From Coriobacteriia bacterium (lineage in GTDB: Bacteria > Actinomycetota > Coriobacteriia > Anaerosomatales > Kmv31), in assembly GCA_014859305.1 (NCBI GenBank), contig JACUUM010000013.1:1-44593 (forward strand): DNA of 44,593 bases, given 5' to 3'. Within the stretch, counting starts at the first letter, position 1. Every line of letters begins with the position of its first letter. Position numbers and translations under genes: made by a program. The notes beneath the pieces were generated by a model, which worked only from the letters and a program-made list of their open reading frames with translations, was not told where the DNA came from and made no database searches. Of the stretch, positions 1 to 44,593 are shown piece after piece.

Positions 1-205
<205 letters not shown>

Positions 206-236
206 TCACGGTCGCCCCGGCAGGCGTCCGACGGCT

Positions 237-1043
237 TCACAGACGCTCAAGTATACCAGCCGTCAGCCGCTCGAGCCGCGCCGAGGAACTCCCGGCGGCG
301 GCGAGGACCTCGTCGTGCGAGAGCCCCTCGCCGGCGGCGTTGGCCACGACCGAGATCCCGAGCACGCGCATGCCGAGCGCCCGGGCCGCCACCGCCTCGG
401 GTATCGTCGACATCCCGACCAGGTCCGCGCCGAGCGCTCGCAGCGCGCGGACCTCGGCGGGGGTCTCGTAGCCCGGCCCGCGCACCGCGGCGTACACCCC
501 CTCGCCCAGCCGGATCCCGAAAGCGTCCCCCGCCTCGCGGGCGAGTGCGCGCAAGCCCGGGTCGTAAGCGTCGCGCATCGCGACGAAGGGCCCCCCGCGC
601 TCCCCGCCACTCCAGCCATCAAGCGGCGAGTCGACCAGCAGGCCGATGTGGTCGGTGATGAGTGCGAGCGTTCCGGGCGGCAACTCCGGCGTGAGGGAGC
701 CCGCCGCGTTCGTGAGGATCAGCGTGCGCGCGCCGAGCGCGGCGGCCAGCCGCGCGGGGAAGGCCGCGTCGGGGGCCGAGATCCCCTGGTAGAGGTGGAA
801 CCGCCCGCGGAAGAGCGCGACGCGAGTACCGGCGGCGGCCCCGATCGCGAGACTCGCGGCGTGCCCGGCGACAGCGGTGACGCGAGGAGCACCGGGTATG
901 TTCGCGTACGGCACCTCGCGCTCGGCCGCGAGCGACACCGCGGCCGACTGACCCGACCCGAGCACGATGGCCGCCTCGACAGGCGGCGAGCCCCCCAGGG
1001 CTGCCTCGACGGCCCCCGCCGGAACGGCGAGCGGATCGCGCAT
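237..1043 (-). CDS. Purine nucleoside phosphorylase
   Basis: This 268-residue protein belongs to the trimeric PNP/MTAP family, which cleaves purine nucleosides with phosphate to free base and (deoxy)ribose-1-phosphate. Visible family blocks are the N-terminal phosphate loop GSGQS (usually GSGLG), VAGHA, GRFHLYQG (usually YEG), LTNAAGSL, GPGYETPAEVRALRALGADLVGMS and the late Asn in SVVANAA. Length is normal. The ATG at 1043 is preceded by GGGGGAGGAG. It lies 33 bases downstream of the SpoIID/CWB2 gene and upstream of ahcY, so nucleoside salvage is the likely role. The Gln in place of Glu in the YEG block and the altered phosphate loop are mild departures; the exact base specificity cannot be read. 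Confidence 0.9.
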   Translation of the reverse strand: MRDPLAVPAGAVEAALGGSPPVEAAIVLGSGQSAAVSLAAEREVPYANIPGAPRVTAVAGHAASLAIGAAAGTRVALFRGRFHLYQGISAPDAAFPARLAAALGARTLILTNAAGSLTPELPPGTLALITDHIGLLVDSPLDGWSGGERGGPFVAMRDAYDPGLRALAREAGDAFGIRLGEGVYAAVRGPGYETPAEVRALRALGADLVGMSTIPEAVAARALGMRVLGISVVANAAGEGLSHDEVLAAAGSSSARLERLTAGILERL

Positions 1044-1076
1044 GCGGCTCCTCCCCCGCCCCGCGCCCGCGGGACG

Positions 1077-3302
1077 TCAGTTCATCATCACCTCGTCGAT
1101 CCCGCTCGCCCCCGACTCCGAGACGGCCCCCCTGCCGCCGAACACGACGATGCGGTCGATCTCCATCCGGTGCTCGGCGAGGTAGGCGTCCGTCGGCGCC
1201 GCGACCTGGCCGTCAGGCGCGAGCAGCAAGGGATCCCCTCCACGAGCGGCCCTCACCCCCGCCACTATCCCGATGACCGGGTCGGCCGTGGTGACAAGGT
1301 ACGCCGACCGGCCTGCGCCGCCCCTGCGGCCCCCGGCCGTCCGGCCGCCCTCCGTGAGGCCCTCAGCCAGCTTCACCGCCAGATGATACACGTCCTCGCC
1401 CCGCCGTTCGTCGGCTTCGCGGCCGCTCGTGCCGCCCACCACCGCGTTCAGCCGCTCCGAGGCGTCCCTGTCCAGACCCGCGAGGATCACGGTCGCGGGC
1501 TTCACGTCCGCGAGATGGAACAACGTCATGCCGTCCAGGCCCTCAGGGCGCGCGATGAGCACGGGGTAGCCGCGCGAGTAGGCCAGCGCCGCCAGCGCCC
1601 CGGAGGACACGAGCGTCCTGTCGTCGGTGAGCACGACGCCCTCGGGCTCGCCCGCGCGGCGCGCGAGGTAGGCGGCGCGCGCCGCCAGGTCGTAGCGGTC
1701 GCGGCCCGAGACGCGAACCGCCCCTCCGCCGGAGGCGCGCTCCGCGGCGTCCAACGTCGCCGCGCTCACGGCATCCACGCCTCCCACCACGTACAGCCTC
1801 TGCGGCTTCAGGCGGTCCAGCTGCTCGCGCACGGCGCCGCCGAGCGCGCCGGCAGGCGTGAGCAGCAAAGGGGCGTCCAGCGCGCCGGCGAGCCCGGCGG
1901 CGACCAGCGCTCCCGCGACGTCCCTCTCGCCGGCCAGAACGGCCAGACGCGCCCCCTCGACACGGCGCACCTCCTCGGCCGACGCGGACGACCGGTCGGC
2001 GGCCTGGGCCGAGTAGATCGGGAATCCCGAGACGTAGAACCTGGTGGAGAGCAGTCCCAGCGCGAAGCGGACCCGCTCACCCGCGACGGCGGCCCTCCCG
2101 CCGTCCGAAAGCTTGAACGTCACCGAACGAGCGTGCCCCGACTCCGCGCGGTCGACCACCATGCCGATGACGTGCGCGTCCGGCGGCACGGCCTCATCGG
2201 CCTCCCGAAGCTTCGCCGCCAAGGCGCGTCCGTCCAGCCTCACGCGTCTATCCGTCGGCCACGGCGAGTACTTCGCCCCGGCGACGGCCTCGTAGGGGTC
2301 CTCCACCGCGCGGAAGACGGGATCCGCGGGCGACTCCGGCCAGACGTCGCGGATGTCGGCCGTATGGCCTCCGGACTGCGAGTAGAAGTATGCCTTCACG
2401 ACCTCGTCACCGGCTTTCAGGACGAGCCGCTCGGTGGCGTCCACGGCTCGGGTGGTGCGCTCGGCCTCGTTCAGCTCGATCTTGCCGCCCGACGCGCGCG
2501 AACGCCCGCCGTAGACCTGGCTGTAGACGCTGCAGGCCAGGACGTTGCCCGCGGTCACATCGGCGTAGGCGTACGAACGCGCCGCCACCGCCTGCGCCTT
2601 GAGCGCCTCCATCTCGAAGCTCGAGGGACTCTCCCGAGGGACCACGGCGTAGAGGTACTCCTCCATGTCCAGCACGTTGACGGCCTGCAATCCGGCTCCG
2701 GCCGGCATGACGCGCATCTCGCCGCGGTAGCGGACGTCCCGCCAGCCGAACGGTCCGGTGACTCCCGCCACCTGGATCAGGGCTCCGCGCCGGGGCACGA
2801 CGCCGACCTCGTCTCCGGACGACGGCTCGCCGCCGTCGAGCCGGGCCTCCACTCCACCCCCCCGAAGGGCGAACGCCACGGCTTCTCCTTCCGGCACCGC
2901 TGTCTCGCGACCGCCGGCGACGAGGGTCAGCCCCCCGCCGACGCCACGCATCGTCCATGAAGGGCGGCCCTCGTACGGCCTGCCCGGGCGGTACGCGTCG
3001 TCGATGTTGACCCGCGCGTCCGTCCTCGGCATGCGCTCGAGCCGCGTGCCGTTGTAGTAGTGAGCGAGGATGCGGTCGTGACGGAAGCCCTTCAGGGCGA
3101 AGCCCTGCGCGCCGTACTGACTCATCCCGATCCCGTGGCCGAACCCGCTGCCCGTGAAGGTGAACGTGGGCACCTGCGGCGACTCGGCGGCCACCGACGC
3201 CGTCGCCGGCGCGCCCACGGCCGGCGCGGCCGGGTTCAGGGGCAGCGCCAGCGCGGCGACGGCGGCGGCGGTGATCGCCTTGCGGATAGCGGGGCTGAGC
3301 AC
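1077..3302 (-). CDS. Secreted SpoIID-domain protein with degenerate CWB2 repeats
   Basis: A 742-residue exported protein. Residues 1-35 form a signal peptide (basic start, Ala/Leu-rich core). Residues about 45-400 are a SpoIID domain with GHGIGMSQYGAQGFALKG near 55 and ESPSSF..EALKAQAVAARSYA, whose Glu224 matches the conserved acidic residue of SpoIID, a lytic transglycosylase acting on denuded glycan strands. About residues 425-742 are three CWB2 repeats, the first badly eroded, ending in DEVMMN. The GTG at 3302 was chosen because it opens the signal peptide behind GGAGG and begins after the preceding gene's stop; a longer reading would run through that stop region. It is a tandem, more diverged paralogue of the next gene. 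Likely wall-anchored peptidoglycan remodelling; the enzymatic activity is inferred. Confidence 0.85.
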   Translation of the reverse strand: MLSPAIRKAITAAAVAALALPLNPAAPAVGAPATASVAAESPQVPTFTFTGSGFGHGIGMSQYGAQGFALKGFRHDRILAHYYNGTRLERMPRTDARVNIDDAYRPGRPYEGRPSWTMRGVGGGLTLVAGGRETAVPEGEAVAFALRGGGVEARLDGGEPSSGDEVGVVPRRGALIQVAGVTGPFGWRDVRYRGEMRVMPAGAGLQAVNVLDMEEYLYAVVPRESPSSFEMEALKAQAVAARSYAYADVTAGNVLACSVYSQVYGGRSRASGGKIELNEAERTTRAVDATERLVLKAGDEVVKAYFYSQSGGHTADIRDVWPESPADPVFRAVEDPYEAVAGAKYSPWPTDRRVRLDGRALAAKLREADEAVPPDAHVIGMVVDRAESGHARSVTFKLSDGGRAAVAGERVRFALGLLSTRFYVSGFPIYSAQAADRSSASAEEVRRVEGARLAVLAGERDVAGALVAAGLAGALDAPLLLTPAGALGGAVREQLDRLKPQRLYVVGGVDAVSAATLDAAERASGGGAVRVSGRDRYDLAARAAYLARRAGEPEGVVLTDDRTLVSSGALAALAYSRGYPVLIARPEGLDGMTLFHLADVKPATVILAGLDRDASERLNAVVGGTSGREADERRGEDVYHLAVKLAEGLTEGGRTAGGRRGGAGRSAYLVTTADPVIGIVAGVRAARGGDPLLLAPDGQVAAPTDAYLAEHRMEIDRIVVFGGRGAVSESGASGIDEVMMN

Positions 3303-3334
3303 GTGGCGGGACCTCCGTCGGAGCGCCCTCGCTC

Positions 3335-5620
3335 CTAGTTCATCATCGTCGCGTCGAGAGCGGCGAAGGCGGAGTCGGTCACGGCCGCGCGGCTGCCGAA
3401 GATCCACAGCCTCTGGATGTAGGACCGGTTCTCCCTCAGGTACGCGGCCGTGGGCGGCGCGACGCGATCACGGCGGGTGAGCAGCATGGGCCTGCGCATC
3501 TTCCCGGCGAGCACGCCGCCGGCGAGCGCGTCGGGGAAGTCGTAGCCCGTCGCCAGATAGACCTCGTCGCGCGACCAGACGCCTTCCGGCGCCGCTCCCC
3601 CGCCCAGGTAGCGTGCGATCGCGACCGACGTCGCGTACCTGTCGGAGCCCGCCAGGCGCTTCACGGAGCCTCCCGAAGCCGTGGCCGCCGCGGAAGCGGC
3701 CCCGGCCGACACGACCGCGTCGCTGCCGGCGACCAGCGTCTGCTCCGGTTTCAGCGCTCTCAGCGCCCGAGCCGAGGCACCGTGCAGCGCGTCACGCCTG
3801 GTCAGCAGGATCGGGTAGGCCTGGGCGTAGGCGAGCACGGATGCCGCGGCGGCATCGGGCCAAGACGTCCCGCTCACCAGCAGCGCCTTGGCGGGCGGCT
3901 CGCCGCCGTTGGCCGTGGCGACCTCGGAGATCTCGGCGGCGGCCTTCTCGGCGGTCGTGTACCGGTCCTGCCCCGCGATCCGCATCACTGTCGCGGCCGG
4001 GAGCTTGGCTCGCACGGCGCTCTCGACACCGGCGGTCAGCGCGGGGCCGCCCCCCATCAGGTAGACGGTGGACGGCGCGAGGCGCGCGAGCTCCCGCGCC
4101 GTCTCGGAGGGCAGCGAGCCGCGGCGCGAGAGCAGCAGCGAGCCTCCGGAGGCGCCGGCGAGGCCCGAGCCCGTCAGTGCGTCCGCGAAGTCCTCGCCGC
4201 TTGCGATCACCACGGTCGGAGCGGTCGTCGGGAAGGCGCGCTTGGAGATCTCGACCGCAGTGGAGTAGCGGTCACTCCCGTAGATGCGCGAGATCGGGAA
4301 GCCCGAGAAGTAGAACATGGGCGAGAGCAGGCCGAACGTGCCTCGCACCGTCCAGCCGGAGACCTTCACGGAGGAGCCCTCGCTGAAGCGGAACGTGACG
4401 TAGCGGGGGTAGCCGGAGGCGGCACGCTCGGTGATCACCCCGGTGACGTGGGCGGAGCCGCCAGGGACGCCGGAGATGCCCGCGGCGCGCAGCTTGTCCG
4501 CCAGCTGCAGTCCGGAGAGGCGCTTCTCCTTGTCGGAGGGCCATGGGCAGTACGGGGCGCCCGCGAGCGACTCGTAGGGGTCCGAGACGCTCCTGTGGTA
4601 CGGCCGCGGAGTCGCGCTCACCCACACGTCCTCGATGTTGGCGGTCCGCCCGCCGGACTGCGAGAAGAAGTATGTGGTGACTACGGTCTTGTGGCTGGTC
4701 GAGGTGTAGTACACCACCCTGCCCGCCGTCGCGTTCACCGCCGAGTTCGTACTCGACGCCTCATGCATGTAGACGTTCGAGTCCGAGCCGTCCCTGAGAC
4801 GGGAATGGGCGCCGTAGACCTGGCTGGAGGTGGTGCAGTACAACTCCCCGTCGAGCGTCCCGTTGCGGTCCTGGTCGGGGTTGGTCGCCCAGGCGTACGA
4901 GCGCGCTGCGACCGCCTGCGCCTTGAGCGCCTCGGCGCGCCAGGACGAAGGGCTCTCGCGGGGCACCACACCGTACAGGTAGCTCTCCATCGGGACGTGG
5001 TTGACCGCCTTCAGCGTGTTGCCCGAAGCGGTGAGCCTGATGCTCCCCCTGTAGCGCATGTAGGGATACCCGTTCGGGTGGTCCTTGTGCAGCGGCGGAC
5101 CGGATGCGTCCTTGACCACGAGGAGCTTCGGGCTGCCGCTCGCCGCGCTGACGCTCGCCGAGGACCCGAGCGTCCTGCCGGCCACCACGATCTTGCCGTC
5201 CTTGGCGGTGAACGTCTGGTAGGCGTTGTTGCCCAGCGTGAGGGACGTCGAGCCGCTCGACACCCTGAGCTCGGACTTGTATCCCTTGATGGTCCAAGAG
5301 GACCGGTACCTCTTGGCCCTGTCGATGTTCACCCGGACGGTGGGGTTCTTGTCCTTCGCCCCGAAGAGCGACTCCAGCGTGCGCAGGGTCGTCTTCTGGT
5401 AGTAGTGGGTGAGGATCCTGTCGTACGTGTAGCCCTTCAGCGCGAAGCCCTGGGCGCCGTACTGGCTCATGCCGATGCCGTGACCCCATCCGGTGCCGCT
5501 GATGGTGAAGTCGCGTACGGCTTGAGGGGCGGGCGCGGCGCCTGCGGGCCCGGCCGCCGGGACGGCGACGACGGATGCGGAGAGCGCGGCCGCGAGGAAG
5601 GCTCTCAGGCTACGATGCAT
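3335..5620 (-). CDS. Secreted SpoIID-domain protein with three CWB2 repeats
   Basis: A 761-residue exported protein. Residues 1-32 are a signal peptide rich in Ala. The SpoIID domain follows, with GWGHGIGMSQYGAQGFALKG near 45 and MESYLYGVVPRESPSSW around 211-227 (Glu222 is the candidate catalytic acid), then EALKAQAVAARSYA. About residues 445-761 hold three well-kept CWB2 repeats with the signatures GSDRYSTA, GQDRYTTA and GSDRYATS, and GEDFADAL/GYDFPDAL blocks; the protein ends LDATMMN. CWB2 modules are known in C. difficile to bind an anionic wall polymer. The ATG at 5620 sits behind CTGGAGG. It is 32 bases upstream of its diverged paralogue and 29 downstream of a glycosyltransferase, so it belongs with the polymer locus. 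Likely a wall-anchored glycan-cleaving protein. Confidence 0.9.
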   Translation of the reverse strand: MHRSLRAFLAAALSASVVAVPAAGPAGAAPAPQAVRDFTISGTGWGHGIGMSQYGAQGFALKGYTYDRILTHYYQKTTLRTLESLFGAKDKNPTVRVNIDRAKRYRSSWTIKGYKSELRVSSGSTSLTLGNNAYQTFTAKDGKIVVAGRTLGSSASVSAASGSPKLLVVKDASGPPLHKDHPNGYPYMRYRGSIRLTASGNTLKAVNHVPMESYLYGVVPRESPSSWRAEALKAQAVAARSYAWATNPDQDRNGTLDGELYCTTSSQVYGAHSRLRDGSDSNVYMHEASSTNSAVNATAGRVVYYTSTSHKTVVTTYFFSQSGGRTANIEDVWVSATPRPYHRSVSDPYESLAGAPYCPWPSDKEKRLSGLQLADKLRAAGISGVPGGSAHVTGVITERAASGYPRYVTFRFSEGSSVKVSGWTVRGTFGLLSPMFYFSGFPISRIYGSDRYSTAVEISKRAFPTTAPTVVIASGEDFADALTGSGLAGASGGSLLLSRRGSLPSETARELARLAPSTVYLMGGGPALTAGVESAVRAKLPAATVMRIAGQDRYTTAEKAAAEISEVATANGGEPPAKALLVSGTSWPDAAAASVLAYAQAYPILLTRRDALHGASARALRALKPEQTLVAGSDAVVSAGAASAAATASGGSVKRLAGSDRYATSVAIARYLGGGAAPEGVWSRDEVYLATGYDFPDALAGGVLAGKMRRPMLLTRRDRVAPPTAAYLRENRSYIQRLWIFGSRAAVTDSAFAALDATMMN

Positions 5621-5649
5621 GCTATGTCTCGCCTCCAGGTGATGCGCGG

Positions 5650-6834
5650 TTACCAGTATACACCGGCCCTCGGGGGCGCGGCCGGCGTCGCCTGCTGCGA
5701 GAGCAGCCCCTCGTAGACCAGCAGCAGCCGCCGTGCCACCTCTTGCCAGTTCAGGCCCGCTTCCACGATCGCTCGCCCGCGGCGCCCCATCTCGGCGCGC
5801 GTGCCGGGCTCGTCCCGCAGTCGCACGAGGGCGGCGTCGAGCGCCGCCCCGTCGCCCGGCTGCACCGCGAGACCCACTCCCTCTCGTACGGCGTAGTCGC
5901 CGGCCCACGTCCCGGACGAGACTATGCAGGGCAGCCCACAGGCCATGGCTTCCATCATCTTCACCGGGAACAGCGTCCGGACGTTGCCGATGCCGGCCTC
6001 GTAGACCGCGTACACGACGTCGCAGCGCGCGTAGTAGGCGGGCAGGTCCGCGTAGGCGAACCGGCCGCGCACCTCGATGCGCCGCAGCTCCGCGGCGATG
6101 ACCGCGACCTCCTCGGCGGCCGTCCCCCCGCCGGCGAGCAGCGCGGCCATGTCCTCGTGCGCGTCGACGACCTCCATCAGCGTGCGCAGCCCGCCGACGT
6201 AGCGCTTCTGGCCGAAGTAGCCGACGGTCAGCGGACGGTCGGGCCGGCGCTCCTCTGCCGGCCGGAACATCTCGGCATCCGGCGCGTTCTCTATCGGCGT
6301 GAGCCGGTCGCCGACGCCGAAGCGGCCGTAGTAGTCCAGCGTGCCGGGGTTGGCGACGAGCACGGCGTCGGCGGCGGGGAGCGCCCGGCGCTCGACCACG
6401 CGCACCCCCGCCCTGGCCGCGACCCCCGGAAGCCCCCGCTGCGGCACCATGTTGCTCTCGCGGTAGAGCTCGTGCATATCGAGCACCAGCTTCCGGCGCT
6501 CGCTCCCCCGCGCGGCGCGGAGCCCGGCCTGCGCGGTGTCGAGGTCGTGGCAGTGCACCGCATCCGGCGCGAGCCTGGCGGCCTCCTCGGCGGCCACGCG
6601 CCAGAACCCGCGGTACGCCCCGAGGTTGGCGAGCCCGCCGCCGTGCCGGGCCTCCGGACCGACCCGCAGGATCCGCACTCCGCCGCGCTCCTCCTCCGGT
6701 GGCCCCGACAACGCCCTGTCCCACGCGATCACGGTCACCTCGAGGCCCGCCGCGACGAGCGCCGCCGCTTCCTTCTCCACGCGGGGGTCGGAGTGCAGCG
6801 CGTTGCTCAGCAGCATCGCCACCCGGCCGTTCAC
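5650..6834 (-). CDS. Glycosyltransferase, GT4-like (GT-B fold)
   Basis: A 394-residue cytoplasmic glycosyltransferase. The N-terminal half starts RVAMLLSNALHSDPRVEKEA, has DAVHCHDLD and DMHELYRES blocks, and the C-terminal half has TVGYFGQKRYVGG and FPVKMMEAMACGLPCIVS, the GT4 nucleotide-sugar-binding E-x7-E-like region. The GTG at 6834 has GAGGAGGGAG six bases before it and overlaps the stop of the upstream glycosyltransferase as GTGA, so the two are translationally coupled. It is the last gene of a run glycosyltransferase - Wzy - Wzz - glycosyltransferase - glycosyltransferase. It presumably adds one sugar of the lipid-linked repeat unit; donor and acceptor cannot be told from sequence. Confidence 0.85.
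   Translation of the reverse strand: MNGRVAMLLSNALHSDPRVEKEAAALVAAGLEVTVIAWDRALSGPPEEERGGVRILRVGPEARHGGGLANLGAYRGFWRVAAEEAARLAPDAVHCHDLDTAQAGLRAARGSERRKLVLDMHELYRESNMVPQRGLPGVAARAGVRVVERRALPAADAVLVANPGTLDYYGRFGVGDRLTPIENAPDAEMFRPAEERRPDRPLTVGYFGQKRYVGGLRTLMEVVDAHEDMAALLAGGGTAAEEVAVIAAELRRIEVRGRFAYADLPAYYARCDVVYAVYEAGIGNVRTLFPVKMMEAMACGLPCIVSSGTWAGDYAVREGVGLAVQPGDGAALDAALVRLRDEPGTRAEMGRRGRAIVEAGLNWQEVARRLLLVYEGLLSQQATPAAPPRAGVYW
5655..5660 (-). promoter_or_regulatory. Candidate -10 box for the SpoIID/CWB2 pair
   Basis: On the minus strand the bases read TATACT, 35 bases before the ATG of the SpoIID/CWB2 gene, at the very end of the upstream glycosyltransferase. No convincing -35 hexamer is visible, so this is a weak call. 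Confidence 0.25.
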
Positions 6835-8069
6835 GCGCCGCTCCCTCCTCGGTCCGCCGCCGTGCCGCTGAGCTGCGACCTTGCGGCGACCTCCCGGTAG
6901 AGCCGCACGAGCAGGTGGCCGACGACCTCCTTGGAGAACCGCTCGCGTATCGACGCGGCGATGGCCGCGCCGTCGAAGGACGCCTGGTCTTCGAGGGCGA
7001 GGCGGATCCCCTCCGCCAGGGCCGTCCGGTCGCCGGGCTCCACGAGTACCCCCTGGCCGGGCCCGACGATGCCGGAGGGCCCCCCCGAGCGCGTCGCCAC
7101 CGCGGGCAGCCCGGTCGACATCGCCTCGATCAGCGCGACGCCGAATCCCTCCCGCAGGGACGGCAGCACGAACAGGTCGGCGGAGCCGAGAGCTTCTCGC
7201 AGCTCTTCTTGAGGCAGAGGCCCCGCAAGGCGGACGCGGCCGACCAGGCCCAGCGCCTGGGAGAGGCGGGCGAGCCGCTCCCGCAGCGGCCCGTCGCCGA
7301 CGATCGTCAACTCCAGGTCGCGCCCTTCGGCGACCAGCGCCGCGAGGGCGTCGAGCAGCACCGCGTGCCCCTTCTCGGGCACGAGCCTGCCCACCGCCAC
7401 CAGACGCACAGGGGATGGCGCGCCCCGATCCCTGGACACGAAGCTGAACGCCTCCCCGTCGTACGTGTCCGGGATGACGACCGTCCGCGCGGGGTCCGCG
7501 CCGATGAGGGACACCGCGTCCCCGGCCAGGGCGTCGCTTACGCATACGATCGCGGACGCGTATGCGGCCACCTCCTCCAGCTCGCGCTTCCAGGCGGGAC
7601 GGACCAGGTTGGTGTACAGGTCGGATCCGTGGACGGTCACTATCAGCGGGACGCCCGCGGCCGCGGCGAGCCGCCGGGCGGCCGCGGCGCTGGGGTAGAG
7701 GGCGTGGGCGTGTACGAATGCAGGAGCATGGTCGGCAAGCGCACGAGCGAACGGTCCTCTCGCGGCGCGGGCCATCGAGGACGCGACTCCCGCGTACAGG
7801 AGCCGGCGCGGCAGGACCGGGTAGCGCGGCCGGCTCACTTCCACTCCGCCGTGCTCGCCGTCGCCACGCACGTAGGGCTTGCGCAGCGCGCCGGCGAGCA
7901 CCCGCGGGACCCACGGAACGGGCGCGATGACGCGCCAGGACACGGCACGCGCCGTCGCGTCGAGCTGCTCGGCGACGAACAGGCCCCGCAGAGGCTCCGC
8001 CGGGCTGGGGAACTGCTTGGCGAAGGCCAGGCCGCGCAGGCGGCCCTCCCCGTCCGCGTCCACTCTCAC
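6831..8069 (-). CDS. Glycosyltransferase family 4 protein
   Basis: A 412-residue GT4 enzyme. The N-terminal acceptor domain shows FVHAHALYPSA and VTVHGSDLYTNL; the C-terminal donor domain shows LVAVGRLVPEKGH, LTIVGDGPLRERL and LPSLREGFGVALIEAMSTGLPAV with the paired Glu residues of GT4 transferases. The GTG at 8069 overlaps the stop of the Wzz-like gene (GTGA); a second GTG lies 6 bases on. Its own stop overlaps the next glycosyltransferase start by 4 bases. It resembles transferases of exopolysaccharide synthesis (WcaC/EpsD type) with unknown sugar specificity. Confidence 0.88.
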   Translation of the reverse strand: MRVDADGEGRLRGLAFAKQFPSPAEPLRGLFVAEQLDATARAVSWRVIAPVPWVPRVLAGALRKPYVRGDGEHGGVEVSRPRYPVLPRRLLYAGVASSMARAARGPFARALADHAPAFVHAHALYPSAAAARRLAAAAGVPLIVTVHGSDLYTNLVRPAWKRELEEVAAYASAIVCVSDALAGDAVSLIGADPARTVVIPDTYDGEAFSFVSRDRGAPSPVRLVAVGRLVPEKGHAVLLDALAALVAEGRDLELTIVGDGPLRERLARLSQALGLVGRVRLAGPLPQEELREALGSADLFVLPSLREGFGVALIEAMSTGLPAVATRSGGPSGIVGPGQGVLVEPGDRTALAEGIRLALEDQASFDGAAIAASIRERFSKEVVGHLLVRLYREVAARSQLSGTAADRGGSGA

Positions 8070-8842
8070 CGCGCGGCCGCGGCCGCGCCCCTCCTGCCCA
8101 TGAGCTCTCGCACGGCGGCCAGCGCCACCCCGAGCATGACGCCGAGGAAGCCCGCCCCCGCCAGCGCGTCGCGCAGTGTCTTCGAGGCGGGGCGGGAAGT
8201 GACCGACACGTCGCCGTCCCAGGAGTAGGCGTCCAGCACCGACTGGTACGCCGAGGTGTAGTTGAGGAGGGAGAGCCTCAGCGAGTACAGCGCCTGGGAC
8301 TTGGCGAGATCCGCCTCGGACTGCGTCCGCATCTGGTTCGCCAGGAACTCTGTGCGCTCCACCTCCTCGACCATCCGCTGGGTGAGCTCCATGAGTGCGC
8401 GGGCCTTGTCGATCTCGCCCGTGGACAGCTCCCGGCCGCGGGTCACCACGCCCCGCGCCATCGCCGCCGCCCCGCGCTCTGCCTCGGCCTCGTCGTCGGC
8501 GCGGTACGTCACGAACAGCCACGCCTGCGGGTCGCCGGTGGTGTAGGCGTTCATGTCCGAGGAGAGGTCCTCGGCCGGTATGCCCGTCTCACTCGCGACG
8601 ATGCTGCGGTACTCCTCGCCGTCGCCGGTGATCTCGGAGACGAGGTCGTCCGGCTTCACCACGCCCGGGCGCGCCGTGATCGCCGCCGCGATGGCGACCT
8701 GCGCAGTGCCGGTGTGGGTCGTTCTGGCGTCACGGGTCGCGAGGTAGGCCGCAGCGAGCGCGGCGACCGTCACCACCGCCACGAGCCACCACTGACGCCT
8801 CACCGCATCGGTCAGGACGGCGACGGGATGGCCTTCAGGCAT
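8066..8842 (-). CDS. Wzz-like polysaccharide chain-length determinant
   Basis: A 258-residue inner-membrane protein with the Wzz layout: a short cytoplasmic start, one membrane helix at about residues 18-36, a long extracytoplasmic segment with helical, charged stretches (about 120-190), and a second membrane helix near 226-247 followed by a short basic tail. Such proteins set polymer length together with Wzy and Wzx. No attached or neighbouring BY-kinase is visible, unlike many capsule systems of Gram-positive bacteria. The ATG at 8842 follows GAGGAGG and lies inside the end of the upstream Wzy-like gene. Sequence is divergent, so the call rests on topology and on its place between the polymerase and a glycosyltransferase. 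Confidence 0.7.
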   Translation of the reverse strand: MPEGHPVAVLTDAVRRQWWLVAVVTVAALAAAYLATRDARTTHTGTAQVAIAAAITARPGVVKPDDLVSEITGDGEEYRSIVASETGIPAEDLSSDMNAYTTGDPQAWLFVTYRADDEAEAERGAAAMARGVVTRGRELSTGEIDKARALMELTQRMVEEVERTEFLANQMRTQSEADLAKSQALYSLRLSLLNYTSAYQSVLDAYSWDGDVSVTSRPASKTLRDALAGAGFLGVMLGVALAAVRELMGRRGAAAAAR

Positions 8843-10220
8843 ATGAAGCCTCCTCGTTCTCTGCGAGGCGCCGCGCGATCACGCACAGCGCCAGGAACAG
8901 CCACAGGTACTCGAAGTACAGATAGTACTGGAACAGCGTCTGGACGAGCAGGGTGAGCACGCCGGCCAGCGCGAGGGTCTCCGGCATCGTCCACCCGCGC
9001 GTCCTTCGCCTCACGAACTGCCGCAGCGCCGCCCCTATGAGCAGGACCTCCGCGAACAGGCCCGCAAGACCCATCTCGGCCCACATCGCCAGGGGCAGCT
9101 GGTGGGGCCGCAGGACGCTGGCGTGCGAGCCGGGACGGCGGTACTGCACGTAGGCTCGCTCGTAGGCGTTGAGGCCTGTCCCCCACACCCAGTGTCGCTC
9201 GATGATGTCGACGGTGGACTCGAGCATGAGCGCCCGGGTCGCCACGGACCGGTCCGTCCCCACGTCCGTGATCGAGGCGAACCGCGCGACGATCGTCTCC
9301 GACGCGGAGGTGACCAGCAGCGCGCCGACGAGCGCCGTCACCACCGCAAGCGGGACGCGTCGCCGTCTCGGCGCGGTCAGGACGACCACGGCGATGCCCA
9401 CCAGCACGGCGACCCAGCCGGTGCGCGAGAGCGTGACCACGAGCGCCGCCGAGGAGAGCGCGAAGACGCCGAGCCACACGGAAGCGCGCCGCCCGCCCCG
9501 GGCGTGAACGGCCTCGGCGAGAGAGGCCACGATCACCACCGTCAGGAAGCCCGCGAGGTAGTTCGGGTCTTCGAAGAACCCGCTCACGCGGGTGACCTTG
9601 GTGCCGCCGACCTTGGCGACCACGCTCATGTTGCCTGGCGCGATCTCGGGGAAGCGGTACTGGAAGAGCACGAGCGCCGAGGTCGCCACCCCCGTGACTC
9701 CCACGGCGGCGAGCAGGCGCCTCACACCCGCGGAGTCCCGGACGACGTTGGCGTAGAGCAGCGTGAACAGCGCCAGGAAGACGAGCCGCACGAGCGACAC
9801 GGCGGTCCCGCCGGGGTTCAGCGAGTGGGGCAGCGACCACACGACCGCGGCCAGCAGCGCGAACACGCCGGCGTCCAGCGCGGAGAAGCGCAACCAGCGG
9901 CGCGGCTCGTGCCACACGCGGACCCCCCACGACACCAGCGAGAGCAGCAGCGCCAGGTGGAAGAGCGTGATCGTCACGGAGCCCTGGTAGACGCGCCCGG
10001 CGGCGTCGAGCGGGAGCGTGAGGGCGATCAGCGCCGGAGCGTACTCGACGCGCCAGACGACCACCCCGGCGATCGCCGCGGCGGCCAGCGCGACCGCGGC
10101 CGCCGCCGGAGAGAGCGCCCCGTTGGTGACGGCCACACCCCCCGCCGAGCCGAGCAGCAGCCCCGCGGCCGCCCAGGGGGCGATTCTCGGGGTCCGCACG
10201 CTCGATGCGGCCTCAGCCAC
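8835..10220 (-). CDS. O-antigen ligase/Wzy polymerase-like membrane protein
   Basis: A 461-residue protein with about ten to twelve hydrophobic helices. The large extracytoplasmic loop around residues 300-360 carries STRALMLESTVDII-like and HWVWGTGLNAYERAYVQY blocks and a following HASVLRPHQLPLAMWAEMG stretch, the Wzy_C/WaaL pattern (H-N-x-x-L-x-x-W-x-E-x-G type). Proteins of this family join lipid-linked repeat units or transfer polymer. With Wzx and Wzz in the same locus, polymerisation is the likelier job. The GTG at 10220 has GGAGGTG upstream and overlaps the stop of the preceding glycosyltransferase by 8 bases. Confidence 0.82.
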   Translation of the reverse strand: MAEAASSVRTPRIAPWAAAGLLLGSAGGVAVTNGALSPAAAAVALAAAAIAGVVVWRVEYAPALIALTLPLDAAGRVYQGSVTITLFHLALLLSLVSWGVRVWHEPRRWLRFSALDAGVFALLAAVVWSLPHSLNPGGTAVSLVRLVFLALFTLLYANVVRDSAGVRRLLAAVGVTGVATSALVLFQYRFPEIAPGNMSVVAKVGGTKVTRVSGFFEDPNYLAGFLTVVIVASLAEAVHARGGRRASVWLGVFALSSAALVVTLSRTGWVAVLVGIAVVVLTAPRRRRVPLAVVTALVGALLVTSASETIVARFASITDVGTDRSVATRALMLESTVDIIERHWVWGTGLNAYERAYVQYRRPGSHASVLRPHQLPLAMWAEMGLAGLFAEVLLIGAALRQFVRRRTRGWTMPETLALAGVLTLLVQTLFQYYLYFEYLWLFLALCVIARRLAENEEASYA

Positions 10221-11577
10221 CCGGTGACACCTCCGATCGTTCCTCCGCCGGACACCCGGCCAGCGAGTCGAGCACGGCGGCGACCTGCGCCGCCTGCCGT
10301 CCTCGCTCGAAGCGCGCGACCACCGCGAGGTCGGGCTCCGAGCGGATCCCGCCCGAGCGCTTCTCCTCGGCGAGCGACGCCACCGCCTCGGCGAGGGCCG
10401 GCGCGTCCCCCGGCCGGGTCACCCGGCCGGCTCCCGCCTCGTGCAGCAACCGGGCAGCCACGCCGTCGGCCGGCCCGACGAGCAGGACGGGCACTCCCAT
10501 CCCGACGTACTCGAAGAGCTTGCCTGTGTAGATGCCTTCCGCACCCGGACGTTGACCGACCGAGACCAGCGCGGCGTCGGCGGCGGCCACGACGCCGAGC
10601 GCCTCGGCGTGGGGCTTGAAGCCGTGGAAGCGCACGACCTCGCCGAGGCCGTGCCGCCGGACCAGCGCTTCGGCCTCCGCGGAGGGCGGGCCGACCACGT
10701 CGACCGCGAATCCCTCGCCGAGCCGGCCCCCCCGCAGGGCGAGCCCGAGTCCTTCGACGAGCGTCGCGGGATCCAGGGCGCGGTACAGGCGTCCCATGAA
10801 CGCGAGGCGCAGCGGCCCGGCACGGTCCGGGGCGCGCGGGGGGAGGTCCTCGGGGTCGAACCCGTTGGGCACCACGAGTACGCGCCGCGCGCCCAGCGAG
10901 CGGGCCTCCTCGGCGATCACCTCGGAGACGGCCGTGACGGCGTCGGCGGCCGCCAGTGTCGCGCGCTCCAGCGCCTGGGAGCGGTGCGCGTGCCACGCGG
11001 TGGGCCAGCGCACGCTGGGGTTGACGAGCCACGCGTCGCGCATGTCCGCCACGAAGGGCACGCTCAGGGCGCGTCCGGCGGAAGCGGCGGCGGCCACGCC
11101 CGAGTACGGCGGGCCGGAGGCCAGCACCGCGTCGAAGGGCTCCTCGGCGTGCAGGCGGCGCGCGGCCGCCTCGACGCCGGCCGCCCAGCGCACCGCCGTG
11201 TCCGGCACGGCGACCCACCGCGCCAGCCGCGTGCTCAGCGGCACGCCACTCGCCGAGGACGCGGAGCCGGAGGTGCGCCGCCCCTGCTCCGACGCGCCGC
11301 GCCTGCGCACCAGCCGCTTGACCGGCGAGATGGCTCGCGCGACGCCCGCTCCCACGTCCCGGGCCGGCAGCCGGACCACCCGGGCCTCACTCACGTCGGC
11401 CAGCAGCGTCTCGTCGCGGGGCCGCCCCTCGATGGGCTCGGCGGCGACCACGGTGACGCGCCACCCGTGCCGGGGCAGGTGCTTGGCGAGTTTCGCGAGG
11501 CGCTGGACGCCCCCTCCGGCGGACGGAGGGAACTCGTAGGTGACGAGGAGGAGTCTCCTCGGCGTGGAGGGGCTCAT
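10213..11577 (-). CDS. Glycosyltransferase family 4 protein
   Basis: A GT4 enzyme of 454 residues. It opens LLLVTYEFPPSAGGGVQRLAK, a common GT4 start, has DAVLASGPPYS, FVADMRDAW and VVPNGFDPEDL in the acceptor half, and LRLAFMGRLY, VRFHGFKPHAEAL and GIYTGKLFEYVGMGVPVLLV in the donor half. Two ATGs compete: 11586 and 11577. Neither has a Shine-Dalgarno. A TTGTAC-N16-TATAGT promoter ends one base before 11586, which would put the transcript start near 11580, so the ATG at 11577 with an almost absent leader is preferred. It heads the five-gene minus-strand run down to 5650. Confidence 0.85.
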   Translation of the reverse strand: MSPSTPRRLLLVTYEFPPSAGGGVQRLAKLAKHLPRHGWRVTVVAAEPIEGRPRDETLLADVSEARVVRLPARDVGAGVARAISPVKRLVRRRGASEQGRRTSGSASSASGVPLSTRLARWVAVPDTAVRWAAGVEAAARRLHAEEPFDAVLASGPPYSGVAAAASAGRALSVPFVADMRDAWLVNPSVRWPTAWHAHRSQALERATLAAADAVTAVSEVIAEEARSLGARRVLVVPNGFDPEDLPPRAPDRAGPLRLAFMGRLYRALDPATLVEGLGLALRGGRLGEGFAVDVVGPPSAEAEALVRRHGLGEVVRFHGFKPHAEALGVVAAADAALVSVGQRPGAEGIYTGKLFEYVGMGVPVLLVGPADGVAARLLHEAGAGRVTRPGDAPALAEAVASLAEEKRSGGIRSEPDLAVVARFERGRQAAQVAAVLDSLAGCPAEERSEVSPGG

Positions 11578-11586
11578 GCTGGCCAT

Positions 11587-11614
11587 ACTATAATCGCTTG
11601 TCGCGCCGGTACAA
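11587..11614 (-). promoter_or_regulatory. Promoter of the minus-strand glycosyltransferase/Wzy/Wzz run
   Basis: On the minus strand TTGTAC (11614-11609), a 16-base spacer and TATAGT (11592-11587) form a sigma70-type promoter. The predicted start, about 7 bases further, is only 3 bases before the ATG at 11577, giving a nearly leaderless mRNA. Its -10 overlaps the plus-strand TATAAT of the divergent gene. Confidence 0.5.
11589..11594 (+). promoter_or_regulatory. -10 box of the divergent plus-strand glycosyltransferase
   Basis: A perfect TATAAT lies 51 bases upstream of the GTG at 11645. No good -35 is seen. It shares four bases with the opposite-strand -10, so polymerase binding for the two directions should exclude each other. 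Confidence 0.45.
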
Positions 11615-11644
11615 GGCGCACCCGCTCCCCGACGAGAGGCCAGC

Positions 11645-12799
11645 GTGGACCAGCAGCCCCGATCGACCGCGGCACTCGCCGCCTCGGAGCCCGTGCGCCG
11701 CACCGGAGTCTGCGTCCGCGTGAACAACGCCTACACGCACGACCTGCGGGTGCGCCGCGAGGCCGAGACGCTCGCCGCGGGCGGCTACGACGTCGTGGTG
11801 GTAGCCGACGCCGGGGCCGGCCTGCCCTCCGAGGAGACCGCGGGCGGCGTGCGCGTGCGGCGCGTCGGCAGGACGAGCCGCATCCCGTTCGCGAGCCTGG
11901 TGCGCCCGCTGGCCGAGGAGGGTGCGGACGTCTACCACGCCCACGACGTCGACTCGCTGCTGCCCTGCTTCCTCGCCGCGCGCCGCGCAGGCGCCAAGCT
12001 CGTCTACGACTCGCACGAGCTGTGGAGCGGGCACGCCCGCGACAAGGTGCACGCCAAGCGCCGCGCGCTGGTCGCGCTCGAGGGTCCGCTGTTGCGCCGT
12101 GCGGACGCGCTGCTGACCGCATCGCCCGCCTACACGGAGGAGATCGTGCGGCGCTACGGCTACGAAGGGCCGGCCGAGACGCTGCTCAACGCGCCGCGCC
12201 ACTTCCCCGACGAGGAGCTTGCGGCCGCCTGGGCCGAGCGCGACGCGTCCGAGGAGGTACGCATCCGCTACGTGGGCGTCTTCCAGCACGGGCGCGGGGC
12301 GGTGCCGCTCATCGCCTCGCTCGCGCACCTGCCCGTCGACCACGTCGTCGAGCTCATAGGCCCCATCCCGCAGCCCGACTACGAGACGGCGATACGCGAG
12401 GCGGCGGCGCCCTTCGGCGATCGCGTGCGGTTCCTCGGCGTGATCCCTCCCGAGGAGATCGTGCCGGCGCTGGCCGCGGCGCACGTCTCGGCGGTGACGA
12501 TCGAGCCCCACTCGCTGTCCTACCGCCTGACGGCGCCCAACAAGCTCTTCGACTCGTTCATGGCCGGCACGCCGGTGGTCGCCTCGGAGATGCCGACGAT
12601 CTCGCGCTTCGTGCGTGAGACGGGCGCCGGAGTGCTGGCCGACGTGACCGACCCCGCGGACATCGCGCGCGCCGTGCTCGCCGTGCTTGCTCGCGCCGCA
12701 GGGTACGCCCGCGCGGCCCGCGCGGCGGCCCTGCGCTACAACTGGGAGACCGAGCGGGAGAAGCTCCTCGGCTTGTACGAGCGGCTCACGGGAGCCTAG
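11645..12799 (+). CDS. Glycosyltransferase, GT4-like
   Basis: A 384-residue GT-B glycosyltransferase, the only gene of the first plus-strand island. Blocks include VYHAHDVDSLLPCF, LVYDSHELWSGH, LLTASPAYTEEIVRRYG, VRIRYVGVFQHGRG, VRFLGVIPPEEIVPAL and LTAPNKLFDSFMAGTPVVAS, the last being the donor-binding region. It is related in style to the glycosyltransferase at 5650-6834 (HDLD/HDVD and MHELY/SHELW blocks). The GTG at 11645 follows GACGAGAGG. It is transcribed divergently from the Wzy/Wzz run and converges with the BNR_4-CWB2 gene, only 4 bases separating the two stops. Confidence 0.85.
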   Translation: MDQQPRSTAALAASEPVRRTGVCVRVNNAYTHDLRVRREAETLAAGGYDVVVVADAGAGLPSEETAGGVRVRRVGRTSRIPFASLVRPLAEEGADVYHAHDVDSLLPCFLAARRAGAKLVYDSHELWSGHARDKVHAKRRALVALEGPLLRRADALLTASPAYTEEIVRRYGYEGPAETLLNAPRHFPDEELAAAWAERDASEEVRIRYVGVFQHGRGAVPLIASLAHLPVDHVVELIGPIPQPDYETAIREAAAPFGDRVRFLGVIPPEEIVPALAAAHVSAVTIEPHSLSYRLTAPNKLFDSFMAGTPVVASEMPTISRFVRETGAGVLADVTDPADIARAVLAVLARAAGYARAARAAALRYNWETEREKLLGLYERLTGA

Positions 12800-12803
12800 G
12801 GGC

Positions 12804-15242
12804 CTACTGCGGCGCCGGCGGCGCCGGCAGCAGGCTCATGAGGCGGTTCATCACCTGCGCGGAGACCGCCGGCTCGCCGCCGAGGACGAAGACGTCCAGC
12901 ACCTCGTGCGCGTTGTCCGCGACCCACCGCTCGGTCGAGGCCGGCAGCGTGCCGAACCGCGGGTTGAGGTCGCGCGAGGTGATGAGCATCGTGGCGCGGA
13001 AGCGGGCCGCCATCACGCCTCCGGCCAGCCCGTCCGGGAAGTCCTCGCCCGAGGCCAGAACGAAGCGCTCGGACTCCAGCACCCTCTCCGACTGGGCGTA
13101 CCGGGCGATCTCCAGGGCCGTGTCGTAGCGGGTCGGACCGCCCTTGCGCAGCGGGGCCGAGCCGGTCAGGTTCGCCACCTGGCCCGCGACGGCCGACGAG
13201 ACGGCCGCCTCGCTGCCCACTACCAGCGACCCGGCTGGCTTCAGCGCCGCGATCGCGTCACGGGAGGCCGAGGGCAGGGAGTCCTGCCTCGTGAGCAGGA
13301 TCGGCCAGGCCTTTCGCGCCGCGAGCGGAGAGACGACGAGCGCGTCGGGGAAGGTCACGCCCGAGGCGATCACGACCCGCGTCGGCCGCTCGCCGCCGCG
13401 GCGCGCCTTCAGCTTCGAGGCGATGCTCCTGGACGTGGCGTACCTGTCGGGGCCGGCGATCCTCTCGACGCTCACCTTGCTCTTGGCACGCAGTGCGTCC
13501 TCCACCTTCCTGGACACGGCGGCCTCTCCGCCGAGGATGAACACCTTCCTCGCGATGCTCTGAGTGGCCTCGGGACTCCCCGCCCGGGAGAAGAGTCGGT
13601 CGATCTCCGCCGAGACCGAGGCGTCCAGGCGATCCTTGCTCACCAGGAGCAGGGGCGCCTGGTACGCGTGGGCGAGCGGCCCACCGCACAGCACGTCGGG
13701 GAAGTCCGACTTGGACGCCACGAACACGGCCGACGTGCGCTTGCCCGCCTCGTAGGTCTGGCTCCCGTTGGGGAAGGCCCGCCTGGAGACCGCGACGGCG
13801 GTCTCGACCCTGTTCGGGCCGGCGAGCCGCCACGCGTCGGGCGTGAACTCCCTTCCGAGGAAGCCGCTCTCCCCCCACAGGAAGACCTTGTGGATGAAGT
13901 TGGCGCCGTCGTTGTTCCACTCGGCGAACATCAGGCGCGCATCGGGGTGGGGAGGTCCGCCGCCTGCCGTTCGCACGATCTGGGGATCGTTGTACCGCGA
14001 CGAGGCGTCCGGCGATCGCTTCACGGGCCCCTTCAGAGACCACTCACCGCCGGCCCCGAGTTCCCACTCCTCGATGTCCCCTCCGCGCGCGGCGTTCGTC
14101 GCCCCGGGCAGCGCCTGCGGGTCCGGCACGCCTCCGGTCGTGAGGTAGGCGACGGTCCTGCCGCCCGAGACGTCCAGGTCCCCCGCATCGAAGAAATCGT
14201 CGGTCCCGGTGATGCGCTCGGGCTCCGCGGGGAACGTCGTCTCGACCGAACTCGTCCCTTCGATCGTGCGCCCCTCGATGTAGCGCCAGTCGTACCTGTC
14301 GCCGCCGGGGAGCGGACGCTCGGCGAGGAACAGGATGTGCGGCGCGCCCTCGTCGTCGGCGCGCACGACCATCTGGTTCACGCCCGCGCCCTGCGAGTCC
14401 CACACCTTGCAGCGCTCGTCCAGGCCCGGCGTGCCGTCCGGATACGTCTTCTTGAGCCCCTCGCGGGGCAGCTCCTGCCCTTCGAGGTCGACCCACCGCC
14501 CGTCCGGGTCCCGCCGCATGTAGTAGAGGTCGTACCGGGTGGACATGTCGGGGCTGCCGATGTCGCGCCAGTGGAACGCGCAGTGGACGGTACGGCCGTC
14601 GGGGCCGAGGCTGAAGTTCGCGTACCAGGCGTCCATGCCCGGGCGCACCTCGATCACGTACCTGGGACCCGTCCAGCCGCCGTCCCCCGCCCGCTCGAGA
14701 ACCGCCCACGCGCCGTCGTACGCCTTGTTGCTGGTGCGCACCCGGTAGAACAGCATCAGCTTGTCGCCGACGAGCAGCGGCTGCGGGTAGGTCCCTTGAC
14801 GCTTGGTCGTCCCGGTGGCGACGTCGACCGCCGCTGTCCAGCCCTGCGACACGGTGTTGGGCTCGAGGGACCTCACGTGCTTGATGTTGGAGTTGTGGGC
14901 GCCGTAGAAGACGTGCACGTAGCCCTCGGCGTCGAGCGCGATCGAGGGCCCGCCGTGGAAGTCCTGGATGAGCGGGTTGTCGCCCACGCGGAACGGGCCC
15001 TCCCACGCCTGGTCCTCGTGGTCGTAGGCGGCGACGTAGGGGTCCAGGCCGAAGCCCTGGTAGGCCACGTAGGTCTTCTCGGCCGCAGCGTCGTAGACCG
15101 CTTCGGGGTGGATGACCATGGCCTCGTAGGCCGCGTTGCCGGACGCCTCCCGCTCGAAGTAGGGAGCGGTCAGGGAGAAGGCGGCGGGCAGGGGGGTGGA
15201 CAGCGTCGCGAGCGCGACGGCGAACGCCAGGACTCTCCTCAT
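12804..15242 (-). CDS. Secreted BNR_4-type sugar-binding/hydrolase protein with three CWB2 repeats
   Basis: An 812-residue exported protein. Residues 1-23 are a signal peptide. Residues about 35-450 look like a BNR_4 propeller: HPEAVYDAAAEKTYVAYQGF, DFHGGPSIALDAEGYVHVFY with the following GAHNS, then a calcium- or sugar-site-like NFSLGPDGRTVHCAFHWRD, and RYNDPQIV. BNR_4 proteins include putative sialidases and relatives of polysaccharide lyases. About residues 470-812 are three CWB2 repeats (AGPNRVETA, AGPDRYATS and GGPTRYDTA, with SDFPDVL, VTFPDAL and EDFPDGL), ending in a Pro-rich tail. The ATG at 15242 follows AAGGGTG. Likely a wall-attached protein that binds or cleaves the local polysaccharide; the substrate is unknown. 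Confidence 0.82.
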   Translation of the reverse strand: MRRVLAFAVALATLSTPLPAAFSLTAPYFEREASGNAAYEAMVIHPEAVYDAAAEKTYVAYQGFGLDPYVAAYDHEDQAWEGPFRVGDNPLIQDFHGGPSIALDAEGYVHVFYGAHNSNIKHVRSLEPNTVSQGWTAAVDVATGTTKRQGTYPQPLLVGDKLMLFYRVRTSNKAYDGAWAVLERAGDGGWTGPRYVIEVRPGMDAWYANFSLGPDGRTVHCAFHWRDIGSPDMSTRYDLYYMRRDPDGRWVDLEGQELPREGLKKTYPDGTPGLDERCKVWDSQGAGVNQMVVRADDEGAPHILFLAERPLPGGDRYDWRYIEGRTIEGTSSVETTFPAEPERITGTDDFFDAGDLDVSGGRTVAYLTTGGVPDPQALPGATNAARGGDIEEWELGAGGEWSLKGPVKRSPDASSRYNDPQIVRTAGGGPPHPDARLMFAEWNNDGANFIHKVFLWGESGFLGREFTPDAWRLAGPNRVETAVAVSRRAFPNGSQTYEAGKRTSAVFVASKSDFPDVLCGGPLAHAYQAPLLLVSKDRLDASVSAEIDRLFSRAGSPEATQSIARKVFILGGEAAVSRKVEDALRAKSKVSVERIAGPDRYATSRSIASKLKARRGGERPTRVVIASGVTFPDALVVSPLAARKAWPILLTRQDSLPSASRDAIAALKPAGSLVVGSEAAVSSAVAGQVANLTGSAPLRKGGPTRYDTALEIARYAQSERVLESERFVLASGEDFPDGLAGGVMAARFRATMLITSRDLNPRFGTLPASTERWVADNAHEVLDVFVLGGEPAVSAQVMNRLMSLLPAPPAPQ

Positions 15243-15276
15243 GGGCACCCTTGCGGTCGGGGGCGGGCCGCGAGCC

Positions 15277-15282
15277 ATTGTA
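15277..15282 (-). promoter_or_regulatory. Candidate -10 box for the BNR_4-CWB2 gene
   Basis: The minus strand reads TACAAT, 35 bases before the ATG at 15242. The -35 at the right distance (TAGGGA) is poor, so confidence is limited. Confidence 0.35.
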
Positions 15283-15309
15283 ACATCGCTCCAGGCGCTC
15301 CCTAGCAGG

Positions 15310-15338
15310 TTCGCTGCCACTGCGGCATCGTATAGACT
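15310..15338 (+). promoter_or_regulatory. Candidate promoter of the flippase gene
   Basis: TTCGCT (15310-15315), 17 bases and TAGACT (15333-15338) lie in the 160-base divergent gap. Both boxes are imperfect. The expected start is near 15345, about 75 bases before the preferred GTG. Confidence 0.3.
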
Positions 15339-15420
15339 GCCGGGGGCGGCAGGCCCGGAAGCGTAACGGTTCGCCGTCGGGGGAGCGTGCGATCCTCCCC
15401 CCGTGTCAGGATCGGGACCC

Positions 15421-16938
15421 GTGCTGAAAGACATCCTCAAAGGCGCCGGGACGGACGCCGCCAAGTACTTCCCCGTCAGGCTCGTGCCGGCGCTGACGTC
15501 GCTGGTCACGGTGCCCGTCTTCACGCGTCTGATCGGCCGCGCGGACTACGGCGACTTCTACCTCGTCTCCTCGGCCACGACCTTCGCGGCGACCTTCGCG
15601 ACGGCGTGGATCACCGGCTCGGCGGTGCGCTTCTACTGGCCCTACGAGAAGCAGGGCCGCGAGGACGACTACGTGGCGACGACCCTGTGGTCCTCCATCG
15701 CCTCGCTCGCGGTCGTGTCGGCCCTGCTGGGCGCCGGCGCGCTGGTGTTCGCCGGCGACATCCCCCCAAGCGTCGCCCGCCTCATCCCGGTAGGCATCGC
15801 CGGGCTCGCCTTCAACTACCTGTTCAACGTGCTCCTGCAGGTCCTGCGCGCATCGAACCGCTCGACGGCGTTCGCGACGCTCTCCGTGGCCGGCACCGTC
15901 GTCGCGACCGCGTTCTCGGTGTCCTTCGTCGCGGGGCCGAGGTGGGGCTCGTACGGCATCCTGCTGGGCGTGCTGCTCGGACACGCCGTGCTCATCCCGT
16001 TCTGCCTCCGGGAGGTCCGCAAGGAGGGGAAGCTCTCGCCGAGACACGTGCGCCGCGACGTGTTCGACGAGTTCCTGCGCTACGGCATCCCGATGGTGCC
16101 GGCCGCCGTCTCCGCCTGGATGCTGGTGATGTCCGACCGCTACGTCATCGGGTTCCTTCGCGGCACGGCCGAGGTGGGCATGTACTCGGTCGCCTACGGC
16201 CTCGGCGAGAAGGTCATGCAGCTCGTCATGATGCCCGCGGTCATCACGATGGCCCCGGTCATGGTGCAGACCTTCGAGAAGCGGGGGCAGCACGTCGCGC
16301 AGCGCGTGCAGACCCAGTTCACCCGCTACTTCTCGATGGCGACGTTCCCCCTCCTGTTCGGGCTGGCGGGCGCGGCCCGCGACTTCATGGGGATCTTCAC
16401 CGGCGAGGCGTACCGGGCGGCCTACCCCATCCTCCCGATCGTGGCCGCCGGGGTGATGTGCTACGGGCTCGTGCAGATAGCGGGGAACGGCATCGCGCTG
16501 CACAAGCGCTCGACGATCATCATGTCCAACACGCTGGCGGCGGCCGCGTTCAACCTCGGAGCGAACCTGGTCCTCGTGCCGGTCTTCGGCTACATGGCGG
16601 CGGCCTACACGACACTCGCCTCCTACGTCGCCCTGCTCGCCCTGACCTGGGTGCGCAGCAGGCCCTACATGTCGTGGGACATCCCCTGGCTCGACCTCGG
16701 CCGCATCACGGCCGCCGGGCTCGCGATGTGGGGCGCGATCGCGGTGACCGCGGCGCTGCTGCCCGCCAACATCGCGGTCCTCGCACTCGAAGCGGTGGTG
16801 GGCATCGCCGCCTACGTCGCCGCGCTGCTGGGCCTGCGCGCGCTGCGCGACGACGAGCGCGAGTTCGTCGCGGAGCTCGCGGGGAAGGCCGCGAGCCGCC
16901 TGGGGTTCCGCCGGGCGACCGAGGGTGCGGGGCCGTGA
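15421..16938 (+). CDS. Wzx-type polysaccharide flippase
   Basis: A membrane protein of about 505 residues with some twelve to fourteen hydrophobic helices and the oligosaccharide-flippase opening (KDILKGAGTDAAKYFPVRLV, then VTVPVFTRLIGRADYGDFYL). Charged residues inside helices and the central SDRYVIGFLRGTAEVGMYSV block are typical of the MATE-like Wzx/RfbX family that moves undecaprenyl-linked repeat units across the membrane. The start is uncertain: GTG at 15421 has AGGA about ten bases before it; GTG at 15403 is in frame but its GGGGAG is too far away. It opens the second plus-strand island and is followed by ugd and a glycosyltransferase. Confidence 0.87.
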   Translation: MLKDILKGAGTDAAKYFPVRLVPALTSLVTVPVFTRLIGRADYGDFYLVSSATTFAATFATAWITGSAVRFYWPYEKQGREDDYVATTLWSSIASLAVVSALLGAGALVFAGDIPPSVARLIPVGIAGLAFNYLFNVLLQVLRASNRSTAFATLSVAGTVVATAFSVSFVAGPRWGSYGILLGVLLGHAVLIPFCLREVRKEGKLSPRHVRRDVFDEFLRYGIPMVPAAVSAWMLVMSDRYVIGFLRGTAEVGMYSVAYGLGEKVMQLVMMPAVITMAPVMVQTFEKRGQHVAQRVQTQFTRYFSMATFPLLFGLAGAARDFMGIFTGEAYRAAYPILPIVAAGVMCYGLVQIAGNGIALHKRSTIIMSNTLAAAAFNLGANLVLVPVFGYMAAAYTTLASYVALLALTWVRSRPYMSWDIPWLDLGRITAAGLAMWGAIAVTAALLPANIAVLALEAVVGIAAYVAALLGLRALRDDEREFVAELAGKAASRLGFRRATEGAGP

Positions 16939-16999
16939 CGGCACGCGGCGGGCGGGCCGCTGGAGAGCGCTTGGGAGCGCCGGAGCGCGATCCCGGATG

Positions 17000-17008
17000 T
17001 GATACCCT
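17000..17008 (+). promoter_or_regulatory. Candidate extended -10 for ugd
   Basis: TGATACCCT reads as an extended -10 (TGn plus TACCCT), 46 bases before the TTG of ugd and inside the 115-base gap after the flippase gene. No -35 is evident. Confidence 0.3.
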
Positions 17009-17053
17009 GACCCGGCGGCGCGACCCCGGCGGCCGAGTGGACGAGGAGGAGCA

Positions 17054-18355
17054 TTGGCACAGCTCACGGTCGTGGGAACGGGTTACGTCGGCCTCGTGAC
17101 CGGTACCTGCCTGGCTCACTCGGGCCACGAGGTCACCTGCGTCGACATCGACCCCGCCAAGGTCGAGGCGCTCTCCGCGGGGAGGGCCACCATCCACGAG
17201 CCTGGCATCGAGGACCTGCTCGCCGAGGGCGTCGAGAGCGGCCGCCTCCGCTTCGCCACTCCCGCCGCCGGATGGGGCGAGCTGATCGGCGACGTGACCT
17301 TCATCGCGGTGGGGACCCCGATGTCGGGCAACGGCGCCGCGGACCTCTCCCAGGTGCGCTCGTGCGTCGAGGAGATCGTCGGCGCCGCGGACCGCCCGTT
17401 CACACTGGTCATGAAGTCCACCGTCCCGCCCGGCACCGGCGCGGCGCTCATGGAGCGGTACCTGTCGCGGGCACGGGTCCGGGTGGGCTACGTGTCGAAC
17501 CCGGAGTTCCTGCGCGAGGGACGCGCCGTCGAGGACTGGCACCGCACCGACCGGGTCGTGCTCGGCGGCCGGGACCCCGAGGACCTCGCCGTCGTCTCGG
17601 CCCTATACCAGGACGTGGACGCCCCCGTGCTCGCCACGGACGTGGCGAGCGCCGAGACGATCAAGTACGCGAGCAACGCGTTCCTGTCGACGAAGATCTC
17701 GTTCATCAACGAGATCGCGAACGTGTGCGACTGCGTGGGCGCAGACATCGACTCGGTCGCCCGGGGTATCGGCCTGGACAAGCGCATCGGACCTCACTTC
17801 CTGCACGCGGGCATCGGCTACGGCGGCAGCTGCTTCCCCAAGGACACCCGAGCGCTGGACTTCATCTCCACTCTCAACGGCTATCAGTTCGACTTGCTCA
17901 AAGCGGTCATCGACGTGAACAACCGCCAGCGGCTGCTGCCGGTCATCCACCTCTCCCGAGCCCTTCGCGACCTGCACCACTGCCGTGTCGCCGTGCTCGG
18001 TCTGTCCTTCAAGCCGATGACCGACGACATCCGCGAGTCCCCGGCGCTGGACATCATCCCGCTGCTGGTCGAGGAGGGCGCCGAGGTCACCGCGTACGAC
18101 CCGGTCGCCGCCGAGGCGGACCTCGGCGGGGCCAGGCGCTGCGCGACCGTCTGGGAAGCGCTCGAGGGAGCGTCCGCCGCGGTCCTGGTCACCGAGTGGG
18201 ACGAGTTCGTCGGCTTGGACTGGCCGCGGGTGCGCTCGGTCATGCGCGATCCTGCGATCGTGTTCGACGGCCGCGACGCGCTTCGAGCCGAGGACGTCAC
18301 GGCGGCGGGCCTCACGTACATGGCGGTCGGGCGCGAGGGCGCTCACCGCACCTGA
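17054..18355 (+). CDS. ugd: UDP-glucose 6-dehydrogenase
   Basis: A 433-residue NAD-dependent dehydrogenase that oxidises UDP-glucose twice to UDP-glucuronate. N-terminal Rossmann motif GTGYVGLVTG (residues 8-17), the VGTPMSGNG loop, STVPPGT, SNPEFLREG at about 148-156, a central ETIKYASNAFLSTKISFINE helix and the catalytic Cys260 in GYGGSCFPKD mark the family; the C-terminal Rossmann half has VLGLSFKPMTDDIRESPA. GDP-mannose dehydrogenase is a less likely alternative. The TTG at 17054 is strongly supported by GAGGAGGAG. It is in a plus-strand run with Wzx and a glycosyltransferase, so it probably feeds glucuronate into the polymer. Confidence 0.92.
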   Translation: MAQLTVVGTGYVGLVTGTCLAHSGHEVTCVDIDPAKVEALSAGRATIHEPGIEDLLAEGVESGRLRFATPAAGWGELIGDVTFIAVGTPMSGNGAADLSQVRSCVEEIVGAADRPFTLVMKSTVPPGTGAALMERYLSRARVRVGYVSNPEFLREGRAVEDWHRTDRVVLGGRDPEDLAVVSALYQDVDAPVLATDVASAETIKYASNAFLSTKISFINEIANVCDCVGADIDSVARGIGLDKRIGPHFLHAGIGYGGSCFPKDTRALDFISTLNGYQFDLLKAVIDVNNRQRLLPVIHLSRALRDLHHCRVAVLGLSFKPMTDDIRESPALDIIPLLVEEGAEVTAYDPVAAEADLGGARRCATVWEALEGASAAVLVTEWDEFVGLDWPRVRSVMRDPAIVFDGRDALRAEDVTAAGLTYMAVGREGAHRT

Positions 18356-18374
18356 CCCGGGACCGGCGCGAACC

Positions 18375-19625
18375 GTGCGGGTCCTCTACATCCACCAGTT
18401 CTTCGCCGACCGCGAGTCCTCCCTCGGGCTGATCCGCTCCTACGAGTTCTCACGCCGTCTCATCGAGGCGGGGCACGAGGTCGTCATGGTCTCCAGCTCC
18501 TCGCGCCTCCCGGCGAGCTTCTCGGAGCGGCTGTTCGCGCGCGGCGACGTCGACGGGATCGACGTGCGCTCGGTGCGCGTCGACTACTCCAACTACATGG
18601 GGTACGGGAGGCGCATCCTGTCGTTCCTGAAGTTCATGTTCGGAGCCACCTGGCTCGCGGCCAGCGCCCCGCGCCCCGACGTCGTCATCGCCACCTCCAC
18701 GCCCCTTACCGTCGGCTTCCCGGGTTGGGCGGCCGCCGCGCTGCGCCGCGCGCCCTTCGTGTTCGAGGTCCGCGACCTGTGGCCGGAGGCAGCCTTCCAG
18801 ATGGGCGCCCTGCGCCGCCGCGGGCTCCTCGGCCGGCTCGCGAAGGCGCTGGAGCGCTTCCTGTACCGGCGTTCGGCCGCGGTGATCGCGCTCTCGCCGG
18901 GAATGGCCGCCGGAGTGGTGGAGGAGGGCGTCCCCTCCGGACGCGTGCACATGATCCCGAACTGCTGCGACCTCGACCTCTTCTCGCCCGGTGGGAAGGA
19001 CCCGGAGCTGGTCGCGCGGTTCGGCCTCGAGGGCCGGTTCGTCGCGGGCTACGCCGGAGCCGTCGGCCCCAGCAACGCGCTGGAAGCGCAGGTGCCCGAG
19101 GCCGCCCGCGTCCTGCGGGACCGGGGACGTGACGACGTCGTCTTCCTCATCGTCGGCGAGGGCAGGAGCCTCTCGGCCCTTCGCGCCGAGGTGCAGCGCC
19201 TCGGTGTGGGCGACGGTGTCGTGCTCGCCGGACCGATGCCCAAGCGCGACATCCCGCGCGTCACCCGCACCGCCGACGCCCTCATGACGCTCTTCGCCGA
19301 CGTGCCCATCCTGGCCACCAACTCGCCGAACAAGTTCTTCGACGCGCTCGCCTCGGGCAGACCGGTCATCGTGAACTCGGGAGGGTGGACCAGGGACATC
19401 GTGACCGAGGAGGAAGCCGGGCTGTACGTGCCCCCGGGCGACGGGACGGCTCTGGCCGACGCGGTCGAGCGGCTGGCGGACGACGCCGAGCTCACCGAGC
19501 GCCTCGGCCGCAACGCGCGGCGGGTCGCCGAGCAGCGCTACGGCCGCGATCTGCAGGCGGCGCTCTTCATCGGAGTGCTGGAGGAGGCAGCCGGCTCGAG
19601 GGGCGGCGGAGACCGGCGCGCCTGA
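18375..19625 (+). CDS. WbuB-like glycosyltransferase (GT4)
   Basis: A 416-residue GT4 enzyme of the WbuB/WcaI subgroup: MRVLYIHQFFADRESSLGLI with the following RSYEFSRRL, VVIATSTPLTVGFPGW, FEVRDLWPEAAFQMGAL, ALSPGMAAGV, MIPNCCDLDLF and TNSPNKFFDALASGRPVIVN. Members transfer amino sugars such as N-acetylfucosamine to polyprenyl-linked GlcNAc in some O-antigens; the sugar here is not known. A GTG 19 bases after the ugd stop is the start, with a GGGACCGG-like ribosome site. It ends 6 bases from the convergent LCP gene. Confidence 0.88.
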   Translation: MRVLYIHQFFADRESSLGLIRSYEFSRRLIEAGHEVVMVSSSSRLPASFSERLFARGDVDGIDVRSVRVDYSNYMGYGRRILSFLKFMFGATWLAASAPRPDVVIATSTPLTVGFPGWAAAALRRAPFVFEVRDLWPEAAFQMGALRRRGLLGRLAKALERFLYRRSAAVIALSPGMAAGVVEEGVPSGRVHMIPNCCDLDLFSPGGKDPELVARFGLEGRFVAGYAGAVGPSNALEAQVPEAARVLRDRGRDDVVFLIVGEGRSLSALRAEVQRLGVGDGVVLAGPMPKRDIPRVTRTADALMTLFADVPILATNSPNKFFDALASGRPVIVNSGGWTRDIVTEEEAGLYVPPGDGTALADAVERLADDAELTERLGRNARRVAEQRYGRDLQAALFIGVLEEAAGSRGGGDRRA

Positions 19626-19631
19626 GGCGGG

Positions 19632-21086
19632 CTACTGCACGCGGCGGAAGGGGGTCGCGGTGCCGGCGGCGCCCGAAACGTCGCCCGCGCCCGCCCGCCA
19701 GTCCTTCCCGACGACCACGAGCACGTCGGTGGAGAAGCTGTACATGCCTCGGCTCTCGACGACCCTTGCCACTCCCAGAGCTCTCGCCACGCTGCGCGCC
19801 TTGTCTTCCCGGTCCTTGAAGATCACCAGCGTGGTCTCGTACACGAACCGGTTCGCGTTGCCGACGTCGCCGACGGTGTATCCCTTGCCGCGCAGGCGGT
19901 CGGCGGCATCGGCCGCACAGCCCGAGATGCCCGCGCCGTTGCGCACCGTGACCGTCACCGACGCGGGGTCGACCTGCTCGGCCGGCGTCTCGTCCGCCCC
20001 CTCTATGTCCGCTCCGCTCCGCAGCGCCTCGGAGAGCTGCTCCTTGACGTACTCGTCGGGGATGACGTAGGAGACGCCGCCGATCGTCTGCGAGGGCCCG
20101 ACGAGCGTCGCCGCCTGCACGTTCTTCTCACCCAGCCCGCGTAGCGCCTGCACGAGCGCGAGGATCTCGGTGACGCTCATGTCGCTCGTGGTGTGCCTGG
20201 CCATCTCCTTGACCACGCCCGGCAGCTTGAAGACGTTGCCGAGCTTGAGCGACTGCTTCGCCAGCGCCTTGAAGAACGTCTGCTGATGCCTCATCCGCGT
20301 GAAGTCGCCGTCGGGGAACTTGCGGCTGCGCACGTACGTGAGGGCGTGCTCGCCGTCGAGCAGCTGGTCGCCGGCCGGGATGTGGTACGCCTGCCGCGAG
20401 CCGTGGCTGGCCGCCTTCTTGTCGTTGATCTCGACGTCCACGTCCACCCGGACGCCGCCCATGGCGTCGACCACGCCCTGGAAGCCCCTGAAGTCCACCA
20501 TCATGTAGTGGTTGATGGGCACGCCGAGGTAGTCCTCGAGGGTGTCGACCATCAGGGCCGGACCCCCGTGGAACGTCGCCGCGTTGATCTTCTCCATCCC
20601 GTAGCCCGGTATCTCCACGCGGCTGTCGCGTGGGATGGAGACCATCCGCACTTCCTTGCTCTTCGCGTCGATGCGGGCGACGATGATCGTGTCGGCACGG
20701 GCCCTCGTCTCGCCCGGGCGCCGGTCGTCCCCCAGCAACAGCACCGTGAAGGGCTCCGCCTTCTGGCGCGTCAGCGCCTCCACGGTCTTGTCGTGCTCGG
20801 GCGAGTCGATGAGATCGTTCTGCACGCCGGTTATGAACGCGAGCGCCCAGGCTCCCGCGGCGGCGGCGAGCCCGAGCATGAGAGCGGCGACCGTGAGCAG
20901 CACGCGCTTGACCAGGTGCGCGCGCCGCTGCGCGTGGATCCGCATACGGGGGGCGGCCTCCACGGCGACACGACGGCCGCGGTGGTACTCCGTCCAGGCC
21001 TTCTCGCCCGGGACGGCGGACTGCCGCCCGTGCGCCGCCCGCGGGCGGCGCCTCGTGTGCGATCCTTGTCGGCGATCTCGTCTCAT
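19632..21086 (-). CDS. LCP family (LytR-CpsA-Psr) polymer-peptidoglycan ligase with LytR_C domain
   Basis: A 484-residue membrane-anchored protein. A long basic cytoplasmic N-terminus (about 60 residues) precedes one membrane helix near 61-86. The LCP domain has LLLGDDRRPGETRARADTII (the first catalytic Asp/Arg block), VSIPRDSRVEIPG, KINAATFHGG, GVPINHYMMVDF and LLDGEHALTYVRSRKF followed by DFTRMRHQQ. A LytR_C domain follows (VTVRNGAGISGCA, near 385-470). LCP enzymes move undecaprenyl-pyrophosphate-linked polymers to peptidoglycan. The ATG at 21086 follows GAGGAG. It sits between the polymer genes and the wbp set, which makes this polymer its likely substrate. Confidence 0.93.
   Translation of the reverse strand: MRRDRRQGSHTRRRPRAAHGRQSAVPGEKAWTEYHRGRRVAVEAAPRMRIHAQRRAHLVKRVLLTVAALMLGLAAAAGAWALAFITGVQNDLIDSPEHDKTVEALTRQKAEPFTVLLLGDDRRPGETRARADTIIVARIDAKSKEVRMVSIPRDSRVEIPGYGMEKINAATFHGGPALMVDTLEDYLGVPINHYMMVDFRGFQGVVDAMGGVRVDVDVEINDKKAASHGSRQAYHIPAGDQLLDGEHALTYVRSRKFPDGDFTRMRHQQTFFKALAKQSLKLGNVFKLPGVVKEMARHTTSDMSVTEILALVQALRGLGEKNVQAATLVGPSQTIGGVSYVIPDEYVKEQLSEALRSGADIEGADETPAEQVDPASVTVTVRNGAGISGCAADAADRLRGKGYTVGDVGNANRFVYETTLVIFKDREDKARSVARALGVARVVESRGMYSFSTDVLVVVGKDWRAGAGDVSGAAGTATPFRRVQ
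21032..21051. repeat. Perfect 20-base palindrome in the LCP gene start
   Basis: GCGCCGCCCG is followed directly by its exact reverse complement. It lies 35 bases after the ATG, within codons for an Arg/Ala-rich stretch, and could fold in the mRNA or bind a dimeric protein. Confidence 0.8.
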
Positions 21087-21212
21087 CGCACTCCTCGTAC
21101 CGGACCGTGAAGACGCCGGTCTCCTGGCGTTTACCCCGAACCGCCGACGAGGCGGCGTCCTCCCTCTTCCCCCGCTCGGGCCGGCGGATCGGCCGGGACG
21201 TCCGACCGGAGG

Positions 21213-21221
21213 ATCCTACCA
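21213..21221 (-). promoter_or_regulatory. Candidate extended -10 of the LCP gene
   Basis: On the minus strand TGGTAGGAT reads as an extended -10 in the 200-base gap between wbpE and the LCP gene, about 120 bases before the ATG. The -35 position (TGGCCC) is weak. Confidence 0.3.
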
Positions 21222-21286
21222 GCCCCTCGCGGCCGGGCCATCACCGGAGCGCCTCGCGCGCAGGTCGGCGGACAGCCCGGCCTGCT

Positions 21287-22387
21287 TCATACGAGCGCGT
21301 CCCGGAGGACACGCGCGACCTCTTCCTGCTGCTTCGGCGTGATCCCCGGGAAACAGGGGACCGCGAAACACCCGTCGTCGGCGGACTCGGCCACCGGCAG
21401 GCTCCCGGACTCGTACCCGAGGGCCGCGTAGACCTCCTGCAGGTGCAGCGAGAGCGGATAGTAGATCGCCGTGCCGATGTCCGCGGCCTTCAGCGCGGCC
21501 ATGGCCCGCTCGCGTTCCGGCGTGCTCACCATGTAGAGGTGGTACACGGGCGTGCCGCGGTCACTGGAGACGGGAAGCCGCAGCGGGAGCCCGGAGAGCA
21601 TCTCGTCATAGACCGCGGCGGCCGCTCGCCGCGCCTCGTTCCAGGAGTCGAGGTGCGGGAGCTTCACGAGCAGGATGGCTGCCTGCAGCGCATCGAGCCG
21701 GCTGTTCAAGCCCAGTTCGTCGTGGAAGTACTTCTTGGACGTCCCGTGGTTGGCGATCCTGCGCGCCCTGGCGGCGAGCGCGTCGTCATCGGTCGTGATG
21801 ATGCCCCCGTCGCCGGCGGCGCCGAGGTTCTTGCTCGGGAAGAAGCTGAACGCCGCGGCGTCGGAGAGCGCGCCGGCCTTGCGGCCCTTGTACGTCGCGC
21901 CGATCGCCTGACACGCGTCCTCGATCACCTTGAGGCCCCGCGCCCCGGCGATCTCGAGCAAGGGGTCCATGTCCACGCACTGACCGAAGATGTGGACGGG
22001 CATGACCGCCCTCGTACGCTGCGTCACGGCGGCTTCGACCTTCGACACGTCCAGGTTGTACGTGTCGGGCTCGATGTCCACGAAGACAGGCGTCGCGCCG
22101 ACGCGGCTGATCGCCTCGGCGGTGGCGAAGAACGTGAACGGCGACGTCACCACCTCGTCGCCCGGGCCGATGCCCATGGCCTCGAGGATCAGGAACAGGG
22201 CGTCCGTCCCGCTCGCGCACGCCACGGCGTGCTTGGTGCCGACGTAGCCGGCGACCGCGTCCTCCAGCGCCCGCACCCTCGGCCCGCCGATGAACGCCGC
22301 GCTCTCCATGACCTCGGCGATCGCGGCGTCGATCTCGGGCTTCAACTCCCGGTACTGTGCCTTCAGGTCGAGAAGGGGGATCCCCAT
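21287..22387 (-). CDS. wbpE: DegT/DnrJ/EryC1 sugar aminotransferase, WbpE-like
   Basis: A 366-residue PLP enzyme of the DegT/DnrJ/EryC1/StrS family. The start IPLLDLKAQYRELKPEIDAA, CASGTDALFL, SPFTFFATAEAI, HIFGQCVDMDPL, VIEDACQAIGA and SFFPSKNLGAAGDGG (PLP lysine Lys186) match WbpE of Pseudomonas, which aminates UDP-2-acetamido-2-deoxy-3-oxo-glucuronate at C3 using glutamate. That assignment is supported by the wbpA, wbpB and wbpD neighbours; from sequence alone another 3- or 4-aminotransferase would be possible. The ATG at 22387 follows AAAGGTGA. It is separated by 142 bases from the acetyltransferase gene, in which I see no further gene. Confidence 0.88.
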   Translation of the reverse strand: MGIPLLDLKAQYRELKPEIDAAIAEVMESAAFIGGPRVRALEDAVAGYVGTKHAVACASGTDALFLILEAMGIGPGDEVVTSPFTFFATAEAISRVGATPVFVDIEPDTYNLDVSKVEAAVTQRTRAVMPVHIFGQCVDMDPLLEIAGARGLKVIEDACQAIGATYKGRKAGALSDAAAFSFFPSKNLGAAGDGGIITTDDDALAARARRIANHGTSKKYFHDELGLNSRLDALQAAILLVKLPHLDSWNEARRAAAAVYDEMLSGLPLRLPVSSDRGTPVYHLYMVSTPERERAMAALKAADIGTAIYYPLSLHLQEVYAALGYESGSLPVAESADDGCFAVPCFPGITPKQQEEVARVLRDALV

Positions 22388-22529
22388 CGCTCACCTTTCC
22401 GTTGCTCGCTCACTGGAGCGGTGCGTGCGACCAGCGGGTCGCGGGGCGCGCGCAGCATGGTCTCACGTACCGAGCGCGGCCGGTCCCGCCGTCACGGACC
22501 CGTCACGGGGCCCACGGCTTCTCCACGCG

Positions 22530-23261
22530 TCACCGGTCCTCCAGCAACTCCTCCTCGGGCACGTCGCGCACCTTCCTCGCCGGCGCCCCCATGACGAGCG
22601 CGCGCGAGGGCACGTCCCGTGTGACGACCGCCCCCGTGGCCACGAACGCCTCCTCGCCGATCTCCACGCCCGGCAGGATGTGCGCGCCGCCGCCGATGCG
22701 CGCCCCGCGACGGATGGTGGGCCCGCGCACATGCTTGAAGCGCTCCTCGGTGCGGCCCATGTAGTTGTCGTTGGTCGTCACGACCATCGGAGCGATGAAG
22801 ACGTCGTCCTCGATCCTCATGTACGCGGTGACATACGCGCCGGTCTGGATCCTGGTGCGCGAGCCGATGGTGGTGTCGTTCTCGACGGTCACGTTGCGGC
22901 CGAGCACGACGTCGTCCCCTACACGGCACCGTTCTCGCACGCCCGCGCCGTCGCCCAGGACGCAGCGCTCGCCGATCTCCGTGCCGGCCATGAGCACCGT
23001 GTGGCTGCCCACCGACGTGCCGGCTCCGACGACCAGCGGCCCCAGGTCGCCGGCGGCCGCCGCCGTGGAGCGCGCGGAGAGCTTCGGCCGTCGGCCGAGC
23101 ACGGCGAAGTCCGCCACGGTCACCCCGTCGCCCAGCACGGTCCCGGCGTGGATCGTCACGTGGTGGCCCAGGACGACACCCTCCCCGATCCGTGCGCCGC
23201 GCTCGACCATCACGCCGATCCCGTGCGAGAAGCCCCCGCCGGACCCGGTCTCCTCGGCCAC
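22530..23261 (-). CDS. wbpD: Left-handed beta-helix acetyltransferase, WbpD-like
   Basis: A 243-residue hexapeptide-repeat enzyme. Repeats such as IGEGVVLGHHVTIHAGTVLG, VGDDVVLGRNVTVEND and IGGGAHILPGVEIGEEAFVA build the left-handed beta-helix; a VVTTNDNYMGR loop and the C-terminal APARKVRDVPEEE are typical of sugar N-acetyltransferases. With the neighbouring genes it fits WbpD, which acetylates the 3-amino group of UDP-2-acetamido-3-amino-glucuronate. It is somewhat longer than the roughly 190 residues usual for WbpD because of extra N-terminal repeats. The GTG at 23261 starts one base after the wbpB stop and uses a GGAGG within the end of that gene. Confidence 0.82.
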   Translation of the reverse strand: MAEETGSGGGFSHGIGVMVERGARIGEGVVLGHHVTIHAGTVLGDGVTVADFAVLGRRPKLSARSTAAAAGDLGPLVVGAGTSVGSHTVLMAGTEIGERCVLGDGAGVRERCRVGDDVVLGRNVTVENDTTIGSRTRIQTGAYVTAYMRIEDDVFIAPMVVTTNDNYMGRTEERFKHVRGPTIRRGARIGGGAHILPGVEIGEEAFVATGAVVTRDVPSRALVMGAPARKVRDVPEEELLEDR

Positions 23262-23262
23262 C

Positions 23263-24324
23263 TCAGACCTCCACGGTCGTGCTCATGGGTGCGCCGCCCG
23301 CGGCCATCGACTCGTCGACCGCCTCGAGCACGCGTACCACGCGCAGGCCGTCCCGCCCGTCGGAACGCGGAGTCTCGCCGTCGGTCACGCGGTCGAGGAA
23401 GTGCTGGACCTCCTTGGCCAACGGCTCGCTCATCTCGATGAAGGGCACGCGGATCTCGCCGAACCGCAGCTGGAGGTCCGCGCCGTAGGGCAGCGCCTCC
23501 GGCGGCTCGACGCCCTTGTCGTAGATCCAGACCTTCTCGGTGGCCTCCATGTCGTCGAAGACCAGCATCTTCTTGGATCCGACGATGGTGAACTTGCGGA
23601 CCTTGTGCGGATCCAGCCAGCTCACGTGGATGTTGGCCATCTTGCCGGACGGGAAGTGCAGGTTCGCGAAGACGGTGTCCTGCACGCCGGGGGTGACGTA
23701 CGCCGCGCCGTTGGCCGACACGTAGTCGGGGCTCTCGCCCAGGAGGTACAGCACGATCGAGACGTCGTGCGGCGCCAGGGACCAGAACGCGTTCTCCTCG
23801 GTACGGACCTTCCCGAGGTTGAGGCGCTGCCCGTAGACGTAGAGCACCTCCCCCAGATCGCCCGCGGCGATGCGGTCGCGGATCCACTCGATCGCGGAGT
23901 GGTACTCCATGAGGTGGCCGACCATCAGCGTCAGGCGGCGGTCGTCGGCGAGCCTGACGAGCTCCTCGGCGTCCCGGCTCGTCAGCGTCAGCGGCTTCTC
24001 GACGAAGACGTGCTTGCCCGCCTCGAGCGCGCGCTTCGCGAGGCCGAAGTGCGACGGTGCCGAGGAGGCCACCACGACCGCGTCGACGTCGAACCGCGAG
24101 AGCATCTCGCCGAGGTCGCAGGAGGTGTCGAGGTGGGGGTACGCGGCCTTCAGGCGCTCGAGGTTGCCGTCGTTCACGTCGCACGCGCACACGAGGTCGG
24201 CGTCCGGCAGACGGTCGAGGTTGCGCACCAGGTTGGGTCCCCAGTAGCCGTACCCCACGACGCCGACGCGCACCGGCTTGGACGGCCGGGCGGCGCCCGT
24301 CCCGGCGCTGCCGGCGGGCGTCAT
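23263..24324 (-). CDS. wbpB: Gfo/Idh/MocA sugar 3-dehydrogenase, WbpB-like
   Basis: A 353-residue NAD(P)-dependent oxidoreductase. The Rossmann motif VGVVGYGYWGPNLVRNL lies near residue 20, followed by AVVVASSAPSHFGLAKRALE, GKHVFVEKPLTL (the EKP catalytic-domain signature) and LMVGHLMEYHSAI. In the WbpABDE pathway this enzyme oxidises C3 of UDP-GlcNAc-uronate. The ATG at 24324 overlaps the wbpA stop as ATGA, and the stop is followed after one base by wbpD, so the three are tightly coupled. In the Pseudomonas pathway the WbpB and WbpE reactions are linked through 2-oxoglutarate recycling. Confidence 0.87.
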   Translation of the reverse strand: MTPAGSAGTGAARPSKPVRVGVVGYGYWGPNLVRNLDRLPDADLVCACDVNDGNLERLKAAYPHLDTSCDLGEMLSRFDVDAVVVASSAPSHFGLAKRALEAGKHVFVEKPLTLTSRDAEELVRLADDRRLTLMVGHLMEYHSAIEWIRDRIAAGDLGEVLYVYGQRLNLGKVRTEENAFWSLAPHDVSIVLYLLGESPDYVSANGAAYVTPGVQDTVFANLHFPSGKMANIHVSWLDPHKVRKFTIVGSKKMLVFDDMEATEKVWIYDKGVEPPEALPYGADLQLRFGEIRVPFIEMSEPLAKEVQHFLDRVTDGETPRSDGRDGLRVVRVLEAVDESMAAGGAPMSTTVEV

Positions 24325-25616
24325 AGCCGCACCACCTTGGGGTCCGCGTGCGAGGGCATCGTGTTGCGCGTGTCCAGGACGAGGGGTGCGTGCCGCGCGA
24401 CGAGGTCGTAGTCGACGCCGCGATGGTTGGTGATGACGAGCACGGCGTCGGCCGCGGCGAGCTCCTCCGCGGTCAGGTCGACGCCCGGCACGCCCACGCC
24501 CTCCACGACGAACTCCGGCACGTGGGGGTCGTGGTAGACGACATCGGCCTCCTTGGCGAGCAGCAGCTGCGCGACCTTGATGGCGGGGGACTCGCGCATG
24601 TCGTCGATGTCGGCCTTGTACGCCACGCCCAGCACGAGCACCCGGGAGCCCGCGAGCGGCTTGCGGTGGGTGTTGAGCGCCTCCATCAGCCGCCGCACGA
24701 CGTAGTACGGCATGTCCTCGTTGATCTTGCCCGCCAGCTCGATGAACTCGGTGTGGAAGTCGAACTCGCGCGCCTTCCAGGACAGGTAGAACGGGTCTAT
24801 CGGGATGCAGTGGCCGCCGAGACCGGGGCCCGGGTAGAACGGCATGAACCCGAACGGCTTGGTCTTGGCCGCGTCTATGACCTCCCAGATGTCGATGCCC
24901 ATTCGCTCGGAGAGGCGCAGCAGCTCGTTCACCAGCGCGATGTTCACGCAGCGGAAGATGTTCTCGAGCAGCTTGGTCATCTCGGCGGCCCGGGTCGACG
25001 AGACCGGGACCACGGTGTCGATGAAGCGCTCGTAGAACACGGCCGCGAGCCTGGTGCACTCCGCGGTGACGCCCCCGACGATCTTGGGGGTGTTCCTGGT
25101 CTTGTAGACCGGGTTCCCCGGGTCCACGCGCTCCGGCGAGAACGCCAGGTGGATGTCGCTCCCGACCTCCAGGCCTCCCGACTCGAGGATCGGCTGCACG
25201 ACCTCCTCGGTGGTCCCCGGGTACGTCGTGGACTCGAGCGTCACGAGCACGCCCGGGCGCAGGTACCCGACGATCGAGCGGGCGGCCGCCTCCATGAACG
25301 AGGTGTCCGGCTCCTTCATCTCGTCGAGCGGTGTGGGCACGCAGATCGCGACGCAGTCGCACTCGGCCACCCTGGAGAAGTCGGTCGTCGCCTCCACGAG
25401 GCCCGCCGCCACGCTCTCGGCGAGGTCCTCGGCGGGCACGTCGGCGATGTGGGAGCGTCCCGCCGCCACCTCGGCCGCCCTCTCGGCGTTCACGTCGATG
25501 CCTATGACCTCGTGGCCCGAGCGCGCCATCTCCACCACGAGCGGCAGGCCCACGTACCCGAGGCCGACGACGGCGAAGACGGCGGAGCCGTCACGGATGC
25601 GCTGTTCGAGCGACAC
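24321..25616 (-). CDS. wbpA: UDP-N-acetylglucosamine 6-dehydrogenase, WbpA-like
   Basis: A 431-residue nucleotide-sugar dehydrogenase of the UDP-GlcNAc/ManNAc branch. It has VVGLGYVGLPLVVEMA (Rossmann), CVPTPLDEMKEPDTSF, ESTTYPGTTEEV, AFSPERVDPGN, NIFRCVNIALVNEL and GPGLGGHCIPIDPFYLSWKA with the catalytic Cys270, which separates this branch from Ugd (GYGGSCFPKD). The C-terminal half carries VLVLGVAYKADIDDMRESPA. It would oxidise C6 of UDP-GlcNAc to the uronate, the first step towards UDP-GlcNAc(3NAc)A. The GTG at 25616 follows AAAGGA. It heads the wbpABDE operon, 83 bases after fabZ. Confidence 0.9.
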   Translation of the reverse strand: MSLEQRIRDGSAVFAVVGLGYVGLPLVVEMARSGHEVIGIDVNAERAAEVAAGRSHIADVPAEDLAESVAAGLVEATTDFSRVAECDCVAICVPTPLDEMKEPDTSFMEAAARSIVGYLRPGVLVTLESTTYPGTTEEVVQPILESGGLEVGSDIHLAFSPERVDPGNPVYKTRNTPKIVGGVTAECTRLAAVFYERFIDTVVPVSSTRAAEMTKLLENIFRCVNIALVNELLRLSERMGIDIWEVIDAAKTKPFGFMPFYPGPGLGGHCIPIDPFYLSWKAREFDFHTEFIELAGKINEDMPYYVVRRLMEALNTHRKPLAGSRVLVLGVAYKADIDDMRESPAIKVAQLLLAKEADVVYHDPHVPEFVVEGVGVPGVDLTAEELAAADAVLVITNHRGVDYDLVARHAPLVLDTRNTMPSHADPKVVRL

Positions 25617-25699
25617 TGGCCGGCGGTCCTTTCACCTGGTAGGCGGCATAGAAACGACGCGGGCCGCGCGGTGGGCGTGCTCGCGGCGGCGCGACTGGG

Positions 25700-26122
25700 T
25701 CATTTTACCGCGAACATGAGCTCACCGGAGCAGGCGAGCTCGTCCCCCACGTGCGCGGTTCCGTCGCCGAGCCCGACGGGCCCGCGCCGTCGCGCGATCG
25801 TGACGGCGAGGCGGAGGGTGTCGCCCGGGACGACCAGCCGCTTGAAGCGCACCCTCTCGATCCCGCCGAAGAGCGCCAGGCGGCCCCGGTTCTCCGGCAG
25901 CGACAGCAGCGCGACCGCTCCCACCTGCGCCATCGCCTCCACGATCAGCACGCCGGGCATGACGGGACGTCCGGGGAAGTGCCCCGGTACCCAGAAGGCG
26001 TCCTCGCGCACGTCCAGGTAGCCGGTCGCGCGCTCCCCGGGCACGAGATCCTCGACCCGGTCGACGAGCAGGAACGGATCGCGGTGCGGGATGACCGCCT
26101 CGATCGCCTCTCGGTCCAGCAA
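25700..26122 (-). CDS. fabZ: 3-hydroxyacyl-ACP dehydratase FabZ
   Basis: A 140-residue hot-dog-fold dehydratase of type II fatty-acid synthesis. IPHRDPFLLVDRV opens the protein and the catalytic segment VPGHFPGRPVMPGVLIVEAM holds His48 and Glu62. IERVRFKRLVVPGDTLRL and the end are typical, and the length is normal. I chose the TTG at 26122 because GAGGAGGGAG precedes it and the protein then begins exactly at the family N-terminus; no ATG is available. It lies 35 bases downstream of murA, a pairing known from other bacteria where envelope precursor and lipid genes sit together. Confidence 0.92.
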   Translation of the reverse strand: MLDREAIEAVIPHRDPFLLVDRVEDLVPGERATGYLDVREDAFWVPGHFPGRPVMPGVLIVEAMAQVGAVALLSLPENRGRLALFGGIERVRFKRLVVPGDTLRLAVTIARRRGPVGLGDGTAHVGDELACSGELMFAVK

Positions 26123-26157
26123 CGCTGCTCCCTCCTCGGCGCACCCGCCCCGACGTG

Positions 26158-27408
26158 TCAGGGGACGGCGCGGATGTCCGCGCCCAGCCCCGCCAGCTTC
26201 TCGACGAACCCCTCGTAGCCGCGTTCGATGTGGTGGACCCCATCGACGACGGTCTCGCCCTCGGCTGCCAGGCCGGCCAGCACGAGGGCCGCGCCTCCGC
26301 GCAGGTCCGGGCAGATCACGGGGGCCCCGGAGAGCCTCGGCACGCCCTTGATCACCGCGTGATGCCCGTCGATGGTGATCTCCGCGCCCATGCGGGCGAT
26401 CTCGTCGGCGAACATGAACCGGTTCTCGAACACGTTCTCGGTGACCACGCTGCCCCCGTCGGCGACGGCCATGAGCGCGGTGAACTGCGCCTGCATGTCC
26501 GTGGGGAAGCCGGGGTACGGCAGCGTCTGGACGTCGACGGGACGGGGACGCCCCTCCAGGCGCACGCTCACCGAACCATCCCCGACCCACACGTCCACGC
26601 CCGCGGCGCGCAGCTTCACGAGCACCATCTCGATGTGGTGCGGATCGAACCCGGTGACCGCCACCGGTCCTCCGCACATCGCGCCCGCCACGATGAACGT
26701 CCCGGCCTCTATCCGGTCACCCACCACCGCATGCTCGGTGGGGCGCAGCTCCTCGACGCCCTCCACCGTCACGGTCGGCGTCCCCGCTCCGTGGATCCTG
26801 GCGCCCATGGAGCGCAGGAACGCGATGAGGTCCTGGATCTCGGGCTCGCGCGCGGCGTTCTCGATCGTGGTCGTGCCCTCGGCGGTGACGGCCGCCATCA
26901 GCAGGTTCTCGGTCGCGCCCACGCTCGGGAACTCGAGCAGCACGTGGGCGCCCCGGAGGCGCTTCGCGCGGGCGTTGATGAAGCCGTGCTCGACCTCGAT
27001 CTCGGCGCCGAGCTCCTGCAGCCCCCGGATGTGGATGTCGACCTTGCGCGAACCGATGTTGCACCCGCCGGGCATCGCGACGCGTGCCTCGCCCGTCCGG
27101 GCGACGAGCGGCCCGAGGACCGCGATGGAGGCGCGCATCCGCGCGACGAGGTCGTAGGGCGCCTCCACCGAGGACAGCTCGCTCGTGTCGACGTCCAGGG
27201 AATGGTCCGAGCGGGTGACGCGCGCCCCGAGGCGCTCCAGCACCTGGGCCATGACGCCGACGTCGCTGATGTCGGGCACGTTGCGGAGGCGGGTGAGGCC
27301 GGGGGCCAGCACGGACGCGGCCATCAGCTTCAGTGCGGAGTTCTTCGCCCCGCCGACGCCGACCTCCCCTGTCAGAGGGTTGCCGCCGTGGATGACGAAC
27401 CTCGGCAT
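26158..27408 (-). CDS. murA: UDP-N-acetylglucosamine 1-carboxyvinyltransferase
   Basis: A 416-residue EPSP-synthase-fold enzyme that moves enolpyruvate from PEP to UDP-GlcNAc, the first committed step of peptidoglycan synthesis. GGAKNSALKLMAASVL (substrate Lys/Asn), DLVARMRASI, MPGGCNIGSRKVDIH with the catalytic Cys116 (the residue attacked by fosfomycin), PDLRGGAALVLAGL and the end are all standard. Cys rather than Asp predicts a fosfomycin-sensitive type. The ATG at 27408 starts 172 bases after atpC; a TTGACG box in that gap may serve its promoter. Confidence 0.95.
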   Translation of the reverse strand: MPRFVIHGGNPLTGEVGVGGAKNSALKLMAASVLAPGLTRLRNVPDISDVGVMAQVLERLGARVTRSDHSLDVDTSELSSVEAPYDLVARMRASIAVLGPLVARTGEARVAMPGGCNIGSRKVDIHIRGLQELGAEIEVEHGFINARAKRLRGAHVLLEFPSVGATENLLMAAVTAEGTTTIENAAREPEIQDLIAFLRSMGARIHGAGTPTVTVEGVEELRPTEHAVVGDRIEAGTFIVAGAMCGGPVAVTGFDPHHIEMVLVKLRAAGVDVWVGDGSVSVRLEGRPRPVDVQTLPYPGFPTDMQAQFTALMAVADGGSVVTENVFENRFMFADEIARMGAEITIDGHHAVIKGVPRLSGAPVICPDLRGGAALVLAGLAAEGETVVDGVHHIERGYEGFVEKLAGLGADIRAVP

Positions 27409-27515
27409 GCCTGGAGTTCACCTTCCTGACGGTCGCCCTGGCGCGCTGCCTCCCCCGCGCCTTGCGCGGCGAAAGACGCCGCAGCGAACCGATAAAGGGT
27501 AGCGGAGCGCGGCCG

Positions 27516-27545
27516 AGGATGGAAGCAGCGGGTATGTAGCGTCAA
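27516..27545 (-). promoter_or_regulatory. Weak candidate promoter for murA-fabZ
   Basis: In the 172-base gap between atpC and murA the minus strand has TTGACG (27545-27540), 18 bases, and CATCCT (27521-27516). The -35 is good and the -10 poor. The gap also holds small GC hairpins just after atpC but no clear terminator. Confidence 0.22.
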
Positions 27546-27580
27546 CCGCACGTGAACGGGAGGGCCGCTTCACCGCGGCA

Positions 27581-28000
27581 TCAGCGCCTCTTGCCGCCCG
27601 CCTTGATCTGCGCCTCGCACCACTTGAGGTCGCGCTCGCACCGGTCGGCCTCGGCGCTGTCGCCCGCCGCGATCTCCGCCAGCCGCTGCTGAGCGTGCTC
27701 CGCGCCCGCTCGGGCGCGCTCGAAGTCGACCTGCGAGGACGGGACGGCGTCGTCGGCGAGCACGATGACCTTGTCCTCGTGCACCTGGATGTAACCGCCC
27801 GATATCGCGAACCACTCGACCTCGTCGTCGCTGTGGCGCACTCGGACCTCCCCGGGCCGAAGAGCGCTCACCAGCGGCGCGTGCAGCGGCAGGATGCCGA
27901 CCTCGCCGTCGACCGTGGGCGCGACGACCATGCGCACCTCGCTGGCGTACACGATGCGCTCCGGGGTGACGATCTCCACCAGTAGTGTCCGCTCCGCCAC
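27581..28000 (-). CDS. atpC: ATP synthase epsilon subunit
   Basis: This 139-residue protein is the epsilon subunit of the F1 central stalk. The N-terminal beta sandwich has LLVEIVTPERIVYASEVRMV and GEVGILPLHAPLVSALRPGEV; the C-terminal helical hairpin spans about residues 90-135. The GTG at 28000 has AGGGAGG upstream and follows atpD by 12 bases. It closes the ATP synthase operon. Confidence 0.95.
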   Translation of the reverse strand: MAERTLLVEIVTPERIVYASEVRMVVAPTVDGEVGILPLHAPLVSALRPGEVRVRHSDDEVEWFAISGGYIQVHEDKVIVLADDAVPSSQVDFERARAGAEHAQQRLAEIAAGDSAEADRCERDLKWCEAQIKAGGKRR

Positions 28001-28012
28001 CGCTCCGCCTCC

Positions 28013-30347
<2,335 letters not shown>

Positions 30348-30360
30348 CCCGTCTCCCGGC

Positions 30361-31923
<1,563 letters not shown>

Positions 31924-32478
31924 TCAAGCCTCACCTCCCGCGCCGGCCGTCGAGAGGGCCGCCCGCATCGACGCGAGTTGCGAGGACAGGCTCCCGTCGA
32001 GCACGCGGCCGGCGACCTTGATCCGGATGCCGCCCAGCATGGCCGGCTCCACGCGCTCCCGCAGCGTGACCGGGCGCCCCAGGGCGGACGTCAGCTTCTC
32101 GACGACGCGCGCCCTAGCGGAGTCGGTGAGCTCGATCGCCGTCGTCACTTCGGCGGCCACGATCCCGCGCTCCTCCTCGGCGATCTCGGCGTACCGTGCG
32201 GCGACCTCGCCGAGGAGATCGACGCGGCCTCGCTCGACGATCAGCGTGACGAGCGAGAGCGTCTCGGGGGCGACCGCCTCTCCGAAGGCGTCGCGCAGGA
32301 TCGCCCGCTTCTTCTCGACCGGGACCCCCGGGTCCGCGAGCGCCTCCCGCATCCCCGCATGGCCTCGGATCGCGGCGGCCACGGCGCGCAAGCCCTCGTC
32401 CACCGCGTCCACCGCGTCCGAGGCGGAAGCGAGGTCGAACAGCGACCTGGCGTAGGTCTCGGCGGCCCGGTCACTCAT
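31924..32478 (-). CDS. atpH: ATP synthase delta subunit
   Basis: The peripheral-stalk subunit that fixes F1 to subunit b, 184 residues. The N-terminal AETYARSLFDLA pattern and the C-terminal LGRPVTLRERVEPAMLGGIR (with the conserved Gly-Gly-hydrophobic-Arg element) identify it. The ATG overlaps the atpF stop by 8 bases. Confidence 0.93.
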   Translation of the reverse strand: MSDRAAETYARSLFDLASASDAVDAVDEGLRAVAAAIRGHAGMREALADPGVPVEKKRAILRDAFGEAVAPETLSLVTLIVERGRVDLLGEVAARYAEIAEEERGIVAAEVTTAIELTDSARARVVEKLTSALGRPVTLRERVEPAMLGGIRIKVAGRVLDGSLSSQLASMRAALSTAGAGGEA

Positions 32479-33031
32479 CGAGGCCGCCCGCCTCGGCGAG
32501 GTAGCGGTCGATGAGCTTCTCGTGATCGGCCACGGTGAGCCTCTCGCCGATGATCTTGCCGGCGACCGCCACCGCCAGCTCCGCGATCTGCGACTGCAGG
32601 TCGGCCAGCGCAGCCTTGCGCTCGGCCTCGATCCGCTCCTTGGCCTTGGCGACGATGGAAGCCGCGTCCTCGTTGGCCTTGGCGACGATCTCGGCGCGCA
32701 TGGATTCGGCCACCTTGCGCCCCTGGTCGATCACCTTGCCGGCCTCGGCGCGGGCCTCGGCCATCTGCTGCTTGTACTCCTCGAGCAGCCGCTCCGCCTC
32801 GACCTTGGTCTCCTCGGCGCGCTCCAGCGAATCGCGGATCGTATCCGCGCGCTTCTCCATCATCTTCATGATGGGCGGGAAGGCGAACCTGCTGAGCACG
32901 ATGAACAGGATCACGAACGCGACGAGCGTCGGCCAGATCTCGGTGAGCGAGGGCAGGACGGCCGATGCTCCGCCTCCGCCGCCCGCTTCACCCGCCGCGG
33001 CCGCAGCCACGAACGTCAGCGCGTCATGCAT
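32471..33031 (-). CDS. atpF: ATP synthase b subunit
   Basis: A 186-residue peripheral-stalk subunit. One membrane helix (about residues 35-52, TLVAFVILFIVLSRFAF) is followed by a long charged coiled coil. An Ala/Gly-rich stretch of about 25 residues precedes the helix, longer than in most b subunits. The ATG at 33031 is preferred to the GTG 15 bases earlier because GGAGGTG lies at the right distance only for the ATG. Confidence 0.94.
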   Translation of the reverse strand: MHDALTFVAAAAAGEAGGGGGASAVLPSLTEIWPTLVAFVILFIVLSRFAFPPIMKMMEKRADTIRDSLERAEETKVEAERLLEEYKQQMAEARAEAGKVIDQGRKVAESMRAEIVAKANEDAASIVAKAKERIEAERKAALADLQSQIAELAVAVAGKIIGERLTVADHEKLIDRYLAEAGGLDE

Positions 33032-33061
33032 CTCGGACACCTCCACTCGGTCTCGCGGTCC

Positions 33062-33295
<234 letters not shown>

Positions 33296-33367
33296 TCAGA
33301 GTCACGAGCTCGAGACGACTGCGGATCGCGCATGCCTTCCATGCCGTGCGACGGGGACATCGGTCTC

Positions 33368-34177
33368 CTAGTGCTCGGCAGCATGCAGCGAGCTGCCGAT
33401 GTAGACCGCGGTCAGGACGGTGAACACGTAGGCCTGGATGAACGCCACGAACACCTCGAAGGCGTACATGAGCACCAGCATCACCAGCGACAGCGACGCC
33501 GGGATGAGTCCGAGGCCCAGCCCTCCTCGGATCCCCATGGCGACGAACGCCGCGAAGATGCCCAGGATGATGTGGCCGGCGTACATGTTGGCGAAGAGTC
33601 GCACCGCCAGCGTGAACGGCCGGACCAGGAACGTCGAGACGAACTCGAGGAGGAAGATGTAGCCGCCCAGTACGATCCTGGCGAACAGGCCCATCTCCCG
33701 CACGCCCGCGGGGATCATGCTCTTCATGTAGCCGCCGAAGCCGTTCTTGGCGAACCCGACGTAGACGAACACCAGCCAGGTGACCAGCGCGAGGGCGGCG
33801 GTGACGCCGATCGAGCCCGTCCCGGGAAGCGACCCGGGCAACAGGCCGAAGACGTTGTTGAACAGGATGAAGAAGAACATCGTCGCCAAGAACGGGAAGT
33901 ACCTGACGCCCTCGGGGCCGATGATGTCCACCGCGAGGTTGCGGATGAACTCCAGCCCCGCCTCGGCGACGTTCCCGACGCCGCGCGGCACGAGCGCCGC
34001 ACGGCGGGACGCGACCGCGAAGAAGAGCACGACGAGCGCCGTGGCGACCAGCATGAAGAAGATGTAGTTGGTGAGGACCAGCAGCGCCGTGGCCGGGACC
34101 TCGCCTCCACGGTCGTTCCAAGGCAACGTGGACAGCTCGTGGAGCAGCTCCGCGACCCTCTCTCCCAGTCCTTCCAC
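33368..34177 (-). CDS. atpB: ATP synthase a subunit
   Basis: A 269-residue membrane subunit forming the proton half-channels. The essential Arg is Arg193 in FTLAVRLFANMYAGH, and the C-terminal FIQAYVFTVLTAVYIG helix is typical. The GTG at 34177 uses GGAGGTAAG, which overlaps the end of the preceding gene. Confidence 0.95.
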   Translation of the reverse strand: MEGLGERVAELLHELSTLPWNDRGGEVPATALLVLTNYIFFMLVATALVVLFFAVASRRAALVPRGVGNVAEAGLEFIRNLAVDIIGPEGVRYFPFLATMFFFILFNNVFGLLPGSLPGTGSIGVTAALALVTWLVFVYVGFAKNGFGGYMKSMIPAGVREMGLFARIVLGGYIFLLEFVSTFLVRPFTLAVRLFANMYAGHIILGIFAAFVAMGIRGGLGLGLIPASLSLVMLVLMYAFEVFVAFIQAYVFTVLTAVYIGSSLHAAEH

Positions 34178-34184
34178 GCGCCGC

Positions 34185-34496
34185 TTACCTCCTTCTCGAG
34201 GCGAGGACCCCCGTGCGGGTACGCGACGGACGCGCGTACCTTACCAGCTCCGCGGAGTACGTGACGACGAACCCGGCGGCCAGAGCGGCCGCGAAGACCT
34301 CGAAGGCGGGCCGGGCGTGCAGGCGGTAGAGGAGGAGCGCGGCGGCCGCCACGCCCATACGCGCGAAGAGCAGCACGCCTGCCAGCGCGAGCCCGGCGGA
34401 GCCGTTCGGGGTCACGAGGCGGAAGCTCGCGCGCGAGGACAGCATGAGCGCGACGCCGAGCGCCGACCCGGCAGCCGCTGCGAAGAGCGGATTCAC
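34185..34496 (-). CDS. atpI: AtpI-like small membrane protein (start uncertain)
   Basis: The reading frame directly upstream of atpB encodes a small hydrophobic protein with three or four helices ([56 protein letters not shown]) and a basic tail. Its place and topology fit AtpI, which assists assembly of the c-ring in other bacteria; the sequence is too divergent for certainty. The first usable start in frame is the GTG at 34496 without a ribosome site, yet hydrophobic, protein-like sequence (RTLLPVTFQTLGALTV) continues upstream with no start. A one-base shift at the GGGG near 34545 would join it to an ATG at 34567 and give the usual length of about 125 residues. Confidence 0.65.
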   Translation of the reverse strand: MNPLFAAAAGSALGVALMLSSRASFRLVTPNGSAGLALAGVLLFARMGVAAAALLLYRLHARPAFEVFAAALAAGFVVTYSAELVRYARPSRTRTGVLASRRR

Positions 34497-34713
34497 GGTC
34501 AGCGCACCGAGCGTCTGGAAGGTGACCGGGAGCAGCGTCCTAACCCCTTCGCGAGATGGATCCCCATGCCTATTCGCAGGTCCGACCTCGCTCGAACCCG
34601 TCCGCGACCGATGCAGCGGACGACGGCGCACGTGCGCTCCGACCCGCGGGCGTGCGAAGGCACGGACGCGGGTCGAGGCTGTGCTTCCACCGGGGGGACC
34701 GGAAAGCGTGCTC

Positions 34714-34742
34714 ATGGTACACCAAGCCACACAGGCGGACAA
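34714..34742 (-). promoter_or_regulatory. Promoter of the ATP synthase operon
   Basis: On the minus strand TTGTCC (34742-34737), exactly 17 bases and TACCAT (34719-34714) form a sigma70-type promoter, with transcription expected from about 34707. About 140-210 bases of leader follow, depending on the atpI start. The 286 bases between atpI and wecA hold this promoter and a hairpin, and no other gene that I can support. Confidence 0.5.
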
Positions 34743-34753
34743 CAAAGGTCGAG

Positions 34754-34771
34754 CCGGCCCGAGCCGGCCGG
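34754..34771 (-). terminator. Possible terminator after wecA
   Basis: Just after the wecA stop the minus strand can fold CCGGCC/GGCCGG around a six-base loop, followed after seven bases by TTTGTTGT. The T tract is imperfect and coincides with the -35 of the atp promoter. Confidence 0.35.
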
Positions 34772-34782
34772 TTCCAGCGGGC

Positions 34783-35970
34783 TCAGACGTCCTCGTCGCT
34801 GGTCCCCGCACCACCCGCCTCCTCGTCCCCGAGGCCGGCGAGCGGCAGCTGGACCGGTCCGGGCTCCACCTCCCCCGCGGCCCCGCCGGCGGAGCCCTCC
34901 TCGACGTGATGGTGCGCGGCTTCGAACAGGCCGAGCCAGTAGGCCATGAAGCTCGAGAGCGCCGCGAGGACCACGAACGTGCCGAGCTTGATGACCGAGG
35001 GTGCCCAGCGCATCGCGTAACCGCCTACGGCGAGCGCCGCCGACCAGAGGTAGATGATCAGCACGGTCTGGCGCTGGTTGAAGCCGCGTCCCAGAAGCCG
35101 GTGGTGGATGTGGCCGCGGTCCGCCTCCTGGATCGGGCGTCCGTGCCTGGTGCGGCGGACGATCGCCGACGCCGTGTCGAACACCGGCACGCCGATGATC
35201 AGCAGCGGCACGGCCAGAGTGATCGCGGCGACGGACTTCATCACGCCGAGCAGCGAGACGGTGGCCAGCGCGAAGCCCAGGAACAGCGCCCCCGAATCGC
35301 CCATGAACACCGAGGCGGGGTTGAAGTTGAAGCGCAGGAAGCCGAGGCACGCCCCGATCAGCGCCGCCGCGAAGGCCGCGGCCGCGGCATGGTTCCCTTG
35401 TGCGGCGAGCACCAGGAAGCTCGCCGCCGCGATGGCCGACACGCCCGCCGCGAGTCCGTCGAGGCCGTCTATCAGGTTGATCACGTTCGTGAAGCCGAGG
35501 ATCCAGACCATCGTGACCGGGACGGAGAGCAATCCGAGCTGGATGAGGCCGCCGCCCAGGGGGTTGCCCACGAAGTCCACCCTCAGGCCGGAGGCGACGA
35601 CCGCGCTGGCGGCCAGCGCCTGCCCGATCAGCTTGGGGCCCGGGCGGAGGTCGAACGCGTCGTCCAGGACGCCGACGGTGAAGATGATCGCGAAACCGAC
35701 GAGCGCGCCGGCTACCGGCCTGCCACCTTGCAGGAGGTCCCCTCCGCGGCCGAAGAAGCCTTCCGCCACCGCCTGCGCCGCGACCGCGGCGGCGAAGCCG
35801 ACGAACAGCGCGATCCCGCCGATGCGGCTGACCTCGCCCTCGTGCACGCTACGCCCGCCCGGCTTGGCGACGATACCCCACCGCACGCCGAGGACGCGCA
35901 TGGTCGGAGTGAGCGCGAAGGTGACGGCGAACGCCACGGATACGAGGAAGGCGTAGTGCAGGATGCTCAC
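34783..35970 (-). CDS. wecA: Undecaprenyl-phosphate GlcNAc-1-phosphate transferase (WecA/TagO type)
   Basis: A 395-residue membrane enzyme with about ten helices. The PNPT-family motifs are all there: [38 protein letters not shown] (Asp-Asp), [27 protein letters not shown] and the cytoplasmic His loop [18 protein letters not shown], which marks the WecA/TagO branch rather than MraY. It loads GlcNAc-1-P, or a similar sugar, on undecaprenyl phosphate and so can prime wall polymers; the polysaccharide locus here has no initiator of its own. The GTG at 35970 overlaps the dCMP deaminase stop (GTGA). The C-terminal tail (about 40 residues) is acidic and Gly-rich. Confidence 0.92.
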
Positions 35971-36431
35971 GGGGTGGCGCCGCCCTTCCGCCCCACGTGT
36001 CTCGTCGGCAGGCCCGCTTCGGCGAGCAGGCTCTCCGAGAGCTCGTCGGGATAGGGATCGCCGTAGACGACGGCGGCGATGCCCGCGTTGATGAGCATCT
36101 TCGCACACAGCACGCAGGGCCTGTGCGTGCTGTACGTCGTGGCGCCGGCGATGGGGATCCCGTGCCTGGCGGCCTGGATCACGGCGTTCTGCTCGGCATG
36201 GATGCCGCGGCACAGCTCGTGGTTCCGGCCCGAGAGCACGCCGCGCCGCTCGCGAAGGCAGCCGACCTCCTCGCAGTGCGCCAGCCCGGTGGGCGGCCCG
36301 TTGTAGCCCGTCGCCAGGATGCGCTTCTCCCTCACAAGCACGGCGCCCGTGCGGCGGCGCAGACACGTGGAGCGGCCGGCCACCTGGTCCGCTATGGCCA
36401 TGAAGTACTCGTCCCAAGTCGGTCTGGGCAT
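35967..36431 (-). CDS. dCMP deaminase (ComEB family)
   Basis: A 154-residue zinc deaminase converting dCMP to d[33 protein letters not shown], the catalytic HAE (78-80) and the zinc pair Cys106/Cys109 in PCVLCAK are present, plus the extra Cys/His cluster CLRERR..HELC near 58-74 typical of dCMP deaminases. dUMP made here is the substrate of ThyX at 42343-43026. The ATG at 36431 follows GAGGGAAG. It overlaps wecA by 4 bases. Confidence 0.92.
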
Positions 36432-36505
36432 TGGTCTTCCCTCAGGTGGGAGGGTGGTCCGTCACCGCCGCACCGGGTCGCGTCAACGCCGTCGGGACCG
36501 CCTCT

Positions 36506-36536
36506 TCCTCGGCTCGCATCCGTCCTCCTCGGCTCG
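36506..36536. repeat. Pair of 11-base direct repeats
   Basis: TCCTCGGCTCG occurs at 36506-36516 and again at 36526-36536, one copy every 20 bases, in the 111-base gap between glyA and the dCMP deaminase gene. No function is evident. Confidence 0.5.
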
Positions 36537-36542
36537 TTCCCG

Positions 36543-37790
36543 CTAGAGCTCTGGATAGAGGGGGTGTGAGTCCAGCAGCGCGCCCACCTGCTCGGCGATC
36601 GCCTGCAACGCCGACTCGTCGTCGCGCCGAGCGATGGTCTCCGCGATGAGCGCGCCCACGGTGCGCGCCTCGCCGACGCTGAAGCCCCTGGTCGTCATGG
36701 CGGCCGACCCCACGCGGATGCCGCTCGTCACGAACGGCGACTGCGCGTCGCAGGGTATCGCGTTCTTGTTGACGGTGATGCCGACGCGCTGCAGCAACGC
36801 CTCGGCGTCCTTGCCCGTGGTGCCCGCCGGCGTGAGGTCGACGAGGCACAGGTGGTTGTCGGTGCCTCCGGAGACCAGGCGCAGCCCTCCCTCTCGCATC
36901 GCGTCGGCCATCGCCTGGCAGTTGAGCACGACCCGCTCGGCGTACCCCTTGAACCCCGGCTTCAGCGCCTCACCGAAGGCCACGGCCTTCGCCGCCACGT
37001 CGTGCATGAGGGGCCCCCCCTGCGTGCCGGGGAAGACCGCCTTGTCGACGGCCTTGGCGTGCTTCCGGCTGCACAGTATGAAGCCGGAGCGCGGGCCACG
37101 GAGCGTCTTGTGACTCGTCGAGGTGACGATGTCGGCGTGAGGCACGGGCGAAGGGTGGACGCCGGCGGCCACAAGCCCGGCGATGTGAGCCATGTCCACC
37201 ATGAGCAGCGCGCCGACCTCGCCGGCGATGTTCGCGAACGCCGCGAAGTCGATCACGCGGGGGTAGGCCGAGGCACCGGCGACGATCATCTTCGGCCGGC
37301 ACTCCCGCGCGATGCGCGACACCGCGTCGAGATCGATGACCTCCGTGTCCCGGTCGACGCCGTAGGAGCAGACGTTGAACAGCCTGCCCGAGAAGTTGAC
37401 GGGGCTGCCGTGGGTGAGGTGCCCCCCGTGTGCCAGGTCCATGCCGAGGATGGTGTCGCCCGGGTCCAGGACGGCCAAGTAGGCGGCCATGTTGGCCTGG
37501 GAGCCGGAGTGCGGCTGGACGTTGGCGTGCTCGGCGCCGAAGAGCTCCTTGGCGCGGTCGATCGCGAGGTTCTCGGTGACGTCGACCTCCTCGCAGCCGC
37601 CGTAGTAGCGCCTGCCCGGGTATCCCTCCGCGTACTTGTTCATCAGCACCGAGCCCGCGGCCTCCATCACGGCGGGTGAGGTGAAGTTCTCCGAGGCGAT
37701 GAGTTCGATCGTCCCGCGCTGCCGCGCGAGTTCCGCCTCGAGTGTGGCGGCCACCTCGGGGTCGGCGTCGGAAAGGAACCTGAACGACAT
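36543..37790 (-). CDS. glyA: Serine hydroxymethyltransferase
   Basis: A 415-residue PLP enzyme that interconverts serine and glycine and supplies methylene-tetrahydrofolate, the one-carbon donor used by Thy[59 protein letters not shown] and the PLP lysine Lys228 in [14 protein letters not shown] are all standard. The ATG at 37790 has a GGACGGAG about 11 bases before it. Confidence 0.96.
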
Positions 37791-37935
37791 GGGCCTGGGT
37801 GCTCCGTCCTTCGATCATCCGGCTGCCGGCCCGGCGGCCGACGCCTCAGCATATCACGCGTTCACCGCACTGAAGCCGGTCCGCGAAGGCCGCAAGGAGG
37901 TCCGGCGGGGCGGCCGTCCGGGACCGGGCCGCGGC

Positions 37936-38382
37936 TCAGGCGCCGCGCTTCTCGGCGTCCGTGATGCCCGCCACCCGGCGGCCGTGCCTGCCGCCCCGGA
38001 ACGGCGCGTCGAGGAAGGCGTCAACGATCGCCAGCGCCGTCGCCTCGTCGGTGAAACGACCCGAGAGCGTCAGCACGTTCGCGTCGTTGTGCTCGCGCGC
38101 GAGCCGCGCGAACTCGATGGAGGTGACGTTGGCCGCGCGCACGCCGTCAACCTTGTTGGCCACGATCGACATGCCGATGCCCGTGCCGCACACCAGGATC
38201 CCGCGGTCCGCGTCGCCCGCCGCCACCGCTCGGCCGACTTCCAGCGCGATCGCGGGGTAGTCGACGGGCTCCTCGCCGTGCGTGCCCGCGTCGGCCACCT
38301 CGTGACCCGCGGCCAGCAGGTGCTCGCGGATGCGCTCCTTGAGGGTGTACCCGCCGTGGTCGGCGCCTATGCGCAGCCGCAT
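37936..38382 (-). CDS. rpiB: Ribose-5-phosphate isomerase B
   Basis: A 148-residue RpiB/LacAB isomerase of the pentose phosphate pathway. GADHGGYTLKERI, VDYPAIA, the catalytic Cys65 in ILVCGTGIGMSIVANK, and RAANVTSIEFARLAREHNDANVL mark the family. The ATG follows the tsaC stop directly (TAGATG). A 145-base gap separates it from glyA; a weak TATGCT box (37848-37853, minus strand) lies there. Confidence 0.94.
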   Translation of the reverse strand: MRLRIGADHGGYTLKERIREHLLAAGHEVADAGTHGEEPVDYPAIALEVGRAVAAGDADRGILVCGTGIGMSIVANKVDGVRAANVTSIEFARLAREHNDANVLTLSGRFTDEATALAIVDAFLDAPFRGGRHGRRVAGITDAEKRGA

Positions 38383-39033
38383 CTAGGCCTCGCGTCCCTC
38401 GGCGATGGCAGCCACCTGGTCGGCGGGGACGGCGCCCTCGCGCAGCACGACGGGTTCGGGTCCCGTGCAATCCACGACGGTGGACGGGACGCCGTGCTCG
38501 GTCTCGCCGCCGTCCAGCGTCAGGTCCGCCGCGGCGATGATCCGCTCCTCGATCTCCTCGAACTTCGCCGGAGCGGGCTCGCCGGACGTGTTGGCCGAGG
38601 TGGCGATGATCGCGCCTCCCGACGAGCGGATCAGCTCGCGGACGACGCCGTGGTCGGGGCTGCGCAGGGCGACGGTCCCCCGATCGTCGCGGAAGTCCTT
38701 GCTGACGATGTCCGCGGCGTGGACGACCAGAGTCAGCGCGCCGGGCCAGAAACGGCGGGCGAGACGGCGGGCGTACTCGGGGACGTCGAGGCCGTAGCGG
38801 TCCAGCGCGTCCTCGTCCTCGACGAGCCAGGGGATGGGCTTGTTCATGGGACGGGCCTTGATGTCGATGATCTCGTGGGGTCCGATACACGATGTCGCGG
38901 AGGCGCCGATCCCGTACACGGTCTCGGTCGGGAACACGACCACGCCGCCGTCCCGCAACACCGTGGCGGCGAGGTTCAGCACTTCCGCGTTGGGGTTCTC
39001 CGGATCGATGTGGTAGACCTTGCTCATCGCCAC
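38383..39033 (-). CDS. tsaC: L-threonylcarbamoyladenylate synthase
   Basis: A 216-residue YrdC-domain protein that makes threonylcarbamoyl-AMP for the t6A37 modification of tRNAs. FPTETVYGIGASATS, IKARPMNKPIPWLV, RRFWPGALTLVV, VALRSPDH and ATSANTSGEPAP are family blocks. It lacks the extra C-terminal domain of Sua5. The GTG at 39033 has GGAAGG six bases before it; an ATG lies two codons on. It sits 24 bases after prmC, as in many Gram-positive genomes. Confidence 0.93.
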   Translation of the reverse strand: MAMSKVYHIDPENPNAEVLNLAATVLRDGGVVVFPTETVYGIGASATSCIGPHEIIDIKARPMNKPIPWLVEDEDALDRYGLDVPEYARRLARRFWPGALTLVVHAADIVSKDFRDDRGTVALRSPDHGVVRELIRSSGGAIIATSANTSGEPAPAKFEEIEERIIAAADLTLDGGETEHGVPSTVVDCTGPEPVVLREGAVPADQVAAIAEGREA

Positions 39034-39057
39034 CGCCCGCCTTCCGTGTCGGTCGCC

Positions 39058-39950
39058 CTACCCCGGCCCCGGCCCGCTCGGCGTCCGCCCCGCCACGACC
39101 CTGTCGCGCCCGGCGAGATCGCAGACCGTCCCGACACCTTCATACCATGCCCGCATCTCGCGGTCAGCATCCGCGGCCCGCGTTTCGTCGAGCTCTATCG
39201 CGAGCGTCCCGCCGGGCCGCAGCCAGCGCGCGGCAGCGGCCATGACGCGCCGGGCGACATCCAGCCCGTCGGCCCCGCCGTCCAGCGCGAGCGAGGGCTC
39301 GAAGCCGGCCACCTCCTCGGGCAGGCCGGGCATGTCACCGGTCGGGATGTAGGGCGGGTTGGCGGCCACGAGGTCGATGCGTCCGAGGAGCTCCTCGGGC
39401 AGCGGCTCGAACAGATCGCCGAGGAGGACCGAGACGCGCTCCTCGAGTCGCGAGCGCCGCGCGTTCTCGCGGGCCAGGTGGACCGCGGAGGGATCCAGGT
39501 CGGTGGCGTACACCCGCGCCTCGGGCCGCTCGTGGGCGACGGAGAGCGCGACGGCTCCCGCGCCGGTGCACAGATCGACGACCGTGGAGGCCCGCCCGGC
39601 GGCCGCGGCGTCCAGCGCCTCGAGCGCCACGTCGACCAGCACCTCGGTCTCCGGCCGAGGGATGAACACGCCCCGCTCGGCTCTCAGCACGAGGTGCCGG
39701 AACGCCACCTCACCTGTGACGTACTGGAGCGGCTCGCCCGCGGCCCGCCTCTGGACGGATCCGCGAAGCGCCGCGCGCTCCTCGGCGGTGAGCGGGCGGT
39801 CGTGGTGCGCGTAGAGCTCCACGCGGGAGAGGCCGGTGGCCGCCGAGAGCAGCCACTCGGCGGAGAGCCGCGGCGACTCGACGCTCTTGCGAGCGAAGTG
39901 CTCCGTCGTCCAGCCGAGCGCGTCCCGGATCGTCCAGACGCGCTCGCCCA

Positions 39951-39951
<1 letters not shown>
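39058..39951 (-). CDS. prmC: Release-factor glutamine N5-methyltransferase
   Basis: A 297-residue SAM-dependent enzyme that methylates the Gln of the GGQ motif in release factors. The helical N-terminal domain has RLSAEWLLSAATGLSRVELY; then GEPLQYVTGEVAFRH, VVDLCTGAGAVALSVA (SAM site) and the signature NPPY at 198-201. Its start overlaps the prfA stop as TGATG, directly coupling it to its substrate gene. Confidence 0.95.
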
Positions 39952-41015
<1,064 letters not shown>

Positions 41016-41048
41016 ACCTTACCGAACTCTTCCTATTCACCGAACGCC

Positions 41049-41067
41049 GCTCTCGGGTGCCGAGAGC
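41049..41067. other. Perfect 8-base-pair hairpin in the prfA leader
   Basis: GCTCTCGG and CCGAGAGC flank a GTG loop. It lies 34 bases before the prfA start and has no T tract on either strand, so it is not a classic terminator. A second stem (GCCCCG/CGGGGC) overlaps it on the far side. Confidence 0.5.
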
Positions 41068-41143
41068 CCCGTTCCCGGGGCCTTCGCGCGGGTTCGATCC
41101 GGGGCCCGAAGGCGGGGTGCGGCGCGGCGTTCTCGGACCTGTG

Positions 41144-41152
41144 AGTCTATCA
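41144..41152 (-). promoter_or_regulatory. Candidate extended -10 for prfA
   Basis: The minus strand reads TGATAGACT, an extended -10, about 130 bases before the prfA ATG and downstream of the DUF1385 stop. No -35 is clear. The rest of the 279-base gap (41016-41294) shows no gene. Confidence 0.3.
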
Positions 41153-41294
41153 CGACGTCGCCCCCGGGACGTAGGTTCCCACAGCAAGCGAGGTGCCGTG
41201 GAAAGGCCTGCCAGCGGCACCGCGAAGGGCTGCCGGACACGGCCCACGAGCACGGCGGGGACCGCAGGGGACACTCCGCAGCCGCCCGGCGCGA

Positions 41295-42350
41295 TCAGGT
41301 CGGTGGCGGCTCGTCCGCGAGGACCGTCGACGGAGCGTCTCCGGCGGCCTCTGCGGTACCCTCCCCGGGTGGCAGCAGCCCCTCACGCAGCGCGACCGCC
41401 TCCATCGCCACCACCGCGACCTCCACCATCGAGTCGTCCGGCTCGCGAGTCGTCATCCGCTGCAGCTGCAGGCCGGGCCAGAGCAGCACGCGCACGAAGG
41501 GGTCGTCGGGCCGCTTGCCCGCCCAGCGCACGACCTCGTAGGCCAGCCCGGCCACCAGCGGCAGCAGCGCGATGCGGATGAGGATGTTCAGCCCGAGGGA
41601 GCCGAGGCGGTGCGTGACGCCCAGCGCCTCCAGGATCGTCCTCACCGGCACGAGCGAGAAGACCACCAGCGCCACGACCATCACCATCAGCAGGAACGAC
41701 GTCCCGCAGCGTACGTGCTTCGTGGTGTGTCCCTGGATGACGCCGGGGCTCAGCGGCAGGCCGCGCTCGAACGTGTGGATCGTCTTGTGCTCGGCACCGT
41801 GGTATGCGAAGACGCGCTGGATGTCGGGCACGCGGCTCACAGCCCAGATGTAGGCGAAGAACGCCGCCACGCGCAGCGCTCCGTCGACCACGTTCCAGGC
41901 GAGTGGCCTCTCGATCGCGGGCCCGACGAGGACGTTCGTCAGCACCGCGGGGATCACGATGAACAGCAGGACCGCCAGCGCCAGCCCGAGCACCATCGAG
42001 ATGCCGACCTCACGGCTGGAGAGCTGCTCCTCCTCGGTCTCGCCGGCCTGCTCGGCGGAGACCTGGAACGCCTTCATGGCGAGCACGAGCGTCTCGTAGA
42101 AGCCCCACACGCCGCGGATGACGGGCTTGCCGAGCCAGGGCTTGTCCTCGGCGGCGAGGCGCAGGTCGTGCGCCTCCACGTGCACCGAACCGTCGCCCTT
42201 GCGCACGGCGACGGCCCAGTTGCGCCTTCCGCGCATCATCACGCCCTCGATGACGGCCTGGCCGCCGATGTGGGTGTGGACTATGGGACCCCCGTTCGCC
42301 GAGGAGGGGGCGGGCGCGGGACCGCCCCGGCTCGTGTCCGCGTCAGTCAC
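41295..42350 (-). CDS. DUF1385 (YqhQ-like) membrane protein
   Basis: A 351-residue protein of the DUF1385 family, often found next to prfA in Gram-positive bacteria. THIGGQAVIEGVMMRGRRNW and KPVIRGVWGFYETLVLAMKA start the domain; then about four hydrophobic helices, the YHGAEHKTIHTFERG block with its His cluster and HVRCGTSFLLMVM. The conserved His/Glu residues suggest a metal site but the function is unknown. The GTG at 42350 overlaps the thyX stop by 8 bases, so the two are translationally coupled. Confidence 0.88.
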   Translation of the reverse strand: MTDADTSRGGPAPAPSSANGGPIVHTHIGGQAVIEGVMMRGRRNWAVAVRKGDGSVHVEAHDLRLAAEDKPWLGKPVIRGVWGFYETLVLAMKAFQVSAEQAGETEEEQLSSREVGISMVLGLALAVLLFIVIPAVLTNVLVGPAIERPLAWNVVDGALRVAAFFAYIWAVSRVPDIQRVFAYHGAEHKTIHTFERGLPLSPGVIQGHTTKHVRCGTSFLLMVMVVALVVFSLVPVRTILEALGVTHRLGSLGLNILIRIALLPLVAGLAYEVVRWAGKRPDDPFVRVLLWPGLQLQRMTTREPDDSMVEVAVVAMEAVALREGLLPPGEGTAEAAGDAPSTVLADEPPPT

Positions 42351-43026
42351 GTCTCGGTGCCCTCTCGTAGGGTTCGCCGCAGGTCATCTTCCCCTCGGGG
42401 CACGGCCCGCGGCGACAGGCCGCGCCCGCGTCGGCGAAGACGTACGGCGCCGTGGGCTCGGCGAGCTCGAGCATGCGCAGCGCCAGCGCACGGATCTCCC
42501 ACTGGGAGCGCTTGCAGCAGCGCAGCTCGAAGAAGTGCAGCAGCTCGCGTACGTTCATCGTGACCACGATCTTGGTCTCCGTTGCGTTGGGCAGGAGGTA
42601 GCGCGCGTCCTCCGCCGCCACCCCGCCCTCGAGGAGCTCGCGGTATGCCCGGAACGCCGCCCGGGTGGCCTGCTCGAAGCGCTCGGCGGCCTCCGGATCC
42701 GCTTCGACCGCCGGCGGCATGATGAAGCAGGGTTCCTCGGCGAAGCTCACGTAACGCTGCGACTGTTGGTTGTAGCTCGCGAGCCGGTGCCGTACGAGCT
42801 GGTGCGTGAGCGCGCGGGAGACGCCGTCGATCGCGAACGTGTGGCTCGCGTGCTCGAGAGCGGAGAGGTGGCCCGAGGTCATGATGACACGCAGGACCTT
42901 GCGCACCTGCTCGCCGGTCAAGCCCTCCATGAGCTCGGCCGCGCCCACGGGCGCGTAGCACAGTCGGGCGGCCACCGCGACTGTGCGCTCCGGGTCGGGC
43001 GTGTGCTGGAGAAGGCGTACGTCCAT
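42343..43026 (-). CDS. thyX: FAD-dependent thymidylate synthase
   Basis: A 227-residue ThyX that methylates dUMP to dTMP using methylene-tetrahydrofolate, FAD and NADPH. The signature RHR-x7-S is complete (Arg79 to Ser89, RHRLASYNQQS), followed by QRYVSF; GHLSALEHASHTFAI and VTMNVRELLHFFELRCCKRS with QWEIR are standard. The ATG at 43026 follows GAGGGA; codons before it run into the gap. The C-terminus carries an added Cys-rich tail (CRRGPCPEGKMTCGEPY), which may bind a metal. dCMP deaminase and GlyA in the same window supply its substrates. Confidence 0.95.
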   Translation of the reverse strand: MDVRLLQHTPDPERTVAVAARLCYAPVGAAELMEGLTGEQVRKVLRVIMTSGHLSALEHASHTFAIDGVSRALTHQLVRHRLASYNQQSQRYVSFAEEPCFIMPPAVEADPEAAERFEQATRAAFRAYRELLEGGVAAEDARYLLPNATETKIVVTMNVRELLHFFELRCCKRSQWEIRALALRMLELAEPTAPYVFADAGAACRRGPCPEGKMTCGEPYERAPRRD

Positions 43027-43086
43027 GCGATCCCTCACGAGGCGGTCGTGCGCCCGCCGGGGGCGCGAACAGGCGGTTCGACGAGA

Positions 43087-43110
43087 AGAGGCGCCCCGGG
43101 GAGCGCCTCT
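43087..43110 (-). terminator. Hairpin between rpmE and thyX
   Basis: An 8-base-pair stem (AGAGGCGC/GCGCCTCT) with an eight-base loop, followed on the minus strand by TCTCGT. It is a plausible terminator or attenuator for rpmE transcripts, though the T tract is short. Confidence 0.4.
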
Positions 43111-43111
43111 C

Positions 43112-43120
43112 ATCATACCA
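43112..43120 (-). promoter_or_regulatory. Extended -10 promoter for thyX
   Basis: On the minus strand TGGTATGAT is a near-perfect extended -10, between the rpmE stop and the hairpin. Transcription would start about 43105, inside the hairpin, and so escape it. No good -35 is seen. Confidence 0.4.
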
Positions 43121-43139
43121 GTGAGCCGAGGACCGCCCG

Positions 43140-43679
43140 CTACTCGGACGTCTCCTGCGGCGCCTCGTCGGGCGCCGGCTCCTCGGTGGCCGACTCGGTC
43201 TCCTCGCCCGCGCTCTCGGCAGCGGGCGCGGTCTCCTCGGCGGCTTCGGCCGGCTCTTCGGCGACGGCGGCTTCCGGCGCCGCCGCCTCAGGCGCCGCCT
43301 CCTCGGCCGCAGCGGCCACCTCGCCCGCCTCGCGCGCGGCCCTCGCCTCGGCGCGGCTGCGGCGCTCCGACTTGGCACCCTCTTTCGCCTCGCGCTCCTC
43401 GCGAGCCTTCAGCGCGGCCTCCTCGGCGGCCTTGCGGCGCTCTTCGGCGGCGGCTGCCTCGCGCTCGCGCACCTGCGTGGCGGCGTCGCCGAACTTGTCG
43501 GCGAAGCGCTGGACGCGCCCGCCGGTGTCGACGAACTTCTGCTTCCCGGTGTAGAAGGGGTGGCACGCCGAGCACAGCTCCACGTGCAGATCCGGCTTCG
43601 TCGAGCGCGTCTGGAAGGTGGCGCCGCAGGAGCACGTCACCTTGCACTCGACGTAGTCGGGATGGATGTCCTGACGCAT
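43140..43679 (-). CDS. rpmE: Ribosomal protein L31 with long Ala/Glu-rich C-terminal extension
   Basis: Residues 1-70 are a normal bacterial L31 of the zinc-binding type: [20 protein letters not shown] with Cys16, Cys18, Cys36 and Cys39, then [20 protein letters not shown]. The usual protein ends near residue 70. Here it continues in the same frame to 179: a charged, probably coiled-coil stretch (about 70-115) and then an acidic Ala/Glu/Pro tail without predicted fold. The ATG has GGAGGTGA upstream. A TTGTCG-N17-TACCAT promoter lies ahead. The role of the tail is unknown; a downstream frame fusion is unlikely as the GC-rich codon use is continuous. Confidence 0.92.
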
Positions 43680-43747
43680 CGTGGGTCACCTCCGGTACGA
43701 ACGGCGGGGCCCGGTTTCCGAGCGGGCGCCCAAAGACGAGCCGGGTG

Positions 43748-43776
43748 ATGGTATCACGGGTCGGACAGCGCGACAA
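43748..43776 (-). promoter_or_regulatory. Promoter of rpmE
   Basis: On the minus strand TTGTCG (43776-43771), 17 bases and TACCAT (43753-43748), the latter preceded by TGA as an extended -10. The expected start is near 43741, about 60 bases before the ATG. Confidence 0.55.
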
Positions 43777-43865
43777 ACATCCGTGGGCCAGTGTCGGCCG
43801 AGGACGGCTGGAGTGCTCGTGGTGCCGGATCGCGAGCCGCCCGTCACCCCGCGGCACTGACAGCC

Positions 43866-43995
43866 GCGTGCGGGCTGTCGACGTTCGACGCCGCCTACGC
43901 GGCGCTGGCCGCCTCGCTCGACTGCCCGCTTCGCCACGGCCGACCGGAAGCTGGCAACGGCTCTGGGCCGCAGGCTCGGCGTCGGGGTGCTGTAG
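43866..43995 (+). pseudogene. C-terminal remnant of a PIN-domain (VapC-like) toxin
   Basis: From about 43869 one frame reads CGLSTFDAAYAALAASLDCP, the GLSxYDAxYxALA segment of PIN toxins. A single-base shift at 43929 moves to the next frame, which continues FATADRKLATALGRRLGVGV and Leu, then TAG at 43993-43995, the matching TADRKL end with its acidic residue. The N-terminal half of a PIN domain is not found upstream. This is a decayed gene fragment lying convergent with the RelE-like toxin. The remaining part of the 327-base gap (43680-44006) holds the rpmE promoter and leader and nothing else I can recognise. Confidence 0.6.
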
Positions 43996-44006
43996 CGGCC
44001 GAGCGT

Positions 44007-44276
44007 TCACCCCGGCCGGTACGCGTGAGCCCTGTGCTCGACTCGCACCACGACTACGGCGGATCTCTCCTCAACGACTTCGTAGACGATCCGGTACGCA
44101 CCTCGGCGCGCTGCCAGGAACCCGAGGAGTTCTGCCCGCAGCGGCTTGCCGACACGAAAGGGCTCCTCGACAAGCGGACCGGTCATGAACTCGACCATCG
44201 CGGCCGCTAGACGTTCGGGGAGCCGTTCGAGCCGCCGCTCCGCCGAGGCCGCCACTTCGAGCTCGTATCCCCCCAA
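44007..44276 (-). CDS. RelE/ParE-family toxin
   Basis: An 89-residue protein with the RelE layout: a helical start (ERRLERLPERLAAAMVEFM), then GKPLRAELLGFLAARRGAYR and IVYEVVEERSAVVVVRVEHR ending in HAYR, the typical strand-rich C-terminus with its basic residues. RelE toxins usually cut mRNA in the ribosome; ParE relatives act on gyrase, and sequence alone does not decide. The only start near the family N-terminus is the TTG at 44276, six bases after the antitoxin stop. It follows its antitoxin gene, the common order for Phd/YefM-RelE pairs. Confidence 0.85.
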   Translation of the reverse strand: MGGYELEVAASAERRLERLPERLAAAMVEFMTGPLVEEPFRVGKPLRAELLGFLAARRGAYRIVYEVVEERSAVVVVRVEHRAHAYRPG

Positions 44277-44282
44277 CGGAGC

Positions 44283-44558
44283 CTACCTGCCCTTGATGTA
44301 CTTCCGGCGCAGCTCGTCGGCACCCACGTACTCGCCCCGGGCGATCTCCGCCTCTGCCGCGCGGATCTCGTCCAACGCGCCCGGCGTGGACAGGATGTCC
44401 AGGGTCTCCTCGAGGCTCTCGAGCTCGTCGGCGCTCAGCAAGACAGCTTCCGGCTTGCCGCGACGCGTGATGTACACGCGTTCGTGCTCGCGCGCGACGA
44501 GATCCACAACCTCGGAGAGGTGTGCCTTGGTGTCCGCAAGTGATCGCATCTCGCTCAT
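44283..44558 (-). CDS. Phd/YefM-family antitoxin
   Basis: A 91-residue antitoxin. SLADTKAHLSEVVDLVAREH and VYITRRGKPEAVLLSADELE are the DNA-binding Phd/YefM half; the C-terminal half is charged and should fold on the toxin. The ATG at 44558 is preferred; a GTG at 44576 would extend it by six residues, but a TAGAAT -10 lies between the two, so that codon would be outside the transcript. The mRNA may be leaderless. Such antitoxins repress their own operon. Confidence 0.88.
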   Translation of the reverse strand: MSEMRSLADTKAHLSEVVDLVAREHERVYITRRGKPEAVLLSADELESLEETLDILSTPGALDEIRAAEAEIARGEYVGADELRRKYIKGR

Positions 44559-44565
44559 GACCAGT

Positions 44566-44593
44566 ATTCTAGTCACTTCTCAGAGGAACGCAA
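44566..44593 (-). promoter_or_regulatory. Promoter of the toxin-antitoxin pair
   Basis: On the minus strand TTGCGT (44593-44588), 16 bases and TAGAAT (44571-44566). The ATG begins 8 bases after the -10, so transcription may start at or next to the start codon. Confidence 0.4.

Follow-up and report, generated by a model that had tools for sequence, protein, structure and literature searches.

A likely uronic-acid wall-polymer locus with its own CWB2-anchored enzymes in Anaerosomatales

Genes of the locus

The locus was analysed within a 44,593-nt stretch of DNA (the window, to which all coordinates refer) from the Coriobacteriia bacterium GCA_014859305.1, contig JACUUM010000013.1. The host belongs to Anaerosomatales, subsurface actinobacteria that have been the subject of few studies. 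Features of the locus and its borders are the following.

237..1043, minus strand, purine nucleoside phosphorylase (PNP; named from sequence), the other edge of the block, with homologs in the same slot
1077..3407 (probable start near 3302), minus strand, secreted SpoIID/LytB-domain protein with degenerate CWB2 repeats (PF08486, E 7e-22; PF04122, E 6e-14)
3335..5620, minus strand, secreted SpoIID/LytB-domain protein with three CWB2 repeats (PF08486, E 3e-24; PF04122, E 2e-45)
5650..6831, minus strand, GT4 glycosyltransferase A (Pfam/NCBIfam)
6831..8105, minus strand, GT4 glycosyltransferase B (Pfam/NCBIfam)
8066..8842, minus strand, candidate Wzz-like chain-length regulator (28-33% homologs in the same slot)
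8835..10220, minus strand, Wzy/O-antigen-ligase-like polymerase (Wzy_C; PF04932, E 4e-22)
10213..11580, minus strand, GT4 glycosyltransferase C (Pfam/NCBIfam)
11645..12799, plus strand, GT4 glycosyltransferase D (Pfam/NCBIfam)
12804..15242, minus strand, secreted PL25-like (BNR_4) propeller protein with three CWB2 repeats, a predicted uronate polysaccharide lyase (PF15892 and PF04122)
14742..14957, minus strand, codon span of predicted lyase residues H117, H137, Y173 and R188 (His123, His143, Tyr188 and Arg204 of PLSV_3936)
15403..16938, plus strand, Wzx/MOP-family flippase (PF01943, E 4e-19)
17054..18355, plus strand, Ugd/TuaD-like UDP-glucose 6-dehydrogenase (best-scoring model TuaD, 455 bits, under the curated cut-off)
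18375..19625, plus strand, GT4 glycosyltransferase E (Pfam/NCBIfam)
19632..21086, minus strand, LCP (LytR-CpsA-Psr) ligase with a LytR_C domain (PF03816, E 8.5e-46; best-scoring model TagU, under the curated cut-off)
21287..22387, minus strand, WbpE-like aminotransferase (PDB WbpE 3nu7, E 4e-94)
22530..23261, minus strand, WbpD/WlbB-like N-acetyltransferase (QdtC and LPS-acetyltransferase matches)
23263..24318, minus strand, WbpB-like Gfo/Idh/MocA 3-dehydrogenase (profile matches)
24321..25616, minus strand, WbpA/WecC-like UDP-HexNAc 6-dehydrogenase (profile matches)
25700..26134, minus strand, FabZ, a constant neighbour in the block (PF07977)
26158..27408, minus strand, MurA, a constant edge of the block (PF00275)

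Profile searches in Pfam and NCBIfam confirm the gene content proposed in a preliminary description of this DNA, including the glycosyltransferases, flippase, Wzy_C, Ugd, LCP and homologs of WbpE, WbpD, WbpB and WbpA. The Wzz-like assignment of 8066-8842 holds by two terminal membrane segments and by position, but not by Pfam, where a search gave no match. Genes for a 6-dehydrogenase, a 3-dehydrogenase, a 3-aminotransferase and an N-acetyltransferase are adjacent, as expected for WbpABDE. The WbpB homolog reaches only moderate scores against characterised enzymes, and the candidate product is UDP-GlcNAc3NAcA, or ManNAc3NAcA with WbpI. No WbpI was found within the window locus; the one homolog, at 50%, is on contig C63. 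Past position 25616 the cluster runs on into fabZ, murA and atpCDGA.

Three CWB2 proteins had been proposed in the locus and all three are confirmed, two combining the module with SpoIID (1077-3407 and 3335-5620) and one with BNR_4 (12804-15242). The proposed count of three repeats in each is correct for 3335-5620 and 12804-15242. In 1077-3407, Pfam scores two repeats, one of them partial, and a third is detected only with a home-made profile. Assignment to SpoIID/LytB is based on PF08486 and TIGR02669 matches above cut-off. The product of 3335..5620 additionally matches SpoIID and Cwp6/Cwp8/SlpA in PDB, and its full-length homologs are found in the block throughout the order. A role of SpoIID as a sporulation protein was rejected, cultivated Anaerosomatales being non-spore-forming (PMC9686372).

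The host genome contains 53 CWB2 repeats in 19 ORFs. The organism thus uses CWB2 generally at its surface, without specificity for the locus; about 16 further CWB2 proteins are unlinked to it. With three CWB2 proteins within 25.5 kb, the density nonetheless reaches ~14 times that expected by chance (0.21 proteins), two of the three being adjacent paralogs. To our knowledge, the ligand of this widespread wall-anchor module has been shown in C. difficile only. PSII binding by CWB2 there depends on an Ile-Leu-Leu motif (PMC4973711), and the repeats of the window contain comparable motifs of the form hydrophobic-Leu-Leu/Ile. A literature search for CWB2 in Actinobacteria was dominated by the Gordonia strain named CWB2.

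Conservation of the block in Anaerosomatales

Comparison of Anaerosomatales genomes revealed an order-wide syntenic block, MurA-FabZ-[WbpA]-...-LCP-...-SpoIID-...-PNP. Its constant components are a UDP-sugar 6-dehydrogenase and an LCP, usually accompanied by SpoIID. At least one CWB2 protein and an LCP are present in every assembled block of CWB2-rich genomes (28/28), and WbpA and/or Ugd in all 28 CWB2-bearing blocks. The blocks hold 51 CWB2 proteins against 5.7 expected by chance, and chance clustering was rejected on this count, with the estimate serving as a guide only because the genomes are related and hence not independent. For the host versus genome G012, it was likewise rejected that CWB2 genes retain their surroundings in general: extensive conservation was observed only for the wall-polymer block, and the remaining CWB2 neighbourhoods had at most five ORF pairs in common. 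Synteny extends through the atp operon, and part of the block conservation may thus reflect slow rearrangement. Linkage of wall-polymer genes, LCP and CWB2, on which the preliminary description had staked its proposal, holds across the order, and the proposal has in this respect survived its own test.

The LCP encoded at 19632..21086 is the sole full-strength LCP of the host genome. Among seven genomes checked, five have a single LCP, that of the block (G012, G023, G057, G059 and G060), while G000 and G036, the pair that includes the host, have one strong and one weak, the strong one being that of the block. The CWB2-ligand problem in this order is in this way narrowed mostly to one locus and one main LCP ligase. 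Since all 28 blocks contain CWB2 and the block LCP is the only one, or the only strong one, in the seven genomes checked, a C. difficile-like reading of the locus is strengthened.

The preliminary description also named a di-N-acetylated uronic acid, the presumed WbpABDE product, as a possible part of the ligand; on this view, CWB2 would recognise that residue itself. In accordance with this, WbpBDE are found in 20 of the 28 CWB2-bearing blocks, and a WbpI (2-epimerase) homolog occurs in ~24 genomes, mostly next to WbpE. There is also a likeness to Bacillus (Geobacillus) stearothermophilus, in which, as the title of Schaffer 1999 (cited in PMC5817068) indicates, a diacetamidodideoxyuronic-acid chain is the secondary wall polymer. 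Gene losses argue against the suggestion. WbpBDE are missing or incomplete in 8/28 blocks, and WbpB is absent genome-wide from six of 32 near-complete CWB2-rich genomes (G009, G023, G045, G057, G059 and G060) but retained in 7 of 12 CWB2-free genomes (Fisher p = 0.055, rich versus poor). In Thermoleophilia, moreover, wbp genes adjoin a SpoIID gene that is free of CWB2. G045 lacks WbpA and WbpB in the entire genome as well as WbpD and WbpE in its block. Because of these losses and retentions, WbpBDE were rejected as the general maker of a conserved ligand, and recognition of their product itself appears improbable. Natural gene losses can in this manner discriminate between ligand sugars: WbpBDE can be dismissed as a general answer, uronic acid cannot.

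A predicted PL25-like lyase among the CWB2 proteins

The third CWB2 protein is predicted, from sequence and a structural model, to be a PL25-like uronate lyase. By sequence it matches the PL25 structure 5uam (E 1e-15), and the best fold matches of its AlphaFold model are PL25 structures 5uam and 5uas (Foldseek top hit 5uam, E 8.5e-20, TM 0.68). Active-site residues were taken from the literature on PLSV_3936 (PMC6836179, PMC8377490); His123, His143, Tyr188, Arg204 and Tyr246 correspond here to H117, H137, Y173, R188 and Y228. These five and the equivalent of Arg282 (PLSV_3936 numbering) are invariant in 14/14 homologs. The beta-propeller fold and all six residues are alike in the window protein, the PL25 ulvan lyase PLSV_3936 and PL24/PL42 glucuronate lyases. 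Unlike those enzymes, the window protein is fused to CWB2 and encoded within a wall-polymer locus. All 19 BNR_4 domains detected in 13 genomes lie within CWB2 ORFs, and none was found in five CWB2-free genomes. A literature search for a CWB2-bearing ulvan-type lyase found none.

Known PL25, PL24 and PL42 enzymes degrade algal or plant glucuronate polymers (PMC8377490), and genes of Wzx/Wzy/Wzz type are common to capsule loci. Both features would fit an ordinary capsule or exopolysaccharide, with the PL25-like protein feeding on external glucuronate polymers and the proximity of CWB2 being incidental. We consider this very unlikely, since the block LCP is the main or only one, many genomes have the lyase gene at a corresponding place in the locus, and an asaccharolytic metabolism is described for the cultivated family (PMC9686372).

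Proposed function, related systems and alternative anchors

Gene content, synteny, co-occurrence and conserved active-site residues are together consistent with a locus for an LCP-attached uronic-acid wall polymer, on which CWB2 enzymes dock and which the lyase cuts. We assign this joint reading a probability of roughly 55%. UDP-uronic acids would be supplied by WbpA(BDE) and Ugd, and the repeat unit would be assembled by the five GT4 enzymes, flipped by Wzx and polymerised by Wzy with its Wzz-like partner, following a Wzx/Wzy-type route. The single strong LCP ligase of the genome would then attach the polymer to peptidoglycan. SpoIID/LytB-type wall-remodelling enzymes from the same locus would stay wall-bound through CWB2, for which the LCP-attached polymer is the most likely docking site, in analogy to PSII in C. 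difficile. The PL25-like lyase, also held by CWB2, would cut the polymer at a 4-linked uronic acid by beta-elimination, and the predicted enzyme would offer a direct chemical probe of polymer content. The CWB2 target would be a feature common to polymer variants, not specifically the di-N-acetylated uronate. Polymer genes and LCP persist in CWB2-free genomes, indicating that the polymer has other uses; the LCP could also attach a different polymer. A literature search on the Anaerosomatales wall polymer yielded no paper.

The locus is likely akin to both the C. difficile PSII locus and the B. subtilis lytRABC-tua region. In C. difficile, polymer-synthesis genes likewise lie alongside CWB2 surface-protein genes in the slpA/cwp cluster, CWB2 proteins are held non-covalently by the polymer, and LCP proteins anchor it (PMC4973711, PMC10100865). 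The PSII parallel drawn originally is reasonable, and it is backed by the order-wide linkage. PSII contains mannose and its locus includes mannose-activation genes, whereas the window locus carries uronic-acid and Wzx/Wzy genes. No mannose-activation genes were found among block proteins, so the block may work like the PSII locus but is not one; also unlike in C. difficile, no SlpA/SecA2 was seen at the window locus. We know of no CWB2-mediated anchoring to the secondary wall polymer of Bacillus (Geobacillus) stearothermophilus.

An equally close parallel, missing from the preliminary description, is the lytR-lytABC-tua-mnaA region of B. subtilis, where tuaA-H, lytC-lytB-lytA, lytR/tagU and mnaA lie together (gene list in PMC8753576; PMC2632651). 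It likewise combines the LCP LytR/TagU, SpoIID-domain LytB, CWB2-bearing amidase LytC (CWB2 is present in CwlB; PMC5817068), TuaD, flippase TuaB, GT4 TuaC and 2-epimerase MnaA. Compared with this region, the window belongs to a different phylum, has no LytC-type amidase, and adds the WbpABDE branch, Wzy and the PL25-like lyase.

The divergent orientation of lytR (LCP) and lytABC in B. subtilis (PMC2632651) also fits a reading in which SpoIID/LytB is the conserved partner, opening or remodelling peptidoglycan at LCP attachment sites, and CWB2 would not dock on this polymer but would be a mere anchor, maybe for another ligand. Consistent with it, SpoIID genes free of CWB2 adjoin homologs of WbpD-WbpB-WbpA-WbpI in Thermoleophilia and relatives (L155, L157, L162, L172 and L197), and SpoIID of the block has tandem CE2_N-like repeats instead of CWB2 in the CWB2-scarce genomes G001, G032, G035 and G054. 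We regard this reading as rather unlikely, given that the PL25-like CWB2 protein of the locus has no SpoIID domain and that the established CWB2 ligand in C. difficile is a polymer attached by LCP proteins (PMC4973711, PMC10100865).

Distribution of the two repeat types in the SpoIID slot follows the lineages: 26 ORFs of CWB2-rich lineages have CWB2 and no CE2_N-like repeats, and four ORFs of CWB2-poor lineages have two to seven CE2_N-like jelly-roll repeats and no CWB2. We tentatively suggest, as a possibility with the odds still against it, that the SpoIID anchor is interchangeable, that CE2_N-like repeats form an unrecognised class of polymer anchors, and that the PL25-like lyase trims the polymer of its own locus. 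With CE2_N-like repeats standing in for CWB2, a second anchoring module is a possibility. In three CWB2-free genomes, the block also encodes a secreted protein that consists largely of three CE2_N-like repeats.

Wall-polymer block in the window and across the order

Gene calling and family searches of the window, contig C13 of the host genome (2.13 Mb, 98% complete), bore out the gene list of the preliminary description: five GT4 enzymes, a flippase, a Wzy_C protein, Ugd, an LCP ligase and four Wbp homologs. The WbpE homolog is a strong match (PDB WbpE, E 4e-94), that of WbpD resembles QdtC and an acetyltransferase of the LPS type, and that of WbpA is a dehydrogenase of the WecC/Cap5O type. 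The WbpB homolog, a Gfo/Idh/MocA enzyme, shows only moderate similarity to solved enzymes. On these matches the sugar is a predicted one, which may have the gluco or the manno form. FabZ and MurA (25700-27408), near-invariant neighbours of the polymer genes, adjoin the atp operon. The host most likely falls within the order Anaerosomatales (class Coriobacteriia), whose members in culture are asaccharolytic, Gram-positive and non-spore-forming (PMC9686372).

Two CWB2 proteins of the window carry a SpoIID/LytB domain and the third a BNR_4 domain, all with repeats similar to those of C. difficile Cwp6, Cwp8 and SlpA. The host genome contains 53 CWB2 repeats spread over 19 ORFs, and the majority of its CWB2 proteins are therefore encoded outside the window locus.

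The block neighbourhood was fetched from more than 40 genomes (G-numbers; fetched loci, L-numbers), and homologs and CWB2 repeats were mapped. Most of the genomes sampled from the order have a WbpB ortholog (66-77% identity). The recurring arrangement is the atp operon, MurA, FabZ, usually WbpA, variable sugar genes, LCP, variable glycosyltransferases, usually SpoIID, and PNP; G012, G013, G042 and G033 match the window nearly gene for gene. When CWB2-gene neighbourhoods of the host were set against those of G012, a complete genome, the window block was the only extensively shared one, with conservation extending past it through the atp operon. Linkage of wall-polymer, LCP and CWB2 genes, which the preliminary description suggested looking for in Coriobacteriia, was found in all CWB2-rich genomes with an assembled block (28/28); each block encodes an LCP together with WbpA or Ugd and one or more CWB2 proteins. 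These blocks encode 51 CWB2 proteins against 5.7 expected from genome-wide density, with block spans taken from the mapped neighbourhoods, three repeats per protein assumed and genomes that are not independent.

A short form in G057 and G060 comprises MurA, FabZ, WbpA, LCP, a homolog of a G028 protein which we take to be DUF354-like, a BNR_4-CWB2 protein, SpoIID-CWB2 and PNP. In short-form blocks (G028, G002, G006, G060; e.g. L033) this putative DUF354-like protein lies between epimerase and LCP or beside LCP, and is possibly a glycosyltransferase of the polymer.

The PF03816 search disclosed a single protein in G012, G023, G057, G059 and G060, and one strong and one weak protein each in the host and G036; the strong LCP lies in the block in all seven. 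In C. difficile, CWB2 binds a polymer fixed by LCP (PMC4973711, PMC10100865). If the same applies here, the window locus would be the best candidate source, and binding of CWB2 to its polymer is putative. In layout the locus is similar to two known regions, PSII of C. difficile and tua-lytCBA-lytR-mnaA of B. subtilis (PMC8753576, PMC2632651). It is a new order-wide version of a known locus type, to which a PL25-like lyase has been added and in which the anchor has apparently been swapped.

Predicted lyase and putative anchor modules

The BNR_4 half of the third CWB2 protein aligns with 5uam, a PL25 ulvan lyase, at E 1.4e-15.

12804-15242, minus strand, PL25-like (BNR_4) propeller followed by three CWB2 repeats

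Its H117, H137, Y173, R188, Y228 and R257 align with the reported active-site residues of PLSV_3936, His123, His143, Tyr188, Arg204 and Tyr246 (PMC6836179, PMC8377490), and with Arg282 (numbering offset of 24, taken from the alignment). All six are invariant in 14/14 homologs, 12 block orthologs and two paralogs. The AlphaFold2 model of the domain (pLDDT 80, pTM 0.86) matches PL25 first, then GH145/PL42 and PL24 enzymes (acting at glucuronate-containing chains). Among 20 genomes searched, every BNR_4 domain shares its ORF with CWB2 (19/19), and none occurs in the five CWB2-free genomes. The simplest reading is a predicted wall-anchored lyase cutting the locus's own uronate polymer.

In G001, G032, G035 and G054, with 0-7 CWB2 repeats per genome, the region's SpoIID protein lacks CWB2 and terminates in two to seven units, each of about 130 residues, that match CE2_N (PF17996; in G035 by a home-made profile only).

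Region-encoded SpoIID proteins in which tandem CE2_N-like repeats replace CWB2
L087:12058-16464
L146:11119-13665
L086:2723-5350

In 26 further SpoIID ORFs, CWB2 is present and CE2_N-like repeats are absent, an apparent anchor swap. In CWB2-free G036 (L135), G053 (L082) and G061 (L081), the block encodes a secreted protein whose signal-like sequence is followed by three CE2_N-like repeats, which dominate it. CE2_N-like proteins also adjoin separate WbpBDE genes in CWB2-rich G004 and G037; the two modules are therefore not strictly exclusive at the genome level.

Predicted di-N-acetylated sugar as an optional component

Among near-complete genomes of the order, a WbpB ortholog occurs in 26/32 CWB2-rich vs 10/19 CWB2-poor genomes (p = 0.055). 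Di-N-acetylated uronate as a conserved part of the CWB2 ligand was not supported: WbpB is absent from six CWB2-rich genomes (G009, G023, G045, G057, G059, G060; G045 also lacks WbpA), is kept in 7/12 CWB2-free genomes, and WbpBDE is sited apart from the block in G004 and G037. The predicted di-N-acetylated sugar is thus an optional polymer component. A WbpI-type epimerase, usually adjoining WbpE, occurs in about two dozen genomes and was not found in the window.

Outside the order, several Thermoleophilia and relatives (L155, L157, L158, L161, L162, L172, L197) have WbpD-WbpB-(WbpA)-(WbpI) homologs next to a SpoIID gene that lacks CWB2. In L159 (Nostocoides sp. Soil756, Micrococcales), WbpE-, WbpB-, epimerase- and UDP-sugar dehydrogenase-like genes of low identity (27-46%) adjoin two CWB2 proteins, one with SpoIID.

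Follow-up and report, generated by a model that had tools for sequence, protein, structure and literature searches.

A putative bidirectional promoter with a shared -10 region between two divergent glycosyltransferase genes

How are two glycosyltransferase genes that point away from each other across a gap of only 67 bases transcribed, and could a single AT-rich site serve them both? The question is raised by a locus in the window, that is, contig C13 in its entirety (44,593 bases, 71% GC), which belongs to a genome of 2.13 Mb whose source organism is probably uncultured. Warman, Grainger and colleagues have reportedly described bidirectional promoters of bacteria in which a -10 element is shared (Nat Microbiol, 2021). 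A preliminary description of the window placed two face-to-face promoters in this gap, took them to drive two operons headed by divergent glycosyltransferases and saw in their overlap a choice built into one site. Both head-to-head genes do encode glycosyltransferases of the GT4 type (Pfam Glyco_transf_4 and Glyco_trans_1_4). The minus-strand gene, whose start we corrected to the ATG at 11577, is followed in the same operon by an O-antigen ligase/polymerase-like gene with which it overlaps by 8 bases, so the minus operon stood; the plus-strand gene looks monocistronic because the next gene (12804-15524) lies on the minus strand (Table 1). That tail-to-tail neighbor encodes a protein of 906 amino acids with three CWB2 cell-wall-binding stretches and a BNR-type domain. 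Other neighboring genes, encoding a flippase-like protein (Polysacc_synt), a UDP-sugar dehydrogenase, another glycosyltransferase and a LytR_cpsA_psr protein, mark the surroundings as a cell-surface polysaccharide cluster. Neither Rfam nor tRNA scans gave any match in the window.

Table 1. Features of the divergent glycosyltransferase locus, observed and predicted, in window coordinates
Feature	Position	Strand	Remarks
O-antigen ligase/polymerase-like gene (Wzy_C)	8835-10220	-	8-base overlap with the end of the minus glycosyltransferase gene; same operon
Minus GT4-type glycosyltransferase gene	10213-11577	-	ATG at 11577; orthologs begin at the same point
Predicted minus start, A11580 or A11577 (first base of the ATG)	11577-11580	-	From -10 spacing
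Plus -10 candidate TACTAT	11586-11591	+	18-bp register; T-7/A-11 reciprocally paired with the minus box
Minus -10 box TATAGT	11587-11592	-	Followed by AT, giving TATA(G/C)TAT; also kept before the start codon in orthologs
Plus -10 candidate TATAAT	11589-11594	+	Consensus; 21-bp register
Predicted plus start, G11600, alternatively G11603	11600-11603	+	From -10 spacing and purine preference; 5' leader of about 42-45 bases
Weak -35-like TTGTAC	11609-11614	-	16 bases upstream of the minus -10; 3/6 to consensus; position not conserved
Shine-Dalgarno-like GAGAGG	11634-11639	+	5 bases before the GTG at 11645
Plus GT4-type glycosyltransferase gene	11645-12799	+	GTG at 11645; apparently monocistronic

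Positions 11585-11595 of the plus strand read ATACTATAATC. Over 11500-11660 the two strands together hold only four TANNNT hexamers, all overlapping in one island at 11585-11594, namely, TACTAT (11586-11591) and TATAAT (11589-11594) on the plus strand and TAGTAT (11590-11585) and TATAGT (11592-11587) on the minus strand. If a TANNNT -10 is needed, there is thus one possible start place for both divergent genes. The overlapping hexamers TATAAT and TATAGT, which have the TATA at 11589-11592 in common, are present exactly as the preliminary description had them; the second plus-strand register (TACTAT) and the ATG lying 9 bases from the minus -10 were absent from it. With start points predicted 7 bases past the end of each -10, TATAGT and TACTAT give a start spacing of 18 bp, and TATAGT and TATAAT one of 21 bp. 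In the 18-bp pair the -11A and -7T of the two overlapping opposite-strand elements are reciprocally paired, TATAAT adds the 21-bp register, and the island lies between divergent genes, the location preferred by bidirectional promoters. The symmetry is partly free, since the TATA core of one -10 already supplies all but one of the matching bases for a TATA-N-T on the other strand. Neither a -35 nor an extended -10 was visible in the plus direction, and scanning 9000-14500 for consensus sigma-70-type promoters and terminators returned nothing.

The starts near 11580 and 11600 expected from the preliminary description agree with those predicted here from -10 spacing. In the 18-bp register the plus +1 falls on T11598, a poor start base, and the nearest purine downstream is G11600; taken against the purine +1/T -18 rule, a minus start at A11580 would make plus position -18 a T if plus transcription began at 11598. 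Overall, the predicted starts are 18 to 23 bp apart. On the minus strand, TATAGT begins 15 bases before the ATG at 11577, which corresponds to the TANNNT position of leaderless genes, slightly beyond the reported distance of about 10 to 12 bases, and the ATG is preceded by ATGGCCAGC, with no Shine-Dalgarno sequence. An in-frame ATG at 11586 touches the minus -10 and would lie upstream of any transcript from it. Since all 14 orthologs having the minus -10 (see below) place its end only 7 to 9 bases ahead of the start codon, the mRNA of the minus glycosyltransferase should be leaderless or nearly so. In many genomes of the order, one conserved gene appears to be preceded by a recurring leaderless-like site, TATACT(G/A)TCCACTCGTG.

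How unusual is such an island in GC-rich DNA? TATAAT on either strand appeared in 0.22% of 5,000 dinucleotide shuffles of 11501-11660, and an overlapping pair of opposite hexamers, each at 5/6 or better, in 0.64%; a TANNNTA somewhere in the 160-base shuffle was common (12.5%). A genome sample of 444,593 bases contains seven TATAAT (five on the plus and two on the minus strand) and four overlapping pairs of the same grade. Over the whole 2.13-Mb genome the ANTATANT overlap is found at 5 places and its letter-reversed control at 15. According to a crude gene finder and inspection by eye, four of the five ANTATANT sites lie between genes and two of the five between divergent genes, the window's own site being scored as intragenic there only because the finder takes the start at 11727. 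Symmetric TANNNTA was not clearly enriched in divergent gaps (5 per 10,219 bases, versus 14 per 35,198 bases in codirectional ones) in the sampled part of the genome, which comprised 35 divergent gaps as delimited by a crude gene finder taking the first start. In a second divergent gap of the same genome, between an ApbE-family gene and a DHODB Fe-S-binding-domain gene, we observed the perfect palindrome AGTATACT (L083:1501-1508; G000:C2:31715-31722), which reads TATACT on both strands in the 21-bp register.

We then asked what relatives retain of this arrangement. The comparison drew on 69 genomes of the order, none of them from another member of the window's family. P0002 had matches in 45, and 30 loci were taken (L032-L061, L032 being the window); leaving out L054 and L055, where the N terminus is missing, gave 28 orthologs or homologs of the minus glycosyltransferase, the window's included. 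By hand count, 14 of the 28 (L032-L036, L039, L041-L046, L048, and L049) have a -10 ending 7 to 9 bases ahead of the start codon; the other 14 have no -10 there, and most of them directly follow a codirectional gene. Ten of the 14 loci with a -10 have a divergent neighbor and four (L034, L035, L036, and L039) a codirectional one. The flanking DNA has diverged, but nine of the ten divergent loci retain TATA(G/C)TAT (seven loci) or TATTATA (two loci), with L045 having TACCATT instead; the four codirectional loci keep TATACT and lack the A that follows. A plus TANNNT overlapping the minus -10 in the exact 18-bp register is present in the same proportion of divergent orthologous gaps (9/10, the near-identical L044 and L046 both being counted). 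The 21-bp register occurs in only two of the ten, the window (TATAAT) and L049 (TATAGT), showing that the overlap singled out in the preliminary description is real but that the conserved register is that of the TATAGT/TACTAT type.

In six of the nine gaps (L032, L033, L041, L044, L046, and L049) there is no other plus TANNNT. Additional plus -10 candidates lie elsewhere in L042 and L043 (TACAGT; TATCAT and TAGCGT), both of them among the three divergent pairs that share the plus gene, and in L048 (TACTCT). The L045 gap, though divergent, contains no plus TANNNT at all, and a plus gene can therefore do without one. Reading from a few loci, we had taken the plus promoter to be always separate in relatives, a view dropped after the wider set gave 9/10 overlapping. 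The plus-strand ortholog also occurs in G039 (L005 reverse complement, 1432-1440), where its divergent neighbor is instead a putative PIG-L-like deacetylase gene; the gap there holds CTATCATAG, that is, TATCAT/TATGAT in the 18-bp register.

The A that follows the minus -10 distinguishes the two kinds of locus, being present in 9/10 divergent and 0/4 codirectional orthologs (Fisher P = 0.005). Counted by independent lineage on the gene tree, the same contrast is about 6/7 versus 0/2 (P = 0.083), figures that involve few lineages, crude gene calls and, in TANNNT, a weak definition of a -10. The clearest single comparison is that of the divergent L043 (TATACTAT) with its codirectional sister clade L034-L036 (TATACTCT or TATACTGT; support, 100/99). 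Among leaderless-like sites of the form TATA(G/C)T-N-T in the 69 genomes, an A comes next in 48 of 278, compared to seven of the seven divergent orthologs of that form. When leaderless-like TATA(G/C)TAT and TATA(G/C)T[CGT]T sites, 30 loci of each, were compared for divergent neighbors, many fell within genes or lacked a called gene. Since the plus side carries two different GT4-type partner genes among the lineages, the island belongs with the minus gene. In L033, L041, L042, L043, and L044, about 45 to 50 bases upstream of the minus -10, there is in addition a conserved block close to GGTGACGGCTG, starting at about 45 to 47 bases, with a best-seed score of 94 versus a mean of 87.4 (standard deviation, 1.5; maximum, 91) in 60 mononucleotide shuffles. 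This block could be an activator site in the relatives; nothing like it was found at the corresponding place in the window.

Taken together, we consider that the AT island at 11585-11594 is probably the shared -10 region of a bidirectional promoter of the housekeeping sigma factor. A promoter based on -10 symmetry, as had been proposed in the preliminary description, is supported by the overlapping boxes and by the conserved 18-bp geometry. The same bases could instead form a one-way leaderless promoter for the minus gene, the plus hexamers being by-products of TATA symmetry and the extra A/T after the -10 an aid to melting, while the plus gene would use a poor non-TANNNT promoter or one farther inside the minus coding region. 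In line with this, what is conserved in all 14 orthologs having the minus -10, whether the neighbor is divergent or not, is this box together with its spacing from the start codon, separate plus -10 candidates exist in L042, L043, and L048 and none in L045, the genome holds fewer copies of ANTATANT than of the reversed control, and the plus direction has no -35. However, codirectional orthologs lack the A after the -10, although melting should be just as important there, and the island holds every plus TANNNT of 11500-11660, so that we regard a one-way promoter as rather unlikely. Alternatively, the conserved ATA(G/C)TAT might be all or part of a palindromic binding site for a regulator, overlapping the minus -10, in which case a dimeric protein would account for the symmetry. 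ATA(G/C)TAT is indeed an odd palindrome of 7 bases in seven of the ten divergent loci, and the upstream block of the relatives, if an activator site, would point the same way. Yet 7 bases would make a short regulator site, TATTATA in L044 and L046 keeps the 18-bp -10 geometry and loses the palindrome, codirectional orthologs retain the -10 and not the palindrome, and the window is without the upstream block, which makes a regulator site very improbable.

Would a bidirectional promoter also act as a switch? Strong activation one way would then shut off the other glycosyltransferase and change the surface polysaccharide, which is a stronger form of the bidirectional reading and compatible with it. 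Steric exclusion follows if both orientations bind, and strong activation of one direction is reported to repress the other in Escherichia coli (PMC12825309). However, the same source describes basal firing in E. coli as too low for competition at 5/5 promoters, with interference only when one direction is strongly activated. Although binding is mutually exclusive, the choice seen in the preliminary description was thus an over-reading. Furthermore, the conserved upstream block of the relatives is missing from the window, no regulator was evident beside the glycosyltransferase pair among ten further open reading frames scanned in the window, and the partner genes differ between lineages. We therefore hold a switch to be improbable at this locus.

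From the sequence of the island, its rarity and its conservation, we infer the following course of transcription and its regulatory effect for the bidirectional promoter. RNA polymerase with the housekeeping sigma factor would bind the island facing either way, with room for one enzyme at a time. In the minus orientation, TATAGT would be used, giving a leaderless mRNA, or one with a 3-base leader, for the glycosyltransferase and the Wzy-like gene. In the plus orientation, TACTAT (18-bp register) and/or TATAAT (21-bp register) would yield the mRNA of the plus glycosyltransferase, its leader being about 45 bases long and carrying a Shine-Dalgarno sequence. At ordinary weak firing, the shared site would coexpress both glycosyltransferases more than switch between them; by analogy with the E. 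coli promoters, the island should mostly couple the two genes, and switching would require strong activation of one side.

The promoter of the glycosyltransferase pair is likely of a kind already known in bacteria and, as far as sequence comparison tells, unusually well conserved. It is possible, though we put this forward tentatively, that the bidirectional promoter has been held by selection over order-level time and that the coupling of the two directions was itself selected. According to this reading, the 18-bp geometry stays with one leaderless glycosyltransferase across about six gene-tree lineages, survives the exchange of the partner (two glycosyltransferase partners) and is absent when the neighbor is codirectional. 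Bidirectional promoters are known from start-site maps; if a shared -10 is kept across lineages and missing where the neighbor is codirectional, selection on bidirectionality becomes testable from sequence. Literature searches within papers accessible free of subscription gave no paper describing a promoter of this type that lies between glycosyltransferase genes or has one leaderless side.

Bidirectional promoters are defined in PMC10268837 as opposite-strand starts 7 to 25 bp apart, with the chromosomal ones concentrated between divergent genes, and are suggested there to be an early step in promoter evolution that is gradually removed or altered. At experimentally mapped bidirectional promoters, 18 bp, the known optimum in bacteria, is given as the commonest spacing (PMC12825309, PMC10268837), and for E. 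coli 10 and 23 bp are also described as common (PMC12825309). The island resembles these promoters in its overlapping opposite-strand -10 elements, the paired -11A/-7T, the spacing of 18 bp (and also 21 bp) and its position in a divergent gap (PMC10268837, PMC12825309). In contrast to them, it is deduced from sequence in a genome of 71% GC, one of its sides is predicted to be leaderless, and its geometry has been retained across an order despite a change of partner gene. Actinobacteria, among other groups, are reported (PMC3160421, PMC3898074) to have leaderless genes laid out in this way, with a -10 close to the start codon and no Shine-Dalgarno sequence. The minus side shares with the leaderless genes of Actinobacteria (PMC3160421), including those of the Mycobacterium tuberculosis start-site map (PMC3898074), a TANNNT just upstream of the start, the lack of a Shine-Dalgarno sequence and a weak or absent -35, but the first T of its -10 lies 13 to 15 bases upstream of the start codon, compared to about 12 as reported, and its -10 doubles as an opposite-strand -10. 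The closely juxtaposed divergent promoters of M. tuberculosis, for which the figure legend in PMC3898074 does not state an overlap of -10 elements, are similar to the present pair in having very close divergent starts in a high-GC genome.
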